Origin: Heliorestis convoluta
GTDB lineage: Bacteria > Bacillota > Desulfitobacteriia > Heliobacteriales > Heliobacteriaceae
DNA: 64,000 nt
Direction: 5' to 3'
Assembly: GCF_009649955.1 (NCBI RefSeq)
Contig: NZ_CP045875.1
Location: 1,221,501 to 1,285,500, forward strand
Part shown: piece by piece, positions 1 through 64,000 of the stretch
How the letters are laid out: every line of letters begins with the position of its first letter
How positions within the stretch are numbered: position 1 is the first letter of the stretch
Made by a program: the position numbers and the translations under genes
The notes under the pieces: generated by a model
Told to the model about the DNA's origin: nothing
What the model saw: the letters and a program-made list of their open reading frames with translations, nothing else
Databases searched by the model: none

Positions 1-123
1 CTCCACCATAAGTTGAAGACGAGCAAAGCCTTCTCGGTGAGCAGCAGATTGGAAGAGTTTGTTCGAAGATAGCTCTCGAGAAAAGGGGTCTACGGTTCCT
101 TGCAGAGTTTGTACTTCCATCAT
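1..123 (-). CDS. AAA ATPase of the DDE/Mu-type insertion element, N-terminal fragment (cut by window edge)
   Basis: A start codon pair (ATGATG) sits 6 nt after AGAGGTGAG on the minus strand. The first ~40 codons read MMEVQTLQG then ...HREGFARLQLMVE, which resembles the N-terminus of ExeA-type AAA ATPases that accompany Mu/Tn7-like transposases. The Walker motifs would lie outside the window, so this rests on position and a short N-terminal match. It is the third gene of the element, directly after the transposase. Confidence 0.55.
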   Translation of the reverse strand, partial: MMEVQTLQGTVDPFSRELSSNKLFQSAAHREGFARLQLMVE

Positions 124-128
124 TGTTC

Positions 129-1528
129 TCACCTCTTGCAGTCACTGGCTTTGCTACAGTAAAACCGATATCGTTCCATTGTTGCCGGCGCTCCGTTTCG
201 GCCACTTGAAAGAAATCGATACCCGATGAAGAACTTTTCTCTAAAGATGGGCTCTCTTTTTTAGAACCACCCGATGTTCTAGAAGGATCGGTACGTACTC
301 CTTTGTGGTAGGAACTTTCTAGAACCAAGGGTTTGGCATTGTTTTTTCGCTCTCCATCAAGCCAAACCTGGATCATAGAGAGGTCAAAAGGATCAAATCG
401 AAGGATGACCTTTTCTCCACAGAGCTCCGAGTCAACAGTATAGATATTGCCAAAAACATGGACACAAGAGGTTTTATCGACCTTTCTTTGTTCTTGCCAC
501 AGAAAGACTTCCGTCAAGTCAACAGGACTAATTCGTCGAGGTGTTCGCTTTATTTGCTTTAATCGTTCTTGAGGCGACATTTTAGTGGCACCGTGTCGAC
601 GTAAATGATAGTAGCCGTCGAGCCAGGCATACCAGGCTTTATTCAGATCATCTAAGGTCCGAAGCTGGCCCGCTTCAATAGCACCGTATGCTTCAGGCTT
701 GAAGCTACTATCAACAAATTGGAAGAACTTCTCAACTTTACCACGCCCCTGGGGACGGTACGGGCGACTGTGAATTAATTGAATCGCAAGACGTCCACAG
801 ATCCGTGCAAGATGATGAGACGAGAAGACGGCTCCGTTATCAACATAAAATTTCTCGGGCAATCCATGCTTTAGAATAGCTTTTTTAAGGCTATCTTCCA
901 TCCGAGGTAACTTTTCATCGAAGTAAAACTGGCTATGTACAATGTAACGACTGCGATCATCAAGGATGACAAAAAGGATGGCTTTACGGCGCTTTTTGCT
1001 GTCATTGGGATCGGGGATATAAAGCGTATGTTGAAAGTCTGCCTGCCAGAGCTGGTGGACATCTTCGGCTTCAAAACGCCGATGCTCTTGCGGTATCGAT
1101 ATTTTTTCGCGCGAGACACCCGAACGTGTAAGATACCTTGCCAGTGTGCTTGCAGCTACTGTGCCTGGTTCTGTAATGCCACCTTTTTCTAACAGGTAAA
1201 TAATTTGGGCTACAGACCGTTCAGGGCGTTCTTTGCGCAATGCAATTGCTTTATCTACAATGTCTGAAGCGATAGCGTTGTAGGCTTTGGGACGACTCTT
1301 TGGCTTTAGACCTTCCCAACCCAATTGACGATAGGCCGCAATGTATCGTTCTAGCGTGCGCACGCCAATTCGACACTTGTCACTTCCAGGAATGGTGTAA
1401 CTTTGTGCCGCAATTTCTTTCAGTATTTGTGTTTGTTCCCCCACTGGCATGGCTGTTTGTCGTGAAACAATCGGGGCAATGAGGCTGTAGCGAAAAGCCG
1501 CGACTTGCTCTGCATGAAAATCTTCCAC
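129..1528 (-). CDS. DDE (rve/Mu-type) transposase
   Basis: The GTG start at 1528 follows GGAGGGAAAGTTTA. The protein has an N-terminal helix-turn-helix region, then an RNase H-fold integrase core with first Asp in WQADFQHTLYI, second Asp in YVDNGAVFSSHH and Glu in GRGKVEKFFQF, then a Mu-transposase C-terminal beta domain (GNIYTVDSELCGEKV). All three catalytic residues are present. Read strictly in frame it stays open to the window edge. I end it at a TGA at 129-131 in the next frame because the ATPase gene starts at 123, so one base may be missing near 170. It lies downstream of the DUF6431 gene and upstream of an ATPase-like gene, the layout of a three-gene transposon. The exact IS family is not assigned. 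Confidence 0.8.
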
Positions 1529-1649
1529 TAAACTTTCCCTCCGTCTGTCGGTTTTTGACGGATTTTCCGTCTCCCCTCATTTTCGCGTAAAGGTAGATTT
1601 TTTTCGACGGACAGGTTTTGTGGGATTTATAGGGCGCTCAAACCAAGTC

Positions 1650-2234
1650 TTATTTTTTTTGGCTTTGAATCCACTGCAGTAAACCGCCACTCAATCTTTT
1701 GTCTTTTTGCAGGCACTCTTGCCATAAACAGAGTAGCCACCCTAGGTTTGTTCGCGGTTTTTTTGCTCCGATGGGCAGGTCTAGGAAAGGATATCGTTGT
1801 AATAGAAGTGCTCTGGTATCATTTCCCCATTGTTTTTCCCACTTTTTCCAGTGGGTAAGCCAACGTCTCACCGTTTTTACACTGTAAGAACTGGTACCGG
1901 CGATTGTTGTATCTGCAATCTTTTCTTGACTTTGACCTTCGCTTTCTTGTTCGATGGCCTTTTCTTGGATATCCAGTCCAGCTGTCTGATGAGGCAGCAT
2001 AAAACAAGGTAGCAACCCCGCTGTTTTTTTGCATTGGGGACAACGAAAACGATAAATCCAGAGCTGATATACCGCTTCTATCGTGTAAAGGGTGCGATGA
2101 AAACGACCGTGCTTATGCAAGATTCCTTGCCATTGACATTTTAAACAACAGGTCGGGCGATGTTCTGCTGGACAGCTCTCGCTGAAAATTTCTAAATAAG
2201 TCTGGACAGATGCTATTTTTTCTAGTACGATCAT
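1650..2234 (-). CDS. DUF6431 zinc-ribbon protein of the insertion element
   Basis: About 194 aa from the ATG at 2234 (MIVLEKIASVQTYLEIF). An upstream in-frame ATG at 2348 is possible but unsupported by a ribosome site. It has a CCLKC ... CPQCK zinc-ribbon followed by a GLLPCFMLPH motif, the pattern of DUF6431 proteins, then a basic helical region that may be helix-turn-helix. Such proteins commonly precede DDE transposases of this kind, and the transposase gene follows ~120 bp downstream on the same strand. Role unknown; DNA or end recognition is my inference. Confidence 0.65.
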   Translation of the reverse strand: MIVLEKIASVQTYLEIFSESCPAEHRPTCCLKCQWQGILHKHGRFHRTLYTIEAVYQLWIYRFRCPQCKKTAGLLPCFMLPHQTAGLDIQEKAIEQESEGQSQEKIADTTIAGTSSYSVKTVRRWLTHWKKWEKQWGNDTRALLLQRYPFLDLPIGAKKPRTNLGWLLCLWQECLQKDKRLSGGLLQWIQSQKK

Positions 2235-2404
2235 ATTGCTCTTGTAGCAGCCGTTGAAACGTGGTTGGCAGACCTTAGGCGTTTCAACGGCTTTTTGCTT
2301 TCTATTTAATTTCTCTTTCGGCCTAGACCAAATTGATTGACATATCAATTAAGTTGTTCACATGACATCCATTTTCCCATAACCCGACAGGGTAGACAAG
2401 AAAA

Positions 2405-2438
2405 AGCACTCATTTTACCGTCATGTAAAATGAGTGCT
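2405..2438. repeat. 14-bp inverted repeat at the element end
   Basis: AGCACTCATTTTAC and its reverse complement are separated by CGTCAT. It lies just inside the inferred element terminus. It could be a pair of transposase-binding repeats or, read on the minus strand where TTTTT follows, a weak terminator. Confidence 0.6.
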
Positions 2439-2724
2439 AACAACAGGAGCCGCTAAAACACTTATTTCTCAAAATGCAGTCGATGATATCGATTTACGAG
2501 TAGAAAGCGGAGATCATATTGTCACATACTACGGCATTGGTGGTAAAGAGCATGCATATACGAAGCAAGTTGACTCAATTCATATAGGCTCTTTGCAGTT
2601 AAAAGATTATAAGCTGGACTTTAGTGGAATGGATTACGAAGGTATCGATGGCTTATTAGGGCTTGATGTTTTACTAGATGCTGGCTTTATCATAGATCTT
2701 AAAAAACTAGAGATGTATCGCTAA
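2434..2724 (+). pseudogene. Retropepsin-like aspartic protease, N-terminally truncated by the insertion element
   Basis: The reading frame begins in the element's inverted repeat (GTG at 2434, immediately after an in-frame TGA) and continues TTGAAKTLIS ... YGIGGKEHAY ... GIDGLLGLDVLL. These match the DTGA flap and GxxGLDxL elements of single-domain retropepsin-like (clan AA) proteases. The catalytic Asp of DTGA is replaced by Thr at the junction and everything before it is lost, so the product should be inactive. In other genomes such genes often follow a ~95-aa partner like the one at 18798-19085; here that partner would lie on the far side of the element. Confidence 0.7.
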
Positions 2725-2759
2725 GTAGAAAAGCAAATTTAATGGGAAAGGTGTCTCTG

Positions 2760-3017
2760 ATGAGCAAAATTTACATTTGTTCTACGCACCGTGATACAAA
2801 GGCAAAAGTTATTCTTGAATTGCCTACAAGCGAAGAAGCAAAACAAGCCCTGCAACGAATTAAAAGGGAAAATCCAAAAATAAGTATCGGTGTTTATGGC
2901 TCAAGAGATTTAGCAACATTCAAACGAACACAACGGGCTTTAAAATCACCTACATTAGTTAAGTCAGTAGATGATTTCTTGGAAGCCATGAACGAAAAGG
3001 AAATGGAAACCGTTTAA
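2760..3017 (+). CDS. Conserved hypothetical protein (MSKIYIC family), copy 1
   Basis: 85 aa from the ATG at 2760, preceded by GGGAAAGGTG. I do not recognise the family. It starts MSKIYICSTHR, has a short strand-helix pattern and a conserved tail LKSPTLVKSVDDF. A near-identical copy is at 18412-18669, and a fragment of a third at 22036-22081. Conservation is high in the coding part and falls off outside, suggesting that the protein was selected. It follows the retropepsin remnant by 35 bp and may belong to the same mobile module. Confidence 0.7.
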   Translation: MSKIYICSTHRDTKAKVILELPTSEEAKQALQRIKRENPKISIGVYGSRDLATFKRTQRALKSPTLVKSVDDFLEAMNEKEMETV

Positions 3018-3195
3018 CCTAGAACCTCTATATTAGTGATCAAGTTGGTGACTAAGCCAGTGATCAAGCTGATGAAAAAAATGATGGACTACAGAATTAC
3101 TGGAGTTTTGTACTTATCCGTATAGGGCTTAAAATGGTTTTAGAAACAGAGGCGTCGAAAAGGTTGGTCTGTACTTGGTTTGAGGGAGTGATCGT

Positions 3196-3357
3196 ATGAA
3201 ACCCAAAAAACTTTCTCGGGATGAGATACTCAAACTGGAAAGTGCAGTGGACGATGGTGTGTATGTTGCTCCTTCAAAAATATCTGATAAGCAAGAAATG
3301 GAAACGAAAAAGCTTATCGAAAAAATGAAAAATGCAAAAAACAGGCAAGATACCTAA
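3196..3357 (+). CDS. Small hypothetical protein (53 aa)
   Basis: The ATG at 3196 follows GAGGGAGTGATCGT. The product starts MKPKKLSRDEILKL, is highly charged, mostly helical by composition and has no membrane segment. A strong hairpin terminator begins ~25 bp after the stop, supporting a real transcription unit with the gene at 2760. Size and charge resemble small antitoxins, but no toxin partner is visible, so no function is claimed. Confidence 0.55.
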   Translation: MKPKKLSRDEILKLESAVDDGVYVAPSKISDKQEMETKKLIEKMKNAKNRQDT

Positions 3358-3380
3358 CCTAAGATATCTTGCGTGAACTG

Positions 3381-3418
3381 AACCCACTAAGGTCATGAGG
3401 ACCAGGGTGGGTCTTTTC
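3381..3418 (+). terminator. Rho-independent terminator
   Basis: ACCCAC pairs with GTGGGT around an inner GGTC/GACC stem, followed by CTTTT. It closes the small-gene unit ending at 3357. Confidence 0.7.
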
Positions 3419-3472
3419 GTTTTCAGGGAGGCTCTTTTGCGCCCCAAAAAATCAAAATTAAGTAACTCTAAA

Positions 3473-3636
3473 GAAGCTCATCACCTTAACCGGTGGTGGG
3501 CTTTTATTTTTTTATCTACGAAGCATATTCATGCAAAATTATTTTTCTTGGAAAAAAGGCCAGATCAACACTACATCTAGTAGCTTGAAATCCAGCCCGA
3601 TACTATACCTAGGTTTTTTATCTAAATCGGATCATG
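3473..3636 (+). repeat. ~165-bp repeat block, copy 1 (terminator plus linker)
   Basis: The block starts with a terminator hairpin (AGCTCATCACC / GGTGGTGGGCT, then T-rich), runs through GGCCAGATCAACACTA and ends at GGATCAT. Close copies are at 6061-6219 and 20668-20832. In each copy the sequence right after GGATCAT becomes a fragment of a serine recombinase gene, entered at a different point. Confidence 0.75.
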
Positions 3637-3662
3637 GGGCGCCGTACTCTGCCAGAAGTCAG

Positions 3663-4162
3663 TCACCATAGACTTCCTGAACCACAAGCGCGTCCCCAAC
3701 CGAGATATCTTGCCACAATACTACATTAAGGACCACCACCCGGCCATTATATCGGAAGAAGAATTCCAAGCCGTTCAACAGGAGATCAAACGCCGATATA
3801 ACATGCGCAAAGATCCCGATGGCAAGTATCGAATGAACTATAGTGGAAAAGCCTCTTTTTCCAATAAACTTTTCTGCGGCCATTGCGGCAGGCCTGTGGT
3901 CAGACGCAGACTAACATCCCAAACAAATGGCGAGAAGTATCTTTTCTCAGCCTGGCAATGTCGAGTACCGGTAGGGAGAGACCCAGACTTTAAAGGTTGC
4001 AATGGAAGGTACGTTTGGGAGATTGATTTAGAAGATTGTTTCACAGAGCTTCTCCGTGAAATGCGCAACAATAGGGATGAAGTTATCGCAGATGCAGAGC
4101 AGGCCATAGCAGATAAAAGGTTATCGGAAAAGGAGATTCAAGGCTCAGTAGTTACATTGTAA
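3663..4162 (+). pseudogene. Large serine recombinase, C-terminal fragment
   Basis: An open frame without a start reads VTIDFLNHKRVPNRDILPQ and then the recombinase domain: HHPAIISEEEFQAVQQ, the zinc ribbon CGHCGRPVVRR ... WQCR ... CNGRYV, and the beginning of the C-terminal helices. The N-terminal resolvase domain with the catalytic Ser is absent. The piece begins right after the repeat block, so it was created by deletion or rearrangement. Internal ATG codons exist but a functional product is unlikely. Confidence 0.75.
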
Positions 4163-4293
4163 AAAGGTGACCTTAAAAAACCCCACCTTAAAACTAAGAT
4201 GAGGTTCGATAAATCAGGTGATTGAACCGATGGCAAATTATCGGACTAGGTAAAAAAATGAGATAGAGAGGCGCACGAAGAAGAAATAGCACC

Positions 4294-4334
4294 CCACCGA
4301 GTCGGTTTTAATGTACCTGATTTGGTGGTTTTTT
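4294..4334 (+). terminator. Terminator-like hairpin
   Basis: CCACC at 4294-4298 pairs with GGTGG at 4324-4328, followed by TTTTTT. It separates the recombinase remnant from the DUF3800 transcription unit. The rest of 4163-4390 holds nothing else I can support. Confidence 0.5.
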
Positions 4335-4392
4335 AGTTGTAGAAAAATATTACGTATTTGTCTAAAAAGGTAGAATTCATGTACAAGTTTAG

Positions 4393-4398
4393 TATAAT
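4393..4398 (+). promoter_or_regulatory. -10 box (TATAAT) for the tandem-hairpin RNA and DUF3800 gene
   Basis: A perfect TATAAT lies ~14 bp before the first hairpin; the -35 region is weak. Transcription from here would start almost exactly at the hairpins. Confidence 0.45.
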
Positions 4399-4411
4399 TA
4401 AAAGTAGGAAA

Positions 4412-4510
4412 AAAAAGATGGCTCAGCCTGCAATAACGGTAGCGGGGAAAAGCCATCTTTTTCGTACAAATGTTTCCAGCCCTGCAATATCGGCAGCGGG
4501 GAAAGAAACA
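4412..4510 (+). ncRNA. Tandem structured RNA upstream of DUF3800 (candidate DUF3800-associated motif)
   Basis: There are two hairpins in a row. The first has a 12-bp stem (4412-4423 with 4451-4462), the second a 6-bp stem (4471-4476 with 4505-4510). The stems differ in sequence, but the loops are nearly identical: CAGCC, then TGCAATA, CGG and AGCGGGGAAA. A conserved loop on unrelated stems is a mark of structured RNA. Families of conserved RNAs upstream of DUF3800 genes have been described computationally; which class this is, if any, I cannot say. The DUF3800 start lies 90 bp downstream. Confidence 0.65.
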
Positions 4511-4600
4511 CTGTCTTTAATTTAGTTGCTGTACAAATATCTTATAGCTTCTATATCCTATTGTCAACAGAAAGGTTAAAAAATATAACAGGGGGTTCTT

Positions 4601-5566
4601 ATGAACTATCTAATATATTTTGATGAGAGCAATAAAATAGATCAATCTAATAAAGATTATTCTTACTATGGCGCTTTTGGAGACTATGATAGATCGCTGG
4701 CGAACTTAGTAAAAAAGGTAGCCCGAATATACAAAGAAAATAATTCAAAAAGTGAGCTGCATTTTACAGCGTACAAAAGTGACAATAGCGTAAAAAAATA
4801 TTTTCAGGTTTTGCATTCTGTATTACAGGAAGACATTCGAATCAACATTCTAATCGTTAACAACAACGATGCACTTAAGGCTGCTTCAAATATTGGTTTA
4901 TCGCCCAAAGAATTAAGAAGCTTATTTTACATTAAGATACCTGAGAGACTATTCTATGGTATCATAAGGGATTTGTTCTCAAATATACCCAAAGGTGAAG
5001 CGGTCAATGTAAAAATTAAAATAGACTGTAATGATGAGTACGATAACTTAGATTTAAATAATAAATTGATCGAACAGATGAATGCTCACTCGGCATATCG
5101 TAATAAAAACTACAGAGTTAATAAAGTGATTTCACAAGATTCCAATAAATCCATCCCACTTCAAATTATTGATACTTTTATGGGGATTGTCGTGTTTTTA
5201 CTTGAAAAAGGTTACACGCAAAACTCAACCGCATCAATTGTAAAAGCCGACTTAATTTACAGGGTGTTGTCTGAGCAGGAAAACATCCTCCGCTTTCAAG
5301 AAAAAATTCGATTGTTTAAATGGACTGGGAATGAAGAACTAACTCAGATAAACATCTCAGATTATTTATCTCCGTTTATGGTCTATAAAACATCATTTGA
5401 TATAGAAGAGACTACAAAACTACAGAGGATATTAGCTTCCAATCCAGGCATAAGTACAACCGAATTAAGAAAAGAAATGAATTACTCCAATCGTCAACTT
5501 AGACTGTTGCTAGGGTATATAGACCAGATAGATGGTTTAGGTAGAAACAACTTTTTACGTATTTAG
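4601..5566 (+). CDS. DUF3800 domain protein
   Basis: 321 aa from the ATG at 4601, preceded by AGGGGGTTCTT. Family marks in order: YFDESNK at residues 6-12 (the hallmark DES), an ELHFTAYK segment, the acidic IKIDCNDEYD strand and IPLQIIDTFMG. These acidic residues suit the RNase H-like fold proposed for DUF3800. The C-terminal ~45 residues look like a winged helix (LASNPGISTTELRKEM). Gene is AT-rich compared with neighbours, so probably acquired. The family is found with mobile and defence-like genes and its function is unproven. The tandem-hairpin RNA sits directly upstream. Confidence 0.75.
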   Translation: MNYLIYFDESNKIDQSNKDYSYYGAFGDYDRSLANLVKKVARIYKENNSKSELHFTAYKSDNSVKKYFQVLHSVLQEDIRINILIVNNNDALKAASNIGLSPKELRSLFYIKIPERLFYGIIRDLFSNIPKGEAVNVKIKIDCNDEYDNLDLNNKLIEQMNAHSAYRNKNYRVNKVISQDSNKSIPLQIIDTFMGIVVFLLEKGYTQNSTASIVKADLIYRVLSEQENILRFQEKIRLFKWTGNEELTQINISDYLSPFMVYKTSFDIEETTKLQRILASNPGISTTELRKEMNYSNRQLRLLLGYIDQIDGLGRNNFLRI

Positions 5567-5622
5567 GTTGACATGTTACGAAGAAAAAGGGGTGTGAGCA
5601 GGAAATGATGAAAGTTAAAAGA

Positions 5623-5642
5623 GGACTAGACGCATCTAGTCC
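5623..5642 (+). terminator. Hairpin after DUF3800
   Basis: Perfect 8-bp stem GGACTAGA / TCTAGTCC with a CGCA loop, ~55 bp after the DUF3800 stop. There is no long T-run, so efficiency is uncertain. 5643-5840 holds no gene I can support. Confidence 0.5.
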
Positions 5643-5840
5643 CCTTAAGTGCAAGCCGAAGCTTACACCGCAATTCATATATTACACCCCAGCACTGCAT
5701 GTAGAGGCAGTAAGTTTCCCTTGGTTTTAGATCATCTGAACTCGACCATTTATTAGTCGCATATCGAGTGGCGACAAACATTTGATACATATCTTCTGAC
5801 TAGACCTTATAGCAACTCTGGGGAAATGTCAAGGCTAGAT

Positions 5841-5945
5841 TTATCTTGAAATCACCAGATAAAAGAAGAATACGATCAATGCCCATAAAGGCACGCTGAT
5901 CAGCGTACCAACAAGTAAACCTTTGAAAAAGTTGAAGCCTTCCAA
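5841..5945 (-). CDS. 34-aa single-span membrane protein, copy 1
   Basis: TTG start at 5945 lies 8 nt after GAAGGGG. The peptide has a short polar N-terminus ending NFFKGL, one hydrophobic span and the motif PLWALIVF. A second copy at 20976-21080 differs at many bases yet keeps length (34 aa), NFFKGL and PLWALIVF, which argues for selection on the protein. Function unknown; the size and shape fit a small membrane toxin or a membrane-anchored regulator. Confidence 0.6.
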   Translation of the reverse strand: MEGFNFFKGLLVGTLISVPLWALIVFFFYLVISR

Positions 5946-6060
5946 TTCAAAAACCCCTTCTATGCTCTTAAGTTTAGTTTAGCAAAAAACATGCTTTCCT
6001 AAACCAAACAAAGAGAGGGGTTGGTATGGTGGGGTGAAAAAACCAAATCGGTGTTCCTCT

Positions 6061-6219
6061 AACGAAGCTCATCACCTTAACTGGTGGTGGGCTTTTTTGA
6101 TCTATACAGCATACTCATGCACAACCATATTCCGGGCAAAAAAGGGCCAGATCAGCACTATATCTAGTACCAAAAACAAAGCTTGATACTAGATATAGTT
6201 ATTTTATCCTTGGATCATC
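6061..6219 (+). repeat. ~165-bp repeat block, copy 2
   Basis: Same terminator hairpin and linker as at 3473, with GGCCAGATCAGCACTA and the GATACTAGATATAG segment, ending GGATCAT at 6219. Directly followed by the middle part of a serine recombinase gene. Confidence 0.7.
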
Positions 6220-6287
6220 AAGGGGGCACTTGAACATATTCGCATGCTCAAAGGACTGCCCAATCCCGTGCATATCTTGTTTGAAAA
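6214..6287 (+). pseudogene. Serine recombinase fragment, left of the integrated element
   Basis: In frame it reads IIKGALEHIRMLKGLPNPV then HILFE, the catalytic-domain helix and strand of large serine recombinases just before the conserved FEKENIN motif. The reading is broken after FE at 6287 by the left end of the integrated element. The continuation (FEKENINTEDE) is found 11.4 kb away at 17709, in the matching frame. Confidence 0.7.
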
Positions 6288-6369
6288 CATAAACACTGAT
6301 ACCCCACAATGCCCGAAAACAGCGGGTTTTTGTGGGGTTTACTTCATTTTTGGTGTTTGTTTGGTGTTT
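6279..6369. other. attL-like site: core repeat and arm sites
   Basis: Core GTTTGAAAA at 6279-6287. A hairpin of ACCCCACA/TGTGGGGT follows, then a doubled TTGGTGTTT arm motif at 6351-6369. The same doubled motif lies inside the right end. Confidence 0.6.
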
Positions 6370-6394
6370 AAAGATATTTAACGAAACTGAAAAA

Positions 6395-7381
6395 TACCAT
6401 GTAAAACAGGCTTTTACTGCACTTTCTGTTAATAGGCGTCCCTCGCAAGATAGACCAATGTGATAATCAACAAGTGTACGATCGTAAACGTCAATGATAG
6501 AGAGTAGGTAGAGAAACCTGTTTTCTTCGGCAATATATCCGTATTTGATCTCTGTCTCCCAAAGCTGATCAGAGGCAGTCACTTCTCGATTGATTGCTAT
6601 TCTACGAGGGTATTTAACTTTTAGCTTTCGCTGTGGATTTAAGATGTTCAATTCTGCGCACAGGCGATAAACTTTTTTGTTGTTGATAACCAAATTGTGA
6701 TTACGGCGTAAACATATTGCTAGTTTTCTATATCCGTAAGTGCTCTCTTCGCCGGCTATGAGCTCCATCAGCCATTCTTTGATTTGGTCATCGCTTACTG
6801 GTTTGCCGTCATTGGTTAATGAATAACCAGGAATGGGTCGTCCGCCCTTATCTTTTTTTAAGATTTTATTTTCAGTTTGCTGAGATTGACTCTGACGCTT
6901 TTTCCACAGGTAGTAGGTTCCTTCTTGGACGCCAACAATGCGAAGTACTGTGACTACAGGATAGCCCCGGCCAATCCACTTGTTGGCTATCTCTATCTTC
7001 TCGGAAAGCCGGGGCCCCGCTTTTTTAGAAGGTCTTTAAGAATAGCCACTTCTAAGTCTTTTTCATCCAGTAGTTTATTTAGTTGACTATTCTCATTCTC
7101 CAGTTCTTTGAACTCTTGGGGAGAAGGAACGTATGTGGACATCTTTTTTGAAGCAGGGCTTGTCTCTTTCCAAGCCTTGTGTTGTGAATTTCTCATCCAA
7201 TTATTCAGTGTTGATTTATTGATTCCATGACGTCGGGCCACTGCGGTCATGTTGCCGCATTCTTTGACTTCCTAGACTAATTGTTCCTTAAAATCTTGAG
7301 GGTAACTTTTGCGTGTCATATCCATGTCCATGTCCCCTTTCGTTGTTTTCATTGTATCTCATTTAGGGACATGTCTCAATT
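6395..7381 (-). mobile_element. Remnant of an IS150-type insertion sequence
   Basis: Its 5' end is at about 7381, read inward TTGAGACATGTCCC, followed by orfA and a truncated orfB. The 3' end is lost near 6395, where the attL-side sequence of the larger element begins. Confidence 0.65.
6993..7331 (-). pseudogene. IS3-family OrfA with in-frame stop
   Basis: Starts MDMDMTRKSYPQDFKEQLV, then a TAG at 7272-7274, then continues in frame EVKECGNMTAVARRHGINK with the helix-turn-helix and a leucine-zipper-like tail. The start region has GGGGAC just before clustered ATG codons. The nonsense codon and the truncated OrfB show the element is dead. Confidence 0.75.
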
Positions 7382-7400
7382 CTGATTAGGGGGCTTAATA

Positions 7401-7475
7401 GGAAACCAAGCTACAGACTTATATTCTGATATTGACCTTCGTATTATCGTTAAAGAGGAAGTGTTTGAGGAATAG
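7401..7475 (+). pseudogene. Nucleotidyltransferase (adenylyltransferase-like) fragment
   Basis: 24 codons read GNQATDLYSDIDLRIIVKEE then VFEE and a stop. YSDIDLRI is the DxD nucleotidyltransferase motif with its usual spacing after a Gly-rich turn. The rest of the gene is missing; the IS150 end abuts it. Short, so moderate support. Confidence 0.45.
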
Positions 7476-7504
7476 GAAAGTTTTACTAAGAAGATGCTAA
7501 TTTA

Positions 7505-7700
7505 GGAGACTGCTGAAAAAGTCTCAATATTACCTTCATGATTAAAGGGAGAGGAAACTCTTCCTTTTTTCGTACGCTTATTTAGTTGTTGAAGTAAAAA
7601 TGGTTTTATAGAGACAGAAAACATTTAGAAAATGGGTGAAGCTATGCTACCTAAAAAAGAATTACAGTGCACTTTATGATATATTGATTCCACTGGGCTG
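7505..7700 (+). mobile_element. Possible IS1182-like remnant
   Basis: GACTGCTGAAAAAGTC (7507-7524 region) resembles a terminal repeat of IS1182-like elements. ~120 bp later a broken frame reads MLPKKELQ and, one base off, LYDILIPLG, resembling the N-terminus of such transposases. Very degraded. Confidence 0.3.
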
Positions 7701-7769
7701 TACTTCTGGCCTCGTTGACCTGACATGGTGGTGTCCTCCTAAAAGTACTATTTTCTTAATTATAGTCTT

Positions 7770-8246
7770 TTAGGTCCCTACGGCAGCTAACCTAACACAG
7801 GGGGGGCACTTATCAGCGAGGCTGTCGTGAAGCTGGAGTATGGTGCTACCAATTGTCAGGACATCAACAAAGCTTCCAAGCTTTTTCGATAATTCTAAGG
7901 TAGCATCTATCATAACTTCAGAAGTAGCACGTTCAATGCAACGCTTTAGAAATTCTATTAACTCAGGCTTAAAGCGGTCATGGAAAGAAGATGGTGCAAT
8001 CGTATGACCTGCCATTGATTTGTAGGTCCGTCTCAATTCAGCCATCGTTCTTTGAACGCCTACTCCAAAGCCTAAAACTAAAGCCCAGAAGAAAACAACC
8101 GGATCAACCTTACGATCTCTCTTTAAGAAGCCTACTTCTTCCGCTGTTTTCAATAACCACTCTTTGGGGAAAAGTTCTGTCAATCTTTTTTCTATAGCTT
8201 GCTCTTCACGTGGTAACTCTAGTATCTTGATTCCTCCGCATAACAA
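7770..8246 (-). pseudogene. IS4-type transposase, N-terminal fragment
   Basis: 158 aa: an N-terminal domain with FFWALVLGFGVG and SFHDRFKPELIEFL, then VLTIGSTILQLHDSLA where IS4 relatives have the first catalytic Asp (usually DSTxxxLxxxLA; here GSTIL). It stops soon after at CPPCVRLAAVGT, so the remaining catalytic residues are missing. Inactive fragment. Confidence 0.6.
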
Positions 8247-8350
8247 CCTTCTTTTTTAGGTTATTCGACAAAGAAATCAAAAATCCTAACTGGAATTTAT
8301 ATCCTTCCATTGGAATTTACTTGCTTAGCCGAACACTGATGACGCTGAAC

Positions 8351-8386
8351 ATAAAAAAGCGAGGCTGTAATAACATAACAGCCTCG
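8351..8386 (-). terminator. Terminator of the toxin/immunity-like operon
   Basis: CGAGGCTGT pairs with ACAGCCTCG; on the minus strand the hairpin is followed by TTTTTT. It lies ~10 bp past the stop of the gene at 8398. Confidence 0.75.
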
Positions 8387-8397
8387 TGCTTAAGCAT

Positions 8398-8637
8398 TTA
8401 ATTATTTCTTAAATAATCTGCATGACGAATGGATATAGCTTTATTTTTGTCATCAATCGTAATTACGCAATCCCAAGTAGGCTTAATTTGAATAAGATTA
8501 CTCGAATCAATCCAAATTACAGCATTTAACTCAATAGATCCATCCATAATCACCAATTTTTTTGTGGTATTATCAACTACGGCAGATAAATTCTCTTCAA
8601 GATTAATCTTCCAATCGAAAAAACTAATGTTTTTCAC
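8398..8637 (-). CDS. Small protein, candidate immunity partner (79 aa)
   Basis: GTG start at 8637 with AAGGGAG 8 nt upstream. The product is a compact, mostly beta-strand-like acidic protein (MKNISFFDWKINLEEN ...). It begins 15 bp after the stop of the secreted toxin-like gene and shares its terminator, the usual place for an immunity gene. No family recognised; immunity is inferred from size, position and AT-rich composition only. Confidence 0.55.
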   Translation of the reverse strand: MKNISFFDWKINLEENLSAVVDNTTKKLVIMDGSIELNAVIWIDSSNLIQIKPTWDCVITIDDKNKAISIRHADYLRNN

Positions 8638-8652
8638 GAGAAGTTCTCCCTT

Positions 8653-9372
8653 CTATTTATCAATAATATTTCCATACCTGTCTAGAGAAGCTTTTCTGTT
8701 TGGATTTCCTATTTTCCAAGCCTTTTTGTTACCATTATATCCTAAATGACCAGAATTATCTTTCGTAATCGTCCATTTACCATTCGTGAATGTTCCACTT
8801 GTTTTATTTTCTGGTGTATTACCATTTTTGTCTTTGAACTTCGATAAATCTACTTTCATGCGTGACTTTTTCAAGCTATTAGGAATGCTATCAGCTGCTT
8901 TTTCAGCTGCTTTTTTACTAAAGTACGCACTAACTTGATTGTAAAGCCATGAACCTGCCGCAATAGTGGCTCCACCGATTACAACGGCTCCCGTAACTGT
9001 AATAGCTACTTGTCCTATACCAGGTATAAAGTAGATTCCCGCAGCCGCACCAATTGCAAACGTTTGAAACTCTCCTTCTTTGGGCTCGCCATAAGGGTTA
9101 AATGTAGTATCAATTGTATCTGGATGAAACGGATCTAAATATTCCTCTGGAATATAGATTATTTCATCTTCAGTATAATAGCCTGGTTCAAATAATTCTG
9201 ATGGCACTTCTTCTAAGCTATCATATTCAAACCCCCATTCTACCAATTCTTCATCCCAAAAGTCGGGATTAAAATCTTCTTCAAAGTCCTCATTAGCAAA
9301 AGCAGGGGTAACGGTAGAGAAACATAATAGAGCAATTAAGAGTAAAGAAATACTGCGCTGATATTTTTTCAT
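8653..9372 (-). CDS. Secreted toxin-like protein with C-terminal candidate toxin domain
   Basis: 240 aa from the ATG at 9372 (AAGGAGG spaced 8 nt). A clear signal peptide ends at TPAFA-NEDF. Then comes a very acidic segment, a hydrophobic Gly/Ala-rich region (around AIGAAAGIYFIPGIGQVAIT) and a C-terminal ~60 residues with Trp/His/Gly pattern ending KASLDRYGNIIDK. That tail resembles small nuclease-like tips of polymorphic toxins (W...K...H.G...WK...ASLD..G). The hydrophobic region may cross or insert in a membrane. The downstream 79-aa gene fits an immunity protein. Target unknown. Sits inside the integrated element as cargo. Confidence 0.6.
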   Translation of the reverse strand: MKKYQRSISLLLIALLCFSTVTPAFANEDFEEDFNPDFWDEELVEWGFEYDSLEEVPSELFEPGYYTEDEIIYIPEEYLDPFHPDTIDTTFNPYGEPKEGEFQTFAIGAAAGIYFIPGIGQVAITVTGAVVIGGATIAAGSWLYNQVSAYFSKKAAEKAADSIPNSLKKSRMKVDLSKFKDKNGNTPENKTSGTFTNGKWTITKDNSGHLGYNGNKKAWKIGNPNRKASLDRYGNIIDK

Positions 9373-9516
9373 GCAAAACGCCTCCTTATTTAACAAAATA
9401 TAGAAATATACTACTCCTGCAATTTTGTAAAATAAAGAATTATAATAAATGTAAAATTATGCTATAATATATGTCCTTGTTTCGACATTAGTGTCACTAT
9501 TCCCTAGCAAGATAGC

Positions 9517-9844
9517 ATGACTCACCATTTTGCGGCGTATGTTCTTTTATTTGATAACAAAAGATTTATGGGGTCAGGTGTTGCCATCAACGCATCATTA
9601 TCTTATAGCAATTGAAAAAGCACTAATAGAATCTAAAATAATTGAATGGCAAAACTTTAACAACGCTCTTTCCGCAATTTATCATATAACACCCAATCAA
9701 CACAATGACATCTACAATTTCGTAAAATTTTTAGAAAATACTCTCATAAAAGACAGCATAGACAATTATCCTTCATCATCCACTAGCGTGATAACGATGA
9801 TACCCCAGGGGTGGTCAAATCTCCACAGCTTCTCAAAATCGTGA
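9517..9844 (+). pseudogene. Broken hypothetical gene
   Basis: From the ATG at 9517 one frame reads MTHHFAAYVLLFDNKRFMGS then GVAIN. The sense then continues one frame over as HHYLIAIEKALIESKII ... NFVKFLENTLI, so the frame shifts near 9592. Similarity to a coding pattern ends near 9797, where a GC-rich block begins. AT-rich and unidentified. No good ribosome site. Confidence 0.35.
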
Positions 9845-9896
9845 CCGCGCCCGGGCCGCACGTGAAAAATCGCATAATTCAATAGGGGGGGTACCC
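9797..9896. other. GC-rich block, possible packaging (cos-like) remnant
   Basis: A ~100-bp GC-rich stretch in an AT-rich neighbourhood contains CGCGCCCGGGCCGCACGTG and the palindrome GGGGTACCCC. I associate blocks of this style with the region near the small terminase gene of cos phages; this is from memory and unproven. It begins abruptly after the broken gene and lies between the cargo and the phage-like half of the element. Confidence 0.35.
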
Positions 9897-9915
9897 CTAG
9901 AAATCGCAAATAAGC

Positions 9916-9975
9916 GCCACATAGCTTTGTAAGCCTTGATATAAAAGGGTTTACGGGTTATGTGGCTATTTTTAT
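9916..9975 (+). terminator. Terminator-like long hairpin
   Basis: GCCACATA (9916-9923) pairs with TATGTGGC (9959-9966), followed by TATTTTTATT. The remaining 9976-10129 carries no gene I can see. Confidence 0.5.
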
Positions 9976-10129
9976 TATGTGTAATAGTTATAGGTTTTCG
10001 CTAAATAATTGCTGGTAAAAACCTTGATTTCAAAGCTGTTTTTAACCCTTAAAATGCGCAAAAAAAGACTTGATGTTTTCGCAATATAGAGTGATATATA
10101 GTGTAAACGAAAGCGAAAGGATGATGAAA

Positions 10130-10798
10130 ATGGGGGTTAAAATTACCTATGAACTAAAAGGGCAGCGAAGAAAGGAGCTGGTACAGGCAATCAGCGAAGT
10201 GCTGGGAACAGTGGCAAAATATAAGAGCGTACCAACATGCGCCTATGAGATTGGAGACCTAGTGGTTGACCGAGAAGGGGCTGTAATCATCAATGACGGC
10301 ATGACACCGGCAGAAGTTCAACATATGGTAACGGTGCTGGAAGCCCAAGGCTTTCTTCCAACAAACTATGGCGAGAATGCCTTTGACGGCATCGAGGTAT
10401 CCATGCCAAGAGAGATGTTCACCGAAAAAGCACTGGAGAATCTCCACAAGATCGTCAATGCCAAAGGAGAACTAATCGCCAAGGCAATCGGCACCATGGA
10501 TTTGAGAATTATCGAAAATGATGTGAAGGTGCGATTCCCATGGTTCCCGAGAACTGAAGACGGGGATGAAGTCAAACACTACACGCAATTTACAGAAGCC
10601 TTATGCAAAATGGCAATCGAAAGAAACCGCGTGGCTTCAACACCAAAGAAAAGTGAAAATGAGAAATATGATTTTAGATGTTTTCTTTTAAGGCTCGGAT
10701 TCATTGGAAGTGAGTACAAGGCACTGAGAAAGTTTTTCCTTCGAAATCTCACTGGTAACTCAGCATTTAAGAATGGCAAACCGAATAACGAAAACTGA
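10130..10798 (+). CDS. Phage/satellite 'virulence-related' type protein
   Basis: 222 aa from the ATG at 10130, 9 nt after GAAAGG; ATG codons at 10121 and 10124 are alternatives. The start VKITYELKGQRRKELVQAIS, followed by a 'YEIGDLVVDREGAVI' segment, matches a widespread Clostridial prophage family annotated as virulence-related. The family name has no biochemical meaning that I know. It converges on the capsid gene, from which a terminator separates it. The C-terminal ~40 residues are basic and hydrophobic (RKFFLRNLTGN). Confidence 0.6.
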   Translation: MGVKITYELKGQRRKELVQAISEVLGTVAKYKSVPTCAYEIGDLVVDREGAVIINDGMTPAEVQHMVTVLEAQGFLPTNYGENAFDGIEVSMPREMFTEKALENLHKIVNAKGELIAKAIGTMDLRIIENDVKVRFPWFPRTEDGDEVKHYTQFTEALCKMAIERNRVASTPKKSENEKYDFRCFLLRLGFIGSEYKALRKFFLRNLTGNSAFKNGKPNNEN

Positions 10799-10812
10799 TC
10801 AGAACGAAGGGT

Positions 10813-10850
10813 AAGGAAGATAGCTGGTTTAGTGGCTATCTTCCTTTTTA
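10813..10850 (+). terminator. Rho-independent terminator
   Basis: AAGGAAGATAGC pairs perfectly with GCTATCTTCCTT, followed by TTTTT. Ends the gene at 10798; it may also serve the converging capsid transcript. Confidence 0.85.
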
Positions 10851-10932
10851 AATACCTTTTTTGAAACTGCGGTTTTTTGCGTGACGCTCGGCCCTTCTTG
10901 TTCAAGGTCGAAGACTCCCCCTCTTAGGGCGG

Positions 10933-11841
10933 TTACTCTGCCACCTGAAGGAGCTTGACAGCTTCCGGTACGATCAGTTTTGCATCCAGCCTTTCGTAAG
11001 CTGCATAACCGATTTGTCCTTCAAGGATGTATTTCTCCTTCAAGACTTTTATGGAAAGGGGTTGACGCTCAATGAGCCAAAGATAGCTGAAATCTCCAAA
11101 AGCGATAGGTTTTTTGCCGCTCTCGATCTCTGGCATATATGGCGAGTATTCTACTGGCTTTCCAAGGATGGTATTGTCAGTATGATTCCATATATAATTA
11201 CCGCTTGCGTCTTTTAAGGTTCTGAGATACAGTGCTGTCTCATCGTTCACAACCCATACAGCATTTTTTCTGTAATGCTTATCGAGGGAGAAGTACAGTT
11301 TGATGATTTCATCATAGGTGATGGCATCTGTAGCTGTTGTGATACCTACTTCAGCACCAGCGGTTGGGTGAAGAATTCCTACCGGTGCATCATTACCATC
11401 TCCGTTAATAAGTGCGTTTTCTTCTTCCCTACCAAATCTACGAGCAAATTCATTCTTGAGATATTTTTCGATATCGAATTTATTATCTGTAACGAAGGTA
11501 TGTTTTAATTTTGCAAGGCTCGCTAGTTTATGAGAATCGACGGTGAACTGGCTGATGGTATCGGAGCTTTCTGGTATAGCAACCGCTTCACCAACCCATT
11601 CAGCTTTTCCGGTTGAGGTAGCTGCATGAATCTTGCCTTCTGGTGATGTGGTTTTAATGACCGTTCCGATTCTTCTGAAGAGGTTTTCTTTTTCCAGTGC
11701 TGGTGTGTAGCTGCTTAGAAACTCATAGGGAGCTGGATAGCTACCAGTGCTATCTGCCATATTGCTCATTTCCGGATAGACTTCATGCTGAATTCTCATA
11801 GTGTTCCAAAATGCTTTGTTGTACATACTTTGGTTTGCCAT
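10933..11841 (-). CDS. HK97-fold phage major capsid protein
   Basis: 302 aa, ATG at 11841 after AGGAGGAGTAAATC. HK97-type marks: the N-arm, the E-loop/P-domain segment (TSTGKAEWVGEAVAIPESS), the spine-helix region FDIEKYLKNEFARRFGREEE, GDGNDAPVGIL, and the A-domain end QIGYAAYERLDAKLIVPEA. Full-length HK97 capsid proteins usually carry a ~100-aa N-terminal delta domain or a scaffold; this one lacks it, and no protease, portal or terminase is near. It is the last gene of the leftward operon, 19 bp after a 78-aa gene. In a satellite it could build a small capsid or redirect a helper's. Confidence 0.85.
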   Translation of the reverse strand: MANQSMYNKAFWNTMRIQHEVYPEMSNMADSTGSYPAPYEFLSSYTPALEKENLFRRIGTVIKTTSPEGKIHAATSTGKAEWVGEAVAIPESSDTISQFTVDSHKLASLAKLKHTFVTDNKFDIEKYLKNEFARRFGREEENALINGDGNDAPVGILHPTAGAEVGITTATDAITYDEIIKLYFSLDKHYRKNAVWVVNDETALYLRTLKDASGNYIWNHTDNTILGKPVEYSPYMPEIESGKKPIAFGDFSYLWLIERQPLSIKVLKEKYILEGQIGYAAYERLDAKLIVPEAVKLLQVAE

Positions 11842-11860
11842 GATTTACTCCTCCTAAATT

Positions 11861-12097
11861 TTAAGATGCTTTGATCCAGTTACGGGTTATCAAGTAATCG
11901 GTGGCTTCTTTTAATGTCTGGAAGTAGTAGCCGGAGCCTCGGTGCTGAATGCACCAGTGACCTTTGCTCTCTGCTCTTTTATCTCTCATCACCACCACAG
12001 GATGCAAATCATCCTTTGGGATAATGCGGATCACTTCAAAGTTCTCCAAGTCCAGACTTTTTCTTAGAGGTTCTGGTAATTCGTTTTCTCTTGCCAT
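11861..12097 (-). CDS. Small phage-associated protein (78 aa)
   Basis: ATG at 12097 with GGGAGGTGAAAAC just upstream. Starts MARENELPEPLRKSLDLENF, with an alpha/beta pattern and WCIQHRGSGYYFQT near the end. Family not recognised. It lies between the iteron array and the capsid gene, cotranscribed with the latter (19-bp gap). It could be a capsid cofactor or a regulator; position is the only evidence. Confidence 0.6.
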   Translation of the reverse strand: MARENELPEPLRKSLDLENFEVIRIIPKDDLHPVVVMRDKRAESKGHWCIQHRGSGYYFQTLKEATDYLITRNWIKAS

Positions 12098-12125
12098 GTT
12101 TTCACCTCCCATTCATAAAAATTTG

Positions 12126-12416
12126 GTGACAGTAGTGACAGTACGGTGACAGTTATTTTTGTGCACTGTCACCTGATGAAAGCCTTATGTATCAAGGCTT
12201 ATAAGGACTTTAGTGACAGTAGTGACAGTAAACGCAGGTTTATCTTCACACTCTTATATAATCCTCTCGGGTATTTATTCATTTTTGCTTGTTCTCTATA
12301 GAAGTTATAAAAACTGTCACTACTGTCACCAACCATTCTGAAACCATTGTTATTACTGGGTTTATCAAGGTGACAGTTGTGGATTTTTACTGTCACCTAA
12401 CTGTCACTACTGTCAC
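12126..12416. other. Iteron array, likely replication origin of the element
   Basis: Twelve exact copies of GTGACAGT or its complement ACTGTCAC. Forward: 12126, 12135, 12146, 12213, 12222, 12370. Reverse: 12165, 12313, 12322, 12389, 12400, 12409. Four are paired at 9-bp spacing. The forward pair at 12213 and the reverse pair at 12313 flank an ~80-bp AT-rich core, giving a symmetric layout. The last copy overlaps the primase stop codon. Iterons flanking an AT-rich core next to the primase-helicase gene is the arrangement of satellite origins such as those of SaPIs. Confidence 0.8.
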
Positions 12417-14665
12417 TGATTTGATGCAAGAAGAGGAAACTCATCGTAGCCATAGGCTCTTTGATACCTGCTCTTTGCTTCATCAGTTAAGGTATATCTA
12501 TGGTAAAAAGTACCGCCTTTTCCCCGGCGAACGGTCATATCCGAGAAAGTGGTCCCCAGATAATCAGCCAGTTCTGTTCGGAACTCTTTAGCGGTCTTTG
12601 CATAGCCATGATTGTTATCCATGCACCAAGCCTTATACACATCAAAGACTCTACCGGTAGTACAGCTGTCTTTGATTTTGCCAAGGGGTCTTTCTTCCAT
12701 ACATTCTGTAAAAAAGGCAATCACTGTATTGTTTTCAGCCATATAAACTTCTCTTGCCTTCTCTACACACTGTGGTTCTGTAAAAGTGTAGCCATTCTTA
12801 ATGACCTGAGTGAGCGCCATAATAGCCTTATGGACAATGCCATCGCGCTCAGCATACATTTTGTCCAGCAGGAACTTATCCTGCTTTTCCTTTGGTATCA
12901 CATTGTTGCAGTTGACTTGCATGATCCGATCATAGACCCACTGACCATCATCTCCGCCAAACTTAGGCAGACGATTCATACAAAACCAGAAGAGTCCTTT
13001 GTAGATGAATTCAAATCCATTTTGACCTTTGAATTCTGCGAAGATGCTATCTCCACCGGTACATTGTTTAAAGATGCGAAGTTCACCAACTGTTAAGAAG
13101 CTCATATCGGAGCTTCCAGCAAGGCGCTTATTATAAAGATTTCCAGTGCCAAACCGGGACTCAATCTCTTTGAGATCAATTCCGATGAAGTTTCCATTAC
13201 CGAGTAATCTTTCTGTCAGACTCTTTAGCTGGGATTTCCCTGTATCTCCTTTACCGACCATGAAGAGAGACTTCTTCATCCGGTGACCTTTCACATTAGA
13301 TAGGCACACTCCCATAAATTCAAGGAGCAGATTTTCAACCGCCTTATCGCCACTGGTTAAATCATTCATGAATTTATCAAAGACCGGTGTGGGTTTAGCA
13401 CTCCCCAGCCAATTGCAAGGGATCTGGATGGTACTCATAACCTCTGGACTATGAGGAAGCAACTTCATATCAGAAAGTCTTAGAATGCCATTTTGGAAAT
13501 TGATGATATCCTCATCGGCATTCAGCTCCTCGCTGGTTTTGAATTTCAGATCGGTGGTGATTTGTCCAAAGACTTCATTCACATCACGCATTTGCAGGAT
13601 GCTCTCATCAAAGGAGGTAATATAATTTTTGATGATACCTTTTAGCATTTCATCGGCATAAAGTCTGTAACATCCATCCTCGTAGACATAGCGTAAGACA
13701 CCGCCTCTGGCACTGTCTCGAACGAAGATGTAGTGAAGGTTCTCCCGAATATGTCTCGCCAGTAGAGGGCAATTGACCTTCATGCGTTTGGAACGCTCAT
13801 CGTAGTAGATGTAGGGCGGTCTGCTTTTACTGCCTATGTAGAACTTGCCATGACAGCCTTTGATGGCATTTTCAATAGTAGAAGTTCGATAGTCTTCCCG
13901 CTCCCATTTTTCCCTGTAGAGCTTCGATTGTCTAAACAGGCTATCCATCTGATCAGCGTTGCCGCCGGTGTAGAAGGAGAGAATGTTGCAGAGAGCTTGG
14001 TCTGCTTCTGATGGACTTCCGTAACCGGAAATATCCCCCTTGTCAAAGAGGGCAATGAACTTTTCTCCATTTTTGGCTTTTCTAGCTGTGACGATAATGT
14101 CGAAGTGATCACAAGAATCTTCTTTGAAGCGTTCCTTTTTCATGTACTTATCGAGGAAGGTAAGAACTTCATCAGTCCGATCAGCTAATGGCACATCATT
14201 GATTGTTTCACCCGTAAAGGTAAGATATCGATTGGTAAGTCCACCGATGTATATTTCCATATCGTTGTGGGGGTTTTTGCTGTAGTAATCGCTGGATAGT
14301 TTTCCTTTGTTAGAAGGAATCTTCTCAACATCCACTTTGAATAGATGGTGAATGCCTTTAGAACTGGGGGAGAGTTCTTCATAAGTATTCATCAGCTCTC
14401 GGACTTCTTCTGCTAGAATACTGTTTCTATCAATATGATCGAGATCAATGCCACCGATGCCTTTAGGGAGTACTAGACCAATGCCATCAAACCCATTAGC
14501 TTTTACTGCAACTGTGGCCTCATCATAACTTGCCCACTGGAAATTATACTTTTTACTGGTTCCGGTTTTATAGCCTTTGGTGTTATATAAGACTTTGGTA
14601 CGGCGGCTATGTTTTGTTTCATATCGCCAACATACCCAGATCTTTTGCTGTTTTAGTTGTTCCAT
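12413..14665 (-). CDS. P4-type primase-helicase (PrimPol-like + D5_N + SF3 helicase)
   Basis: 750 aa, ATG at 14665. The N-terminal ~180 residues form an archaeo-eukaryotic primase-like domain (KGIGGIDLDHID with the DxD metal ligands, then SSKGIHHLFK). A linker with D5_N character follows. The SF3 helicase has Walker A MVGKGDTGKSQ near residue 470, and a C-terminal winged-helix region (ELADYLGTTFSDMTVRRGKGG). This is the replication initiator of many satellites and plasmids; it probably binds the iterons that begin at its stop codon. It follows three small genes on the same strand. Confidence 0.85.
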   Translation of the reverse strand: MEQLKQQKIWVCWRYETKHSRRTKVLYNTKGYKTGTSKKYNFQWASYDEATVAVKANGFDGIGLVLPKGIGGIDLDHIDRNSILAEEVRELMNTYEELSPSSKGIHHLFKVDVEKIPSNKGKLSSDYYSKNPHNDMEIYIGGLTNRYLTFTGETINDVPLADRTDEVLTFLDKYMKKERFKEDSCDHFDIIVTARKAKNGEKFIALFDKGDISGYGSPSEADQALCNILSFYTGGNADQMDSLFRQSKLYREKWEREDYRTSTIENAIKGCHGKFYIGSKSRPPYIYYDERSKRMKVNCPLLARHIRENLHYIFVRDSARGGVLRYVYEDGCYRLYADEMLKGIIKNYITSFDESILQMRDVNEVFGQITTDLKFKTSEELNADEDIINFQNGILRLSDMKLLPHSPEVMSTIQIPCNWLGSAKPTPVFDKFMNDLTSGDKAVENLLLEFMGVCLSNVKGHRMKKSLFMVGKGDTGKSQLKSLTERLLGNGNFIGIDLKEIESRFGTGNLYNKRLAGSSDMSFLTVGELRIFKQCTGGDSIFAEFKGQNGFEFIYKGLFWFCMNRLPKFGGDDGQWVYDRIMQVNCNNVIPKEKQDKFLLDKMYAERDGIVHKAIMALTQVIKNGYTFTEPQCVEKAREVYMAENNTVIAFFTECMEERPLGKIKDSCTTGRVFDVYKAWCMDNNHGYAKTAKEFRTELADYLGTTFSDMTVRRGKGGTFYHRYTLTDEAKSRYQRAYGYDEFPLLASNQ

Positions 14666-14682
14666 AGCCGCCGCCTCCTTTT

Positions 14683-14841
14683 TTAGAAATCTTCATCCAA
14701 AAGTTCATCTGCACAATCCTTACAGAAAAATCCTGCATAGACAGATTTGTTTTTGCTCGTGTCAATAAGAATCCTGATCATTTCATCTAAATCAGCTAAT
14801 CGAGCTTGGCCACAGTTTTTACATTCCATTTGGATATCCAT
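14683..14841 (-). CDS. Small zinc-ribbon protein (52 aa)
   Basis: ATG at 14841 preceded by GGAAGGAGATGATGTAT. The peptide has two CxxC knuckles (CKNCGQ near residue 7 and CKDC near residue 42), so it probably binds zinc. It overlaps the end of the excisionase-like gene by 23 bp and precedes the primase by 17 bp. Role unknown. Confidence 0.6.
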   Translation of the reverse strand: MDIQMECKNCGQARLADLDEMIRILIDTSKNKSVYAGFFCKDCADELLDEDF

Positions 14842-15049
14842 ATACATCATCTCCTTCCGGTCTTTCTGAGCCATCAAGTTGGCTAAGCTGTTCACACAAT
14901 TTTTCATAATTGATATAGGCTTTCTTTCCTACATAGATGGCAGGGAGTTTTCCTGCTTTTAGTAGGAGCCTTAAAGCGTGTTCCGGGAGGATGCCTGTTT
15001 TAGCTGTCTCCCTTACTGTCAGCATGGTTGGTTTCTTCTTTAGTGTCAT
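14819..15049 (-). CDS. Excisionase-like helix-turn-helix protein (76 aa)
   Basis: ATG at 15049, 9 nt after AAGGTGG. The sequence MLTVRETAKTGILPEHALR then KLPAIYVGKKAYINYEKL has the MerR/Xis-like winged-helix pattern of small DNA-binding proteins paired with tyrosine integrases. It could act as Xis for the integrase at 16060 or as an activator. Overlaps both flanking genes, indicating a tight operon. Confidence 0.65.
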   Translation of the reverse strand: MTLKKKPTMLTVRETAKTGILPEHALRLLLKAGKLPAIYVGKKAYINYEKLCEQLSQLDGSERPEGDDVYGYPNGM

Positions 15050-15203
15050 TGGCTTTTTCCACCTTCTTTAGTTTCGCTTTGGCTTTCTTCTCCCAGTAGT
15101 TCTTGTTATGTTGTTTAACCTTATCAGGGTTATTTCGGCGCCACTCTCGGAAGTATTTTAATCGTTCTTCTTTGGCAGCTGCTTCAAGCGCCTCTTTATC
15201 CAT
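15000..15203 (-). CDS. Small basic phage protein (67 aa)
   Basis: ATG at 15203 with AAGGGAGGTG spaced 7 nt. Starts MDKEALEAAAKEERLKYF; has REWRRNNPDKVKQHNKNYW and a Lys/Glu-rich C-terminus. This YxxWRxxNPDKVK pattern is common in small phage and satellite proteins of unknown role. First gene of the leftward operon; its promoter lies in the divergent region shared with the repressor. Confidence 0.6.
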   Translation of the reverse strand: MDKEALEAAAKEERLKYFREWRRNNPDKVKQHNKNYWEKKAKAKLKKVEKANDTKEETNHADSKGDS

Positions 15204-15366
15204 GCAACGCACCTCCCTTATAAAAAATTCTGTTTCGCTTTATTTTCGCTTGATTAGTTTCGTTTCATCTGATATTGTTATTGTAACGCAGATAAAACGA
15301 AACAACAAGTGATAAAGAATTAGAAAGGAAATGTTCAAGTAAAACGAATGAAACGAGATGAAATAA
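15204..15366. promoter_or_regulatory. Divergent repressor/early operon control region
   Basis: The stretch between the XRE repressor and the leftward operon carries repeated GTTTCG(C/T)TT and AAACGAAAC half sites, including TAGTTTCGTTTCATCT and its near complement AGATAAAACGAAAC about 30 bp apart. Spaced inverted half-sites between divergent genes are expected repressor operators. Confidence 0.55.
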
Positions 15367-15945
15367 GTGAAAAATCAATTTAAAGGTTATGAAAATCCAT
15401 TTGCAAAGACGATGCGATTGATCATGGACGAACATCCGCATTCCGGAGAAAAAACAACACAAAAGGCGCTGGCAAAAGCTATCGGTATCAGACCGCAGAC
15501 CGTCAGTTTATATATGGATGGAAAGACTCAACCTACCGCAGACAGCCTCTATAAAATCGCACAGTACTTTGATGTGTCTGTGGATTATTTATTGACTGGA
15601 GTAAGTGCAGAGAATAAAGAAATGCATAAGCAACTTGGTTTATCCGAAGGTGCAGTAAATCTGATTAAGAGAGCGCACAAAGATGATAAGGCAGGAAGTT
15701 GCTCAAAAGTTGTCCCAGTGCTAGATGATCTATTATCCAATGTGGAGTTTTATAAATTTCTTGATGATTTGTCGTACAAAATTGAGAACCTAAAAAAACT
15801 CGCCCAATTGTCATCAGACGAGAAAGAAAAGTTGATGCCTGGTCTCAATGTTCAAGGTTATTGGGAATGGGATCTAAACAATTATGTTCATGAATTTATA
15901 AAGAAGGAATTAGCAAAAAAGGGGATACATTTTACGGAAAGCTAG
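15367..15945 (+). CDS. XRE-family repressor of the element
   Basis: 192 aa from the GTG at 15367; the ribosome site is weak. Helix-turn-helix in the first ~75 residues: TQKALAKAIGIRPQTVSLYM then DSLYKIAQYFDVSVDYLL, typical of XRE/cI-like repressors. The C-terminal half is helical without a recognisable peptidase. Divergent from the replication operon, next to integrase: the usual lysogeny-control position. Confidence 0.8.
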   Translation: MKNQFKGYENPFAKTMRLIMDEHPHSGEKTTQKALAKAIGIRPQTVSLYMDGKTQPTADSLYKIAQYFDVSVDYLLTGVSAENKEMHKQLGLSEGAVNLIKRAHKDDKAGSCSKVVPVLDDLLSNVEFYKFLDDLSYKIENLKKLAQLSSDEKEKLMPGLNVQGYWEWDLNNYVHEFIKKELAKKGIHFTES

Positions 15946-16059
15946 TATCAAAGGCTGGTGTTTATTCACTTGACTAATAACGCCAGTAGAGTGATAGATA
16001 CTGTAGGAGGATCATTTCCTCTGCGAAATCTACATTAATAAAGAAAGGAGGAGGGCATT

Positions 16060-17427
16060 ATGCCAAGTATAGAAAAACGGGGCGATACCTACAGAATCAT
16101 GGTCTCTCTTGGCTATAATATGGAAGGTAAGCAGATTAGAAAGACCACAACTTTCAAGCCACCGAAGAATGTTAGTGAGAAGAAAGCAGAGAAGCTGGCT
16201 ACATCCTTTGCCTATGACTTTGAAAAGAAGTGTATGGGCATGACCAACTTTGATGAGAACATGCGTTTTTCAGAGCTGGTAGAGTGGTACTTTGAACAGA
16301 TCGCTCCGCACAAGTTGAAAGAGCGAACACTGCTAACCAACATTTATTTGATGAAGAGTTATGTACTTCCCTACATCGGGCACTTGAAGCTGAAGGATAT
16401 CACGACAGCCCGAATTGACGAGATGCTGAATCATCTTTATAAGAGAGGAAAAAACAGTCGCTTCTATGTTATGAAAGACCCAACACTTCTGAGTGATGGA
16501 ACAAGAAGGCCTGCATCAAGAAAAACTGGAATCGAACTCAATACCATAAAAAGAGCGGCACGAGGTGAACATGTCAGTAAGGTAACTGCAGAGAAGATTG
16601 CTGGCGCTTTTGGTAAAAAGCTAAATGAGATGTTTGTGGAAAAAGAAAGGCCAGAAGAAGAACGTGGAATAGGGAGTACATCTATTGCAAGGATAAGAAC
16701 GGCTACCTCGGCTATCTTTAACACCGCGCTTAAGAAAGATATCATCTGGAAGAACCCGGTAGTTCATGCCACATCACCGCGAGGTAGAAAAAAAGATAAA
16801 GACTTCCTTGATGCCGACCAGTGCAAGCAGCTCCTAGAACATTTGAAGGAAGTACAAAACCCCAATGCCCGGGTAGGCTTAACAATACTCATTTACACTG
16901 GGATGCGCTCGGGAGAACTGTGTGGGCTTCACTGGCAAGATGTTAACCTAAAAAAAGGAACCATCTACGTCCGCTATACCCTTTATCGAGCGGATGGGAA
17001 GTACAAACTATCGACACCAAAAACCAAATCCAGTGAGAGGGTTATTGCCATACCTTCAGAGTTGACAGCCATTTTGAAAGAACATAAAGAATGGCAGGAA
17101 AAGCGTAGCGAAAAGCTAGGTTCGAAATGGAAGGATCGAGGAGCGGTAGTCACAGGCATGGAAGGCGAGTACCTCAGCGCTGGCTATTTGAACACCACCC
17201 TCAAAAAACTACTGAAGAAATATGATTTACCAGATCTCCATGTGCATGACCTACGCCACGCCAATGCATCCTTGCTCATCAATGCAGGAGTGCCGGTGAA
17301 ATTTATCTCGGAGCACTTAGGGCATTCCAACACCAAAACCACTGAAGACATTTACGCCCATGTTTATAACTCCACAGCAGAAAAAGTCGCAAGCGCCATC
17401 AGTGATGCCTTGGATGGAGTGATTTAA
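16060..17427 (+). CDS. int: Tyrosine recombinase (integrase) of the element
   Basis: 455 aa, ATG at 16060 after AAAGGAGGAGGGCATT. N-terminal arm-binding domain (GDTYRIMVSLGYNMEGKQIR), SAM-like core-binding domain from ~residue 65, and a catalytic domain with Arg in YTGMRSGELCGL, HDLRHANASLL, GHSNTKTTE and Tyr in EDIYAHV: all catalytic residues present. It is longer than the usual ~380 aa because ~70 residues with an XRE-like helix-turn-helix look (NTIKRAARGEHVSKVTAEKI) are inserted in the core-binding domain. It ends 281 bp before the attR core repeat. Confidence 0.9.
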   Translation: MPSIEKRGDTYRIMVSLGYNMEGKQIRKTTTFKPPKNVSEKKAEKLATSFAYDFEKKCMGMTNFDENMRFSELVEWYFEQIAPHKLKERTLLTNIYLMKSYVLPYIGHLKLKDITTARIDEMLNHLYKRGKNSRFYVMKDPTLLSDGTRRPASRKTGIELNTIKRAARGEHVSKVTAEKIAGAFGKKLNEMFVEKERPEEERGIGSTSIARIRTATSAIFNTALKKDIIWKNPVVHATSPRGRKKDKDFLDADQCKQLLEHLKEVQNPNARVGLTILIYTGMRSGELCGLHWQDVNLKKGTIYVRYTLYRADGKYKLSTPKTKSSERVIAIPSELTAILKEHKEWQEKRSEKLGSKWKDRGAVVTGMEGEYLSAGYLNTTLKKLLKKYDLPDLHVHDLRHANASLLINAGVPVKFISEHLGHSNTKTTEDIYAHVYNSTAEKVASAISDALDGVI

Positions 17428-17469
17428 ACGAAGAAGCAAGGAAGGAAGAAGAAAAAACTGCATAAAAAA

Positions 17470-17492
17470 AGTGTACCCAAATCGGGTACACT
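17470..17492. terminator. Hairpin after integrase
   Basis: AGTGTACCC pairs perfectly with GGGTACACT around AAATC. On the minus strand it is followed by seven Ts, so it is a better terminator for leftward transcripts entering the element. Confidence 0.6.
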
Positions 17493-17574
17493 CGGCATTT
17501 CAGAATGTGTTGTAAGAAGGATAAAAACCTTACAGCACATTTATTTTTTGAAACTGTACTTTTGGAGAGAATCT

Positions 17575-17716
17575 TGGTGTTTACTTGGTGTTTTATGCTT
17601 CTTTAAACCCCAAAACGAAAGTTCACGATACACAACTGCCTATGGACAAAGCCCCACGAAACGCGGGTTTTAAGGCTTTTCTTAACGATACGAAATATCT
17701 TCTAACGGTTTGAAAA
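17575..17716. other. attR-like site: arm sites and core repeat
   Basis: Doubled TTGGTGTTT arm motif at 17575-17593 and the core GTTTGAAAA at 17708-17716. Sequence to the right is the second half of the interrupted serine recombinase gene. Confidence 0.6.
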
Positions 17717-18093
17717 AGAGAACATCAACACAGAAGATGAAAAAAGTGAGATAATGCTAACCATACTCAGCACCTTGGCTCAAGAAGAAGCTAGAAATAT
17801 TTCAGAGAACGTAAAATGGGGTTTTAGGAAACTAGCCGAGCGAGGGATCGTGACAGTACCAGCCTATCTCTTTTATGGATTCGACTCTGATGGAAATGGG
17901 AACTGAAGAACTAGGCGATATTGATACCCAAAGCCCAGAGATACAGGAATGGACAGATAAAAACATCGCCCTTGAAAAAGAGCTAGAAGGGGATAATGAA
18001 AGAATAGAAAAAGCCAAAGAAATGCATAAGGAGTTGGAGTGCTGGCTACTTGGTGGTTTTTTTCTGTATAGTAGTATTGAGGTTATTAGGTAG
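17709..18093 (+). pseudogene. Serine recombinase fragment, right of the integrated element
   Basis: Reads FEKENINTEDEKSEIMLTIL then STLAQEEARNISENVKWGFR, the conserved end of the resolvase catalytic domain, then VPAYLFYGFDSDGN. After a stop or deletion near 17904 a coiled-coil-like tail (LEKELEGDNERIEKAKEMHK) of the same type of protein follows. Joined to the fragment at 6214-6287 it restores a continuous frame across the site. The N-terminal Ser region is not present in either piece. Confidence 0.75.
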
Positions 18094-18140
18094 CATCGGA
18101 AAAAGACAACTATCACCAAAATGAAGGCTTTTCGATTGGA

Positions 18141-18168
18141 TTGACAATTGAAAAAGAAGTGGTATAAT
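18141..18168 (+). promoter_or_regulatory. Consensus sigma-A promoter
   Basis: TTGACA at 18141, 16-bp spacer, TATAAT at 18163. Both hexamers are perfect. It drives the ~235-nt untranslated leader before the gene at 18412. Confidence 0.75.
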
Positions 18169-18171
18169 TCA

Positions 18172-18340
18172 CAGGCAAGACAGGCTTCTCTCATTCCGAG
18201 GATTGCGAGAACTGCCTAAACAAAGAGACTCGTTCCGTGGGACGCCAATCTTTGTGTTTATCTTCTGGAGCTGACAAATACTTACTTGATGCAAAGTTAA
18301 TGACTAGCCCTGTGCCTAGCGGATTTTGCCTCAACAACTA
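18172..18340 (+). ncRNA. Candidate structured leader RNA
   Basis: The transcript from the consensus promoter has ends that can pair (GGCAA with TTGCC and AGGC with GCCT) and an inner stem CAAAGA/TCTTTG around a GACTCGTTCCGTGGGACGCC segment. That segment recurs, with changes, before the second gene of the module at 18750 and in the decayed copy at 22100. No known riboswitch recognised. Confidence 0.4.
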
Positions 18341-18411
18341 AAAAAAGGTGCCGCCCTATCAGCTATCCACCCTGCATAATTAAACAGATGAAACGGGAAA
18401 GGGTGTTTCTG

Positions 18412-18669
18412 ATGAGCAAAATTTATATTTGTTCTACGCACCGCAATACAAAAGCAAAGGTTATTCTTGAATTGCCTACAAGCGAAGAAGCAAAACAAGC
18501 CCTGCAACGAATTAAAACTGAAAATCCAAAATTAAGCATAGGTGTTTATGGAACAAGAGATTTATCGACATTCAAACGAACACAACGGGTTTTAAAATCA
18601 CCTACATTAGTTAAGTCAGTAGATGATTTTGTGGAAGCCATGAACCAAAAGGAAATGGAAACCGTTTGA
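18412..18669 (+). CDS. Conserved hypothetical protein (MSKIYIC family), copy 2
   Basis: 85 aa, ATG at 18412 after GGGAAAGGGTG. Differs from copy 1 (2760-3017) at only a handful of positions, mostly conservative. First gene of a two-gene unit with the retropepsin-partner-like gene at 18798. Family unrecognised. Confidence 0.7.
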   Translation: MSKIYICSTHRNTKAKVILELPTSEEAKQALQRIKTENPKLSIGVYGTRDLSTFKRTQRVLKSPTLVKSVDDFVEAMNQKEMETV

Positions 18670-18797
18670 GCCTAAACCTCCGTAAGAAGACTTGAACAAA
18701 GCGAGCCCAAGAAGCCCAAATCTCATCATGTAGTCTGTGGTTATTCTGAACAAAGGGACTCCTTCCGCGGGATGCTAATTTGACTGAGGTGAGAGCG

Positions 18798-19085
18798 TTG
18801 AAGTGGCAAAAAGTGCGTTCATTGTATCCCAATCAATTTGTAAAATTACAAGTATCGAAGTCTCGGTTAGAAGGTACTCAGGAAATCATAGAGGATATGG
18901 CCGTAATCGGTATGGTTCCAGATGCCAATGCAACTCGTGAATTATTACAGTCAAAAGGCGAATATCTCGTGTATCACACCAGCCATGAGGAAATTGTCCT
19001 AAAGGTTCGTGGACCCATTGGCTTGAGAGAAAAAGTAAGTTATGCAGAAAAGAAAATTGTGGAAAACAAAGAACCCACTAAGTAA
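18798..19085 (+). CDS. Retropepsin-partner-like small protein (95 aa)
   Basis: TTG start at 18798 with GAGGTGA just upstream. Starts LKWQKVRSLYPNQFVKLQVS and contains AVIGMVPDANATRELL and LVYHTSHEEIVLKV. I associate this pattern with the gene that commonly sits immediately before a retropepsin-like protease gene in Firmicutes and cyanobacteria; that is recall, not a search. Here no protease follows; a truncated one is at 2434-2724. The ORF end overlaps the terminator hairpin. Confidence 0.6.
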   Translation: MKWQKVRSLYPNQFVKLQVSKSRLEGTQEIIEDMAVIGMVPDANATRELLQSKGEYLVYHTSHEEIVLKVRGPIGLREKVSYAEKKIVENKEPTK

Positions 19086-19124
19086 GCTTCTAGGAATTAG
19101 ATAGCTACTTGGTGGGCTCTTTTA
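19074..19124 (+). terminator. Terminator of the two-gene module
   Basis: CCCACTAAGTA near the stop codon pairs with TACTTGGTGGG, followed by CTCTTTTATATTT. The remainder up to 19333 shows no gene. Confidence 0.65.
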
Positions 19125-19333
19125 TATTTAAACACCGCCCTAAATCCACTATCGATAAACTGCACTTATGACAAAAATCAGTAAAAACTTACTTTGTCGG
19201 CCTATTGGCTTATGACGTACTTCCTTGGGTGTTCTTTTTCACTGCATGTTTTAATCGCGTAACAGAAATGCGGTTAAACACCTTAATCATCGGAAAAAAT
19301 ATTGATTGGAGTTACAAAATCGCAACATAATTC

Positions 19334-19362
19334 TTGGGTTTTTCATACCATGAAGATATACT
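19334..19362 (+). promoter_or_regulatory. Promoter of the XRE/ImmA pair
   Basis: TTGGGT at 19334, 17-bp spacer, TATACT at 19357; 22 bp before the XRE start codon. Confidence 0.5.
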
Positions 19363-19384
19363 TTACTTGAAGGGGAGTGGAGAG

Positions 19385-19735
19385 ATGAACTCGGTTTTAG
19401 GAGCAAGAATAAGGTCTTTGCGTGAATCCAAGGGACTCACACAAGAGCAAGTTGCTGAAAAAATGAATTGTACAAGACAAAAGTATGCCAGGATTGAGAA
19501 AGGCTTGGTAGACATCTCCTATGCCAGTATTATAACGATTGCTCAGATCTTAGAAGTTTCTCCAGATCAGATAACTTCTGCAGTAAATCATAAGGCTCAA
19601 AAAGAACCGATGTTTAGAGATAATGGCGCTTCTGAGAAAGGTGATAAATTTCAATTTCTCGATGAAATGATTAATACTTTCTATGCCCATCGAAAGCTAT
19701 ATAAGAGTGTAAGGCAGGTAGATGGCGATGAATAA
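19385..19735 (+). CDS. XRE-family transcriptional regulator
   Basis: 116 aa, ATG at 19385 after GGGGAGTGGAG. Helix-turn-helix at residues 5-60 (LGARIRSLRESKGLTQEQVA ... RIEKGLVDISYASI). Its stop overlaps the start of the ImmA-type gene by 14 nt, so the two are translationally coupled. Pairs like this act as repressor plus anti-repressor protease or as toxin-antitoxin-like modules. Confidence 0.8.
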   Translation: MNSVLGARIRSLRESKGLTQEQVAEKMNCTRQKYARIEKGLVDISYASIITIAQILEVSPDQITSAVNHKAQKEPMFRDNGASEKGDKFQFLDEMINTFYAHRKLYKSVRQVDGDE

Positions 19736-20531
19736 AAATCGACAACTTGCAATTGAAAAAATAGCTGATACTGTTAGAGCTGAGTGCAAAGTAACAGGGT
19801 ATGGCTTTCAAAATATCTTTGAAGCAGCTGAAAAATTAGGGTATCAAGTTATTAGATACCCAATTGGCAAAGATGAATTTTTGGGTTTTGCTATGATCAA
19901 AGAGGGTGAGCGAATTGTTTTCTCAAACTCTTCCTTGATACTGTCAAGAGAAATTTTTTCTATTGCTCATGAGCTGGGACATCAAAAGCTACATTTGTCG
20001 GAACAAGGATTAACCCTTATTAAAGATGATGATTTTACCAATAGAGACGAATACGAGGTTGAGGCCAATTACTTTGCCGCTTCGCTAATGATGCCTAGGG
20101 AAAAAGTGGACAAATTCATTAGGCAAGAGTTGAATGATAAGAGCAGTGATAAGTGGAATGGCTTAGATATAGCCAGGATACAGACCGCCTTTAATGTTAG
20201 TTATGACATGGCTTTGATTCGGTTAAAAGCATTAGGAAAACTAAGCGAAAGCCAAGTACATTATCTAAAAAATGAAAAAGGGGAGTATACCGCCACGAAG
20301 CTACTAAAAGCCATTAGTGGTAATGTTGACTTGTGCAGGTCAACAGAAGCGAAGAAAGTCCCCGCTGAGTATCTGGAATGGGTCATTTCAAACTACAACG
20401 AAAAACTGATCCCACGCAAAAGCCTGCAGGCTGCTTTAAGTTATGTAGATTTAGACGTAGAAGATATAGGAGGGCTATCAGAGGAAAAAGATGTAGAAGA
20501 TGACAGTGTTTTTGCAAAGATAGGAACATAG
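19722..20531 (+). CDS. ImmA/IrrE-family metallopeptidase
   Basis: 269 aa from the ATG at 19722 (second ATG two codons on). The zinc motif HELGHQKLH is at about residue 87, with the downstream acidic ligand region EVEANYFAASLMMP; both match ImmA/IrrE (COG2856). A C-terminal extension of ~110 residues follows. Known family members cleave a cognate XRE repressor, here probably the overlapping upstream gene product. Confidence 0.85.
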   Translation: MAMNKNRQLAIEKIADTVRAECKVTGYGFQNIFEAAEKLGYQVIRYPIGKDEFLGFAMIKEGERIVFSNSSLILSREIFSIAHELGHQKLHLSEQGLTLIKDDDFTNRDEYEVEANYFAASLMMPREKVDKFIRQELNDKSSDKWNGLDIARIQTAFNVSYDMALIRLKALGKLSESQVHYLKNEKGEYTATKLLKAISGNVDLCRSTEAKKVPAEYLEWVISNYNEKLIPRKSLQAALSYVDLDVEDIGGLSEEKDVEDDSVFAKIGT

Positions 20532-20667
20532 ATGCGAAGCAAAGAATTCAAAGATTGAATGACTATTTGAGATCCAATAACCCTTTGTAAAGACACCTCT
20601 GAGCCTCGCAGACTTAGTCGGGATAGAAGGGAAGGTATCCCCAAAATATCAAAATGAAGTTCTTCTA

Positions 20668-20832
20668 ACGAAGCTCATCACCTTAACCGGTGGTGGGCTT
20701 TTATTTTTTTATCTATGAAGCATATTCACAAAATTATTTTTCTCGGAAAAAAGGCCAGGTTAACACTACATCCAGCAACCCAAAACCCAGCCCGATACTA
20801 GATATAGATTTTTTATCTAAATCGGATCATGG
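20668..20832 (+). repeat. ~165-bp repeat block, copy 3
   Basis: Nearly identical to 3473-3636: same terminator hairpin, GGTGGTGGGCTTTTATTTTT, CCAGCCCGATACTA and the closing TCTAAATCGGATCAT. Followed by another decayed recombinase piece. Confidence 0.75.
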
Positions 20833-20839
20833 GCCGGCC

Positions 20840-20965
20840 TTGACTAACAAAACAATAACCATCGACTTCCAACATCCTCTACTGCGCCGAGTGTGCGGCC
20901 ACCCCATCGAGCGCTTACGAGTGTGGATTGTGAGCATCCAATGGACAAAGCAAAAGTCATCTTAA
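20840..20965 (+). pseudogene. Serine recombinase fragment, heavily decayed
   Basis: Starts TITIDF like the VTIDF of the fragment at 3663, then in shifting frames shows a Cys ribbon (YCAEC, CGHPIER). Recognisable only because the upstream repeat and TIDF align with copy 1. Confidence 0.45.
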
Positions 20966-20975
20966 CGTAAAGTAT

Positions 20976-21080
20976 TTATTTTAAAATCACCTGGTAAACG
21001 AATACAATTAATGCCCATAGAGGAACGACGATTACCGTACCACCTATTAATCCTTTGAAAAAGTTAAGACCTTCATCCAT
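20976..21080 (-). CDS. 34-aa single-span membrane protein, copy 2
   Basis: ATG at 21080 (TTG at 21089 also possible, 8 nt after AAAAGGGG). Reads MDEGLNFFKGL, hydrophobic span, PLWALIVF, VILK. Paralogue of 5841-5945, with silent and conservative differences. The AT-rich upstream region is also conserved between the copies and holds a divergent start (GAGAGGGGTTGGTATG) that leads only to very short frames. Confidence 0.6.
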   Translation of the reverse strand: MDEGLNFFKGLIGGTVIVVPLWALIVFVYQVILK

Positions 21081-21381
21081 TCTATCCAAACTTAAAACCC
21101 CTTTTATAATCTAAATTTTAGTTTGACAATAACAAGCTTGCCTAAACTAAACAAAGAGAGGGGTTGGTATGATAAGTTGTGAAAGCCCAGTCGTTTGAAA
21201 TGTTAGAAAGAATCACAATAATAGAAAAGAAAAAGCCCCATCCAAAAAGAGGGAATTGCAATATTTTGCTGAAAAGCAGCTTAAAGGTTTTCTTTTTCGA
21301 CGTAAACGTTGCTTAAGTCTTTACCGTGCAGGATTAAAAGGGGACGGTACTTTAAACCATATCAAGACAGGGGATAGAAAT

Positions 21382-21886
21382 ATGAAAATCTACGGTAAAA
21401 AAATTACCATGTTTCTGATAGATGGCGATCCAAATGGAAGGTTAACATGTGAGCTGTCTAACTGGACTGGAAAAGCTATAAATTCCGAGAACAATGATAA
21501 AAGACTGTAGCGATAGAAGTGAGTTGAATAGTTCTGGAGTATATCTCTTATTTGGGAAAGACGAAGCAATTGATAAAGAAGCCGTCTACATTGGTGAATC
21601 AGAAAATATTCTAGTTAGATTGAAGCAACATTTGAAGAAAGATTTTTGGAACGAGTCGCTCATAATAATAAGCAAAGATGACAACCTTAACAAAGCGTAT
21701 ATTCGATATTTAGAGCAGAAAATGATCGAATCAGCTGTACAATTTTCCAAAGACCATCTTTTTTCCAGTGCTTCCACCGCAGCATCTATTGTTTTAGGTA
21801 GCTCTTCTAGTGGTCAGAAGTTATGGAAGCTACCAGATGGGATCTCTTTAAGTGAATATGAGTCATCATTGACAGATCAACAATAA
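21382..21886 (+). pseudogene. GIY-YIG nuclease / DUF4357 protein, frameshifted and internally deleted
   Basis: ATG at 21382 starts MKIYGKKITMFLIDGDPNGR ... ELSNWTGKA. The frame then shifts by two missing bases near 21480 and continues IPRTMIKDCSDRSELNSSGV, YLLFGKDE, VYIGESENILVRLKQH: the GIY-YIG core. After YLEQKMIESA it jumps to KDHLFSSASTAASIVLGSSS, the end of a DUF4357 domain, so the middle is deleted. Non-functional. Confidence 0.7.
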
Positions 21887-21967
21887 ACAATTTCTTGAAT
21901 ACCCCGAAATACCAGTCAATCAAGTCATTGTGAAAACCAGAAGGAGGCTTGACGAAAACCACTCAAA

Positions 21968-22275
21968 AAGGTGCCGCCCTATCAGCTTATCTACCCTGCG
22001 TAATTAAACAGATGAAACGGGAAAGGGTGTCTCTGATGAGCAAAATTTATATTTGTTCTACGCACCGCAATACAAAAGCAAAGTCTGTGGTTATTCTGAA
22101 CAAAGGGACTCGTTCCGTGGGATGCTAATTTGACTGAGGTGAGAGAGCTGAAGTGGCAAGAAGTGCGTTCAATGCATCAGAGGAAAAGCAAGTTATGCAG
22201 AAAAGAAAATAGTGGAAAAAAAAGAACCTACTAAGTTAGCGTCTAGGAATTAGATTTAGAGAAATTTCGGTGGGT
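21968..22275 (+). pseudogene. Decayed third copy of the two-gene module
   Basis: 21968-22081 matches 18342-18455 (leader end and first 15 codons of the MSKIYIC gene). It then jumps to the recurring GGGACTCGTTCCGTGGGA segment and the start of the second gene, and after another deletion to its last codons and the terminator (GGTGGGTCTTTTT). Confidence 0.7.
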
Positions 22276-22279
22276 CTTT

Positions 22280-22882
22280 TTATTTTTTCTCGGAAGCCTT
22301 TTGGACTTTATCATGGGCCTGAACCATATAAGCAGCTTTGCTCGTTTCATGGATCAGGCTGCCCAGCGGTGGGTTGCTACGTTTTGTCTCTCCTTCTATT
22401 TTGGAGATGAGCGTAATGTCCATATTGACGGACCAGAAAAGCTCATTCATCCAAGCATCCATAGGTGTCCCTTCTTGGGAAGCTTCTTTCCACATATCGA
22501 AAAAAGCAGCCGTCGGTCCGGGCCAGCTTTTATCCAACTTAGGATTATGGGCGCCATTCAATGTAGTGAGTCCCATCTTTTCCAAGTCAATCTGACTGAT
22601 CTCGTTAAATAAGGTGTGCGACAGGACAAAAAGGAAGTGCTCGTTCCTTTGACCCTGAGCCCCTTCAATCTTTTCTGCGAAAGCACCGGCTAAAACCAGA
22701 GCAGCCAGAAAGAGGTTTTGACTGGGACCTACATCATCCCTAGAAAATAGATTTTGCTTAATTTCTTCGGGCCAATCGCGGAGAGTGATCGTCGCCGGTG
22801 AGGGAGCACAAGAGATACCGTATTGGGCGACCCAGCGGACTTGTTTGGTATTGACCAACCAGCTTTGCGGAACATCGGTCAT
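22280..22882 (-). CDS. Hypothetical protein (200 aa)
   Basis: ATG at 22882 with AGGAAA upstream. Starts MTDVPQSWLVNTKQVRWVAQ; soluble, no signal peptide or membrane span, helical C-terminal half. GC content resembles the catabolic locus rather than the mobile region, so it is probably the first core gene after the accessory segment. No family recognised. Confidence 0.65.
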   Translation of the reverse strand: MTDVPQSWLVNTKQVRWVAQYGISCAPSPATITLRDWPEEIKQNLFSRDDVGPSQNLFLAALVLAGAFAEKIEGAQGQRNEHFLFVLSHTLFNEISQIDLEKMGLTTLNGAHNPKLDKSWPGPTAAFFDMWKEASQEGTPMDAWMNELFWSVNMDITLISKIEGETKRSNPPLGSLIHETSKAAYMVQAHDKVQKASEKK

Positions 22883-23081
22883 GGTAGATTTTCCTCATTT
22901 CTTCGACTTGTTTTCCAATATTATACCATAGGACGCTTTCCACTCCCACCCTCTGAAACCCACGGGGAACCCCTTGTGTCACAGGTGTGTCGCAGGGACG
23001 TTTCGCTTAGAAGCTGTTTTTATCTTTGGCTGTGTCTAACCGGGTATGGCAAGTTAAGACGAAAATAGCTACCCTGTGGTG

Positions 23082-23196
23082 GGGTCAGGCGTTATGACTT
23101 CCTTCCAAACGGACTCATCCCACGCCATGAGCGGCAGCAAGCTGCCGATGGCTGAGGTCTGAAGTCCTCTCTCCAGGAAGTCATAACGCCTGACCC
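23082..23196 (-). repeat. 115-bp hairpin module B, solo inverted copy
   Basis: GGGTCAGGCGTTATGA at one end pairs with TCATAACGCCTGACCC at the other, with inner stems as in the other copies. Here it is in reverse orientation, alone, flanked on its right by the usual B-side linker (CTTGCTGATTGTGACTGAG) that runs to about 23235. Confidence 0.8.
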
Positions 23197-23230
23197 AGAT
23201 ACATCTTGCTGATTGTGACTGAGTTTTGGC

Positions 23231-23311
23231 CTATTGCATCATTTCTTTTACAGAATCCATCCCTTGTGGCAGACGCTCTTCTTGCACGAAACCATTTTTT
23301 TGCAATGACAT
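23231..23311 (-). pseudogene. 5' end of a gene cut by repeat module B (26 codons)
   Basis: A strong AAGGAGG precedes the ATG at 23311. The frame reads MSLQKNGFVQEERLPQGMDS and ends MMQ-stop, where the stop lies in the repeat linker (GCAATAGGCC). Either a real 26-aa peptide or a gene truncated by the repeat; the second seems likelier. 23312-23475 holds nothing else visible. Confidence 0.4.
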
Positions 23312-23547
23312 AGTCGCTACGCCTCCTTAGTCTCTCAATTTCAAATATTCAGAAGATTTCAATCAAGCTATTTCCACATCAAACCATAAAATCCTTCCTA
23401 GAAGAAAAAGTTTTGGAAAAAAACATTCATAAAACACAGTTCCTTTCCATTTTAGAAACCTTACATGCTAACTCCTTTATGCCCGGCTGAGCACAACCAA
23501 CGATGAAAATCAGCTTTTCCTGATTACGTTGGGGTTACTTCATAGAG

Positions 23548-23908
23548 GGGCCAGGTCATCACGCTTTCCTCCGCTCTGGACTGGTCCCACGCTGTTACCG
23601 CCAGCAAGCTGGCGACAGCTGAGGTCCCAAGTCCCGCTGCGGAAAGCGTGATGCCCAGGCCCAGAGAATTTTTGCTGATTGTTACTTTCCGTTGACATTG
23701 CTTTGCGCAACTTTCTGCGATGTATACGCAATTGCTTATTGTATTTGTATTTGCAATAGGCCAAAACGCAGTCACAACCAGCAAGATGTACCTGGGTCAG
23801 GCGTTATGACTTCCTGGAGAGAGGACTTCAGACCTCAGCCATCGGCAGCTTGCTGCCGGTTATGGCGTGGGATGAGTCCGTTCGGAAGGAAATCATAACG
23901 CCTGACCC
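23548..23908 (+). repeat. Paired 115-bp hairpin modules A and B, copy II
   Basis: Module A 23548-23662 (outer stem GGGCC(A)GG...CATCACGC with its complement) and module B 23794-23908 (outer stem GGGTCAGGCGTTATGA), 131 bp apart. Preceded by a TGCCCGGCTGAGCACAACC segment. Apparent reading frames across it are not genes: they follow the palindromes. Confidence 0.85.
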
Positions 23909-24150
23909 CACCACAAAGTAGCTATTTTCGTACTAGTAGGTAAAAAAAGATGATTGCAAGAGCAATCACAAGAAATATAAAAAAAGAAGTAGGTATATAA
24001 CACCGAAAGATCTGCGTATGTGTAGTATAAGACTGTCAAACTTTTCTAAAGCCCAAGTCCTACCAACAAAAAAAGTCCAGCGTCAAAAGACCGTTAAAAC
24101 CTTCCAAACAACCACTAAACATCCAAAACAAGCCAATTAAAAATTCTGAA

Positions 24151-24551
24151 TTGACAAAATATTCTGCGCAATGATACCATCGAACTCACAAAAGATGGCA
24201 ACAGAATACATGGGAAATAAATCATGGAATTTGCAATTGTTAAAAAGACAACCAAATAGCTTCATCCTTCTTTTATCACTTCGGGTCCTAACAAAGTCTT
24301 AGTCTAAAAAACCATGTAGAGGATCAACAGGGGGAAAAGATCCCTCATGTCGAAAGGTTGCCAGGGAGAGGGAAGCCCTTTTTAAGACAGGAAGTTATGA
24401 AAGGAGGTGAAGTAAAAAAAAGAAAAAATAGTCTAAAAATTTAGAATATTCACTCCTAGCACAATCAAGGAACAGGGAACAAGGAACAGGATTCATCGGA
24501 GGACCGACCAACCACCCAAAGTATTAAAAATGGAGGAGGGGCCATCAGTTC
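24151..24551 (+). promoter_or_regulatory. Probable promoter and leader of the liv operon
   Basis: TTGACA at 24151 with an extended -10-like TGATACCAT at 24172. In the leader, GGATC (24321) can pair with GATCC (24339), while the overlapping TCCCTC (24341) can pair with GAGGGA (24368), which is followed by AGCCCTTTTT. The two pairings exclude each other, as in attenuators. No T-box signature was seen. The rest of 23940-24150 shows no feature. Confidence 0.35.
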
Positions 24552-25757
24552 ATGCTTACAAAAAGCAAAAAAGGCATATTCGCCACTTTAGCTGTTCTGA
24601 CACTGGTAACAGCAACAGCCTTAACAGGATGTGGAGATGGAGCCTCCACTTCCTCAAGCGGTGACACCATCCAAATCGGAGCGCTCGTTGACAAATCGGG
24701 CAAAGGCGCCGACTGGGGTCGTAAAAATGAAATTGCTATGAACATCGCCGTCGAAGAAATCAATGCTTCTGGCGGCATTAACGGAAGTCCTATAGAACTT
24801 CTCGTTCGCGATACCAATGGCAGAAACGAAGAAGCCGTGAACCTCACTCGTAGCCTGGCCGGTCAAGGCGTCGCCGCCATTGTAGGCCCCTTCTTCAGCG
24901 GAGAATGTGAAGTCGCCTTTCCACAAGCCAACCAATTGCAAGTACCGATTATCTCACCCTCATCGGCCAAAGCAGGTATCTCTGAAAACAACCGTCCCTG
25001 GGCATTCCGCAATAGCATGACTGACGATAAGCTACTTCGTGAAGCAACGCCTCGCTTTGTCAAAGCGTTTGATGTGAAAACAGTTGTCGTACTCCATGAT
25101 GAGCGCGATGCCTGGTCCAAAGCAGTCGGGACAGACGATCTACCGAGAGAATTTAAAGCAGCCGGTGTGGAAATCCTCAATGAAGGCAACTATTTCAGCT
25201 TCAACACAGGGGAGACCAACTTTAGTGCCATTGTAACGCAAGTTCGGAATCTCAACCCCGATGCCATTGCTTTCGGAGGCCTCTATAATGAAGCCGCTGC
25301 CTTTGCTCGAGAAATGGAGCGCCAAGGGCTGAAAATACCGGTGCTAGGTGGCGTAGGTATGTATGCGGGTGCCTTGATTCAGCAAGGCGGTACAGCTGTA
25401 GAAAACTTTGTAGCCACCTCAAGCTGGAACGTAGACTCAGAAGATGAACAAGCTAGAAGCTTTGTAGAAAAATTCAAGCCCCAAGCAGCGCAAATTACGC
25501 CAGCCGATCCTTTACCAGGTTCCTTTGAAGCCAACCATTATGAGACCATCTATATGATCGCCCATGTGCTAGAACAAGCCGGTGTTGATCACACAACGCC
25601 TACGGAGGAAGTTCGTTTGGCCCTACGAGATGGTTTCGCCAACTTAAAAGATTTCAAAGGAATCACTGGTTTGACCAGCATAGATGAAAAAGGAGACGGA
25701 ATAAAAACCATCTATCCTCTCGTTGTAAGAGAAGGCAGATTCGAAATCTTAGAATAA
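24552..25757 (+). CDS. livK: Branched-chain amino acid ABC transporter, substrate-binding lipoprotein
   Basis: 401 aa. Lipoprotein signal peptide with lipobox LTGC at about residues 24-27, then a type I periplasmic-binding fold (IQIGALVDKSGKGADWGRKN; AAIVGPFFSGECEVAFPQAN; VVVLHDERDAWSK). Ser/Asp/Glu-rich binding positions are typical of LivJ/LivK. Extracellular, membrane-anchored. First gene of the livKHMGF operon; the GGAGGAGG ribosome site is 10 nt from the ATG. Ligand choice within leucine, isoleucine and valine cannot be read from sequence, but the downstream pathway supports these. Confidence 0.85.
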   Translation: MLTKSKKGIFATLAVLTLVTATALTGCGDGASTSSSGDTIQIGALVDKSGKGADWGRKNEIAMNIAVEEINASGGINGSPIELLVRDTNGRNEEAVNLTRSLAGQGVAAIVGPFFSGECEVAFPQANQLQVPIISPSSAKAGISENNRPWAFRNSMTDDKLLREATPRFVKAFDVKTVVVLHDERDAWSKAVGTDDLPREFKAAGVEILNEGNYFSFNTGETNFSAIVTQVRNLNPDAIAFGGLYNEAAAFAREMERQGLKIPVLGGVGMYAGALIQQGGTAVENFVATSSWNVDSEDEQARSFVEKFKPQAAQITPADPLPGSFEANHYETIYMIAHVLEQAGVDHTTPTEEVRLALRDGFANLKDFKGITGLTSIDEKGDGIKTIYPLVVREGRFEILE

Positions 25758-25815
25758 GAAGCTCATCGCAGCTCTGTAAAAACTTCATAAGTTCTAAGAG
25801 GGAGGGTGTGGACTT

Positions 25816-26697
25816 TTGCTTCTTCTCCAGCAGCTCATCAACGGTTTGATGCAAGGCAGTATCTACGCCCTCGTGGCCATCGGATACTCTCTCGTCTTTG
25901 GCGTCTTGAACTTGCTTAACATGGCCCATGGGGAAGTCTTTATGATCGCAGGCTTTGTGGGACTCTTGCTCATCTTAGCCCTTGACTTGCCTATTTATCT
26001 GGCCATCCCCGCTGCCATGGCAGCGGCAGCTCTTCTGGGCGTAATCATTGAACTTCTCTGTTTTCGACCGATCAAAAAAGAATTTCATCTGGCGCCTGTC
26101 GTTAGCACCATCGCCTTTGGTACCGTTTTAGTCAGTTTGACAGTCAACTTTATCGGTTCGGAACCGCAAGTTTTTCCCGCTCATGTCAATATTGGAGACT
26201 TCTCCGTAGGTGGCATTCTCATTAGTGGCACGGAACTGCTGATGTTCGCCATTGCCATAACTCTCATGGTCTTACTCACCTTTATGCTCGAAAAAACAAA
26301 AACAGGTCGAGCCATGCGAGCCATGGCAGAAAACGAAAAAGCAGCACAAATTTTAGGTGTAAATGTCAAAAGAATTATCATTACCACCTTTGCCATCTCT
26401 GCTGCCTTAGCTGGTATTGCCGGTATCTTAGTCGGTTTGCGCTTTGGTGTGATCAGTCCCTTTGTCGGTGCGACCATTGGCCTAAAAGCATTGGCCGTTA
26501 TGGTGATTGGTGGTCTGGGTAACATTTACGGTGCGATGGTAGCAGGCTTGCTCTTAGGAATGCTCGAAGCAGCCACCGTTGTCATCCCAGGATTATCGCC
26601 CTACGTCGATGCTGTAATCTGGGGTTTTCTCGTCTTCGTCTTGCTCTTTAAACCCAACGGTCTCTTAGGAACAAGAGTACAAGCGGAAAGGGTGTGA
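25816..26697 (+). CDS. livH: Branched-chain amino acid ABC transporter permease LivH
   Basis: 293 aa, TTG start at 25816 after GGGAGGGTGTGG. Eight or so hydrophobic spans; family signature GYSLVFGVLNLLNMAHGEVF near the N-terminus and MRAMAENEKAAQILGVNVKR (the coupling loop to the ATPases). Inner-membrane channel subunit with LivM. Confidence 0.9.
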   Translation: MLLLQQLINGLMQGSIYALVAIGYSLVFGVLNLLNMAHGEVFMIAGFVGLLLILALDLPIYLAIPAAMAAAALLGVIIELLCFRPIKKEFHLAPVVSTIAFGTVLVSLTVNFIGSEPQVFPAHVNIGDFSVGGILISGTELLMFAIAITLMVLLTFMLEKTKTGRAMRAMAENEKAAQILGVNVKRIIITTFAISAALAGIAGILVGLRFGVISPFVGATIGLKALAVMVIGGLGNIYGAMVAGLLLGMLEAATVVIPGLSPYVDAVIWGFLVFVLLFKPNGLLGTRVQAERV

Positions 26698-26703
26698 GCA
26701 AGG

Positions 26704-27567
26704 TTGACAGAATCTGTATTTATTTTTGCCGGAATTAACATTATTTTAGCCATCAGCCTTTATATCACCCTTTCCACAGGGCAGATATCACTAGGCCACG
26801 GTGCCTTTATGGCCATTGGCGCTTACATGGCTTCGGTTATGACTGTAAAATGGGGATTTAATCTCCCTCTTGCAATTGTGGCCGCTGCCATTATGGCTGG
26901 TATTGTTGGCGTTGCTGTCGGCTTTCCGGCCCTTCGCGTTAAAGGAATCTACTTGGCCATTGGAACGCTCGGCTTGGGTGAAGTGGTGCAAGTCTTTTTC
27001 CACAACTTCAAGTACACCGGTGGTGCCTCTGGTATAAGTGGCATGTCTGGCACGACTTTGTATCTTGTCTGGTTTATGGTTGCTTTAACCATTTTGTTTG
27101 CTTGGCAACTTACCCACTCACGCATCGGTTGGGCTTTCAAAGCCGTCCATGAAGATGAGGTAGCAGCCCAATCGATGGGGCTGAATATCACCTATCTGAA
27201 AGTAACTGCTTTTGGTGTAAGTGCAGCCATCGCTGGCATTGCCGGCGCTCTCTATTCTCACTATATTTTCTTTATCGACCCCCACGCTTTTGGTTATCAC
27301 ACTTCCTTGCTGATTCTTTTTTACGTTATCTTTGGCGGTGCCCAGACTTTCTGGGGTGCAGCCCTTGGAGCACTCGTGCTAACCTTGTTGCCTGAGCTCA
27401 TTCGAGGCATGCAAGAATGGCGTCTCACATTCTACGGTATTCTTATTATGGCCATGATGGTTCTTCGTCCACAAGGTCTGATCTCCCACGATACTATTAA
27501 TTGGATTAAAGACTTTTTCAGCAAAAAAAGTCTACCCAAAACAAAAGCCACAGAGGAAGCAGGGTGA
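26704..27567 (+). CDS. livM: Branched-chain amino acid ABC transporter permease LivM
   Basis: 287 aa, TTG start at 26704, 4 bp after livH stop. Shows LSTGQISLGHGAFMAIGAYM and the coupling loop FKAVHEDEVAAQSMGLNITY. Multi-span membrane protein pairing with LivH. Unusually short C-terminus is normal for stand-alone LivM. Confidence 0.9.
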   Translation: MTESVFIFAGINIILAISLYITLSTGQISLGHGAFMAIGAYMASVMTVKWGFNLPLAIVAAAIMAGIVGVAVGFPALRVKGIYLAIGTLGLGEVVQVFFHNFKYTGGASGISGMSGTTLYLVWFMVALTILFAWQLTHSRIGWAFKAVHEDEVAAQSMGLNITYLKVTAFGVSAAIAGIAGALYSHYIFFIDPHAFGYHTSLLILFYVIFGGAQTFWGAALGALVLTLLPELIRGMQEWRLTFYGILIMAMMVLRPQGLISHDTINWIKDFFSKKSLPKTKATEEAG

Positions 27568-27570
27568 TCC

Positions 27571-28326
27571 TTGGTGCTCGTTGTTAGCGAAGTACACAAA
27601 AGTTTTGGCGGCTTAAATGTAATTCACGAATTAAGCTTTCAGGTGCCAGAAGGGTTTATTTTCAGTCTCATTGGACCGAATGGAGCCGGCAAAACAACAC
27701 TTTTCAACATGATTACAGGCATTTACCCTGTCGATCGTGGCCACATCTCCTTTCAAGGCACGACCTTAAATGGCTTAAAGCCCTATGAGATCACTCGCTT
27801 AGGCATTGCCCGTACTTTTCAGAATATTCGACTTTTTCCGCATATGACGGTGCTCGAAAATGTACGCATCGGGCAAAGCACCAAAGTCAACACAGGCTTG
27901 CGCAGTCTTATTCCCGCCTATGAGCGTTCCTTAGAAAAAGAGTTGGCCCAGGAAGCCCAAGAAGCGCTGGCCCTATTGGGACTGGAAGAGAAAAAAGATC
28001 AATATGCAGGCCAGCTTTCCTACGGCGATCAAAGGCGGGTAGAGATTGCCAGAGCCCTGGCGACAGGTGCAAAGCTTCTCCTCCTTGATGAGCCTGCCGC
28101 CGGTTTGAATCCCGATGAAAGCAAAGGGCTCAACGAGATTATTCTAAAAATCCGTAAAGCAGGTCATACCATTTTGCTTATTGAGCACGACATGTCTGTC
28201 GTCATGGAAATTTCAGACCATGTTCTGGTTATTAACTTTGGCGAAAAAATCGCTGAAGGCGATCCTGCCACCGTGCAGGCCAATCCGCTGGTGCTAGAGG
28301 CCTATCTGGGAAAGGATGAAGAATGA
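27571..28326 (+). CDS. livG: Branched-chain amino acid ABC transporter ATPase LivG
   Basis: 251 aa. Walker A GPNGAGKTT, signature LSYGDQRRVEIARAL, Walker B LLLLDEPAAGL, and the LivG-typical RTFQNIRLFPHMTVLENV. TTG (27571) or the adjacent GTG starts it; the end overlaps livF by 4 nt (ATGA). Confidence 0.92.
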   Translation: MVLVVSEVHKSFGGLNVIHELSFQVPEGFIFSLIGPNGAGKTTLFNMITGIYPVDRGHISFQGTTLNGLKPYEITRLGIARTFQNIRLFPHMTVLENVRIGQSTKVNTGLRSLIPAYERSLEKELAQEAQEALALLGLEEKKDQYAGQLSYGDQRRVEIARALATGAKLLLLDEPAAGLNPDESKGLNEIILKIRKAGHTILLIEHDMSVVMEISDHVLVINFGEKIAEGDPATVQANPLVLEAYLGKDEE

Positions 28327-29072
28327 TGGAAAAGGTTCTACAGGTAAAGAACCTGAAAGTTGCGTACGGACCGATTAAAGCGTTAAAGGGTATTGATCTC
28401 GAAGTCCGTCAAGGCGAAACTGTTGCCATCATTGGGGCCAATGGTGCTGGCAAATCTACTTTGCTCAAGACCATCTCCGGTCTCTTAAAGCCTGCAGAAG
28501 GCACCATTGAGTTTAGAGGCCAGCCTCTTACGTCGATGGCGCCCCATCACATCGTGAGCAAAGGGCTTATCCACGTTCCTGAAGGCAGAGCTGTCTTAGG
28601 TCGCATGACCGTAGAAGATAACTTGCTGATGGGTGCCTATTGTCGCAAAGACGAAAAAGAGATTCAAGAAGACCTTGAAAAAGTGCTTGCTTTATTTCCC
28701 ATCTTGAAAGAGCGCTTTAAGTTTCAAGCAGGCAATCTTTCGGGAGGACAGCAGCAAATGCTGGCCATCGGCCGTGGCATGATGGCCCGTCCACAAATCA
28801 TGATGCTTGATGAACCTTCTCTAGGCTTAGCACCCATTGTAATCAAAGAGATCTTTGAAATCATTAAAAACTTGCGCGATAAAGGCATCACCGTATTGCT
28901 GGTGGAACAAAATGCCAAGCAAGCGCTCAAAGTGGCCGACCGTGGTTATGTCTTAGAGACCGGTCGTGTCGTTTTAAGCGACAGTGGCGCCAATCTTTTA
29001 CGCAGCGAAGAAGTAACGCGAGCCTATCTTGGGGAACGCAAAGACGACACCCGGCGTGCTCTCACTGCATAA
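28323..29072 (+). CDS. livF: Branched-chain amino acid ABC transporter ATPase LivF
   Basis: 249 aa. Walker A GANGAGKST, signature LSGGQQQMLAIGRGM, Walker B IMMLDEPSLGL; VPEGRAVLGRMTVEDNLLMG is typical of LivF. Last transporter gene, 29 bp before the carboxylase block, so import and degradation are probably cotranscribed. Confidence 0.92.
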   Translation: MMEKVLQVKNLKVAYGPIKALKGIDLEVRQGETVAIIGANGAGKSTLLKTISGLLKPAEGTIEFRGQPLTSMAPHHIVSKGLIHVPEGRAVLGRMTVEDNLLMGAYCRKDEKEIQEDLEKVLALFPILKERFKFQAGNLSGGQQQMLAIGRGMMARPQIMMLDEPSLGLAPIVIKEIFEIIKNLRDKGITVLLVEQNAKQALKVADRGYVLETGRVVLSDSGANLLRSEEVTRAYLGERKDDTRRALTA

Positions 29073-29101
29073 GTATCGTTGTAAAAAAAGGAGGCGGTAT
29101 T

Positions 29102-30448
29102 TTGTTTAACAAAGTTCTCATCGCCAATCGCGGTGAAATCGCTCTTCGGCTTTTGCGAGCAGCCCAGGCCTTACAGATTCGAACCGTACTAGTTTACTCG
29201 GAAGCCGATCAAGATACCCTTCCTGTTAAGGAGGCCGATGAGGCATACCTCATCGGTCCCCCCCCCGTCGCCCAGAGCTATTTGCAAGTCGAAAAAATTC
29301 TAGAAGTGGCAAAAAAAACGGGTGCCCAAGCCATTCATCCTGGCTACGGTTTGCTCTCTGAAAATGCAACTTTTGCCCGCCGTTGCGCCGAAGAAGGAAT
29401 AAAGTTCATTGGTCCGTCAGCTTCAATTATCGCCATCATGGGTGATAAAGTGGCTGCTCGCCGCACCATGGCGGCCGCTGGCGTACCCGTTGTGCCAGGT
29501 ACAGAACGGGCACCTGAAGATTTGCAAGCCGCCCTTGTAGAAGCCAATCGCATTGGCTACCCCATCATGGTCAAAGCAGCCGCCGGGGGTGGAGGCATCG
29601 GCATGCAAATTGCCCACGATGAATCGGCTTTAGCGGCAGCCTGGGAAAGCTGCGCCCACCGTGGAGGCCGCTTTTTCGGAGATAGAACACTTTTTCTAGA
29701 GCGCTACTTCTCTAGAAGTCGTCATATTGAGGTTCAATTGATGGCCGATGAACATGGCAATGCCATTCATCTTTTTGAAAGAGATTGCTCCATTCAAAGA
29801 CGGCATCAAAAAATCGTAGAAGAAGCACCGGCTGCCCAGCTTTCTCTGGAATTGCGAGAAAAAATGGGACAAGTGGCCTTGAAAGCAGCCCGTGCCATTG
29901 GGTACTCCAATGTTGGTACCATGGAATTTCTTGTCGATGAAGATGACAATTTTTACTTTCTGGAGATGAATACGCGCTTACAGGTGGAGCACCCCGTTAC
30001 AGAAATGGTGACAAACATCGACATTGCCCAAGCCCAGTATCGCATTGCCGCCGGTGAAAAGCTTTGGCTTCAGCAAGAAGATGTGGCCCTTCAAGGTCAT
30101 GCTATTGAGGTGCGGCTCTATGCTGAAAACCCCGACAACTTCTTGCCTTCACCCGGCAGAATCAATCACTTCTATATACCACAAAAAGAAAATGTTCGCG
30201 TCGATGGCTGGGTCCAAAGTGGTACCGTCGTAACGCCTTATTACGATCCGCTGCTCGCTAAAATCATCGCGCATGGCGAGAATCGAGCAGAAGCCATTGC
30301 CATGTTGCAAGCAACATTGCAAGAAACAGAAATTGAAGGGATCAAAACAAATTTACCTGTACTCAAAGATATTTTAGCCCATCACACTTTCCAAGCGGGA
30401 GAAGGCAATTGCTATTTTGTACGAGAAATGCTCGGCAAAGCTGTCTAA
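29102..30448 (+). CDS. Biotin carboxylase subunit of acyl-CoA (probably 3-methylcrotonyl-CoA) carboxylase
   Basis: 448 aa, TTG at 29102 after GGAGGCGG. ATP-grasp marks: VKAAAGGGGIGMQIA, ERDCSIQRRHQKIVEEAPA, EMNTRLQVEHPVTEMVT. It carboxylates biotin on the separate BCCP encoded next. Length and separate BCCP match Bacillus YngH rather than the fused MccA. The downstream hydratase, carboxyltransferase and HMG-CoA lyase make 3-methylcrotonyl-CoA the best substrate guess; propionyl-CoA is an alternative. Confidence 0.85.
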   Translation: MFNKVLIANRGEIALRLLRAAQALQIRTVLVYSEADQDTLPVKEADEAYLIGPPPVAQSYLQVEKILEVAKKTGAQAIHPGYGLLSENATFARRCAEEGIKFIGPSASIIAIMGDKVAARRTMAAAGVPVVPGTERAPEDLQAALVEANRIGYPIMVKAAAGGGGIGMQIAHDESALAAAWESCAHRGGRFFGDRTLFLERYFSRSRHIEVQLMADEHGNAIHLFERDCSIQRRHQKIVEEAPAAQLSLELREKMGQVALKAARAIGYSNVGTMEFLVDEDDNFYFLEMNTRLQVEHPVTEMVTNIDIAQAQYRIAAGEKLWLQQEDVALQGHAIEVRLYAENPDNFLPSPGRINHFYIPQKENVRVDGWVQSGTVVTPYYDPLLAKIIAHGENRAEAIAMLQATLQETEIEGIKTNLPVLKDILAHHTFQAGEGNCYFVREMLGKAV

Positions 30449-30493
30449 GGCAGTGCCAGTCCTGAAAGTACATGAAGGAGGAGCTACTACATC

Positions 30494-30706
30494 ATGAAGG
30501 AAGTTACAGCGACAATGGCAGGGATGGTCTTACGTCTCCAAGTTAATCCTGGCGATAAAGTGGAAGAGAACCAGGAAGTTTTATATCTTGAGTCCATGAA
30601 GATGGAGATTCCTGTCCAATCGACTTTTGCAGGCACTGTTGTTGAAAGCAAAGTCGCAGAAGGGGAATTTGTCAACGAAGGCGATGTTCTTTTGTTGTTA
30701 GAGTAG
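30494..30706 (+). CDS. Biotin carboxyl carrier protein (70 aa)
   Basis: ATG at 30494 after AAGGAGGAGCTACTACATC. A single biotinyl domain with ESMKMEIPV (biotinylated Lys in the MKM motif; the usual Ala is Ser here). Same size as Bacillus YngHB. Shuttles carboxybiotin between the subunits encoded at 29102 and 31563. Confidence 0.9.
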   Translation: MKEVTATMAGMVLRLQVNPGDKVEENQEVLYLESMKMEIPVQSTFAGTVVESKVAEGEFVNEGDVLLLLE

Positions 30707-30729
30707 GACAGGGAAGGACGGAGGAGCCT

Positions 30730-31554
30730 TTGCAACAAACTGAAGGGATAAGAGGAAAGGGCATTTTACAAAGCCAAAGCGCCACAGTGCTAATAGAGCA
30801 AGATGGCCCTATCGCTTGGATCAAGATCAATCGGCCCGCGGTAATGAATGCGCTCAACTATGAAACATTGCTGGCTTTAGAAGATCTAACAAGGCAAATC
30901 CGTTTTCACCGCCAGGTGCAACTCGTCGTCATCACGGGCGTTGGTGACAAAGCTTTTTCCACGGGAGCCGATCTGAAAGAGCGTGCTACTTTTTCACCAA
31001 CGCAAGTGCAGCAATACATATACACCATTCGAGAGCTTATGAATCAGATTGAAACATTACCCCAACCGGTCATTGCCTTGCTTAATGGCATGGCTTTAGG
31101 AGGAGGAACAGAGCTCGCCCTGGCTTGTGATTTACGGATTGCTGCAGAAGGTTCCCAGATGGGATTAACGGAAACAAAGCTGGCTATTATTCCAGGCGCC
31201 GGGGGTACGCAGCGACTGAGTCGCCTCATTGGCGCAGCTCGAGCGAAAGAGCTGATTTTTACGGCCCGCACCATTTCAGCCCAGGAAGCGTACAACCTAG
31301 GACTTGTCAATCGTGTTGTACCAGGCCATGAATTGCACCAGGCTCTTTATGAACTAGCCGAGACCATTTTGTCGAATGGGCCCGTGGCTTTACAACAAGC
31401 CAAGTATGCCATTAACTTCGGCATGGAAGCCGAATTGCGAACGGGCTTAGCTTTAGAAACAAAATCCTACGAAGTTTGCATTCCTACAGAAGATCGCAGG
31501 GAAGCCTTGCAGGCATTTCGAGAAAAAAGAAAGCCACAGTTTCAGGGAAGGTGA
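30730..31554 (+). CDS. Enoyl-CoA hydratase family, probable methylglutaconyl-CoA hydratase
   Basis: 274 aa, TTG at 30730. Crotonase fold: FSTGADLKER (oxyanion hole), ALGGGTELALACDLRIAA and LTETKLAIIPGAGGTQRLSR. The Glu in NGMALGGGTEL and the AIIPGAGG loop match AUH/LiuC/YngF-type hydratases. Position between carboxylase and HMG-CoA lyase supports hydration of 3-methylglutaconyl-CoA to HMG-CoA. Confidence 0.85.
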   Translation: MQQTEGIRGKGILQSQSATVLIEQDGPIAWIKINRPAVMNALNYETLLALEDLTRQIRFHRQVQLVVITGVGDKAFSTGADLKERATFSPTQVQQYIYTIRELMNQIETLPQPVIALLNGMALGGGTELALACDLRIAAEGSQMGLTETKLAIIPGAGGTQRLSRLIGAARAKELIFTARTISAQEAYNLGLVNRVVPGHELHQALYELAETILSNGPVALQQAKYAINFGMEAELRTGLALETKSYEVCIPTEDRREALQAFREKRKPQFQGR

Positions 31555-31562
31555 GTAAAAGC

Positions 31563-33146
31563 ATGGCGAATCAGCCCATTCCAAAGAATCAACCGAGTCA
31601 GCCTTATGAAGAGATGGCAGAATTGATGGAAAAAATCTACGCAGGCGGGGCTCCCAAGTATCATGCAGCCAACAAAGAGCGAGGCAAGCTCTTTGCACGG
31701 CATCGACTGGAGCTTTTGCTCGATAAGGATAGCTTTGTAGAAGAAGGCTTGTGCGCCAACTGCCAGGCCGATGAGCTGCCCGCTGATGGCGTTATTTGTG
31801 GCATTGGCACCATTGAAGGTCGGCCTGTTTGCATTATGGCCAACGACTCTACCGTCAAAGCCGGTAGTTGGGGACAGCGCACTGTTGAAAAAATCATTCG
31901 CATTCAAGAAAGAGCCCTCGACCTGAATATCCCGATTTTTTATCTTGTTGATTCCGCCGGTGCACGCATTACTGATCAAGTGGAAATGTTCCCTGGTCGT
32001 CGTGGCGCTGGACGCATTTTCTACAATCAAGTGAAGCTATCAGGTCGCGTTCCCCAGATTTGTCTTCTTTTTGGACCTTCTGCTGCTGGCGGTGCTTACA
32101 TTCCTGCTTTTTGCGACGTTGTATTTATGATTGAAGGCAACGCAAGTATGTATCTCGGTTCGCCACGCATGGCTGAGATGGTTATCGGAGAAAAAGTAAC
32201 ACTCGAAGAAATGGGCGGTGCTCGTATGCATTGTACCCAGTCAGGTTGTGGTGATTTTCTCTGTGCCAGTGAAGAAGAAGCCATTACAAAAGCCCGACAC
32301 TATCTTAGCTACTTTCCCCAGAGCTGCTTTGAAAAGTCGGAAAAAATAACAAGCTCGGAAAAAAAGGAAAACTCCAAGGTTGCTAGCATCGGCAAAAAAG
32401 ATATTAAGTCTATCGTGCCAACGAATCAAAACGTTCCATTTAATATGAAGGAACTCATCTACAATCTCGTTGACGAAGGCTCTTACCTAGAAATCAAAGA
32501 GCTTTTCGCGCCAGAAATTATTACAGCTTTCGCTCGCCTTGATGGACAGCCTGTGGGCATTGTGGCCAATCAGCCTATGCACAAAGGTGGCGTTTTGTTT
32601 ATCGACTCGGCCGATAAAGCGACACGGTTCATTCAGCTTTGCGATGCTTTCAACATTCCTCTTCTATACTTGATGGATGTTCCTGGCTTTATGATTGGAA
32701 CGAAGGTGGAACGGGCCGGCATGATTCGACATGGCGCCAAGATGATTTCAGCCATGTCAGAAGCAACAGTACCGAAAATTTCCGTCGTCGTACGTAAGGC
32801 CTATGGCGCTGGATTGTACGCCATGTGTGGCCCTGCTTTTGAGCCCGATGCTTGTCTTGCTTTGCCCACAGCGTCCATTGCCGTCATGGGTCCAGAAGCG
32901 GCCATCAACGCCGTGTACTACAACAAGATCAAAGAGCTACCGCCGGCAGAGCGCGCTGCTTTTATCAATGAACGTCGTAAGGAGTATCAAGAAGATATAT
33001 CTCTAGCACGTCTCGCCTCAGAACTTGTTGTTGACGCTATCGTTATGCCCGAGAAATTGCGAGGGGAGCTCATCCAACGCTTCTCCTTATATCGTTCGAA
33101 AAAGACAGCGTTTACAACACGCAAGCATGCGGTAACGCCTGTGTAG
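31563..33146 (+). CDS. Carboxyltransferase subunit, probably 3-methylcrotonyl-CoA carboxylase beta
   Basis: 527 aa from the ATG at 31563 (GGAAGGTGAG upstream; earlier starts overlap the previous gene). Two crotonase-like halves: the N half with CIMANDSTVKAGSWG and GPSAAGGAYIPAFCDVVF; the C half with GIVANQP, DVPGFMIGTKVERAG and VVRKAYGAGLYAMCGPAF. MCC-beta-like length and the AGGAY oxyanion motif. Transfers CO2 from carboxybiotin to the acyl-CoA. The ~40-residue Lys/Ser-rich segment around residues 260-300 is a linker between the halves. Confidence 0.87.
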   Translation: MANQPIPKNQPSQPYEEMAELMEKIYAGGAPKYHAANKERGKLFARHRLELLLDKDSFVEEGLCANCQADELPADGVICGIGTIEGRPVCIMANDSTVKAGSWGQRTVEKIIRIQERALDLNIPIFYLVDSAGARITDQVEMFPGRRGAGRIFYNQVKLSGRVPQICLLFGPSAAGGAYIPAFCDVVFMIEGNASMYLGSPRMAEMVIGEKVTLEEMGGARMHCTQSGCGDFLCASEEEAITKARHYLSYFPQSCFEKSEKITSSEKKENSKVASIGKKDIKSIVPTNQNVPFNMKELIYNLVDEGSYLEIKELFAPEIITAFARLDGQPVGIVANQPMHKGGVLFIDSADKATRFIQLCDAFNIPLLYLMDVPGFMIGTKVERAGMIRHGAKMISAMSEATVPKISVVVRKAYGAGLYAMCGPAFEPDACLALPTASIAVMGPEAAINAVYYNKIKELPPAERAAFINERRKEYQEDISLARLASELVVDAIVMPEKLRGELIQRFSLYRSKKTAFTTRKHAVTPV

Positions 33147-33196
33147 ATTTGCGATTCAGTATCCTACACCCAAATTAGAGGAGGTCTGTTATTATT

Positions 33197-34417
33197 ATGA
33201 ACTTCGATCTTAGCCCAGAGCAAAGAGCAATTCAGCAAATGGTTCGCCAGTTTGCCCAAGAAGAAGTAGCCCCGGGCGCGGCGGAACGGGATAAGACCGG
33301 AGTTTTTCCTGAAGCCATTTTTCGTGACATGGCGGAACTGAGTCTCCTCGGTCTTCCTTATCCGGAAGAAGTGGGTGGTGCAGGTGCCGATACTCTTTCC
33401 TTTGCCCTCGTCGTGGAAGAACTGGCTAGAGCCTGCGCTTCTACAGCCCTCTCTTATGCGGCCCATATCTCTTTAGGTTGTGCCCCTCTTTATCTTTTCG
33501 GTACGAAAGAACAACAAGAAAAGTGGCTTGTACCACTTTGTCAAGGTAAGTTTCTAGGCTCTTTCGGCCTTACAGAGCCCAATGCCGGTTCTGACGCCGG
33601 TGGAACTCAAACGGTTGCTACCTTGCAAGAAGGCCAGTGGGTGATTAACGGTTGTAAATGCTATATTACCAATGCTTCTTATGCCGGTGCTGTTGTGGCA
33701 ACCTGCCGTACAGAACCAAAAGGTGGCAGCAACGCCATTAGTGCCATTATTGTTCCTACAGGCACGGAAGGGTACACCATTCGCAATGGCTACGACAAAT
33801 TAGGTATGCGTGCTTCGAATACGTGCGAGCTTTTCTTTGATGATGTAAAAGTGCCAGAAGAAAATCTCTTAGGTGAAAGAGGCAAAGGCTTTACACAATT
33901 TTTGCAAGTCTTAGATGGTGGACGGATATCCATCGCGGCGCTTGCCCTAGGCATCGCCCAAGCATGCCTCGATGCTTCTGTCAAGTATGCCAACGAACGT
34001 GTTCAGTTTGGTCAGTCAATCTCTAAGTTTCAAGCCATTTCTTTTAAACTTGCCGATATGGCCACGCATATCGAATTGGCTCGCAACCAAGTTCACAAAG
34101 CAGCCTGGCTCAAAGATGAAGGCCGCCCTTTCGCCAAAGAAGCGGCCATGGCCAAGCTCTTTGCTTCTGAAATTGCAACCAAAGCGGCTTTAGAAGCCAT
34201 TCAAATTCACGGTGGCTATGGCTACATCAAAGAATTCCCCGTAGAACGTTACTTGCGCGATGCCAAACTTTGCGAAATTGGCGAAGGAACCTCTGAAATC
34301 CAACGCATTGTCATATCTAGACAACTTGGCTGCAATGCTCTTTCCACAGAACACAAAAAAGCGAAAAAAAGCAGTTGCCTCAAATGCGTCGATAAAGCAG
34401 AAAAGTCAGCTGTGTAG
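33197..34417 (+). CDS. Acyl-CoA dehydrogenase, probable isovaleryl-CoA dehydrogenase
   Basis: 406 aa, ATG at 33197 after GGAGGTCTGTTATT. ACAD family: LTEPNAGSDAGG, YITNASYAG, DKLGMRASNTCELFFDDV, and the C-terminal GGYGYIKEFPVERYLRDAKL with [18 protein letters not shown]. The catalytic Glu of short-chain ACADs sits in the YEGT-like position (GEGTSEIQ here has Gly before E). Corresponds to YngJ. Electrons go to EtfAB. A Lys/Cys-rich C-terminal tail of ~20 residues is unusual. Confidence 0.8.
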   Translation: MNFDLSPEQRAIQQMVRQFAQEEVAPGAAERDKTGVFPEAIFRDMAELSLLGLPYPEEVGGAGADTLSFALVVEELARACASTALSYAAHISLGCAPLYLFGTKEQQEKWLVPLCQGKFLGSFGLTEPNAGSDAGGTQTVATLQEGQWVINGCKCYITNASYAGAVVATCRTEPKGGSNAISAIIVPTGTEGYTIRNGYDKLGMRASNTCELFFDDVKVPEENLLGERGKGFTQFLQVLDGGRISIAALALGIAQACLDASVKYANERVQFGQSISKFQAISFKLADMATHIELARNQVHKAAWLKDEGRPFAKEAAMAKLFASEIATKAALEAIQIHGGYGYIKEFPVERYLRDAKLCEIGEGTSEIQRIVISRQLGCNALSTEHKKAKKSSCLKCVDKAEKSAV

Positions 34418-34547
34418 TACTAGACCCTAGACCTGCGAATACAACAGTGTCTGTAGTTGAGAAAAAAGTCTAAATTAAGCGTAATAGTGATAACGACGAT
34501 GCTGCTTCGCTGCAGCAATTCTAATAGAAGAAAGAGGTGTAGATATT

Positions 34548-37241
34548 TTGGTACCACCGTCTGAACACCTCTTATCCCAAGGCGCACTACCTGCAAAAGC
34601 AATCATCGGGGAGTGCTGGGCTCGCGATGGCCTACAAAATGAAAAAATTATCGTACCTACCGATGAAAAAGTGAAGATAATCAATGCCCTTCAAGAGATA
34701 GGTTTCAAAAAAATTGAAGCAACCAGCTTTGCTCACCCCAAATATTTGCCTCAATTTAATGATGCTGAAGAAGTGTTACAGCGCATCAACCGTCTTCCCG
34801 GCGTTGACTTTCGAGCCATTGTAACGACTCGGCGAGGCTTAGAAAGAGCAATCCTTTGCCAAGAAAAAGGCTACGGTGTCGATGAGATCGCCATGGTGAT
34901 CTCATCGACGGAAGCGCACAATCAAGCCAATGTGAAAATGAATCGCCAGGAGAACCAAGAGCTTTTAGCTTCTTTGGCGGAACAAGCTTTGCAGACAGGT
35001 CATCATGTCTTCGGATGGATTTTAACCGCTTTTGGCTGTCCTTTTACAGGCGATGTAGAGCCAAAAGAAGTTCTCCGTCTTGCACGCTGGTGGAAAAGTA
35101 TAGGCGCTTCCTATATTGGTTTAGGCGATACAACGGGCATGGCCAATCCAAAGCAAGTGGCACATCTTCTTGCCTACTTGCGTCAAGAAGGCTTTGGCCC
35201 CGAGAAAGTCGTTCTTCACTTTCACGACAGCCGCGGCACTGGACTGGCCAACAACTTGATGGCTCTACTAAGTGGTTACTACTACCTAGATAGTTCCATC
35301 GGTGCCATTGGTGGGCAAGCCAGAACGGGTGCCGACCCTTACCAAAGCGGTCACGGCGGCAACTGCAGCACCGAAGATCTTGTCGCCATGCTAGAAGAGA
35401 TGAACATATCTACAGGCATCGACAGACCGGCTCTCTTAGAGCTAGGCCAGGAAGCAGAAAAAATTCTGCAACGTCCTTTGCGCTCTAACGTTTTGCGCTG
35501 CGGACTGGTCAAGCACAGTCCTGCCCACAAAGATAAAATACGGACCCTCAGGAAGGAGGCCACATTGGTGGAAATGCTCAAAGTTACGATGGGTGATCTT
35601 TTGGATCAACGAGCAGCCCAACAGCCTGATCATGAAGCGGTTGTCTACACCGATGATCGCAATTTGCGACTTACCTATCGAGAATTTCAAGAGCGTGCGA
35701 ACCAGGTGGCCAAAGGCTTAATGGCACTGGGTGTGCAAAAAGGTGAAAACATCGCTATCTGGGCTACGAACTATCCCGAGTGGCTCGATACGCAATTTGG
35801 CAGCGCCAAAATGGGTGCAGTCCTCGTAACAGTTAACACCAACTATCGCGCTTCGGAATTGCAATACTTGCTCCGTCAATCTGATGCCACCACCTTGTTG
35901 CTCATCGATGGCTTTCGCGACAACAATTACGTAGAAACGCTTAACCAGATTTGCCCACAACTCGCAACAAGCCAACCCGGTGAATTGCAATGTTCAGCCT
36001 TACCGCTCTTAAAAAATGTGATCTTCATCGGTCGAGACCCGGAAGAAAAGCACCCTGGTATGTTCAGTTGGAATGATTTCTTACAGCTTGGCGAAACCAT
36101 TTCCGCTGAAGCGCTGGCAGAACGACAAAAATCACTTCACTATGACGATACCATTAACATGCAATACACTTCCGGTACGACCGGATTTCCCAAAGGCGTC
36201 ATGCTCAGTCATTACAACATTGTCAACAACGCTCGTCTCGTTGCCGCCAATCAAAATATGACCCAAGAAGACCGCCTTTGCTTTCCCGTCCCCCTTTTTC
36301 ATTGTTTTGGTTGTGTTATGAGTTCCTTGGCTTGCATAGTTACTGGGGCAACCATGGTGCCCATTGAAAGCTTCGATCCCCTTCGCGTATTGGCAGCCGT
36401 AGAAAAAGAGAAATGCACCATCTTATACGGCGTTCCTACCATGTTCATTGCCCAACTGAATCACCCTGACTTTGAACGCTACAATCTATCAACGCTGCGC
36501 ACAGGGATCATGGCAGGATCTCCCTGCCCTATAGAAGTGATGAAAAAAGTGGCCCACCAGATGGGCGCTCGCGATATTACCATTGCCTACGGTCTTACTG
36601 AATTTTCACCGGTCATTACCCAAACGACAGCGCAAGACTCTCTCGAACGTAGAGTTTCTACCGTTGGGAAAGCCTTGCCTTCCGTAGAAGTCAAAGTCAT
36701 CGATCCTGCCACAGGGCAAGAAGTGCCCCCCGGACAGACGGGCGAACTTTGTGCTCGCGGTTTTGGTGTAATGAAAGGATATTATAAAAACCCGGAAGCC
36801 ACCGCAGCGGTGATTAATGAAGAAGGTTGGCTCCGCACAGGCGATTTGGCTACCTACGATGAGGAAGGCTACGTTAAAATTACAGGCCGGGCCAAAGATA
36901 TGATTATTCGTGGGGGAGAGAACATTTACCCACGAGAAATTGAAGAATTTCTCTACAGCCACCCCAAAATCGGCGATGTACAAGTGATTGGCGTTCCTGA
37001 TCTTAAGTATGGCGAAGAAGTGCTCGCTTGCATTATTCCGAAAGAGGGAGAAGAGCTCACCGAAGAAGAGGTTCGTAAATACTGCCAAGGTCAAATTGCC
37101 CGTCACAAAATTCCCCGCTATATTCGCTTCCTTACCCACTACCCCATGACTGCGTCCGGTAAGATCCAGAAATTTCGCCTTCGCGAGCATTACATCGAAG
37201 AACTATCTCTCGAAAATGCCGCAAAGGTGGAGACAGCTTGA
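34548..37241 (+). CDS. HMG-CoA lyase / acyl-CoA synthetase fusion
   Basis: 897 aa, TTG at 34548 after AAAGAGGTGTAGATATT. Residues ~15-330: HMG-CoA lyase TIM barrel ([56 protein letters not shown]). Residues ~345-890: AMP-binding ligase ([47 protein letters not shown], and Lys in [14 protein letters not shown]). Bacillus has these as separate yngG and yngI. A strong AGGAAGGAGG lies at 35550-35559, just before TTG/GTG codons at 35565 and 35568 in the same frame, so the ligase half may also be made alone. The lyase cleaves HMG-CoA to acetyl-CoA and acetoacetate; the ligase may activate isovalerate or isobutyrate. Confidence 0.87.
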
Positions 37242-39321
37242 TGAAAAAAATTCTCTGGACGCCGCCGCTCGCAAGGTAGAACAATCGCAAATGAAAGCAT
37301 TTATGGACTATATTCGTGAACAGAAAGGCCGAAGCTTTCGGACCTATCGCACCCTTCACGCCTGGTCTGTTCAGAATATTCGGGATTTTTGGGATTCTTT
37401 CTGGCATTTTAGCGAACCTTTGCACTCTCAACCTTACGAGGAAGTATTGGTCGAAGGCGATCATATGACGGATGCCCAATGGTTTCGAGGTGCACGATTA
37501 AATTTTGCCGAAAACCTGCTCCGCTATCGCGATGATCAGATCGCTCTTATCGCCCACAGCGAAATAGGTCCAAGGCGCACCCTGACCTATCAAGAACTGT
37601 ACGCAGACGTGCACCAGCTTGCCCAAGCGCTCGAGAGTATTTCGCTACAACCAGGTGATCGCGTTGCCGCTTATATGCCCAACGTGCCTGAAACGGTCGT
37701 TGCCCTTTTGGCCTCAACAGCCTTAGGGGCCACCTGGTCTTCTACATCGCCTGACTTTGGTAGCAAAGCAGTGGCTGAACGCTTCGGCCAGATCGAACCA
37801 AAAGTGCTCTTCATCACCGATGGCTATACCTACAAAGGCAAGGGCTACAGCACCTTAGAAAAAGCCCGTCAGATCACCAAGGCCATTCCTTCCATAGAAA
37901 AAGTAATTCTCTTTCCCTACCTGGAATCAGCGGAAGAATTGAGAAAAAAGCTACCCCATCTATTACCAGAAGCTGTGATATGTCAAGACTTTGTTTCTTC
38001 AATCGCCGCAGTAGCGCCAATAGAGTTAGCGAAAGCCCCACTAGAGTCAACGAAGCTTTCCGCAAATTCTGTAACCACTACCTGTCCATCTGCAAGCAAC
38101 ACCAATTCAGCAGGAAGCGGCATTTTTCGTCAACTCCCTGCGAACCACCCTCTATATATCCTCTATTCCTCAGGCACGACAGGCAAACCCAAAGCAATTG
38201 TCCACAGCGCCGGTGGCACTTTGATGCAGCATCTGAAAGAACTGCGACTGCACACAGATATCAAGCGAGAAAGCACGCTATTTTACTACAGCACTTGCGG
38301 CTGGATGATGTGGAATTGGATGGTCAGTGCCCTTGCTCTCGGCGCTACCGTTGTACTCTACGACGGCTCACCTTTTCACCCGACAGCAGAGCGATTCTTG
38401 CAACTGGTAGAAGAAGAAAAAGTCACCCACTGGGGTGTCAGTGCCAAGTACATTATGTCTATAGAGCGAGAAGCGCTCATTGGCAAAGGCAAGTATGACC
38501 TGCAATCGTTGCAGACCCTTCTATCTACAGGATCGCCTCTTTCCGCAGAAAGCTTTTGTTATGTCTATAGCCATATCAAAGAAGATCTATGCTTATCCTC
38601 CATATCAGGGGGAACCGATATTATTTCTTGCTTTGTCTTAGGCAACCCCATGCTTCCTGTCTATGCGGGCGAAATTCAAAGCAAAGGCCTGGCCATGGAT
38701 GTTGTCGGCTTGGACGAAGCTGGTCAAGAAGTAAAAAAAGGCAAAGGCGAACTCGTCTGCCGCCAGCCTTTTCCCTCCATGCCCCTTGGATTTTGGAAAG
38801 ATGAAGAAAAAAACAAATACAAAGAATCCTACTTCAGCAAATACCCCCAAGTCTGGTGTCATGGCGACTACATTGAAGTCAAGCCGCGCCGAGGTATCGT
38901 TATCCACGGCCGCTCTGATGCCACCTTAAACCCCGGCGGCATTCGTATAGGCACCGCAGAGATCTATCGCATCTTAGAACTTATCGATGAGATAGACGAC
39001 AGTCTCGTCGTAGGACAGCGATACCAGGACGACGAACGCATACTACTTTTCATCAAACTTCTTGCTGGCGAAAGCTTAACAGCAGAACTAGAAAAAAGGA
39101 TCAAGCAAACACTACGAAGCAATGCCACAGCCCGTCATGTACCACAAAAAATCATACCCGTTCGCGATATTCCCTACACCCTTAATGGCAAAAAAGTAGA
39201 GATCGCTGTGCGCAACATACTTCACGGCGAACCGGTTTTAAATCGCCAAGCCTTGGCCAACCCCGACTCACTAGAAGAATACCATCAAATGACAGAACTG
39301 CGCAAAGAAGCAGCCTCCTAG
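37241..39321 (+). CDS. Acetoacetyl-CoA synthetase, with a probable 1-base frameshift near the start
   Basis: ~693 aa. The ATG at 37241 overlaps the previous stop (TGATG) and reads MKKILWTPP, the family's usual N-terminus, but runs into a stop at 37277. The rest is in another frame from about 37267 (ARKVEQSQMKAFMDYIREQK), with AMP-binding marks ILYSSGTTGKPKAIVHSAGG, GWMMWNWMVSAL, SGGTDI and LNGKKVEIAVR. One C missing in the CCGCCGCTC run explains it. ATG 37291 is a fallback start. Ser/Thr-rich insertion at about residues 250-285. Reactivates acetoacetate from the lyase. Confidence 0.85.
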
Positions 39322-39395
39322 AAAGCGTAAAGTAGTGTCAAGGGGACGCTTTGCTTGCCACTTTTAACCAATTAAATAGAAAGAGAGGTGCTTCC

Positions 39396-40982
39396 ATGAG
39401 CGAAAAAAAATTCAAAACCTTATCGGGCGAAGAAGTTAAAGCTTGCTACACTGCCGCTGATCTATCTTCAAAAAAGACGACCGATTCAGAAATTCCAGGC
39501 CAATATCCCTACACAAGAGGCATTCATAGCAATATGTATCGACAGCGCCTCTGGACCTTCCGCCAGTTTGCTGGCTTTGCGACTGCCAAAGAGACGAATG
39601 AGCGTTTCAAACTTTTGTTATCAAAAGGGCAAACGGGCCTTTCTGTCGCCTTCGATATGCCAACGCTAATGGGCTACGACTCTGATCATCCTCGGGCAGA
39701 AGGGGAAGTGGGACGTTGTGGCGTCGCCATTGACTCACTGGCTGATATGGAAGAATTATTCCAAGGCATTCCTCTTGATCAAGTCAGCACTTCCATGACC
39801 ATCAACGGACCGGCTGCAATTATCTGGGCTTTTTACATTGCCACAGCAGAAAAGCAAGGTGTTCCTTCAGAAAAGCTTTCTGGAACGATTCAAAATGACA
39901 TCTTAAAAGAATACATCGCCCAAAAGTCTTGGCTCTTTCCCCCAAAACCATCGATGCGTCTCATTACAGACACCTTTGCTTATGCCACCCGCCATGTGCC
40001 CAAGTGGAACAGCATTAGCATATCAGGGTACCACATTCGAGAAGCTGGTGCGACAGCGCTGCAGGAACTGGCTTTTACCTTGGCCGATGGCTTTGCTTAT
40101 GTCGAAGCGGGCATTGAAGCAGGCCTTGATGTTGACGATTTTGCACCGCGCCTTTCCTTTTTCTTCAATGCCCATATGGACTTTTTCGAAGAAATTGCCA
40201 AGTTTCGAGCCGCTCGTCGTATCTGGGCTCGCCGCATGAAAGAAAAATACGGCGCCAAAAAAGAGCGCTCCCTTATGTTGCGCTTCCACACCCAAACAGC
40301 CGGCTGTAGCCTAACAGCGCCGCAACCAGAAAACAACATTGTGCGCACAGCCTTTGAAGGTCTCTCGGCGGTACTCGGCGGCACCCAGTCTCTCCACACC
40401 AACTCCATGGATGAAGTCCTTGCTTTGCCAACGGAAAAATCAGCAACCATCGCCTTGCGGACGCAACAAATTATTGCCCACGAAACAGGAGTCACCAACA
40501 CCGTTGATCCCTTGGGAGGCTCTTACTTCGTAGAAGCCCTGACTGACAAGATGGAAGCAGGGGCAGAGCGTTATTTTGAACAAATCGATGCCTTAGGCGG
40601 TGTTATTCCTGCCATTGAACAAGGCTTTTTCCAAAAAGAAATTGCAGAAGCTGCTTTTCAATATCAAAAAGAGATTGACGAGAAGAAAAGAATTATCGTT
40701 GGCGTCAACGACTATATAGAAGACATGGCCATGGACATGCCTCTGCTCAGAATTGATCCAGCCATCGAAGAAGAGCAAGTCAAAAAAGTGCAAGCCCTTC
40801 GAGCTAGCCGTGATAACGAAAAGGTAGAAAAAGCACTGCGAGAGTTGCAAGCAGAAGCACGAGGTACAGAAAACTTGCTGCCACCGCTTCTTGAAGCCGT
40901 TAGAGCGTACGCAACAGAAGGTGAAATTGCAAGTACTTTAAAGGAAGTTTTCGGCGAATATCGAGAACAGCCCGTTTTCTAA
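39396..40982 (+). CDS. icmA: B12-dependent acyl-CoA mutase large subunit, isobutyryl-CoA mutase type
   Basis: 528 aa, ATG at 39396 after AAGAGAGGTG. Mutase TIM barrel: [54 protein letters not shown]. The two residues that separate mutases are Phe58 (RQF) and Gln176 (IAQK). They are 118 apart, as are Tyr89/Arg207 of methylmalonyl-CoA mutase and Phe80/Gln198 of isobutyryl-CoA mutase. F/Q is the isobutyryl-CoA type. No methylmalonyl-CoA epimerase is nearby. Works with the B12 subunit at 41002. It would turn valine-derived isobutyryl-CoA into butyryl-CoA. Confidence 0.8.
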
Positions 40983-41001
40983 AAAAAGAGGTGATTGCAC
41001 A

Positions 41002-41430
41002 GTGAACGTAACAGCCGAGCCGCTCAAGGTCATAGGCAAGGGCAAAGGTCCCTTGAAAGTCTTAGTTGCCAAACCAGGCTTAGACGGCCATGACCGTGGC
41101 GTGAAAGTCGTCGCTCGAGCCCTTCGTGATGCGGGCATGGAAGTTATATATACGGGTCTTCACCAAACAGCTGCTCAAATTGTTGAAGCAGCCATCCAAG
41201 AAGACGTAGATGCCATCGGCATTAGCATTCTTTCGGGAGCTCATATGACAGTCTTTCGCAAAGTGCGCCAACTGCTCGATGAAAACAACATCGACGACAT
41301 CATCGTCTTTGGCGGAGGCATCATTCCTGAAGAAGACGCGACTGTTCTTATCGAAAAAGGCTATAGCCACAAAATTTTCGGACCAGGCACACCGCTAGAA
41401 CAAATCACCGACTGGCTTGAAAAAGCTTAA
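41002..41430 (+). CDS. icmB: B12-binding small subunit of the acyl-CoA mutase
   Basis: 142 aa, GTG at 41002 with AAAGAGGTGATTG upstream. Rossmann B12-binding domain: [20 protein letters not shown] (the DxHxxG loop with the cobalt-ligating His), SILSGAHM and GGGIIPEED. Size equals stand-alone IcmB. 19 bp after icmA. Confidence 0.88.
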
Positions 41431-41447
41431 AAAGGAGGCTAATAAAG

Positions 41448-42233
41448 GTGCAACCATGGCAACAAGAAGGCCAAAAACTGGAAGTTTCCATTCGTCCGGA
41501 AACCTTTCCCTTGGCCATAAAGATTTTTCCATCCGGCGAGCCCTTGCCTGCTAAAGTTAAAAAACCAGCTCGCGATCTAGGCGTACAAGTCGCTTTGTGC
41601 CAGGCTGTCGGCATGGCCCGTCGCTATGGTTGGACCCTGGCCATTGACCAAGAAGACCAATCATGCCCCATCGCACACATTGCTTTTGGATTTCAGCCTT
41701 CCTTACCTTTTTATGAAGAAGGGCACCTTGCTTGTGGCATGTACGTACAGAACAAGGAAGCAGCTGTCCGCTCCGAAGCTATCATTCCCAAACTAACAGA
41801 ACAAGAGCGTGGAACCGTCGTCATGGCCCCTCTTACCAAAGCAAACTTTGAGCCAGACCTGCTTTTGCTATACGGCAATTCAGCCCAAATCATGCGGCTC
41901 GTCGCCGCTTCCCTTTACTTTGAAGGTGGCGCCATGGAAACTCACATTTCCCCCCGTGCTGATTGTGCCCACAGCATTATCGGCACTTTGCAAGAAGAAA
42001 AAGCAAAAGTAATCCTACCTTGCTACGGCGATCGCATCTTCGGCCAGACCCAAGATCACGAAATGGCTTTTACCTTGCCTTACAAAGAGCTCAAACAACT
42101 GCTCATCGGCTTAGAAGGAACACACCGCGGTGGCATTCGTTACCCCGTACCGACGTATCTGCGCTACCAAGTTCATTATCCACCGAATTATGAAAAGTTG
42201 AAAAAAATGTGGGAAGAAAAAGAAGAAGCTTAA
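41448..42233 (+). CDS. DUF169 family protein
   Basis: 261 aa, GTG start at 41448 after AAAAGGAGGCTAATAAAG. Pattern FPLAIKIFPSGEPLP, LCQAVGMARRYGWTLAIDQED, YEEGHLACGMYV and PCYGDRIFGQTQDHEMAFTLP fits DUF169. Conserved Cys residues suggest a cofactor or redox role, but the function is unknown. Location in the mutase operon makes a role in cofactor handling or reactivation possible; no MeaB-type GTPase is present here. Confidence 0.7.
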   Translation: MQPWQQEGQKLEVSIRPETFPLAIKIFPSGEPLPAKVKKPARDLGVQVALCQAVGMARRYGWTLAIDQEDQSCPIAHIAFGFQPSLPFYEEGHLACGMYVQNKEAAVRSEAIIPKLTEQERGTVVMAPLTKANFEPDLLLLYGNSAQIMRLVAASLYFEGGAMETHISPRADCAHSIIGTLQEEKAKVILPCYGDRIFGQTQDHEMAFTLPYKELKQLLIGLEGTHRGGIRYPVPTYLRYQVHYPPNYEKLKKMWEEKEEA

Positions 42234-42251
42234 AAAAGGGGAGGGAACCTC

Positions 42252-43396
42252 GTGAACTTTACCTTATCAGAAGAGCAAGTATTATTACAAAAAACAGTAC
42301 GCCAGTTCGCCCAAGAACAAGTAGCACCCTTGGCAGCTGAAATGGATGAAAAAGAAGAATTTCACTGGCCTCTTTGGAACGAAATGGCTGAACTAGGGCT
42401 CACAGGACTGCCTTTCCCTGAACAATACGGTGGTGCTGAAATGGATAATCTCAGCTACGCCATTGCCTGCGAAGAGCTGGGACGTATCTGCGGATCTACG
42501 AGCGTCACCTTGTCGGCCCACACTTCCTTAGGCGCCTGGCCCATTTATCACTTTGGCACAGAAGAACAGAAAGAACGCTACCTAAAGCCCCTCGCACTGG
42601 GAGAATCCCTCGGCGCCATGGGCCTGACCGAACCAGCCGCTGGCTCCGACGCCGCTGCCATTAAAATGACAGCCCGGAGAGAAGGAGATCACTACCGGCT
42701 CAACGGCAGCAAAATCTTTATCACCAACGGCGGTCAAGCCGAAATCTACGTAGTCGTAGCCAGCACCGACCCAGCGCAAGGCTACAAAGGCATCTCCGCA
42801 TTTATCGTAGAAAAAGGCACCCCCGGATTCCTCATCGGAAAAAAAGAAAAAAGATGGGCATTCGCGCCTCAGCCACCTGCGAGCTCATTTTTGAAGATTG
42901 CCTCATCCCCATCGAAAACCGACTGGGCGACGAAGGAACAGGCTTTCGCCTAATCATGCAAACTCTAGAAGGCGGCCGCATCGGCATAGCATCCCAGGCC
43001 CTCGGCATCGCCCAAGGCGCCTTCGACCAGGCCCTCGCCTACAGCCAAGAACGCGAACAATTTGGCCGGCCCATTAGCACCAAACAGGCCATCCAATTTA
43101 TGCTAGCCGACATGGCCACCCAAATCGAAGCAGCCCGCTTGCTCGTCTATCAAGCCGCCTACCTCAAAGATCAAAAACTCCCCCACGGCAAAGCCTCCTC
43201 CATGGCCAAAGTATTCGCCTCCGAAGTCGCCATGAAAGTCACAACCCAAGCCGTACAGATCCACGGCGGCTACGGCTACAGCCGTGAATACCCAGTCGAA
43301 CGAATGATGCGCGATGCCAAAATCACCGAAATCTACGAAGGCACCAGCGAAATCCAACGCTTGGTCATCGCCAACCATTTGATAAAAGGAAAATAG
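42252..43396 (+). CDS. Acyl-CoA dehydrogenase, split by a 1-base frameshift
   Basis: First part reads [20 protein letters not shown] to FLIGKKEK; the second continues [16 protein letters not shown] to [12 protein letters not shown]. Together they make a complete ~382-aa ACAD with [38 protein letters not shown] and the catalytic Glu in [10 protein letters not shown]. The break is a run of six A at 42847-42852 where seven would restore frame. Best read as one intact gene with a sequencing error. Likely works on butyryl- or 2-methylbutyryl-CoA. Confidence 0.82.
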
Positions 43397-43427
43397 CAAT
43401 AAAATTCAAAGGAGGCTGACCCCCCTC

Positions 43428-44609
43428 ATGAGAAAAGTAGCTATCGTCAGCGCCGCTCGCACGGCCTTCGGAAAATTCGGCGGATCCCTATCTTCACTCA
43501 AGGCCGTAGACCTAGGTGCTACAGCCATCACTGGGGCACTGGAAAAAGTCAGCCTCAAGCCGAGTGAAGTACAATACGTCTACATGGGCCAAGTCCTACA
43601 AGGCGGCGCCGGCCAGATCCCATCCCGCCAAGCAGCAAGAAAAGCTGAAATTCCTTGGGATGTTCCCTCCGTAACCGTAAACAAAGTATGTGCCAGTGGC
43701 CTCATCTCCGTAGCCATGGCAGCCAAAATGATCGCCTACGGCGAAATCGATGCAGCCGTTGCTGGCGGCATGGAAAGCATGAGCCAATCAACCTACATGC
43801 TGCCGACGGCCCGCTGGGGACAGCGTATGTTTAACCTGGAAGGCGTAGACTCCATGGTCCACGATGGACTCTGGTGCCCTTTTTATAACCGCCACATGGC
43901 TCTACATGGCTCAGAATCAGCTCGCAAATTCGATATAAGCCGAGAAGCACAAGATGAATGGGCACTTCGCAGCCAGCAACGAGCCGCCCAGGCCATGGAA
44001 AAGGGATGGCTTTCTGAAGAGCTTATACCTGTCAATATTCCCCAGAAAAAAGGAGCTCCTCTGCAAGTCAGTCAAGATGAGCAGCCAAGACCGGACAGCA
44101 CCATCGATAAACTTGCTCGATTGCAACCCATCTTTGATCCCCAAGGTAGCGTTACAGCAGGCAACGCACCGGGCGTCAATGACGGCGGTGCAGCCCTGGT
44201 GCTAATGAGTGAAGAAAAAGCCCAGGAATTGGCTTTAGAGCCTTTAGCCTACTATATAGCCCACCAAGAAGTCGCTTTAGAAGCAAGCGAAATGCCAGAA
44301 ACGCCGGGTCATGCCATCAACAAAGTCTTAAAGCAACAGGGGATGACGCATCACGATATCGATCTTTACGAAGTCAACGAAGCTTTTGCCTCTGTTGTCT
44401 TAGTCAGTCAAAAAGTCGCTGGCTATGACCTAGAAAAAGTGAATCAGCAAGGTGGCGCCATCGCCTATGGCCACCCCATTGGAGCCAGTGGCGGACGCAT
44501 ACTGGCAACACTGATTCATCAACTGCGCCGTCGTGGCGGTGGCTACGGCATCGCCGCTATCTGCAGTGGTGCTGCCCAAGGTGACGCCCTGTTGCTCAAA
44601 GTAGAGTAA
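43428..44609 (+). CDS. Acetyl-CoA acetyltransferase (thiolase)
   Basis: 393 aa, ATG at 43428. Active-site Cys in NKVCASGLISV, His in YGHPIGASGGRIL, and the second Cys in AICSGAAQGDALLL (family normally CxGxGQG; Ser-Gly-Ala-Ala is a variation). Cleaves acetoacetyl-CoA to two acetyl-CoA, closing both the leucine and valine branches. Confidence 0.9.
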   Translation: MRKVAIVSAARTAFGKFGGSLSSLKAVDLGATAITGALEKVSLKPSEVQYVYMGQVLQGGAGQIPSRQAARKAEIPWDVPSVTVNKVCASGLISVAMAAKMIAYGEIDAAVAGGMESMSQSTYMLPTARWGQRMFNLEGVDSMVHDGLWCPFYNRHMALHGSESARKFDISREAQDEWALRSQQRAAQAMEKGWLSEELIPVNIPQKKGAPLQVSQDEQPRPDSTIDKLARLQPIFDPQGSVTAGNAPGVNDGGAALVLMSEEKAQELALEPLAYYIAHQEVALEASEMPETPGHAINKVLKQQGMTHHDIDLYEVNEAFASVVLVSQKVAGYDLEKVNQQGGAIAYGHPIGASGGRILATLIHQLRRRGGGYGIAAICSGAAQGDALLLKVE

Positions 44610-44633
44610 AAAGAAGAGGAGTAGATCGCTCAA

Positions 44634-45488
44634 ATGAATATTGAAAAAGTCCTGGTTATCGGTGCCGGTCAAATGGGAAGCGGCATTGCCCAGGTGGCAG
44701 CACAAGCAGGCTTGCAGGTCTACCTTTACGACATTCATAGAGCCGCCGTCACCAAAGGCCGCCAGCGTATTGAGAAAAGTCTTAGCAAATTTGTAAGCAA
44801 AGGTAAACTACGGGAAGACGAAAAAGAAGCGATTTTAGCCAGGATCCAAGATTCGACGAGCCTCGAAGATGCAGCCCATTGCCAGTGTGTCATTGAAGCG
44901 GCTGTAGAGAAAATGGAAATCAAGAAAAAGATCTTTCAAGAAGTCGATCAATGGGCACCGCAAGAAGCCATTTTGGCCAGCAACACATCCTCCTTGCCCA
45001 TTACAGCGCTCGCTTCTTATACCGAAAGGCCCGATCGGGTCATCGGTATGCACTTTATGAACCCCGTTCCCGTAATGCGCCTCGTAGAAATCATTCGTGG
45101 CCTTGCTACGAGCGACGAGACCTATGATGCCATTGCGAATCTTACTGAAAAAATGGGCAAAGTAGCCGTTTCCTGCAAAGACATCCCCGGATTTATCTCC
45201 AACAGAGTCTTACAAGTCATGATCAACGAAGCCATCTGGTGCTACTACGAAGGCGCAGCCACCGCCGATGGCATCGATTCCATTATGAAACTAGGCATGA
45301 ATCACCCCATGGGTCCGCTAGAACTGGCCGATCTCATTGGCCTCGACACCGTCTTAGCCATCTTAGAAGTACTTCAGGAAGGCTACGGCGATCCCAAGTA
45401 CCGCCCGTGCCCCCTTCTCCGGCAGTACGTACAAGCCGGTTACCTAGGCCGCAAAACAGGTCGAGGCTTTTACAACTACGAAGCCTAA
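44634..45488 (+). CDS. hbd: 3-hydroxybutyryl-CoA dehydrogenase
   Basis: 284 aa, ATG at 44634. NAD-binding VLVIGAGQMGSGIAQVAAQA; catalytic His/Glu in IGMHFMNPVPVMRLVEII; DIPGFISNRVLQ; C-terminal domain GPLELADLIGLDT and GRKTGRGFYNY. Oxidises 3-hydroxybutyryl-CoA to acetoacetyl-CoA with NAD. Confidence 0.93.
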   Translation: MNIEKVLVIGAGQMGSGIAQVAAQAGLQVYLYDIHRAAVTKGRQRIEKSLSKFVSKGKLREDEKEAILARIQDSTSLEDAAHCQCVIEAAVEKMEIKKKIFQEVDQWAPQEAILASNTSSLPITALASYTERPDRVIGMHFMNPVPVMRLVEIIRGLATSDETYDAIANLTEKMGKVAVSCKDIPGFISNRVLQVMINEAIWCYYEGAATADGIDSIMKLGMNHPMGPLELADLIGLDTVLAILEVLQEGYGDPKYRPCPLLRQYVQAGYLGRKTGRGFYNYEA

Positions 45489-45526
45489 ATATAAAGCCGA
45501 AATAAATACAAGCGAGGAGGGAAAAA

Positions 45527-46681
45527 GTGCTTTTTCAGCTATCAGAAGAACAAGATTTTTTAATCCAGAGCTTGCGTAAGTTTTGCCAGCAAGAAATAGC
45601 ACCTCTGGCCGAAAAAGTAGACCAAGAAAAGCTTTTTCCTCATCAAAATTTCAGCAAAATGGCCCAACTCGGCCTACTCGGTCTTTCCATTCCTGAAGAA
45701 CAAGGCGGCAGCGGCGGTGATAGCTTTTACTACTTGGCTATGATTGAAGAAGTGGCTCGAGCCTGCGCTTCCACATCAGTCATCGTAGCCGTTCACACGG
45801 GACTTGCTTGCACCAGCCTTTCATCCTTTGGAACAACGGAACAACAAGCCCGCTACCTTCCCGCCATGGTAGAAGGAGAAAAAATCGGCGCCTATGCCCT
45901 CACCGAAGAACAAGCCGGTTCCGACGCAGCAAGCTTACAACTGCAAGCACGCCTCGAAGGCGATCATTATATATTGCGCGGTAGCAAGATTTTCATAACC
46001 AATGCCTCACAAGCCCAAGTCATCATCACCTTTGCCCGCGCCCCCGGCACAACCGGTGCCGACGGCATCCACTGCTTCATTGTAGAAGCCCCTACGAAGG
46101 GACTAGAAGTATCGAAGCCCCTTCCCAAAATGGGCTTGCACGGTTCAGAAACTTGCCAGCTCTACTTTGACGACGTCAAAGTCCCCAAAGAAAACGTACT
46201 CGGATCACCGGGAGAAGGATTTAAAATCGCCATGGCCCTTCTCGATGGAGGACGCCTAGCTATCGCCGCCCAGGCCCTCGGCATCGCCCAAGCCGCTTTT
46301 GACTACACCCTTTCCTACCTACAACAGCGCCACCAATTCGGACGACCCCTATCGGCCAACCAAGGCATTCAATGGATGATAGCCGATATGGCCACCGAAC
46401 TAGACGCCGCCAGACTCCTACTATACCGAGCCGCCTCCCTCAAAGAAAGCGGCCTCCCCTTCAGCAAAGAAGCCTCCATGGCCAAGAAATATAGTACCGA
46501 TCAAGCCATGAAAATAACGACCGACTGCCTCCAACTACTCGGCGGCTACGGCTACAGCCAAGAATACCCCCTAGAACGCCATATGCGTGATGTCAAAGCA
46601 ACACAAATCTACGAAGGCACCAACCAGATCCAACGAATCGTCATTGCCAGACAGCTACTAAGAGAAGCATCCCGCAAATAG
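45527..46681 (+). CDS. Short-chain acyl-CoA dehydrogenase (butyryl-CoA type)
   Basis: 384 aa, GTG at 45527 after GAGGAGGGAAAAA. ACAD motifs YALTEEQAGSDAAS, FITNASQA, MGLHGSETCQLYFDDV, GGYGYSQEYPLERHMRDVK, and catalytic Glu in IYEGTNQIQR. Between hbd and crotonase genes, so butyryl-CoA to crotonyl-CoA is the natural reading. Electrons to EtfAB. Confidence 0.87.
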   Translation: MLFQLSEEQDFLIQSLRKFCQQEIAPLAEKVDQEKLFPHQNFSKMAQLGLLGLSIPEEQGGSGGDSFYYLAMIEEVARACASTSVIVAVHTGLACTSLSSFGTTEQQARYLPAMVEGEKIGAYALTEEQAGSDAASLQLQARLEGDHYILRGSKIFITNASQAQVIITFARAPGTTGADGIHCFIVEAPTKGLEVSKPLPKMGLHGSETCQLYFDDVKVPKENVLGSPGEGFKIAMALLDGGRLAIAAQALGIAQAAFDYTLSYLQQRHQFGRPLSANQGIQWMIADMATELDAARLLLYRAASLKESGLPFSKEASMAKKYSTDQAMKITTDCLQLLGGYGYSQEYPLERHMRDVKATQIYEGTNQIQRIVIARQLLREASRK

Positions 46682-46711
46682 CAAGCCATTTTCACCAAGG
46701 GAGGGACTCCA

Positions 46712-47501
46712 TTGAGAAAAGAAACAAAAACAGTGCTCTACCAACAAGAAAATGCCGTCGCACTCCTAACCATCAATCGCCCCACCGTCTTAAACGCCCT
46801 CAATCGGCAAGTCTTTCATGACTTAGAAAGCCTCTTCGACCAAATCGCAGTAGACGAGAGCGTCGGCGCTGTCGTCATCACCGGCGCTGGAGAAAAAAGC
46901 TTCGTTGCCGGCGCTGACATCGCCGAAATGGCCCAGTACACCCCCTTAGAAGCCCGTGCCTTTGCTCAACAAGGGCAACGTGTCTTTAGCAAAATGGAGA
47001 AGATCCCGCAACCTGTTATTGCAGCCATTCAAGGTTATGCCTTAGGCGGTGGTTGTGAACTCGCCCTTGCCTGCGATATTCGCTACGGCAGCCCGAAAGC
47101 AAAACTGGGCCAACCGGAAGTGAACCTGGGCGTACTTCCCGGCTTTGGTGGATCCCAGCGATTGCCACGACTCATCGGCAAAGGGCGAGCCAGTGAATTG
47201 CTCCTCACCGGTGATATCATCGACAGCACGAAGCCTTTCGCCTTGGCTTGCTTAACAAAATCTTCCCCCTAGAATCACTGCTTGAAGAAAGCTTGAAAGT
47301 AGCCGAAGGTTGGCTGAAAAATCTTTTCAGGCTCTTCACTTGAACAAAAGAGCGATCAACGAAGGCCTTAACATGGACATAGAACGCGCCTTTGCTTATG
47401 AAGCAGAACTTTTTGGCATCGCTTTTTCAACAGAAGACCAAAAAGCAGGCATGGAAGGTTTTTTACAAAAAAAGAAAGTGCAATTTCGAAAGCCTTCTTA
47501 A
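46712..47501 (+). CDS. crt: Enoyl-CoA hydratase (crotonase), two 1-base frameshifts
   Basis: Starts at TTG 46712 after GGGAGGGACTCCA. Crotonase motifs: FVAGADIAEM, GYALGGGCELALACDIRY, PEVNLGVLPGFGGSQRLPR. The frame breaks near 47246 (GG where GGG is needed) and again near 47311 (TT where TTT is needed). Reading across both restores LLNKIFPLESLLEES and then AEKSFQALHLNKRAINEGLN to the normal end. Probably intact in the cell. Hydrates crotonyl-CoA. Confidence 0.83.
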
Positions 47502-47535
47502 AAGAACAATCCCTAAAATAGAAGGAGGAATGACT

Positions 47536-48303
47536 GTGAAAATTGTGGTGCTACTAAAGCAGACTTTTGACACAGAAGCCAAAATTTCCCTAAAGAATGG
47601 GCAAATCGAAGAGCAAGGCGTAACATTAATCATCAACCCTTATGATGAGTTTGCCTTAGAAGAAGCTCTTCGAATCAAAGAAAAACAAGGCGGTCAAGTC
47701 ACCCTCCTTGCAATTGGTAGCGATACGGTCAAAGACTCTTTGCGCCAAGGTTTGGCCATGGGGGCTGACCGAGCCATTTTGATTCAGAAAAACCTTTCCA
47801 TCCAAAGCGACTTTGATGATTCCATGGTGGCAGAAGCACTGGCCAAGGTGTTACAAGAAGAGTCTTATGACCTAATCCTGACCGGTTGGAAAGCCATCGA
47901 TGACAATGGAGCCCAGATGCCTCTGCGTGTGGCAGAACAGTTGGGGCTACCACAGATCAACGTAGTAACGAAGCTAGAAATTGCCGATGGCAAAGCAACG
48001 GGGACTCGAGAAATCGAAGGGGGCAGCGAAGTCCTAGAAGTGCCCTTGCCTGCAATGATTGCAGCCCAGCGAGGCCTCAATGAGCCCCGGTACCCTTCTA
48101 TGCGAGGCATTATGCAAGCTCGCAAAAAAGAGTTAAAAGTGATTGAAGCTGATCAACTTTCGCTGACCGCAGAAGCCAAAGTGGCCGTCAACGCCATTTT
48201 CTTGCCAGAACCCAAAAAAGCCGGCACCATCTATCAAAGTGCTCCAGCCCAAGCGGTACAAGAACTGGTAGCCGCTTTGCACAATGAAGCAAAAGTTGTG
48301 TAA
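47536..48303 (+). CDS. etfB: Electron transfer flavoprotein beta subunit
   Basis: 255 aa from GTG 47536, 7 nt after GAAGGAGG; the ATG at 47530 is too close to the ribosome site. MKIVVLLKQTFDTEAKI start, DEFALEEALRIKEK, GADRAILI, LTGWKAIDDNGAQMPLRVAE. AMP/FAD-interface fold of EtfB. Accepts electrons from the acyl-CoA dehydrogenases. Confidence 0.92.
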   Translation: MKIVVLLKQTFDTEAKISLKNGQIEEQGVTLIINPYDEFALEEALRIKEKQGGQVTLLAIGSDTVKDSLRQGLAMGADRAILIQKNLSIQSDFDDSMVAEALAKVLQEESYDLILTGWKAIDDNGAQMPLRVAEQLGLPQINVVTKLEIADGKATGTREIEGGSEVLEVPLPAMIAAQRGLNEPRYPSMRGIMQARKKELKVIEADQLSLTAEAKVAVNAIFLPEPKKAGTIYQSAPAQAVQELVAALHNEAKVV

Positions 48304-48349
48304 GTTTTTGCTTAAAAGAAATAAAACAGACTAAGGGGAGGCAGGTTCG

Positions 48350-49420
48350 ATGGCCAAAGCATGGGTTTTACTCGAAGTTCTTGATGGAAAAATCAAAAGG
48401 GTTAGCTGGGAAATGGTAACACTGGCCCAACAAACAGGGGCGCAGGAAATCGTAGGCCTCTTAATAGGCCAGGGTGTACAAGATCTAACCGGAGAAGCAA
48501 GCCAGTACGGCTTTGATAAAATCGTCCTAGTCGATCACCCCGCTGTGGAAAAGTATAGTGCTTCGTCATATACGGCTATTCTTACAGAGCTATATGAAAA
48601 AGAAAAACCAGAACTGCTTTTCATCGCCAACACGGCGCAAGGTCGAGATTTTGCACCACGATTGGCTCAACGTATCGGAGCCGGTCAAGTAAGTGATGTG
48701 ACAGCCTACCAGGGGCTTGCTGCTGCCAATGAAGGGGCAAAGGAAGTTGCGGCAACGCACACAGAACAAGGCCCATCAACGGAAGCGACACTGGCAGGAC
48801 AAGGCGCTTTTATTCGTCCCATCTACGCTGGCAAAGCTTTCGCCAGTGTTAGAGCCAACAGCTTCCCCCTTGTCGTCACCGTTCGCCCCAACGCTTTTAC
48901 CGCAGCGGCCCCCCAAGAAGGCAGCGAACAGGGCAAGGCGACGCCCGTTGTAGAAGTGCCTTCCCTTGCAGCGACAGAAGCACCGGTTGATCTTTCAGCC
49001 GTGATTAAAGAAGTGGTCAAACACATATCCAGCCGGCCGGAGCTCACCGAAGCCGATATCATCGTCTCAGGCGGCAGAGGCATAAAAGGTCCAGAAAACT
49101 TCCCCCTCATAGAAAGCCTAGCAGATACGCTAGGGGCTGCCGTTGGTGCCTCCCGGGCTGCCGTCGATGCAGGCTGGCGCCACCACGACGATCAAGTGGG
49201 CCAAACAGGCAAAACCGTATCTCCCACCCTATACATCGCTTGCGGCATCTCCGGCGCAATTCAACACCTTGCTGGCATGAACAGCTCCAAAGTAATCGTA
49301 GCCATTAACAAAGACCCAGAAGCAAACATCTTCAAAGTTGCCGACTACGGCATTGTAGGTGACCTTTTCGAAGTAGTACCGCTTCTCCAAGCAGAGTTCG
49401 AAAAAGTGCTTCATCAGTAA
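48350..49420 (+). CDS. etfA: Electron transfer flavoprotein alpha subunit
   Basis: 356 aa, ATG at 48350 after AGGGGAGGCAGGTTCG. FAD-binding C-terminal domain with IIVSGGRGIKGPENF, VGASRAAVDAGW, QVGQTGKTVSPTLYIACGIS and AINKDPEANIFKVADYGIVGD. No N-terminal ferredoxin extension, so not obviously the bifurcating type. Ends at a strong bidirectional terminator. Confidence 0.93.
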   Translation: MAKAWVLLEVLDGKIKRVSWEMVTLAQQTGAQEIVGLLIGQGVQDLTGEASQYGFDKIVLVDHPAVEKYSASSYTAILTELYEKEKPELLFIANTAQGRDFAPRLAQRIGAGQVSDVTAYQGLAAANEGAKEVAATHTEQGPSTEATLAGQGAFIRPIYAGKAFASVRANSFPLVVTVRPNAFTAAAPQEGSEQGKATPVVEVPSLAATEAPVDLSAVIKEVVKHISSRPELTEADIIVSGGRGIKGPENFPLIESLADTLGAAVGASRAAVDAGWRHHDDQVGQTGKTVSPTLYIACGISGAIQHLAGMNSSKVIVAINKDPEANIFKVADYGIVGDLFEVVPLLQAEFEKVLHQ

Positions 49421-49430
49421 CAAATAAAAT

Positions 49431-49467
49431 AGAGCGAGACTCTCCTCTATCGAGAGAGTCTCGCTCT
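49431..49467. terminator. Bidirectional terminator between etfA and nitroreductase
   Basis: A 14-bp perfect stem, AGAGCGAGACTCTC with its complement, between convergent genes. Confidence 0.85.
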
Positions 49468-49495
49468 AAACCATCTTGTGACCAATCATGAGATC

Positions 49496-50110
49496 TTATC
49501 GCAACCAACTGATACGACCTTCTTTTCTTTTCGGCGCTGGGGGTTCTTGATCGGGATAGCCAAGGGTGATTACAGCGACAAGCTCTTGGTTTTCTACGCC
49601 CAGTCGAGCATTGATTTCTTCTGTTACGTGAAGAGGACCTGTCATCCAGCAGGTGCCAAGTCCAACGCTGTGAGCGGCAAGTAGAATATTTTGAATCGCT
49701 GCTGATACACTTTGCAAATTGGTTGATCTTTCGATTTCAAAAAGGCGTCTTTCAGCTTCTGATAAATTGGGCGGTGGTGTTAAATAGTCGCTAGGTCCGT
49801 AGCAAAAGATGAGTACCGGTGCTTGTCCCAGATCGCGAAAAAAGTCAAGTGTAAACCGAATTACTTTCGGCTTGTCCGCAAAGATGCGCTCTAATTTTGG
49901 CAAAATGGCTTCACCGGATGATCCAACAACGGTACGTAGCTCTTCTTTTTTCTCACCGGTGACAACGACAAAATGCCAAGGCTGCGTGTTCATGTTGGAA
50001 GGCGCCCAGAGACCCTCTTCAAGGACCGAAGCGATCAAGGACGCGGGTGGTTCCTCGGGCTTATACTTGCGAATGCTGCGGCGGCCGCGAATGGCTTCCT
50101 GAAGTTCCAT
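49496..50110 (-). CDS. Nitroreductase-family flavoprotein
   Basis: 204 aa from the ATG at 50110, 9 nt after AGGAGGG. MELQEAIRGRRSIRKYKPEE, WAPSNMNTQPWHFVVV (FMN site) and AAIQNILLAAHSVGLGTCWM are nitroreductase marks. NAD(P)H-dependent FMN enzyme of unknown substrate. Divergent from the membrane oxidoreductase gene; the shared region has palindromic operators. Confidence 0.88.
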   Translation of the reverse strand: MELQEAIRGRRSIRKYKPEEPPASLIASVLEEGLWAPSNMNTQPWHFVVVTGEKKEELRTVVGSSGEAILPKLERIFADKPKVIRFTLDFFRDLGQAPVLIFCYGPSDYLTPPPNLSEAERRLFEIERSTNLQSVSAAIQNILLAAHSVGLGTCWMTGPLHVTEEINARLGVENQELVAVITLGYPDQEPPAPKRKEGRISWLR

Positions 50111-50141
50111 CGCCAAAGTCCCTCCTAATGATAGATATTTT

Positions 50142-50237
50142 TGATAATTTTGAATTATCAGTAAAATATTCTTCGTTGACAAAGACAAAAGTCCTGCTCT
50201 TTTATCAAAAAAAATTTAGTGATAAAAAAATTTATCA
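50142..50237. promoter_or_regulatory. Divergent control region with TGATAA palindromes
   Basis: TGATAAT-N5-ATTATCA at 50142-50160 and TGATAAA-N4-TTTATCA at 50220-50237, plus another TTTATCA at 50201. TTGACA lies at 50176, between the sites. Likely binding sites of one dimeric regulator acting on both divergent genes; identity unknown. Confidence 0.55.
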
Positions 50238-50266
50238 ATCTGGCTGCAGTGAAAGGAGGCCGCTCA

Positions 50267-52375
50267 ATGGGAATGGGTGCTCAGCGAGAAATCTACTGGA
50301 ACGTTTCAACAGAAGTTGTTGTTTTTTTGTATCTTTCCATGGCAGTGGCCCTTGCTTTTTTTGTTTATGGACTCTACCAACAAGTGCAGCGGTGGAGACG
50401 AGGCCAGCCAGAACAGCGAAAAGGACAAATGTCCCTTCTCATGAAGGAGTTTTTTTTCCAGAAAAAGCTACTACGGGATCCCTACCCTGGGATTATGCAC
50501 TTGCTCATTTTCTGGGGCTTTGCCTTTATGTTCATTACGACAGGCCTTATTGGAATTCAAAAATATACAGGCTTGATGGTTTTTACAGGTCCTATCTACT
50601 TACTCTTTAGTTTACTTTCTGACCTTGGTGGTGCTGCCGTTATCGTCGGTGTTATGATGGCGCTCTATCGACGATATGGGATCAAACCAGAGCGATTGGA
50701 CAACCAGCGAGATGATAGTGTCATTTTATTTTTGATTCTTGCCGTTATCGTCAGTGGATTTATGGTAGAAGGACTGCGCATTGCTGTCGTCGGTGAAGAT
50801 TGGCCTCTCTTTTCTCCTGTAGGCGCCCTGGTTGCTCTCCTTTTTGCTGCAGGTCAGGAAGAGATGCTGAAACATTGGCATATCAGTGCCTGGGTTGGCC
50901 ATGTGATTGTTTCGATGGCTTTCATTGCCTACATACCCTATTCGAAGCTACTTCATATGATCACAGCGCCCCTCAACCAGTACTATAGTGAGCCGAACAG
51001 TGGCAAGGCTTTATCAAAAATCGATCTAGAAGATGAAGAAGCCGAAAGCTTTGGCCTCGCTACGCTTGCGGAATTTAGCCAAAAAGACTTGCTCGATCTC
51101 GACGCTTGTACTCGTTGTGGCCGTTGTCAAGATCAATGTCCTGCTCACGAGACAGGCAAGCCTTTATCGCCGAAAAAGATGACGCAAGATTTGAAAAAGG
51201 TTTTAGATCGATGGGAAGATAGTAAGAACAAGCCTTTACTGGAAGAAACGCTTACTGAAGATGCCATCTGGTCTTGTACCACCTGTCGTGCCTGCCAGGA
51301 AGCTTGTCCTGCTTACGTAGAGCATATTCCGAAAACGATTGAACTGCGTCGCAACCTTGTCTTAATGGACAGTCAATTTCCTGCAGAGGTGCAGACGACT
51401 TTTCGCAATATGGAGAACAACGGCAATCCCTGGGGCATTGGTTGGGACAAGCGCGCTGATTGGGCCCGAGAGTACGAGGTATCCATTCTCGGAGAGATGG
51501 ATGAAGAAGCCGCTTCGAAGGTGGAATATCTTTTCTGGGTCGGTTGTGCTGGATCTTTTGACGATCGCAACAAAAAAATATCAACAGCGCTGGTACAACT
51601 TTTGCAAGAAGCCAACACCTCTTTTGCCATTTTAGGGCCCGAAGAAAAATGCTGTGGCGACGCCGCCCGACGCATTGGCAATGAATATCTGTTCCAGATG
51701 CTTGCCATGGAAAACGTCGAAGTCATGAACAGCTATGGCGTGAAAAAGATTGTCACCGCTTGCCCCCATTGTTTCAATACTTTGAAAAACGAATATCCCC
51801 AGATGGAAGGCAACTACGAAGTCGTCCACCACACCGAACTCCTAGCCCAATTGTTGCAAGAAGGCCGAATTGAGCGCCCCGCACGGAAGACCCTAGAAGT
51901 ATCGACAGTGGAAAGCAAGAAGGCAGACGAGCAGAGCCATAGACCAGCAGAAGATGGTGAGCGGGAAGAAAGAACCTCTCCAGCTTCTAAGGAAATTGCC
52001 GCTACCGAAGCAGGAGCCCCCTCTTCAAAGCTCGTTGTCACCTACCATGATTCATGCTATGCCGGTCGATACAACCAAGTCTACGAAGCACCTCGAACCA
52101 TCCTTCGCAGCTTGGGCATTGAAGTCGTCGAAATGGAGCGACATCGAGAAAAGAGCTTCTGCTGCGGCGCCGGCGGTGGACGCATGTGGATGGAAGAAAC
52201 ACTAGGCAGCCCCATCAACATAGCTCGAACCGAACAAGCCCTAGCCACTGAAGCCAACGCCATTGTCGCCAACTGCCCCTTCTGCATCACCATGCTTTCC
52301 GACGGCATCAAAGCAAAAGGAAAAGCCACAGAAAAAACCATCTACGACCCTGCTGAACTACTACTAAAATCATAA
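50267..52375 (+). CDS. Membrane Fe-S oxidoreductase, Etf:menaquinone oxidoreductase type
   Basis: 702 aa from ATG 50267 (AAGGAGGCCGCTCA). N-terminal ~250 residues: NarI-like membrane domain with about six spans. Then two 4Fe-4S motifs (CTRCGRCQDQCP; CTTCRACQEACP) and two CCG domains (CCGDAARRIGNEY; SFCCGAGGGRMW). This fused layout matches the membrane FeS oxidoreductase (DUF224/EMO type) thought to pass electrons from EtfAB to menaquinone in syntrophic and acyl-CoA-oxidising bacteria. Adjacent to etfBA, which fits. A Glu/Ser-rich insertion of ~55 residues separates the CCG domains. Confidence 0.85.
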   Translation: MGMGAQREIYWNVSTEVVVFLYLSMAVALAFFVYGLYQQVQRWRRGQPEQRKGQMSLLMKEFFFQKKLLRDPYPGIMHLLIFWGFAFMFITTGLIGIQKYTGLMVFTGPIYLLFSLLSDLGGAAVIVGVMMALYRRYGIKPERLDNQRDDSVILFLILAVIVSGFMVEGLRIAVVGEDWPLFSPVGALVALLFAAGQEEMLKHWHISAWVGHVIVSMAFIAYIPYSKLLHMITAPLNQYYSEPNSGKALSKIDLEDEEAESFGLATLAEFSQKDLLDLDACTRCGRCQDQCPAHETGKPLSPKKMTQDLKKVLDRWEDSKNKPLLEETLTEDAIWSCTTCRACQEACPAYVEHIPKTIELRRNLVLMDSQFPAEVQTTFRNMENNGNPWGIGWDKRADWAREYEVSILGEMDEEAASKVEYLFWVGCAGSFDDRNKKISTALVQLLQEANTSFAILGPEEKCCGDAARRIGNEYLFQMLAMENVEVMNSYGVKKIVTACPHCFNTLKNEYPQMEGNYEVVHHTELLAQLLQEGRIERPARKTLEVSTVESKKADEQSHRPAEDGEREERTSPASKEIAATEAGAPSSKLVVTYHDSCYAGRYNQVYEAPRTILRSLGIEVVEMERHREKSFCCGAGGGRMWMEETLGSPINIARTEQALATEANAIVANCPFCITMLSDGIKAKGKATEKTIYDPAELLLKS

Positions 52376-52378
52376 CAG

Positions 52379-52411
52379 AAAGGTCCCCTAGGTTCGTGCT
52401 GGGGGACCTTT
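52379..52411 (+). terminator. Terminator after the oxidoreductase
   Basis: AAAGGTCCCC pairs with GGGGACCTTT, then CCTTT. Ends the long catabolic segment. Confidence 0.75.
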
Positions 52412-52582
52412 CCTTTGCCACGCAAAGGGCGCATACAGAATTCGCCGTCTCAGCCTGTCGTCGTGCTCCTCGATGAACCTTCTTGCTACAGGATTTCCCC
52501 TCTAACCAGTCATGCCAGGTCGGGCACAACCATTTGATGAAAATCAGCTTTTTCTGATTAACGTTGGGGTTACTTCAGAGAG

Positions 52583-52937
52583 GGGCCTGGTCATCACGCT
52601 TTCCTCCGCTCTGGACTGGTCCCACGCTGTTACCGCCAGCAAGCTGGCGACAGCTGAGGTCCCAAGTCCCGCTGCGGAAAGCGTGATGCCCAGGCCCAGA
52701 GGGTTTTTGCTGATTGTTACTTCCGTTGGAATAGCTTGGCGAAACTTTCTTCTATCCGCAACTACCTATTGTATTTGCAATGCAATAGGCCAAAACTCAG
52801 TCACAACCAGCAAGATGTATCTGGGTCAGGCGTTATGACTTCCTGGAGGGAGGACTTCAGACCTCAGCCATCGGCAGCTTGCTGCCGCTCATGGCGTGAA
52901 ATGAGTCCGTTCGGAAGGAATTCATAACGCCTGACCC
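52583..52937 (+). repeat. Paired 115-bp hairpin modules A and B, copy III
   Basis: A 52583-52697, B 52823-52937. The flanking motif TGCC(A/C)GGT(C/T)GGGCACAACC occurs before (52512) and after (52973), followed by GATGAAAAT and a GCTATTTTCGTGTTAAC segment. Confidence 0.85.
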
Positions 52938-53133
52938 CACCACAAAGTAGCTATTTTCGTGTTAACCAGTCATGCCCGGTTGGGCACAACCAAAGATGAA
53001 AATGCTATTTTCGTGTTAACCAACAATCAGAACCCGATATTTCCTATGAAGTAAATTTCATGGAACTTCCTCTAGCGAGGCATACTAGCCCTGAAAAAGC
53101 CTTAGTACATGCCTAACAGGAGGAAGATTTCAG

Positions 53134-53952
53134 ATGCATAAAGATCAGGGAAGCCATCATAACCACCATAACAACCCGAATCCCTATGGGATGCAACAGG
53201 GAACCAACCAAAACATTTACCAACCTATACACCAAATGCCTCAAGATCTACACAATCTCATCACCAGAATGGGCAACTTCCAGGGTCGCTTTAATCTTGA
53301 TAAATCAGGCTTCGACAATGCTATGCCCGGACACAGTAGCAATCACTCCATGATTTTTCGTCAACAACCAAGAACGGTAAAGCAAATCGGTTGTGGCATC
53401 GGCCTTCCTTATGAAACGCGCCTAGAAATGGCCTTGATGCTCGACGATCACCAATGCGCCTTAACAGTCGCCCTGCATCAATACAACAAACATCACTGGC
53501 TTACAGAAGGCGCAGAATCTTTTATCAGCCTTCATCATCTCCTTGACGAACACATTGATCAAACACAAAAGCATATCGATATGGTCGGAGAGCGAGTGGC
53601 CCGTCTTGGCGGTGTACCCACAGCCCATCCTGTAACGCAACATGAACTATCTTACATCAAACACGAAGTAGAAGGGCGCTATAGCATTCGAGACTTTATA
53701 CGCAACGATTTAGAACAGGAACTAAAAATGCAAACCATGTTGCGCACAACCATCGATAGAGCCCATCAACTCAAAGACTTCGGCACTGTAGAAGTACTCG
53801 AAGAAGTCCTCAAAGATCGAGAAGATCTGGGCTATCATCTCTACAGCATCCTAGAAGATGACACACTCACCCGCGGCATGACCCATCTCATGGACAACCA
53901 CTACGACCGCGCCGGCGATCGCCCCATGAATCCAAACAGTAAATTACAGTAA
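53134..53952 (+). CDS. dps: Dps-family ferritin-like protein
   Basis: 272 aa, ATG at 53134 after AGGAGGAAGATTTCAG. A His/Asn-rich N-terminal extension of ~80 residues precedes a Dps four-helix bundle: ALHQYNKHHWLTEGAESFIS then LHHLLDEHID and GERVARLGGVPTAH. The KHHW...LHxxxDEH pattern supplies the ferroxidase ligands. Longer than the usual ~160 aa because of the extension, which may bind metal or DNA. Protects DNA and stores iron. Confidence 0.85.
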   Translation: MHKDQGSHHNHHNNPNPYGMQQGTNQNIYQPIHQMPQDLHNLITRMGNFQGRFNLDKSGFDNAMPGHSSNHSMIFRQQPRTVKQIGCGIGLPYETRLEMALMLDDHQCALTVALHQYNKHHWLTEGAESFISLHHLLDEHIDQTQKHIDMVGERVARLGGVPTAHPVTQHELSYIKHEVEGRYSIRDFIRNDLEQELKMQTMLRTTIDRAHQLKDFGTVEVLEEVLKDREDLGYHLYSILEDDTLTRGMTHLMDNHYDRAGDRPMNPNSKLQ

Positions 53953-54139
53953 AATCCTACGTAGAGATCAAAAATTAGAATAGACCCAATCGAAATAGTC
54001 GGTGCTGTACGCAACCGGCTATTTCTATGTTAACCAGTCAATCCCCGTTGGGCGCAACCATGGATGAAAATAGCTGCCAAACGAAGCGTCCTCGTATCAT
54101 TCGTGCCATGTCCGATTACGTTGGGGTTACTTCATACTG

Positions 54140-54508
54140 GGGCCTGGTCATCACGCTTTCCTCCGCTCTGGACTGGTCCCACGCTGTTACCGCCAGCAAG
54201 CTGGCGACAGCTGAGGTCCCAAGTCCCGCTGCGGAAAGCGTGATGCCCAGACCCAGAGGACTTTTTGCTGATTGTTACTTTCCGTTGACATTGCTTTGCG
54301 CTTTGCGCAACTTTCTGCGGTGTATACGCAACTGCTTATTGCATTTGTATTTGCAATAGGTCAAAACTCAGTCACAACCAGCAAGATGTACCTGGGTCAG
54401 GCGTTATGACTTCCTGGAGAGAGGACTTCAGACCTCAGCCATCGGCAGCTTGCTGCCGCTCATGGCGTGGGATGAGTCCGTTCGGAAGGAAATCATAACG
54501 CCTGACCC
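54140..54508 (+). repeat. Paired 115-bp hairpin modules A and B, copy IV
   Basis: A 54140-54254, B 54394-54508. Preceded at 54030 and followed at 54540-54640 by the TGCCC/GGGCA flanking motif, the latter in two tandem ~57-bp units. Confidence 0.85.
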
Positions 54509-54739
54509 CACCACAAAGTACCAATTGACTATTTTCGTACTAACCAGTCATGCCCGGTTGGGCACAACCAAAGATGAAAATGCTATTTTCGTGTTAACTG
54601 GCCATGCCCCGTCAGACACAGCCAAAGATAAAAGTTGACGTTTTTTTGCTACTACGATATAAAATTGCTAAGAGAAACGAATCTTCTAAGAGTGAATTGT
54701 TTTTTATTTCCTATCTTTCTAATCAAGGAGTGATGTGAC

Positions 54740-56266
54740 GTGAATTGGAAAAAAGCTAGATCCAAATTTTTTCTCTCTTTGATTCTGATGCTAACGCTTT
54801 TGGTAACGACGAGCCTATTTGCCTCCCAAGATTTTAGCGAAGGCGCTTCTTCTCGTAACTTTGTCTTTGTTGATGATGTAAAAGTCATCGTCAATGGGGA
54901 AGAAGTTTACTTTGATCGACCCTTACTCAACGCACAAAATCGCTTGTTGATTCCGTTGCGATCCGTCGGGGAAGCACTGGGTGCTCAGTTTCAGTGGCAG
55001 GAGCAGAGCCGAACCATCCTTATGATAGATGGAGAGAATCGAGTAGCCATGTGGCCTGAACGCTACGAAGTAGAGGTAAATAATCGGTTACAAAGAATCG
55101 ATGTGGCACCGATCATAGAGGAAGGAAGAACCTATGTCCCCTTGCGCTTTGTTAGCGAAATCATGGGAAATAAGGTTGATTGGATTGAAGCAAGTCGTAG
55201 TGCTTTCATTACAAGCCTGAATCCTAGAGGGACAGTGCCTTCACCGACCCATCCTACGGAACGAATGAATGAACAAAGCTTCATCAACCTACAAATCGGC
55301 GATACAGAAGAAAAAGTGCGCCGCCTTGTTGGTGAACCTGCACGCATCGATCCAGGCGAATATGGCTATAACTGGTGGATTTACAACCGTAACCCCGCTC
55401 ATTTGTTCATGGTGGGTATTGGCAATGGCCAGGTACGAGCCATTTTCAGTTCTTCTGAATCCTTCTCACTACAAGGCGTCACTATAGGCAGCTCTTATTC
55501 CGCCGTAGAAAAAACTTGGCCACTCCGCAGAAGCGTGAATTATCCCATTGCAGGAGGACAGATTGGCTTTGAACTAACAGCAGAAGATTTGCGGACTCGT
55601 CCTCTAATTATTGAAGGAAATCAAGCTCTAATTTTTTACATAGATCGGCACGGAGGCAATAAGGTCGCTGGCATTATGATGATGGATGTGCCCTCCCTTT
55701 TTGCCAGTCAGCGCTACGGCTACCGGATTTCAACGCGCGACCGAGCCACCTTTCAACAGTGGGAACAGCGCAAAGGGACGAACAATTCACTCGCCGTAGC
55801 CCAAGCCTATGAACGCCAGGTTCTCGATTTGACCAACGCCGCAAGATGGCAGGCCCTAAACGATCTAGAGGCCCATGCTTTTTTATCCCCTTCGCTTTCT
55901 TCCATGGGCAGAATGTCTCCTCGTGGCGCAATCGAAGTAAAATGGCATGAAAATATGGCCCAAGTAGCTCGTGCCCACTCCCAAGACATGGCCACCCATC
56001 GCTTTTTTAATCACACTTCTCCGAATACAGGCACTTTCTCAGACCGCATGAAAAAATCCGGCGTCACCTACTGGCATGCCGGTGAAAACCTCGCCATGGG
56101 GCAAGCCGATGCCATCGATGCCCACTTCGGCTGGATCAACAGCCTTGGACATCGCGAAAACCTTCTCAACCCAGTCTACAACAACCTAGGCATCGGCGTG
56201 GTCTATGGAACCGATGAAAAAGGGCGACTCCTCCGCTACTATACCCAGAACTTCATTACCCAGTAA
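54740..56266 (+). CDS. Secreted stalk-domain / CAP-domain protein
   Basis: 508 aa, GTG at 54740 after AAGGAGTGATGTGAC. Signal peptide ends near SLFASQD. Residues ~45-160: copper amine oxidase N-terminal-like stalk domain (LIPLRSVGEALGAQFQW, YVPLRFVSEIMGNKVDW). ~175-330: CAP-associated domain (IGDTEEKVRRLVGEP ... GVTIGSSYSAVEKTW). ~370-508: CAP/SCP domain with HSQDMATHRFFNHTSP, HAGENLAMG and GHRENLLNPVYNNLGIGV. Exported surface or spore-coat-like protein; catalytic role unproven. Confidence 0.88.
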   Translation: MNWKKARSKFFLSLILMLTLLVTTSLFASQDFSEGASSRNFVFVDDVKVIVNGEEVYFDRPLLNAQNRLLIPLRSVGEALGAQFQWQEQSRTILMIDGENRVAMWPERYEVEVNNRLQRIDVAPIIEEGRTYVPLRFVSEIMGNKVDWIEASRSAFITSLNPRGTVPSPTHPTERMNEQSFINLQIGDTEEKVRRLVGEPARIDPGEYGYNWWIYNRNPAHLFMVGIGNGQVRAIFSSSESFSLQGVTIGSSYSAVEKTWPLRRSVNYPIAGGQIGFELTAEDLRTRPLIIEGNQALIFYIDRHGGNKVAGIMMMDVPSLFASQRYGYRISTRDRATFQQWEQRKGTNNSLAVAQAYERQVLDLTNAARWQALNDLEAHAFLSPSLSSMGRMSPRGAIEVKWHENMAQVARAHSQDMATHRFFNHTSPNTGTFSDRMKKSGVTYWHAGENLAMGQADAIDAHFGWINSLGHRENLLNPVYNNLGIGVVYGTDEKGRLLRYYTQNFITQ

Positions 56267-56303
56267 CATCGGTCCAAAAAACACCATAACATCCAACAAT
56301 TCG

Positions 56304-56356
56304 TGTCAAAAACATGACATTCATCAAACACGAAATAAATACTTTTGTGGTATGAT
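56304..56356 (+). promoter_or_regulatory. Promoter and operator of the DUF2318/ABC cluster
   Basis: The palindrome TGTCA-N6-TGACA at 56304-56319 lies upstream of a TATGAT -10 at 56351. The spacing suits repression or activation by a dimeric, possibly metal-responsive, regulator. Confidence 0.45.
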
Positions 56357-56395
56357 TTATTCCGTCCCCTTACACTTAAGGAAAGGTCGGTCGTC

Positions 56396-56989
56396 ATGAC
56401 AAAAGAAAATAAGCGTCAAAAGTTTTCAGCAGAGAATCAAAAGGCTGCAAAAAACAAAACAATGGTCCTTTCAGGGCTCATTGGTGCTTTCTTCGTAATC
56501 CTTGTGGCTGGCTTTTTTCTTTTTTACTCTCCCAACAATGCTCCCGTTTCTGCCCATGGTGGAACTTATGTAGTCGATGAAAAACCCTCTTATAGAGGGC
56601 AAATGATCCCCATGTCCGACATTGAATATGTGCAGGAGCCAGAGGGCATTGTTTTGTCTTTGCAAGAAGTAGAAGCGAAAAAGTTTGTCTACTTTGAACA
56701 TGAACAAGAAGATCGTGCTTTGCCGCTCTCTGTTTTTGTGGCACCCAATGGCCGGGTTGTAGCGGCTGTAAGTGTTTGTGAACCCTGTGGTAGCAATCGT
56801 TTTACCATAGCCGATGATGATCTAGTATGTAATGCCTGTACGACGCGATGGGATTTGAATACTTTAAAAGGAAAAATGGGTGCTTGCATGAATTATCCAC
56901 CCGATGAGCTTCCTTATGTCGTCGATGGAGATCGCTTGATCATCGATGCAGAAGCCGCAAATAACTGGAACACAAGGGACTACAGCTAA
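56396..56989 (+). CDS. DUF2318 membrane-anchored metal-binding protein
   Basis: 197 aa from the ATG at 56396 (AAGGAAAGG upstream). One N-terminal membrane span (MVLSGLIGAFFVILVAGFFL), then an extracytoplasmic domain with CEPCGSNRFT ... VCNACTTRWDL and a final Cys, the DUF2318 Cys pattern. In Campylobacter-type iron uptake clusters DUF2318 proteins occur with FtsX-like permeases and an ATPase, as here. Probably iron- or copper-related. Confidence 0.75.
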   Translation: MTKENKRQKFSAENQKAAKNKTMVLSGLIGAFFVILVAGFFLFYSPNNAPVSAHGGTYVVDEKPSYRGQMIPMSDIEYVQEPEGIVLSLQEVEAKKFVYFEHEQEDRALPLSVFVAPNGRVVAAVSVCEPCGSNRFTIADDDLVCNACTTRWDLNTLKGKMGACMNYPPDELPYVVDGDRLIIDAEAANNWNTRDYS

Positions 56990-58191
56990 TGTCGCTCTTT
57001 TATTTTCTGACCAAGAGCATTGAGCGGCAATGGGGTCGTTTCTTGCTCTTCTTGCTCGGTATTACCATCGCAGTTGCAGGCACCCTTTCTCCTTGGATGC
57101 TCAGTCGAGCTATGGAAACAGCACTGGCCGACGCTTTCGATCTCGTCGGTGCCAATATTGTCATTGCACCACCACCGGATCAATATGACATGCCCCTAGA
57201 TTCAGTAAGAACTGTTTTTACCATTGAAGAAAGCAAAAACCTTGCTGTCGTCAGCCCCAAAGTCCTCGGCATTCTAGAAGCAACCCAGGGACCTCTCACG
57301 ATCATGGGCGTTGCTTTTGATGAAGAAATTCGTCTAAAGCGCTGGTGGTCGGCCCAGGGGCAGTGGCCTTCTTCTTTCCAGGGTGATGTACCGGCCTATC
57401 GCTTTAATCACTCTATGGTAAAACAAGATGCTGAAACGAAGGACCATAAAGATTTTATCGCCAAAGAAGAGCCCCATAGCCTTGTCCTCGGCCATGGCAT
57501 TGCCACAGAGCGAGGCTGGGCTCTAGGGGATCAAGTATTGATAGAAGATCATCTTTTTGTTGTGCAAGCTCTTTTAGACCCCATGGGCACAGCAGAAGAT
57601 CATATGGCTCTCATCGATCTTACCCTAGCGAGCCACTTGCTAGAGCGACCAGGACAAATCTCTATGATGGAAATTGCAGCGCTTTGTGCGACTTGCCCCA
57701 TTGAAATCATAGTTAGCCAACTTGAAGAAGCGCTTTCAGGCTATCAAGTAGAGGCTGTCAGAGAATCGGCAGAAATGAGACAATTGATCATTGGGCGCTT
57801 TACAGCTTTTAGCACCCTAACAGGTCTTGTCGTTGCAGCGGCAGGCATTATGCTGGTGGGATTAACAGCGGCCGCACAAGCTCGTGAGCGGCAGTGGGAA
57901 ATCGCCTTACTACAAGCCATTGGCTTTGGTCGCAAAACAGTAACTCTTTTGTTTAGCGCCCAAGTGGGTCTCGCTGGCTTATTGGCGGGCTTGATCGGCT
58001 ATGGTGCAGCGCTGGCTCTTTCTCTCGCTGTGTGGCCTTATTTGGCACCAGGTGTCTTGTCACCCCTTACTTTCTTCTATCCTTCTGAACTAATTCTAAC
58101 TGTAGCAGCCGCCACACTGGTCGGCGTCCTATCGTCCTATCCGCTATTTTCCAAAGCCGCGAAAAAAGATCCGGCCCGCCTACTTGGGTAA
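56989..58191 (+). CDS. FtsX/MacB-type ABC transporter permease 1
   Basis: 400 aa; ATG at 56989 overlaps the DUF2318 stop by one base. One N-terminal span, a large extracytoplasmic domain and three C-terminal spans (from AFSTLTGLVVAAAGIMLVGL) with the EIALLQAIGFGRKTV loop. Has a CATCP pair (ALCATCPIEI) in the outer domain, unusual for the family, perhaps metal-related. Confidence 0.85.
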   Translation: MSLFYFLTKSIERQWGRFLLFLLGITIAVAGTLSPWMLSRAMETALADAFDLVGANIVIAPPPDQYDMPLDSVRTVFTIEESKNLAVVSPKVLGILEATQGPLTIMGVAFDEEIRLKRWWSAQGQWPSSFQGDVPAYRFNHSMVKQDAETKDHKDFIAKEEPHSLVLGHGIATERGWALGDQVLIEDHLFVVQALLDPMGTAEDHMALIDLTLASHLLERPGQISMMEIAALCATCPIEIIVSQLEEALSGYQVEAVRESAEMRQLIIGRFTAFSTLTGLVVAAAGIMLVGLTAAAQARERQWEIALLQAIGFGRKTVTLLFSAQVGLAGLLAGLIGYGAALALSLAVWPYLAPGVLSPLTFFYPSELILTVAAATLVGVLSSYPLFSKAAKKDPARLLG

Positions 58192-58239
58192 AGCAACTTC
58201 TAGATCATAGCCCCTTTCTTTGGAGGTGAAACGGAGAAA

Positions 58240-58935
58240 ATGAGCCTGATTGTAGCGCAACAACTGTCTCATACCTACGGACAGGGTGAGAGAGCCTATA
58301 AGGCACTAAAGCAAATTGACTTAACCATTGCAGCAGGCGAATTTGTCGCCCTTGTTGGCCCTTCTGGATCCGGAAAGTCAACCTTGCTCTCCATTCTAGG
58401 CGCGCTTACGCAACCGACAACAGGAACGTTGCGTATTGATGGCATTGATGTGGTTGCACTGAATGATGAAGAACGGGCCCGTTTTCGCCGTGAATATGTA
58501 GGCTTTGTTTTTCAACAATTTCATCTAATGCCCTATCTAACAGCGCTAGAAAATGTCATGTTGCCTCTCGTTATGACTTCAATGCCCAAAAAAGAGCAAA
58601 AAGAAAAAGCCCAGATGGCTTTAGAAAAAGTCGGCCTGGCTGAAAAAGGGCACCGATTGCCAGAGCAACTTTCCGGTGGTGAACAAGAGAGGGTTGCTAT
58701 TGCCCGCGCCATTGTCAACGAACCGCCCCTGCTTCTTGCCGATGAACCGACAGGCGCTCTTGATGTAGCCAATGGTGATCGTGTCATGGCTCTATTAACG
58801 GATTTGAACCAAGAAGGACACACTGTTGTCATGGTGACTCATAACCAGGCCTATGAACCTTTGGCCCATCGCGTCATTCCTTTGCAAGATGGCGCTATCG
58901 TCCTTGCCAAACAAAGGCCAGGTGAAGGATCTTGA
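58240..58935 (+). CDS. ABC transporter ATPase (MacB/LolD type)
   Basis: 231 aa, ATG at 58240. Walker A GPSGSGKST, signature LSGGEQERVAIARAI, Walker B LLLADEPTGALD. Works with the two FtsX-like permeases around it. Confidence 0.9.
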   Translation: MSLIVAQQLSHTYGQGERAYKALKQIDLTIAAGEFVALVGPSGSGKSTLLSILGALTQPTTGTLRIDGIDVVALNDEERARFRREYVGFVFQQFHLMPYLTALENVMLPLVMTSMPKKEQKEKAQMALEKVGLAEKGHRLPEQLSGGEQERVAIARAIVNEPPLLLADEPTGALDVANGDRVMALLTDLNQEGHTVVMVTHNQAYEPLAHRVIPLQDGAIVLAKQRPGEGS

Positions 58936-59804
58936 ATCTCTTTGATCTAATCGTAAAAGGGTTATTGCGTACGCCGGCGCGCTCCATCTTTTTCATCATT
59001 ATCATGATGCTAGCGACAGCCTTTTATGGAGGCTTAAATGCCTTAACAGAAGGTGCCGAAGATCAATTGCAACAAGGCCTCGCAACGCAAGAAAACCGCC
59101 TGACCATCACGCCGGGAAGCGATCAGATGATATTACACTATGGTGGTTTTCCCATTCATACGGCCCTTTCCTATCGCGGTAGGGACCTGCCTTATGAAAC
59201 CTTAGAAATCCTAGCTCCTTTCGTAGAGCAAGGAAAAATCATAGCGCTTCACCATCCCGAGACAGAGACTTTCACACGGATTGAAGCCCAGGCTTCTGAT
59301 CGAGCAACCATGCTAGTCCTCCTTCAAGAGCTAGAAAACCTTTTACCAGAAGCAACGGTTGTACCCATTCGCGATGTCGAAGAAGGGCGACAAACGGTCG
59401 CGGATCAAATGGCGCTTTTTCGACTCTATCTATTGGCTGTAACGACTTTGGCCATTGCAGCACTCGTTACGGCTTTTACCAATCTTTCTGTACAAGAGCG
59501 GATGCGTGAGATGACCATCTTAGGTGCCCTTGGCTTCTCGCGCCGTGCTCTCAAGACGCTGCTGCTTGGGGAAATCATCATTCTGGCTCTGATCGGTACA
59601 CTCGGTGGCCTTGTTCTTGGTTTTTGGGGAGCGACTGTTGTGGCTGACCTAGGCGCCACCGCTATGACAACAGGTTGGTCCCTTTCGAATATCATAGGAA
59701 CGATCACGCCTTTACTCCTAGCAACGCTTCTCGGAGGCTTGCTCTCACTGCGACTGGGTATGCGCAGAGGCACCGATCTCCCTAGTGGCAAAGCGGCGCT
59801 ATAA
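58932..59804 (+). CDS. FtsX/MacB-type ABC transporter permease 2
   Basis: 290 aa; TTG at 58932 overlaps the ATPase stop (TTGA). Same topology: N-terminal span, outer domain, three C-terminal spans with MREMTILGALGFSRRALKTL. Last gene of the four-gene unit; repeat copy V begins ~80 bp later. Confidence 0.85.
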   Translation: MNLFDLIVKGLLRTPARSIFFIIIMMLATAFYGGLNALTEGAEDQLQQGLATQENRLTITPGSDQMILHYGGFPIHTALSYRGRDLPYETLEILAPFVEQGKIIALHHPETETFTRIEAQASDRATMLVLLQELENLLPEATVVPIRDVEEGRQTVADQMALFRLYLLAVTTLAIAALVTAFTNLSVQERMREMTILGALGFSRRALKTLLLGEIIILALIGTLGGLVLGFWGATVVADLGATAMTTGWSLSNIIGTITPLLLATLLGGLLSLRLGMRRGTDLPSGKAAL

Positions 59805-59960
59805 TAAAGGAAAAACTGATACGCTGAGATTCCAAGTCCCGCTGCCACCAAACCTTGCCAACCATTGTGCTTTTTTCGTGTTATCCCTCCATGCCTGGTC
59901 GGGCACAACCATTTGATCAAAATCAATGTTTCCTGATTACGTTGGCGTTACTTTGTGCAG

Positions 59961-60319
59961 GGGCCTGGTCATCACGCTTTCCTCCGCTCTGGACTGGTCC
60001 CACGCTGTTACCGCCAGCAAGCTGGCGACAGCTGAGGTCCCAAGTCCCGCTGCGGAAAGCGTGATGCCCAGTCCCAGAGCGTTTTTGCTGATTGTTACTC
60101 CTGTTGGCATTGTTTTGCGTAACTTTTTGCTTGCTATGTTTACACAACTGGCTATTGTATTTGCAATAGGCCAAAACTCAGTCACAACCAGTAAAATGTA
60201 CCTGGGTCAGGCGTTATGACTTCCTGGAGAGAGGACTTCAGACCTCAGCCATCGGCAGCTATGCTGCCGCTCATGGCGTGGGATGAGTCCGTTCGGAAGG
60301 AATTCATAACGCCTGACCC
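59961..60319 (+). repeat. Paired hairpin modules A and B, copy V
   Basis: A 59961-60075 (115 bp) and B 60204-60319 (116 bp; one extra base in the apical CGGCAGCTATGCTGCCG loop). Preceded at 59890 by the TGCCTGGTCGGGCACAACC flanking motif. Confidence 0.85.
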
Positions 60320-60363
60320 CACCACGAAACTTTGCCAACCATTATGCGATTTTCGTAATAACA

Positions 60364-60408
60364 AAAAAGGCCTCCCTACTTCCATAGCGGAAATAGGGAG
60401 GCCTTTTT
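60364..60408. terminator. Strong bidirectional terminator
   Basis: AAAAAGGCCTCCCTA pairs perfectly with TAGGGAGGCCTTTTT; A-run on the left and T-run on the right make it work both ways. 60409-60490 shows nothing else. Confidence 0.9.
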
Positions 60409-60490
60409 CATAATTGCTCACTGATAAGCAGAAACAAGCATCTTATTAAGAAAATGCGTTCACCTACAAGTAAAAGAGAATGGAAGTTTC

Positions 60491-61237
60491 CTAGGCTTTT
60501 TCACCGTCAGCATCGGCTTCTTCTTCCGTAGCTTCATCAGCATCAGCGTCTACATCGGCAGCTTCGTCAGCAGTGGTCTCTTCTTCCGTAGCCTCATCAG
60601 CATCAGCGTCTACATCGACAGCTTCGTCAGCATCGCCTTCTTCTTCTGTAGCTTCATCAGCATCAGCATCTACATCGGCAGCTTCGTCAGCGTCGGTCTC
60701 TTCTTCCGTAGCCTCATCAGCATCAGCCTCTACATCAGCAGCTTCTTCTTCAGCAATCTCTTCTTCCACATCACCTGTGCAAGATTTAGAGATTACGACA
60801 GCTTGCTCTTCTTGGTTCCAGCTTACAGAGAAGCCAAAAGCTTCAGAGATAAAGCGAACAGGAGCCATTACACAGCTTTCTGAGAACTTCGGTGCAACGC
60901 CCATTTCAACTTCTTCGCCATTTACGATCAATCTATCGCTACCGGCTGTGAGCACAACACTTTGCTCACCTTGAGAAAGAGTAATTGCACGAGTCTCTAC
61001 ATCCATTGCTACATTTTCATGCCCAAGGCCGAGCGCAGGCATCAAATAACGTAAAGGCGCATAAGCACGATCGTTTTCAATAAAAACGCTTTTCTCCATA
61101 GCCATCTCTTGGCCGTTCACCTGAAAATCATCAGCACCTACTACAAAGGTAGCTTCTTGGCTTTCAGCGGCGCTTGCGCTGAAAGCCAGAGATAGTGTAA
61201 AGGCACCTGCAAGAGCTGCTGTCGATAGCTTTTTCAT
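60491..61237 (-). CDS. Exported stalk-domain protein with acidic repeats
   Basis: 248 aa from the ATG at 61237 (GAGGAGG 9 nt upstream). Signal peptide ends at FSASAAE. Stalk domain (copper amine oxidase N-terminal-like) with YAPLRYLMPALGLG and APVRFISEAFGFSVSW. The C-terminal ~95 residues are four and a half 20-residue repeats of the type DVDADADEATEEE with about half Asp/Glu. Such tails could bind calcium or other cations at the surface. Terminates near the hairpin at 60364. Confidence 0.85.
   Translation of the reverse strand: MKKLSTAALAGAFTLSLAFSASAAESQEATFVVGADDFQVNGQEMAMEKSVFIENDRAYAPLRYLMPALGLGHENVAMDVETRAITLSQGEQSVVLTAGSDRLIVNGEEVEMGVAPKFSESCVMAPVRFISEAFGFSVSWNQEEQAVVISKSCTGDVEEEIAEEEAADVEADADEATEEETDADEAADVDADADEATEEEGDADEAVDVDADADEATEEETTADEAADVDADADEATEEEADADGEKA
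60510..60749 (-). repeat. Four tandem 60-bp coding repeats
   Basis: 60-bp period units at 60510, 60570, 60630 and 60690, encoding the 20-residue acidic repeat. Differences are mostly silent or Asp/Glu/Gly swaps, so copy number may vary between strains. Confidence 0.85.
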
Positions 61238-61351
61238 CGCTAAAAATCCTCCTCTATTCAATTGATAATATCGGCACATTATATACCACCAATATTATAC
61301 AAAAAGAAGGAATAGCAGAAAAGACATAAAATGGAAAGGAATCAAAAAAAA

Positions 61352-61984
61352 CTAGACAATTGCACCACGAGGACAGGTGCTGACACAAACTTTGCACTTA
61401 ATGCAAGCATTATCAGCAACAGGGGCCGGCTCAGTACTTTTATAGCTTACAATCGGCACATCCATGGGACAACTTTTCTCACAGACACGGCAGCCACGAC
61501 AATCAGCGGCAAGAGTAAGCGCTGCAGGCTTGGCTCGTAAGCTAGAGAACCAGGAGGCCATGGTACCCATCGGGCAAATCGCACACCAGCTTCTTGTTTT
61601 GTAGAAAATGCCTAACCCTAGACCAATCAAACCAGAGATGATACCCATCGTAATAAATACAGAACCAATGGCATAGACATCGCCACCAGTCAAATAGACA
61701 CGCCATGCAAAAACGGACATAAAGACAGCGAAAAAGGCCCAACGAGTTTCCTTGGCTTTAAGCCACTTCGGTATCGCTTTTTTCTTGTTGTGGCCTAGAA
61801 ACTTATCATAGAGAAAGCCTCGTGGACAAAGAGTGCCACACCACTTGCGACCTGCAAAGATAGAAATTCCAATGGCTGTTACCATACAAAGAGCCATAAC
61901 ATATCCAAAAAGCGGATAGATAAGCCCCAAAGTTAGATAAGATAGTGTAATTAAAAAAGCGTAATCTTTGTACTTAGCAAACAT
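61352..61984 (-). CDS. NapH/YccM-like membrane polyferredoxin
   Basis: 210 aa from the ATG at 61984 (GGAGG upstream). Four or five spans; CGTLCPRGF and CAICPMGTMAS at the membrane face; C-terminal pair of 4Fe-4S motifs CRGCRVCEKSCP and CIKCKVCVSTCP. Moves electrons across or along the membrane to an unknown partner. Proximity to the DUF2318/ABC cluster suggests metal reduction or maturation, but it is on the other strand. Confidence 0.8.
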   Translation of the reverse strand: MFAKYKDYAFLITLSYLTLGLIYPLFGYVMALCMVTAIGISIFAGRKWCGTLCPRGFLYDKFLGHNKKKAIPKWLKAKETRWAFFAVFMSVFAWRVYLTGGDVYAIGSVFITMGIISGLIGLGLGIFYKTRSWCAICPMGTMASWFSSLRAKPAALTLAADCRGCRVCEKSCPMDVPIVSYKSTEPAPVADNACIKCKVCVSTCPRGAIV

Positions 61985-62150
61985 ACCCCATACCTCCAAT
62001 ATAAAAACTAGCGCTATTATAGCACATGGATCGCCCATACGGTAGGGGGGTATAAAAAACTTAACATATTTGTGAAACTTTTTGCGGGTTCATAATCCGA
62101 ATTCTTCTAATTCTTATGTAAGCACTATCTGTCAGCAAACGCCAAAAGCT

Positions 62151-62813
62151 CTACCTCCACTGAATCTCAACCATCCCCTGACTTCGCAAAAAGGCATTGG
62201 CCTGAGAAAAAGGGCGACTGCCAAAAAAACCACGATGAGCCGAAAGGGGACTGGGGTGGACCGACTGAATTATAAGATGATGAGCAGCAGTAATCAACGA
62301 TTTCTTATCCTGGGCGTTTTTGCCCCAGAGAATAAAAACAACGGGCTTCTCTCGTTCATTCAGCTTGCGAATTACCTGATCGGTAAAAAATTCCCAACCC
62401 TTTCCTTTATGCGAATTGGCTTGCCCGGCCCGAACTGTCAAAACCGTATTCAGCAACAAGACCCCTTGCTGTGCCCAGTGCACCAAAGAACCAGAAGAAG
62501 GAAAAGGACAGCCTAGATCGCTTTGAAGTTCCTTAAAAATATTTTGCAAAGAAGGTGGCAAAGGTTGACCCGGAGGCACAGAAAAACTCAAGCCATGAGC
62601 CTGCCCAGGCCCGTGATAGGGATCTTGCCCTAAAATGACTACTTTCGTATTTTCATAGGAAGTATAATGAAGAGCATTAAAAATATCATACATATCAGGG
62701 TACACAAGACCACTCTGGTACTCTTTTTTCAAAAATTTTCGCAGTTCTATGTAATAATCTTTTTGAAACTCCTCTTCCAAAAGAGGAGCCCAATCGTTCC
62801 GCAAAATGGCCAT
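62151..62813 (-). CDS. ung: Uracil-DNA glycosylase
   Basis: 220 aa, ATG at 62813 with AAGGAG 8 nt upstream. Catalytic [20 protein letters not shown] and [31 protein letters not shown]. Family-1 UDG of normal length; removes uracil from DNA. Confidence 0.95.
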
Positions 62814-63028
62814 ATCGTCTACTCCTTTCTGAAATTCAATTCCATCTACCCCACCAAAAAGCCTTTTTTTCAAAGACAACGCAGAAACAGGCAGGATTTG
62901 GTTAACATACCGAAGAATAATAAACTTTCAAAAATAGATTTATAAAAGGGCGAACCAGAAACTGTCGTCCTCGTCCAAGAATAAGACAAGATAAAGTAAG
63001 ATAAAGACAAGAAAGGCAGGCAAAAGCA

Positions 63029-63733
63029 TTGCAAGGTGAAGTAATCGTAGAAGGTTCCATTCTACTCAACCTAGACGATGTTGTTCAAGTAAGTGCCACC
63101 TTTAAAAATAACTTGAAACAACCGGTCATTTTTGAGGAGATTCCTCTCTTACTTGTCGATAAAAAAGGGAAAATCCTAGCAAAACAAGCTTTCAACCTTT
63201 CTGAGATGGGTCGCATCGCGCCCGGTGAAAAGAAAAAGTGGGATCTCGCTTTTGATCGAAAAAACGTACTCGTAGATCAGATCAAGCAAGACAATTGGGC
63301 CATCCTTTTTGACATGGAAGATATGACCACCGGGCAAAAGGACTTTGAGCTAGAAGGTCTTCCAGAAGGCTATCCACCAGAACAAGAGGAAAAGCTAAAA
63401 GCCATTTTGAAAAAAATGCCCATTGTGAAACCAGGAGAAGTTAGCTTTACACCGCTTCATGCTACTGTGAACAAAGGGCAGTTGCTCGTTGCTGTCATGA
63501 TTCGCAATGGCGGAGAAAAGACCTTAAAAATCGATGCCCTGCCTCTACTCTTGCTAGACGCCCAAGGGGAAGAAGCAGCCAAGGCGCAATTTCAACTTGA
63601 GAATTTTCTTGTCTCACCAGGCAAAGCCCGTCTTTGGACCTTTGTTTTTCCAGAAGAAATGGTACAGAAGAAAAATCCTGATCTGAGCAGCTGGTCTTTG
63701 CAGATAAAAAGTACAACCCCAAAACAAGTATAA
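63029..63733 (+). CDS. SLAP-domain-like protein
   Basis: 234 aa; TTG at 63029. Two similar halves, each with an Ig-like pattern (DVVQVSATFKNNLKQPVIFE ... LLVDKKGKILAKQAF; LLVAVMIRNGGEKTLKIDAL ... LLLDAQGEEAAKAQF), as in SLAP (S-layer assembly) proteins. No signal peptide. Overlaps a small stem (CAAAACAAG/CTTGTTTTG) at its stop that may act as terminator. Confidence 0.7.
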   Translation: MQGEVIVEGSILLNLDDVVQVSATFKNNLKQPVIFEEIPLLLVDKKGKILAKQAFNLSEMGRIAPGEKKKWDLAFDRKNVLVDQIKQDNWAILFDMEDMTTGQKDFELEGLPEGYPPEQEEKLKAILKKMPIVKPGEVSFTPLHATVNKGQLLVAVMIRNGGEKTLKIDALPLLLLDAQGEEAAKAQFQLENFLVSPGKARLWTFVFPEEMVQKKNPDLSSWSLQIKSTTPKQV

Positions 63734-63793
63734 CTTGTTTTGCCCTGCAATTGTCGCTATAATGAGTATGATTCTGGCAATGGGGGAGAGTCC

Positions 63794-64000
63794 ATGTCCA
63801 GGCCTATCCGAGTATTGCATATAATTGGCGGAGGGGAAATCGGCGGCGCCGAGATTCATATCCTGGACTTAGCCAGACATCTTTCACCTGGGAAAATCGA
63901 GGTGCATTTGTGTTGCCTTTTTCCAGCACCCCTCTTGCAATGGGCAGAGCAGCAAGGGATCCCTGCTGTTGCTGTGCCTATGCGAAGCAAATTCGATCTT
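63794..64000 (+). CDS. Glycosyltransferase family 4, N-terminal part (cut by window edge)
   Basis: ATG at 63794 after GGGGGAGAG. Reads MSRPIRVLHIIGGGEIGGAE then IHILDLARHL, the GT4 N-terminal Rossmann start with the GGxE loop. Product and sugar unknown. Confidence 0.75.
   Translation, partial: MSRPIRVLHIIGGGEIGGAEIHILDLARHLSPGKIEVHLCCLFPAPLLQWAEQQGIPAVAVPMRSKFDL

Follow-up and report, generated by a model that had tools for sequence, protein, structure and literature searches.

Genes of the DUF3800 family are widespread, and several RNA motifs adjoin them. Rfam classes the DUF3800-associated RNAs as sRNA genes; in the loci that we fetched, DUF3800-VII (RF02967), -VIII (RF03075) and -IX (RF02968) lay downstream of the protein gene and convergent with it, DUF3800-XI (RF02975) lay upstream on the same strand, and the matches to these models were 48–91 nt long. 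A literature search found no paper assigning a function to the pair of a DUF3800 gene and its adjacent RNA. Outside this family, RCd22 of C. difficile, an RNA of 88–132 nt with a sigma-A promoter, two repeated hairpins and a terminator, binds and neutralises AbiF (PMC12373285). Type III toxin–antitoxin systems are defined by a co-directional, co-transcribed order of RNA and toxin, with a terminator before the toxin (PMC8860590).

We analyzed a stretch of 64 000 nt of the Heliorestis convoluta genome (contig NZ_CP045875.1, positions 1 221 501–1 285 500), hereafter ‘the window’. It carries a two-hairpin region at 4412–4512, adjoined by a DUF3800 open reading frame at 4601–5566. The first-pass annotation had described a pair of hairpins that differ in their stems but share a nearly identical element of 27/28 nt, in front of AT-rich genes; both statements were borne out, the hairpin region folding better than its shuffled versions (z = −3.55 for the region, z = −5.0 for hairpin 1) and the locus having 33% G+C versus 45% for the window. 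The RNA found no Rfam match at or above the gathering score, either in the window or in ten loci of the subfamily, nor any in the hairpin region at E = 10. Like the Rfam DUF3800 RNAs, it is small and structured and adjoins a DUF3800 gene; in contrast to them, it is placed upstream in divergent orientation and is built of two tandem hairpins. We count it among the DUF3800-associated RNAs, as one more member with a placement of its own; a published but uncurated equivalent may exist outside the Rfam models.

The predicted small RNA gene is about 124 nt long (4409–4532, minus strand), with the start inferred from the −10 box and the end taken as the U-run. Its −35 box, TTGACA (4562–4567, minus strand), stands 17 nt from the −10 box, TAAGAT (4539–4544, minus strand; 10/12 consensus matches). 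Next in RNA order comes hairpin 2, the 5′ hairpin (4469–4512, minus strand), with outer stem AGUGUUUC/GAAACAUU and inner element UUUCCCCGCUGCCGAUAUUGCAGGGCUG; it is followed by hairpin 1, the 3′ hairpin (4412–4462, minus strand), with outer stem AAAAAGAUGGCU/AGCCAUCUUUUU and inner element UUUCCCCGCUACCGUUAUUGCAGGCUG. Eight T residues (4409–4416, minus strand) after hairpin 1 complete a predicted intrinsic terminator. The stems of the hairpins differ (AAAAAGATGGCT/AGCCATCTTTTT versus an 8-bp stem with one wobble), while the inner element of 27/28 nt is common to both.

The strand was decided by comparison of 45 loci, the window included; these were found protein-first and are the ones with a readable upstream region. 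A promoter of the TTGACA-N17-TATAAT type scored at least 10/12 on the minus strand in 40 of the 45 (shuffled mean, 8.4), with TTGAC kept in most loci, and on the plus strand in two. Directly after hairpin 1, a run of at least four T was present on the minus strand in 42 loci; in the other three (L043, L049 and L054) a separate hairpin lies beyond it. Of the non-Watson–Crick pairs in the 82 outer stems, 67 read as G·U on the minus strand and nine as A·C, equivalent to G·U on the plus strand. For the innermost seven pairs the counts were 28 versus 1 in hairpin 2, where counting is free of U-run bias, and 13 versus 6 in hairpin 1; the A·C cases, in our reading, belong mostly to a single clade, where a bulge is misaligned by ungapped counting. 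Folding energy favoured the minus strand in 36/45 and 30/45 loci, and the consensus fold reached −18.7 kcal/mol there versus −13.5 kcal/mol on the plus strand. From the minus-strand promoter, the U-run, the G·U wobbles and the folding energies, the RNA appears to be a separate gene on the minus strand, divergent from DUF3800.

These results bear on the first-pass view that the hairpin RNA drives the DUF3800 gene from a TATAAT box at 4393. The conserved promoter and terminator are both read from the other strand, and a role of the hairpins as a leader that drives DUF3800 is not supported. The box itself has a poor −35 region and is present at that place in only 13 of the 45 loci, and plus-strand promoter scores before hairpin 1 stood at 8.36 against 8.33 for shuffled sequence. 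A plus-strand mRNA leader could still appeal to those 13 boxes and to three loci (L047, L050 and L052) where a LexA-like box, GAAC-N4-GTTC, precedes a TATAAT on the plus strand ∼40 nt to the left of hairpin 1, an arrangement that suggests SOS-linked transcription there; with wobble asymmetry, promoter and terminator all favouring the minus strand and plus-strand scores at chance, we consider such a leader very improbable.

One could also suppose that the inverted repeats act as DNA, as sites of recombination or replication. The setting is indeed mobile, and two copies of a dispersed repeat of ∼150–200 bp (3441–3660, 6057–6208 and 20639–20836; copies 77–88% alike) flank the DUF3800 module. Just upstream, 3710–4162 encodes what is left of a large serine recombinase, a C-terminal part with Recombinase and zinc ribbon domains. 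Cruciforms, however, predict no asymmetry between G·U and A·C, observed here as 67 to 9, and a role as DNA is extremely improbable. Further along, the minus strand of the window carries a phage capsid gene and an NrS-1/D5-type primase–helicase, a phage-satellite-like region (10933–14665).

A third alternative keeps the minus-strand RNA and makes it mainly a cis regulator, holding DUF3800 expression low by transcription interference or by antisense pairing with its mRNA. The RNA promoter does overlap the DUF3800 leader, the −35 box preceding the start codon by 34–39 nt in the window and by about 14–60 nt in the other loci, and a consensus plus-strand promoter between hairpin 2 and the gene was seen in only 2 of the 45 loci. 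Antisense action alone, however, would leave unexplained the matched inner elements, the covarying stems and the selection for folding on the minus strand; we judge this role quite improbable.

The fold is well defined across loci. A covariance model with the window RNA in its training set placed the RNA at 4416–4513 on the minus strand with 74 bits. When the two-hairpin fold was imposed on 31 RNAs, 92.6% of cells were paired and 24 of the 29 pairs varied on both sides, with a covariation score of 0.534 versus 0.237 for shuffled alignments and at most 0.13 when the fold was slid; in hairpin 2, both the outer and the inner stem covary. In each hairpin the outer stem leads to an internal loop, where UUU faces CUG, then to a short inner stem that has a conserved mismatch, A/C facing A, and finally to a terminal loop, in which ACCGUU or UCGUU is often found. 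We also considered whether the loop CCGU pairs with an ACGG in the leader and dropped the idea, as such pairing fails in L028 and L045.

More revealing is how the parts of the two hairpins relate to each other. Within a locus the inner elements of hairpins 1 and 2 are 0.844 identical, between loci 0.622, and none of 10 000 permutations gave a value as high; for the outer stems the values are 0.293 and 0.279, matched by 3062 of 10 000 permutations, i.e. chance. A recent duplication is disfavoured, as it would have left the outer stems alike. The pattern fits one reader, presumably the DUF3800 protein, selecting the inner elements; a less simple explanation would be that gene conversion has acted repeatedly on the inner element and on no other part. 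With the elements matched and the stems unrelated, the comparison singles out the very nucleotides that the protein would be expected to read.

The association with DUF3800 was traced in both directions. A plasmid protein search gave homologues 45–69% identical on plasmids of the Bacillus group and Aerococcus, and a genome scan with a six-sequence alignment added 43 loci in Bacilli. The first-pass annotation would have been refuted by a lack of loop conservation upstream of related DUF3800 genes, but the loops are conserved throughout: in all 45 loci the DUF3800 gene is adjoined by a tandem pair of hairpins that differ in their stems and have the inner element in common. Three distant relatives (L003, L010 and L011; 21–26% identity) have a similar hairpin pair with other loop sequences. 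Starting from the RNA, a search of 400 Bacilli genomes returned four strong matches, two in known genomes and two new, both of the latter divergent from an intact DUF3800 homologue. Wherever the covariance model scored, it found one RNA copy per genome or record, a single one in the window genome, and its matches adjoin DUF3800. The exception is genome G479, where the match is to a second locus (L100, 96–871) whose DUF3800 gene is truncated at the N-terminal end: the RNA there is intact, the protein lacks its first 106 residues and a diverged copy lies elsewhere in the genome. Weak matches (L097–L099 and L081) were rejected, having no homologous protein by tblastn or lying far from it; those of L099 and L081, on reading, resemble ordinary terminators.

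A search of viral contigs and phages found nothing. Around 30 diverse DUF3800 genes the same tandem layout was not recovered, by a detector that misses cases with AT-rich stems (L043 and L029). Comparison among the loci shows the predicted RNA with its strand and structure, the conserved arrangement of promoter and terminator, and the constant link to this DUF3800 subfamily, and we are highly confident of the anatomy of the RNA and DUF3800 module as described. It is a pair of RNA and predicted nuclease, shared by many Gram-positive bacteria and travelling together.

In six or seven loci the RNA is kept beside a broken protein gene (L023, L038, L041, L045, L050, L052 and L100). We do not use this pattern of loss as evidence of toxicity; it is uninformative, the protein being a 6–7 times larger mutational target. 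In L052 (4785–4922) the linker between the hairpins is 52 nt long, compared with 0–18 nt elsewhere, and the adjacent DUF3800 gene is broken after 26 codons.

The protein (4601–5566, plus strand; 321 aa) is predicted to be an RNase-HII-like nuclease with a C-terminal helical domain. Its match to PF12686 covers 146 of 149 positions at E = 1e-3 and 20.3 bits, just below the cut-off of 21; the 69% identical plasmid homologue matches at E = 4e-7 and members of the subfamily pass the cut-off with 25.8, 28.4 and 31.3 bits, upholding the initial assignment of the adjacent gene to DUF3800. A sequence search of the PDB gave no match. For the AlphaFold2 model (pLDDT 92.9), the best Foldseek matches were RNase HII (E = 1.9e-4) and the nearest solved structures RNase HII, HIII and H2, with modest TM-scores to RNase HII of 0.4–0.55; an RNase-H-like fold and nuclease activity are predicted from the model. 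The RNase H active site consists of four carboxylates (PMC9719913). Across 29 homologues, four acids of the DUF3800 protein (D8, E9, D142 and D191) are unchanged, apart from an E replacing D142 in four distant ones, and we propose them as putative active-site acids by topology and conservation, without superposition. The helical C-terminal domain lies beyond the Pfam domain.

DUF3800 genes were present in 58 of the 399 genomes sampled in the phylum. Those compared here lie on plasmids, in islands, after groEL or after smpB, in some cases with restriction, TIR or Fic genes nearby, and we saw no conserved partner gene beside DUF3800 across the compared loci; on genomic context, the module is solitary, mobile and horizontally moving. 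The protein matches the profile of the PADLOC defence family PDC-M04A (E = 1e-9 to 9e-16), a family that is itself only a candidate and whose PADLOC description includes no RNA.

How does the module compare with the characterized systems? The first-pass annotation was reminded of type III toxin–antitoxin systems (ToxIN, CptIN and TenpIN), and part of this stands: a repeated small RNA lies beside a predicted nuclease in a mobile and defence-related setting. Gene order and terminator position do not agree. In type III systems −10 and −35 boxes precede the repeats on the toxin strand, whereas the window promoter is on the opposite strand; there is no terminator between repeats and gene, the U-run being at the far end, away from the gene. 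As to a tandem array of repeats, the window RNA has two, of the inner element only, on unrelated outer stems. The predicted fold is not that of ToxN/AbiQ, the best matches of the DUF3800 model being to RNase HII. Type III toxins are endoribonucleases, toxic when free and neutralised when bound by their RNA. As gene order, terminator position and fold depart from the definitions, we do not class the module as type III. The likeness to AbiF/RCd22 (Rfam motif RF03085) is closer, with an RNA of ∼100–130 nt, two hairpin repeats, a promoter, a terminator and an adjacent protein; however, RCd22 is co-directional with abiF, and the protein is of the Abi_2/AbiD/F type and not DUF3800. A guide array of the CRISPR or TIGR kind was rejected, as there are no variable spacer-like segments: RNAs of close relatives (L013/L017/L041; L029–L042) are near-identical, stems and linkers included.

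Given the anatomy so close to AbiF/RCd22, we favour a model in which the nuclease is bound and held in check by the RNA. In this proposal, a DUF3800 nuclease gene and a divergent, constitutive small RNA of ∼120 nt would form a two-part mobile module. Each hairpin would display one and the same element for recognition by the protein, mounted on an outer stem of its own; hairpin 1, the second in RNA order, would double as transcription terminator, and the DUF3800 protein would bind the inner elements of both. Abundant RNA would keep the RNase-HII-like nuclease inactive, or would be cut by it and stay bound; once transcription stops, e.g. because a phage infects the cell or the element is lost, the RNA, being short-lived, would vanish and free the nuclease. 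The logic would be that of type III toxin–antitoxin systems and AbiF, with a different gene order and protein fold. Direct binding of RNA and protein is probable on the comparative evidence. That the binding serves inhibition, as with an antitoxin, is argued by analogy and is held tentatively, at slightly below an even chance; the same grade applies to our best explanation as a whole, a two-binding-site RNA restraining the DUF3800 nuclease. Against it, the RNA does not lie upstream on the strand of the gene with a leaky terminator, and the usual route to an excess of antitoxin is inapplicable; also, the positions of DUF3800 RNAs vary, and no single regulatory layout is kept across the superfamily.

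The opposite sign of action is conceivable too. The RNA could be an activating cofactor, forming with the nuclease a ribonucleoprotein for defence against phages or plasmids, the protein being inactive without it. The fixed one-to-one association, the matched inner elements, the intact acidic residues, the defence-type neighbours and the PADLOC match are consistent with this, and Cas12a2 and VI-F CRISPR loci have other DUF3800 proteins as accessories (PMC10910872, PMC12669027). Yet the RNA has no variable guide-like segment, being near-identical among relatives with stems that pair with each other, and a cofactor would not need a second copy of the element; we regard this role as unlikely, if still worth serious attention. 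More broadly, one could speculate about an RNA-licensed immune nuclease, in which infection would switch an RNase-HII-fold DUF3800 protein on or off through the divergent two-hairpin RNA. The identical pair of elements would then set the stoichiometry, e.g. a protein dimer per RNA. We find this idea rather doubtful; if true, it would offer a mechanism for the whole DUF3800–RNA superfamily. The subfamily suits experimental tests: its promoter is clear, its RNA is compact and assigned to a strand and a fold, its predicted nuclease is modelled with confidence, and the module stands alone with two genes.

Other repeats and RNAs were also seen near DUF3800 genes. One of the diverse DUF3800 genes (L066) is flanked on both sides by CRISPR-DR2 repeats, and on a small plasmid (L010, 3843–3898) the Rfam Bacillus-plasmid RNA directly follows the DUF3800 gene.

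What the first reader, a model, noticed from the sequence alone, without database searches (positions are those of the whole stretch)
23082..60319. Repeat family of paired 115-bp hairpins that are inverted homologues with covarying stems
Nine modules at five loci. Module A and the reverse complement of module B align over their whole 115 bp: conserved GGACT, TCCCACGC, CAGCAAGCTG, GCTGAGGTC and AAGTCC. The outer stems differ (GGGCCTGG...CATCACGC versus GGGTCAGGCGTTATGA), yet each pairs perfectly with its own other arm. Compensated change means the fold is maintained. Always A then B, 240-254 bp start to start, between core operons. Nothing I know matches: it could be a non-autonomous element (REP/BIME-like), a structured RNA pair, or a recombination or packaging site.
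Basis: seen in the sequence. Interest (0 to 1): 0.82.

Follow-up and report, generated by a model that had tools for sequence, protein, structure and literature searches.

The report
Mobile DNA hairpins in photosynthetic bacteria
The window holds copies of an apparently undescribed kind of small mobile DNA hairpin whose tip is fixed in sequence while its stem changes freely but stays paired; in some distant relatives it sits between two copies of a whole gene-end (terminator-like) hairpin, a different one at each site, which hints at an unusual way of jumping.

Summary
The window (Heliorestis convoluta, inferred) has nine ~115-bp hairpin modules: four A-B inverted pairs and one lone B. I count 147 modules in the genome (lower bound): 59 A-B pairs and 29 singles. 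A covariance model finds the family in H. acidaminivorans (13 places), Heliobacterium chlorum and H. mobile (5 each, mostly just after 23S rRNA) and six genomes of three other families. Rfam searches gave no match. The core is conserved; the outer stem is free in sequence but paired (covariation score 0.517-0.574; shuffled 0.126-0.174). Outer-stem G-U and A-C mismatches are equally rare (21 versus 23), so the constraint looks strand-neutral.

In G118, the hairpin is the centre of a 141-145-bp element. Ten of 11 full copies lie between direct duplicates of a terminator-like hairpin, 16-28 bp, different at each site. This marks insertion and suggests a duplication length set by the target hairpin. 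It is not detected in H. convoluta (p = 0.29) or in several other relatives.

Best explanation: a non-autonomous, hairpin-recognised mobile element, amplified as a doublet here. No mobilising enzyme was found. It works like a REPIN or MITE, but no RAYT and no parental IS were found.

The parts
23059..23238 (-). half-element: lone module B (hairpin 23081-23195, model strand +) with its right end and inner spacer
   Evidence: inverted repeat I2, R1 122.3 bits, 95% match to bases 227-406 of the element
23526..23931 (+). full A-B element, copy 1
   Evidence: query; D1/D3
23546..23662 (+). module A, copy 1
   Evidence: R1 105.1 bits; ssDNA fold of 23545-23670 z -6.33
23795..23909 (-). module B, copy 1
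   Evidence: R1 123.3 bits
52561..52960 (+). full A-B element, copy 2 (A 52581-52697 +, B 52824-52938 -)
54118..54526 (+). full A-B element, copy 3 (A 54138-54254 +, B 54395-54509 -); the H. acidaminivorans counterpart of this intergenic region has no hairpin
   Evidence: L199, no R1 match in L199
59939..60325 (+). full A-B element, copy 4 (A 59959-60075 +, B 60205-60320 -); the H. acidaminivorans counterpart of this intergenic region has no hairpin
   Evidence: L199
52952..53024 (+). short flanking palindromic repeat R just right of copy 2
   Evidence: query, 44 hits in the genome (40 candidates scored); D6
54530..54633 (+). two R units right of copy 3
   Evidence: D6, I6
60364..60408 (-). 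terminator-like hairpin (20 pairs) close to the right end of copy 4
   Evidence: note that the scan as a whole found 12 sites against 10.5 +/- 3.8 in shuffles

Best explanation
[quoted passage not shown] Shown: a ~60-nt conserved core (in the window GGACT..TCCCACGC..CAGCAAGCTG..GCTGAGGTC..AAGTCC) carries a 15-20-bp outer stem that is free in sequence but kept complementary; the hairpins are multi-copy and intergenic; in H. convoluta most are in a fixed head-to-head doublet A-B (~400 bp); in G118, G042 and some G090 copies a single hairpin is the centre of a 141-170-bp element that lies between direct duplications of a local terminator-like hairpin, 16-28 bp long. Inferred: an enzyme acting in trans recognises the core while the element is extruded as a hairpin or single-stranded. 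It cuts each strand of a target hairpin at the same structural position (its base). The palindrome's symmetry then makes the stagger, and so the target duplication, equal to the whole target hairpin. Outer-stem pairing is kept because recognition needs the stem, helped by one arm templating repair of the other. In H. convoluta the same unit spread as a doublet, with the two hairpins as the element's ends.
For: Copy number: 40 scored near-full-length copies, the query included, the other 39 at 91-97% identity; 147 modules, 59 doublets. Intergenic: 21 convergent, 23 tandem, 13 divergent, 1 undetermined of 58 (no genome background was measured). Two intergenic regions of H. acidaminivorans orthologous to loaded window regions have no hairpin. 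A 23S-tRNA-Asn spacer in Heliobacterium exists with (L084, L089) and without (L151) the hairpin. Family in four heliobacteria and six genomes of three other families; 292 of 299 genomes negative. Covariation against shuffle and slide controls. Strand-neutral outer stems: Watson-Crick 873, G-U 21, A-C 23, other mismatches 57. Hairpin duplications: own flanks score >=30 in 9 of 11 G118 copies versus 0 of 110 mispaired (highest 19), a tenth has matching stems with different loops; G042 1 of 1; four of 12 G090 copies by inspection, two of them >=30. Length between duplicates nearly constant (141-145 bp in G118, 146 in G042, 167-170 in G090) while the duplicate varies 16-28 bp. 14 duplicates folded: 0-3 of 200 letter shuffles as stable (ten of them were picked by duplication score, the four of G090 partly by eye).
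Against: No autonomous copy or enzyme found. In H. convoluta flank duplications do not exceed mispaired controls (6 of 58 versus 9.9% of mispaired, permutation p = 0.29), nor in H. acidaminivorans (0 of 12), G124 (0 of 5; best 27, a partial hairpin) or G083 (0 of 8); in G152 the one high-scoring repeat (1 of 8) does not abut the element. So the hairpin-duplication mechanism rests on some relatives only, and mispaired G090 flanks also reach 30 in 3 of 132. In Heliobacterium 8 of 10 hairpins sit after a 23S 3' end and a ninth after a truncated one, which looks vertically inherited or domesticated rather than currently mobile. H. acidaminivorans hairpins share the core but by eye no consistent ends. 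One inner pair is U-G in 34 of 46 distant sequences and inner stems there have G-U 18, A-C 3, which an RNA would tolerate. An earlier count that included the internal loop gave A-C above G-U (55 versus 11 in H. convoluta). Copies that carry host flanks fit ectopic recombination equally well. Long target duplications in discrete classes (15-17, 24-29 bp) are known from the IS1202 group (passages of PMC10045372).
Confidence: 0.6

Rival explanations
1. A structured RNA: the hairpin acts as an RNA (3' UTR, processing site or trans-acting RNA) with a conserved distal core and a free closing stem, as in riboswitches, and was multiplied by duplication.
For: Conserved core plus covarying closing stem; placed just after 23S rRNA, hence probably transcribed, in Heliobacterium; one inner pair mostly U-G in distant genomes, 34 of 46.
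Against: No Rfam match in the stretches searched. No G-U over A-C bias in outer stems (21 versus 23). Both orientations occur between tandem genes (14 same, 9 opposite). The model strand is opposite to rRNA transcription in Heliobacterium. Flanking duplications in relatives.
Confidence: 0.17
2. A passive long quasi-palindrome: copies spread by segmental duplication and ectopic recombination, and the arms are kept matched only by templated repair or strand switching, with no recognition and no function.
For: Arms differ together (52 compensated versus 22 single-sided cells in 73 B modules of shared ancestry, one unpaired column pair excluded); a block change in one arm of one copy and in both arms of others; host flanks duplicated with copies; internal deletions.
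Against: Does not explain the conserved core across four families, the near-constant element length, or the locus-specific duplicates beside it.
Confidence: 0.12
3. A true REPIN/BIME system moved by a RAYT (REP-associated tyrosine transposase).
For: Inverted doublet of palindromes with spacer, extragenic, plus singlets: the REPIN layout (passages of PMC3116915).
Against: The only Y1 transposase match in the genome is next to an OrfB_IS605/TnpB gene and its locus has no model match; modules are ~115 nt, not 20-40 nt.
Confidence: 0.05
4. A chromosomal recombination, packaging or nucoid-organising site.
For: High copy number spread over most of the chromosome; element-bordered fragments of an rRNA operon.
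Against: Patchy distribution: none in five other heliobacteria, hard to square with a housekeeping role.
Confidence: 0.04

Closest known systems
REPINs (REP doublets forming hairpins) with RAYTs, PMC3116915 (passages read)
   Same: two palindromic units in inverted orientation with a spacer as the mobile unit; extragenic; [quoted passage not shown]
   Different: here each unit is itself a ~115-nt hairpin with a conserved core at the tip and a free stem at the base; no RAYT found; single hairpins with flanking duplications are the unit in G118
Bacterial MITEs (review PMC10969869 and others, seen only as search listings)
   Same: short, non-autonomous, high copy, intergenic; target duplications in some relatives
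   Different: imperfect ~15-bp ends (by eye, G118 and G090) plus a large conserved central hairpin; no parental IS identified; duplication length varies with the target hairpin
Group IIC introns, which integrate at DNA stem-loop motifs (passages of PMC10190682; that the targets are often terminators is recalled)
   Same: structured stem-loop DNA as target
   Different: no Rfam hit over the hairpins; the target hairpin is duplicated here (that group IIC insertion makes no duplication is recalled)
IS1202 group (passages of PMC10045372)
   Same: unusually long target duplications
   Different: that paper gives classes of 5-6, 15-17 and 24-29 bp; here the 15 duplicates run from 16 to 28 bp, many of 18-23 bp, each a hairpin; whether an IS1202-type transposase is present was not tested

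Membership tests
REPIN/RAYT | inverted doublet of palindromes as the repeated unit | tested here: met
   59 inverted A-B pairs, 29 singles
REPIN/RAYT | RAYT gene in the genome | tested here: not met
   one Y1_Tnp match in G000, 132-136 aa, adjoining an OrfB_IS605 gene; other genomes were not searched for Y1
REPIN/RAYT | 20-40-bp REP with GTAG/CGTC tag (abstract of PMC3733652 in the listing) | tested here: inconclusive
   modules are ~115 nt; no systematic tag search was run
MITE | short, high-copy, intergenic, no ORF of its own | tested here: met
   (2 of 58 with a probable chance ORF)
MITE | terminal inverted repeats | tested here: inconclusive
   imperfect ~15-bp ends in G118/G090 by eye; in H. 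convoluta the two halves are diverged inverted repeats
MITE | target-site duplication | tested here: inconclusive
   G118 10 of 11 by inspection, G042 1 of 1, G090 4 of 12; not detected in H. convoluta, H. acidaminivorans, G124, G083, G152
MITE | related autonomous IS with the same ends | tested here: not met
   58 left and 62 right ends within 3 mismatches; 7 sites that by eye lacked a hairpin were read, none holds an autonomous copy
Rfam RNA family | covariance-model match | tested here: not met
   0 in the window at gathering, 0 at E<=1 for 23450-24000, none over the hairpins in 9 H. acidaminivorans and 5 distant loci
one-strand functional RNA | G-U tolerated over A-C on the transcribed strand | tested here: inconclusive
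   outer stems G-U 21, A-C 23; inner stems 18 versus 3 in distant genomes, largely from one column pair, and 5 versus 5 in the heliobacterial set
IS200/IS605 non-autonomous derivative | ends match those of the resident IS605 | tested here: not met
   no R1 match in L052; no resemblance by eye

The most novel reading that the evidence does not exclude
A new class of transposition in which an enzyme recognises an extruded element hairpin by its tip and cuts target hairpins (transcription terminators) at a structural, not metric, position on each strand, so that the target duplication is exactly the target hairpin, whatever its length. The A-B elements of the window would be a doublet descendant of that class.
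Probability: 0.33. Interest if true: 0.85.

Novelty: new variant of a known kind. Interest (0 to 1): 0.62.

Why it matters
It adds a family of dispersed hairpin elements found in ten genomes of four bacterial families. I saw no description of it in the papers listed or read in passages; subscription papers are not held. If the duplication rule is right, it is a form of target recognition by DNA shape with a built-in ruler, and it can be tested directly. It would give terminators a role as insertion havens, it accounts for junctions in fragments of an rRNA operon of H. convoluta, and it warns that strong stem covariation alone does not prove a functional RNA.

Tried and rejected
RAYT/IS605 as mobiliser: rejected for G000. 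Rfam: nothing over the hairpins. The hairpin as a displaced 5S rRNA in Heliobacterium operons: rejected, since a true 5S lies elsewhere in both species. A full autonomous copy with the same ends: seven sites read, all truncations, internal deletions, possible chance matches or rearrangements. G118 element in plasmids, A-B element in phages, and a core pattern in viral contigs: no match; one other viral pattern hit had no model match. The genome contigs pattern scan gave 22 stretches: 12 heliobacterial, confirmed, and 10 others with no model match; its letters exclude the distant relatives, so it is no evidence of absence. Orthologous hairpins between the two Heliorestis: same intergenic region in three cases, same orientation and near position in one, but species-typical stems, so no clean orthology. 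Shared protein genes near copies: nine proteins from the shared clusters are ABC transporter, sigma-70 or flagellar rod proteins, one without a Pfam family; none is a transposase; the clusters that run through the hairpins were ignored. Terminator duplication in H. convoluta: not detected.

Counting caveats. One search scored 40 candidates, at most 150 and at most 12 per genome, so copy numbers are lower bounds. The 147 modules come from the 150 best matches plus six added by hand from its table, two of these at 44-46 bits. The 15 matches in H. acidaminivorans are 13 places, two being the opposite strand of others. In one search four modules were skipped. In one search untyped modules were left out and 16 rows of module A are out of register, so only module B is used. 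In one search the partial copy of L225 was left out and flanks under 40 nt were skipped (one each in G152 and G083). T-run and A-run counts have no control. Odds: best explanation lowered from 0.62 to 0.60 and RNA rival raised from 0.15 to 0.17 after adding the inner U-G pair.
Full report
What is there. The window is G000:C1:1221501-1285500 of a 3,218,981-bp single-contig genome. That is exactly the chromosome size given for Heliorestis convoluta HH (PMC7143216, passages), so I take it to be that organism (inference). Module A as single-stranded DNA folds with z = -6.33, the whole element with z = -7.75; none of 200 and 100 shuffles does as well.

Copy number. A DNA search of the genome gave 40 scored near-full-length copies, the query included, and one half. 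A covariance model R1, built on 10 modules, gave 149 matches with 150 candidates scored. After fetching the places I count 147 modules: 59 inverted pairs, 235-260 start to start, and 29 singles. All 59 pairs are A with B: 56 typed by rule, 3 by reading the sequence. 58 pairs could be examined with crude ORF calls: 21 between convergent, 23 tandem and 13 divergent genes, 1 undetermined; 2 had an ORF of 100-154 aa reaching into the element. No background for these classes was measured.

Who else has it. Heliorestis acidaminivorans (G001): 15 matches at 13 places. Heliobacterium chlorum (G002) and H. mobile (G003): 5 each. Five other genomes of the family: none (names by matching contig lengths). 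With a second model R2, 7 of 299 genomes of the phylum match: the own genome and six from three other families (G042 1, G083 12, G118 12, G090 12, G124 10, G152 12; at most 12 scored per genome, stricter filters). The 292 negative genomes are also a specificity control. A letter pattern over one genome for each of 84,980 species gave 22 stretches; the 12 heliobacterial ones match R1 and the other 10 do not, but that pattern cannot match the distant form.

Structure. The copies share a nested hairpin: a conserved tip and core, and a 15-20-bp outer stem that differs between genomes, and in H. acidaminivorans and G152 between nearly all copies, yet is complementary. Across 21 sequences of four species 177 cells have changed on both sides (covariation score 0.574; shuffled 0.174 +/- 0.013; slid 0.077-0.156). 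Across 46 distinct distant sequences the score is 0.517 (shuffled 0.126 +/- 0.008; slid 0.028-0.083). Two cruder measures separate less: doubly changed pairs 25 versus 20.5 shuffled (4 of 500) and number of pair types 66 versus 64.0 (147 of 500). The alignments were fitted to the model's structure, which leans the counts; A2 was aligned by sequence and gives the same picture (0.421 versus 0.144).

RNA or DNA. In outer stems of alignments A5 and A6 the counts are Watson-Crick 873, G-U 21, A-C 23, other mismatches 57. A functional RNA from one strand should tolerate G-U over A-C; the outer stems show no such bias. Against this, inner stems of the distant set have G-U 18 and A-C 3, largely from one pair that is U-G in 34 of 46 sequences; in the heliobacterial set they are 5 and 5. 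An earlier count that included internal-loop columns gave more A-C than G-U (55 versus 11 in H. convoluta, 14 versus 4 in H. acidaminivorans); with outer arms only, H. convoluta gave G-U 10 and A-C 12. In 73 B modules of H. convoluta, leaving out one column pair that is not paired in the consensus, both arms differ compatibly in 52 cells and only one arm in 22 (copies share ancestry, so these are not independent events). That suggests that arms correct each other, or that broken copies do not spread. Rfam gave no match over the hairpins.

Heliobacterium. In H. chlorum and H. mobile 8 of 10 hairpins lie directly after a 23S 3' end (the contigs hold only its last ~180-210 nt), before tRNA-Lys, tRNA-Asn or other sequence; one follows a shorter 23S remnant; one is elsewhere. 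One 23S-tRNA-Asn spacer (L151, H. mobile) has no hairpin, an empty counterpart of L084 and L089; no clear target duplication could be read there.

The relatives that show insertion. In G118 the hairpin is the centre of an element of 141-145 bp with imperfect ends (typically CAGCTTGTAGACAAA and TTTGTCGACGGTCTG). Ten of 11 full copies lie between two direct copies of a terminator-like hairpin, different at each locus (16 to 28 bp; in L220 the stems match but the loops differ); the eleventh (L225) does not. By alignment score 9 of 11 own pairs reach 30 against 0 of 110 mispaired (highest 19). The one G042 copy shows it too (146 bp). In G090, of 12 copies, four show it (167-170 bp; two score >=30, two 25-26); mispaired G090 flanks reach 30 in 3 of 132, probably from neighbouring copies in one locus. 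G124 0 of 5 (best 27, a partial hairpin), G083 0 of 8 (best 27), H. acidaminivorans 0 of 12, G152 1 of 8 (a repeat that does not abut the element). H. convoluta: 6 of 58 own versus 9.9% of mispaired, p = 0.29. Fourteen duplicates were folded; 0-3 of 200 letter shuffles are as stable. Of 15 duplicates, 7 right copies are followed by a T-run and 8 left copies preceded by an A-run, 11 with either (no control).

Mechanism. A near-constant element length beside a variable duplicate that is a palindrome suggests the same structural cut on each strand of a palindromic target: its symmetry makes the stagger equal to the palindrome. This is inference. Long duplications are known for the IS1202 group in discrete classes (PMC10045372, passages), and group IIC introns read DNA stem-loops (PMC10190682, passages), so the parts have precedent; I saw no description of this combination in the listings. 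For the window's own elements I infer the same type of mobility from homology of the hairpin, copy number, and two H. acidaminivorans regions without a hairpin. The duplication itself is not shown there.

Mobiliser. Only one Y1 transposase match is in the genome; it adjoins an OrfB_IS605 gene and the locus has no model match. Seven end sequences that by eye lacked a hairpin in the expected place were read: they are truncated, internally deleted, rearranged or possibly chance. Other transposase families were not searched. The enzyme remains unknown.

Verdict. A real family of dispersed DNA hairpins, most probably mobile, in at least ten genomes. It works like REPINs or MITEs but fails the RAYT test in this genome and lacks a known parent. 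New variant of a known kind, with a possible new target rule in relatives.

Noticed in passing
L138 (G000:C1:504200-507100) and L202 (G000:C1:1679000-1684500): Probable remains of a broken rRNA operon: a 23S 3' part fused to the element's left end at one place and a 16S 5' part fused to the element's right end at another, 1.2 Mb away (16S recognised by eye). The genome paper mentions one partial 16S.
   Followed up: partly
L095 and L102; window 23240-23525 and G000:C1:433366-434051: Host fragments of roughly 100-420 bp (one resembling the start of a comEA-like gene, named by eye) are duplicated together with an element copy.
   Followed up: partly
window 52952-53024, 54530-54633 and 44 hits in the genome: A second palindromic repeat R of about 54 bp, sometimes tandem, flanks many A-B elements and also stands alone, in four of six such loci just before a terminator-like hairpin (by eye).
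   Followed up: partly
L135 (G000 1612096), L101, L203, L204, L200: Internally deleted copies, including an A-arm/B-arm hybrid joined at the conserved core and a B copy that lost the core but kept the stem arms.
   Followed up: no
L163 7577-8075: One H. convoluta rRNA operon has two 5S genes between 16S and 23S, on either side of tRNA-Ile and tRNA-Ala, and none directly after 23S.
   Followed up: no
L051 1821-2435: An OLE RNA (523 bits) lies about 220 bp from a hairpin in H. acidaminivorans.
   Followed up: no
window 60505-60804: Tandem 30-bp repeats in the coding end of a gene with a Cu_amine_oxidN1 domain; the H. acidaminivorans counterpart also has a repetitive tail, of different sequence.
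   Followed up: no
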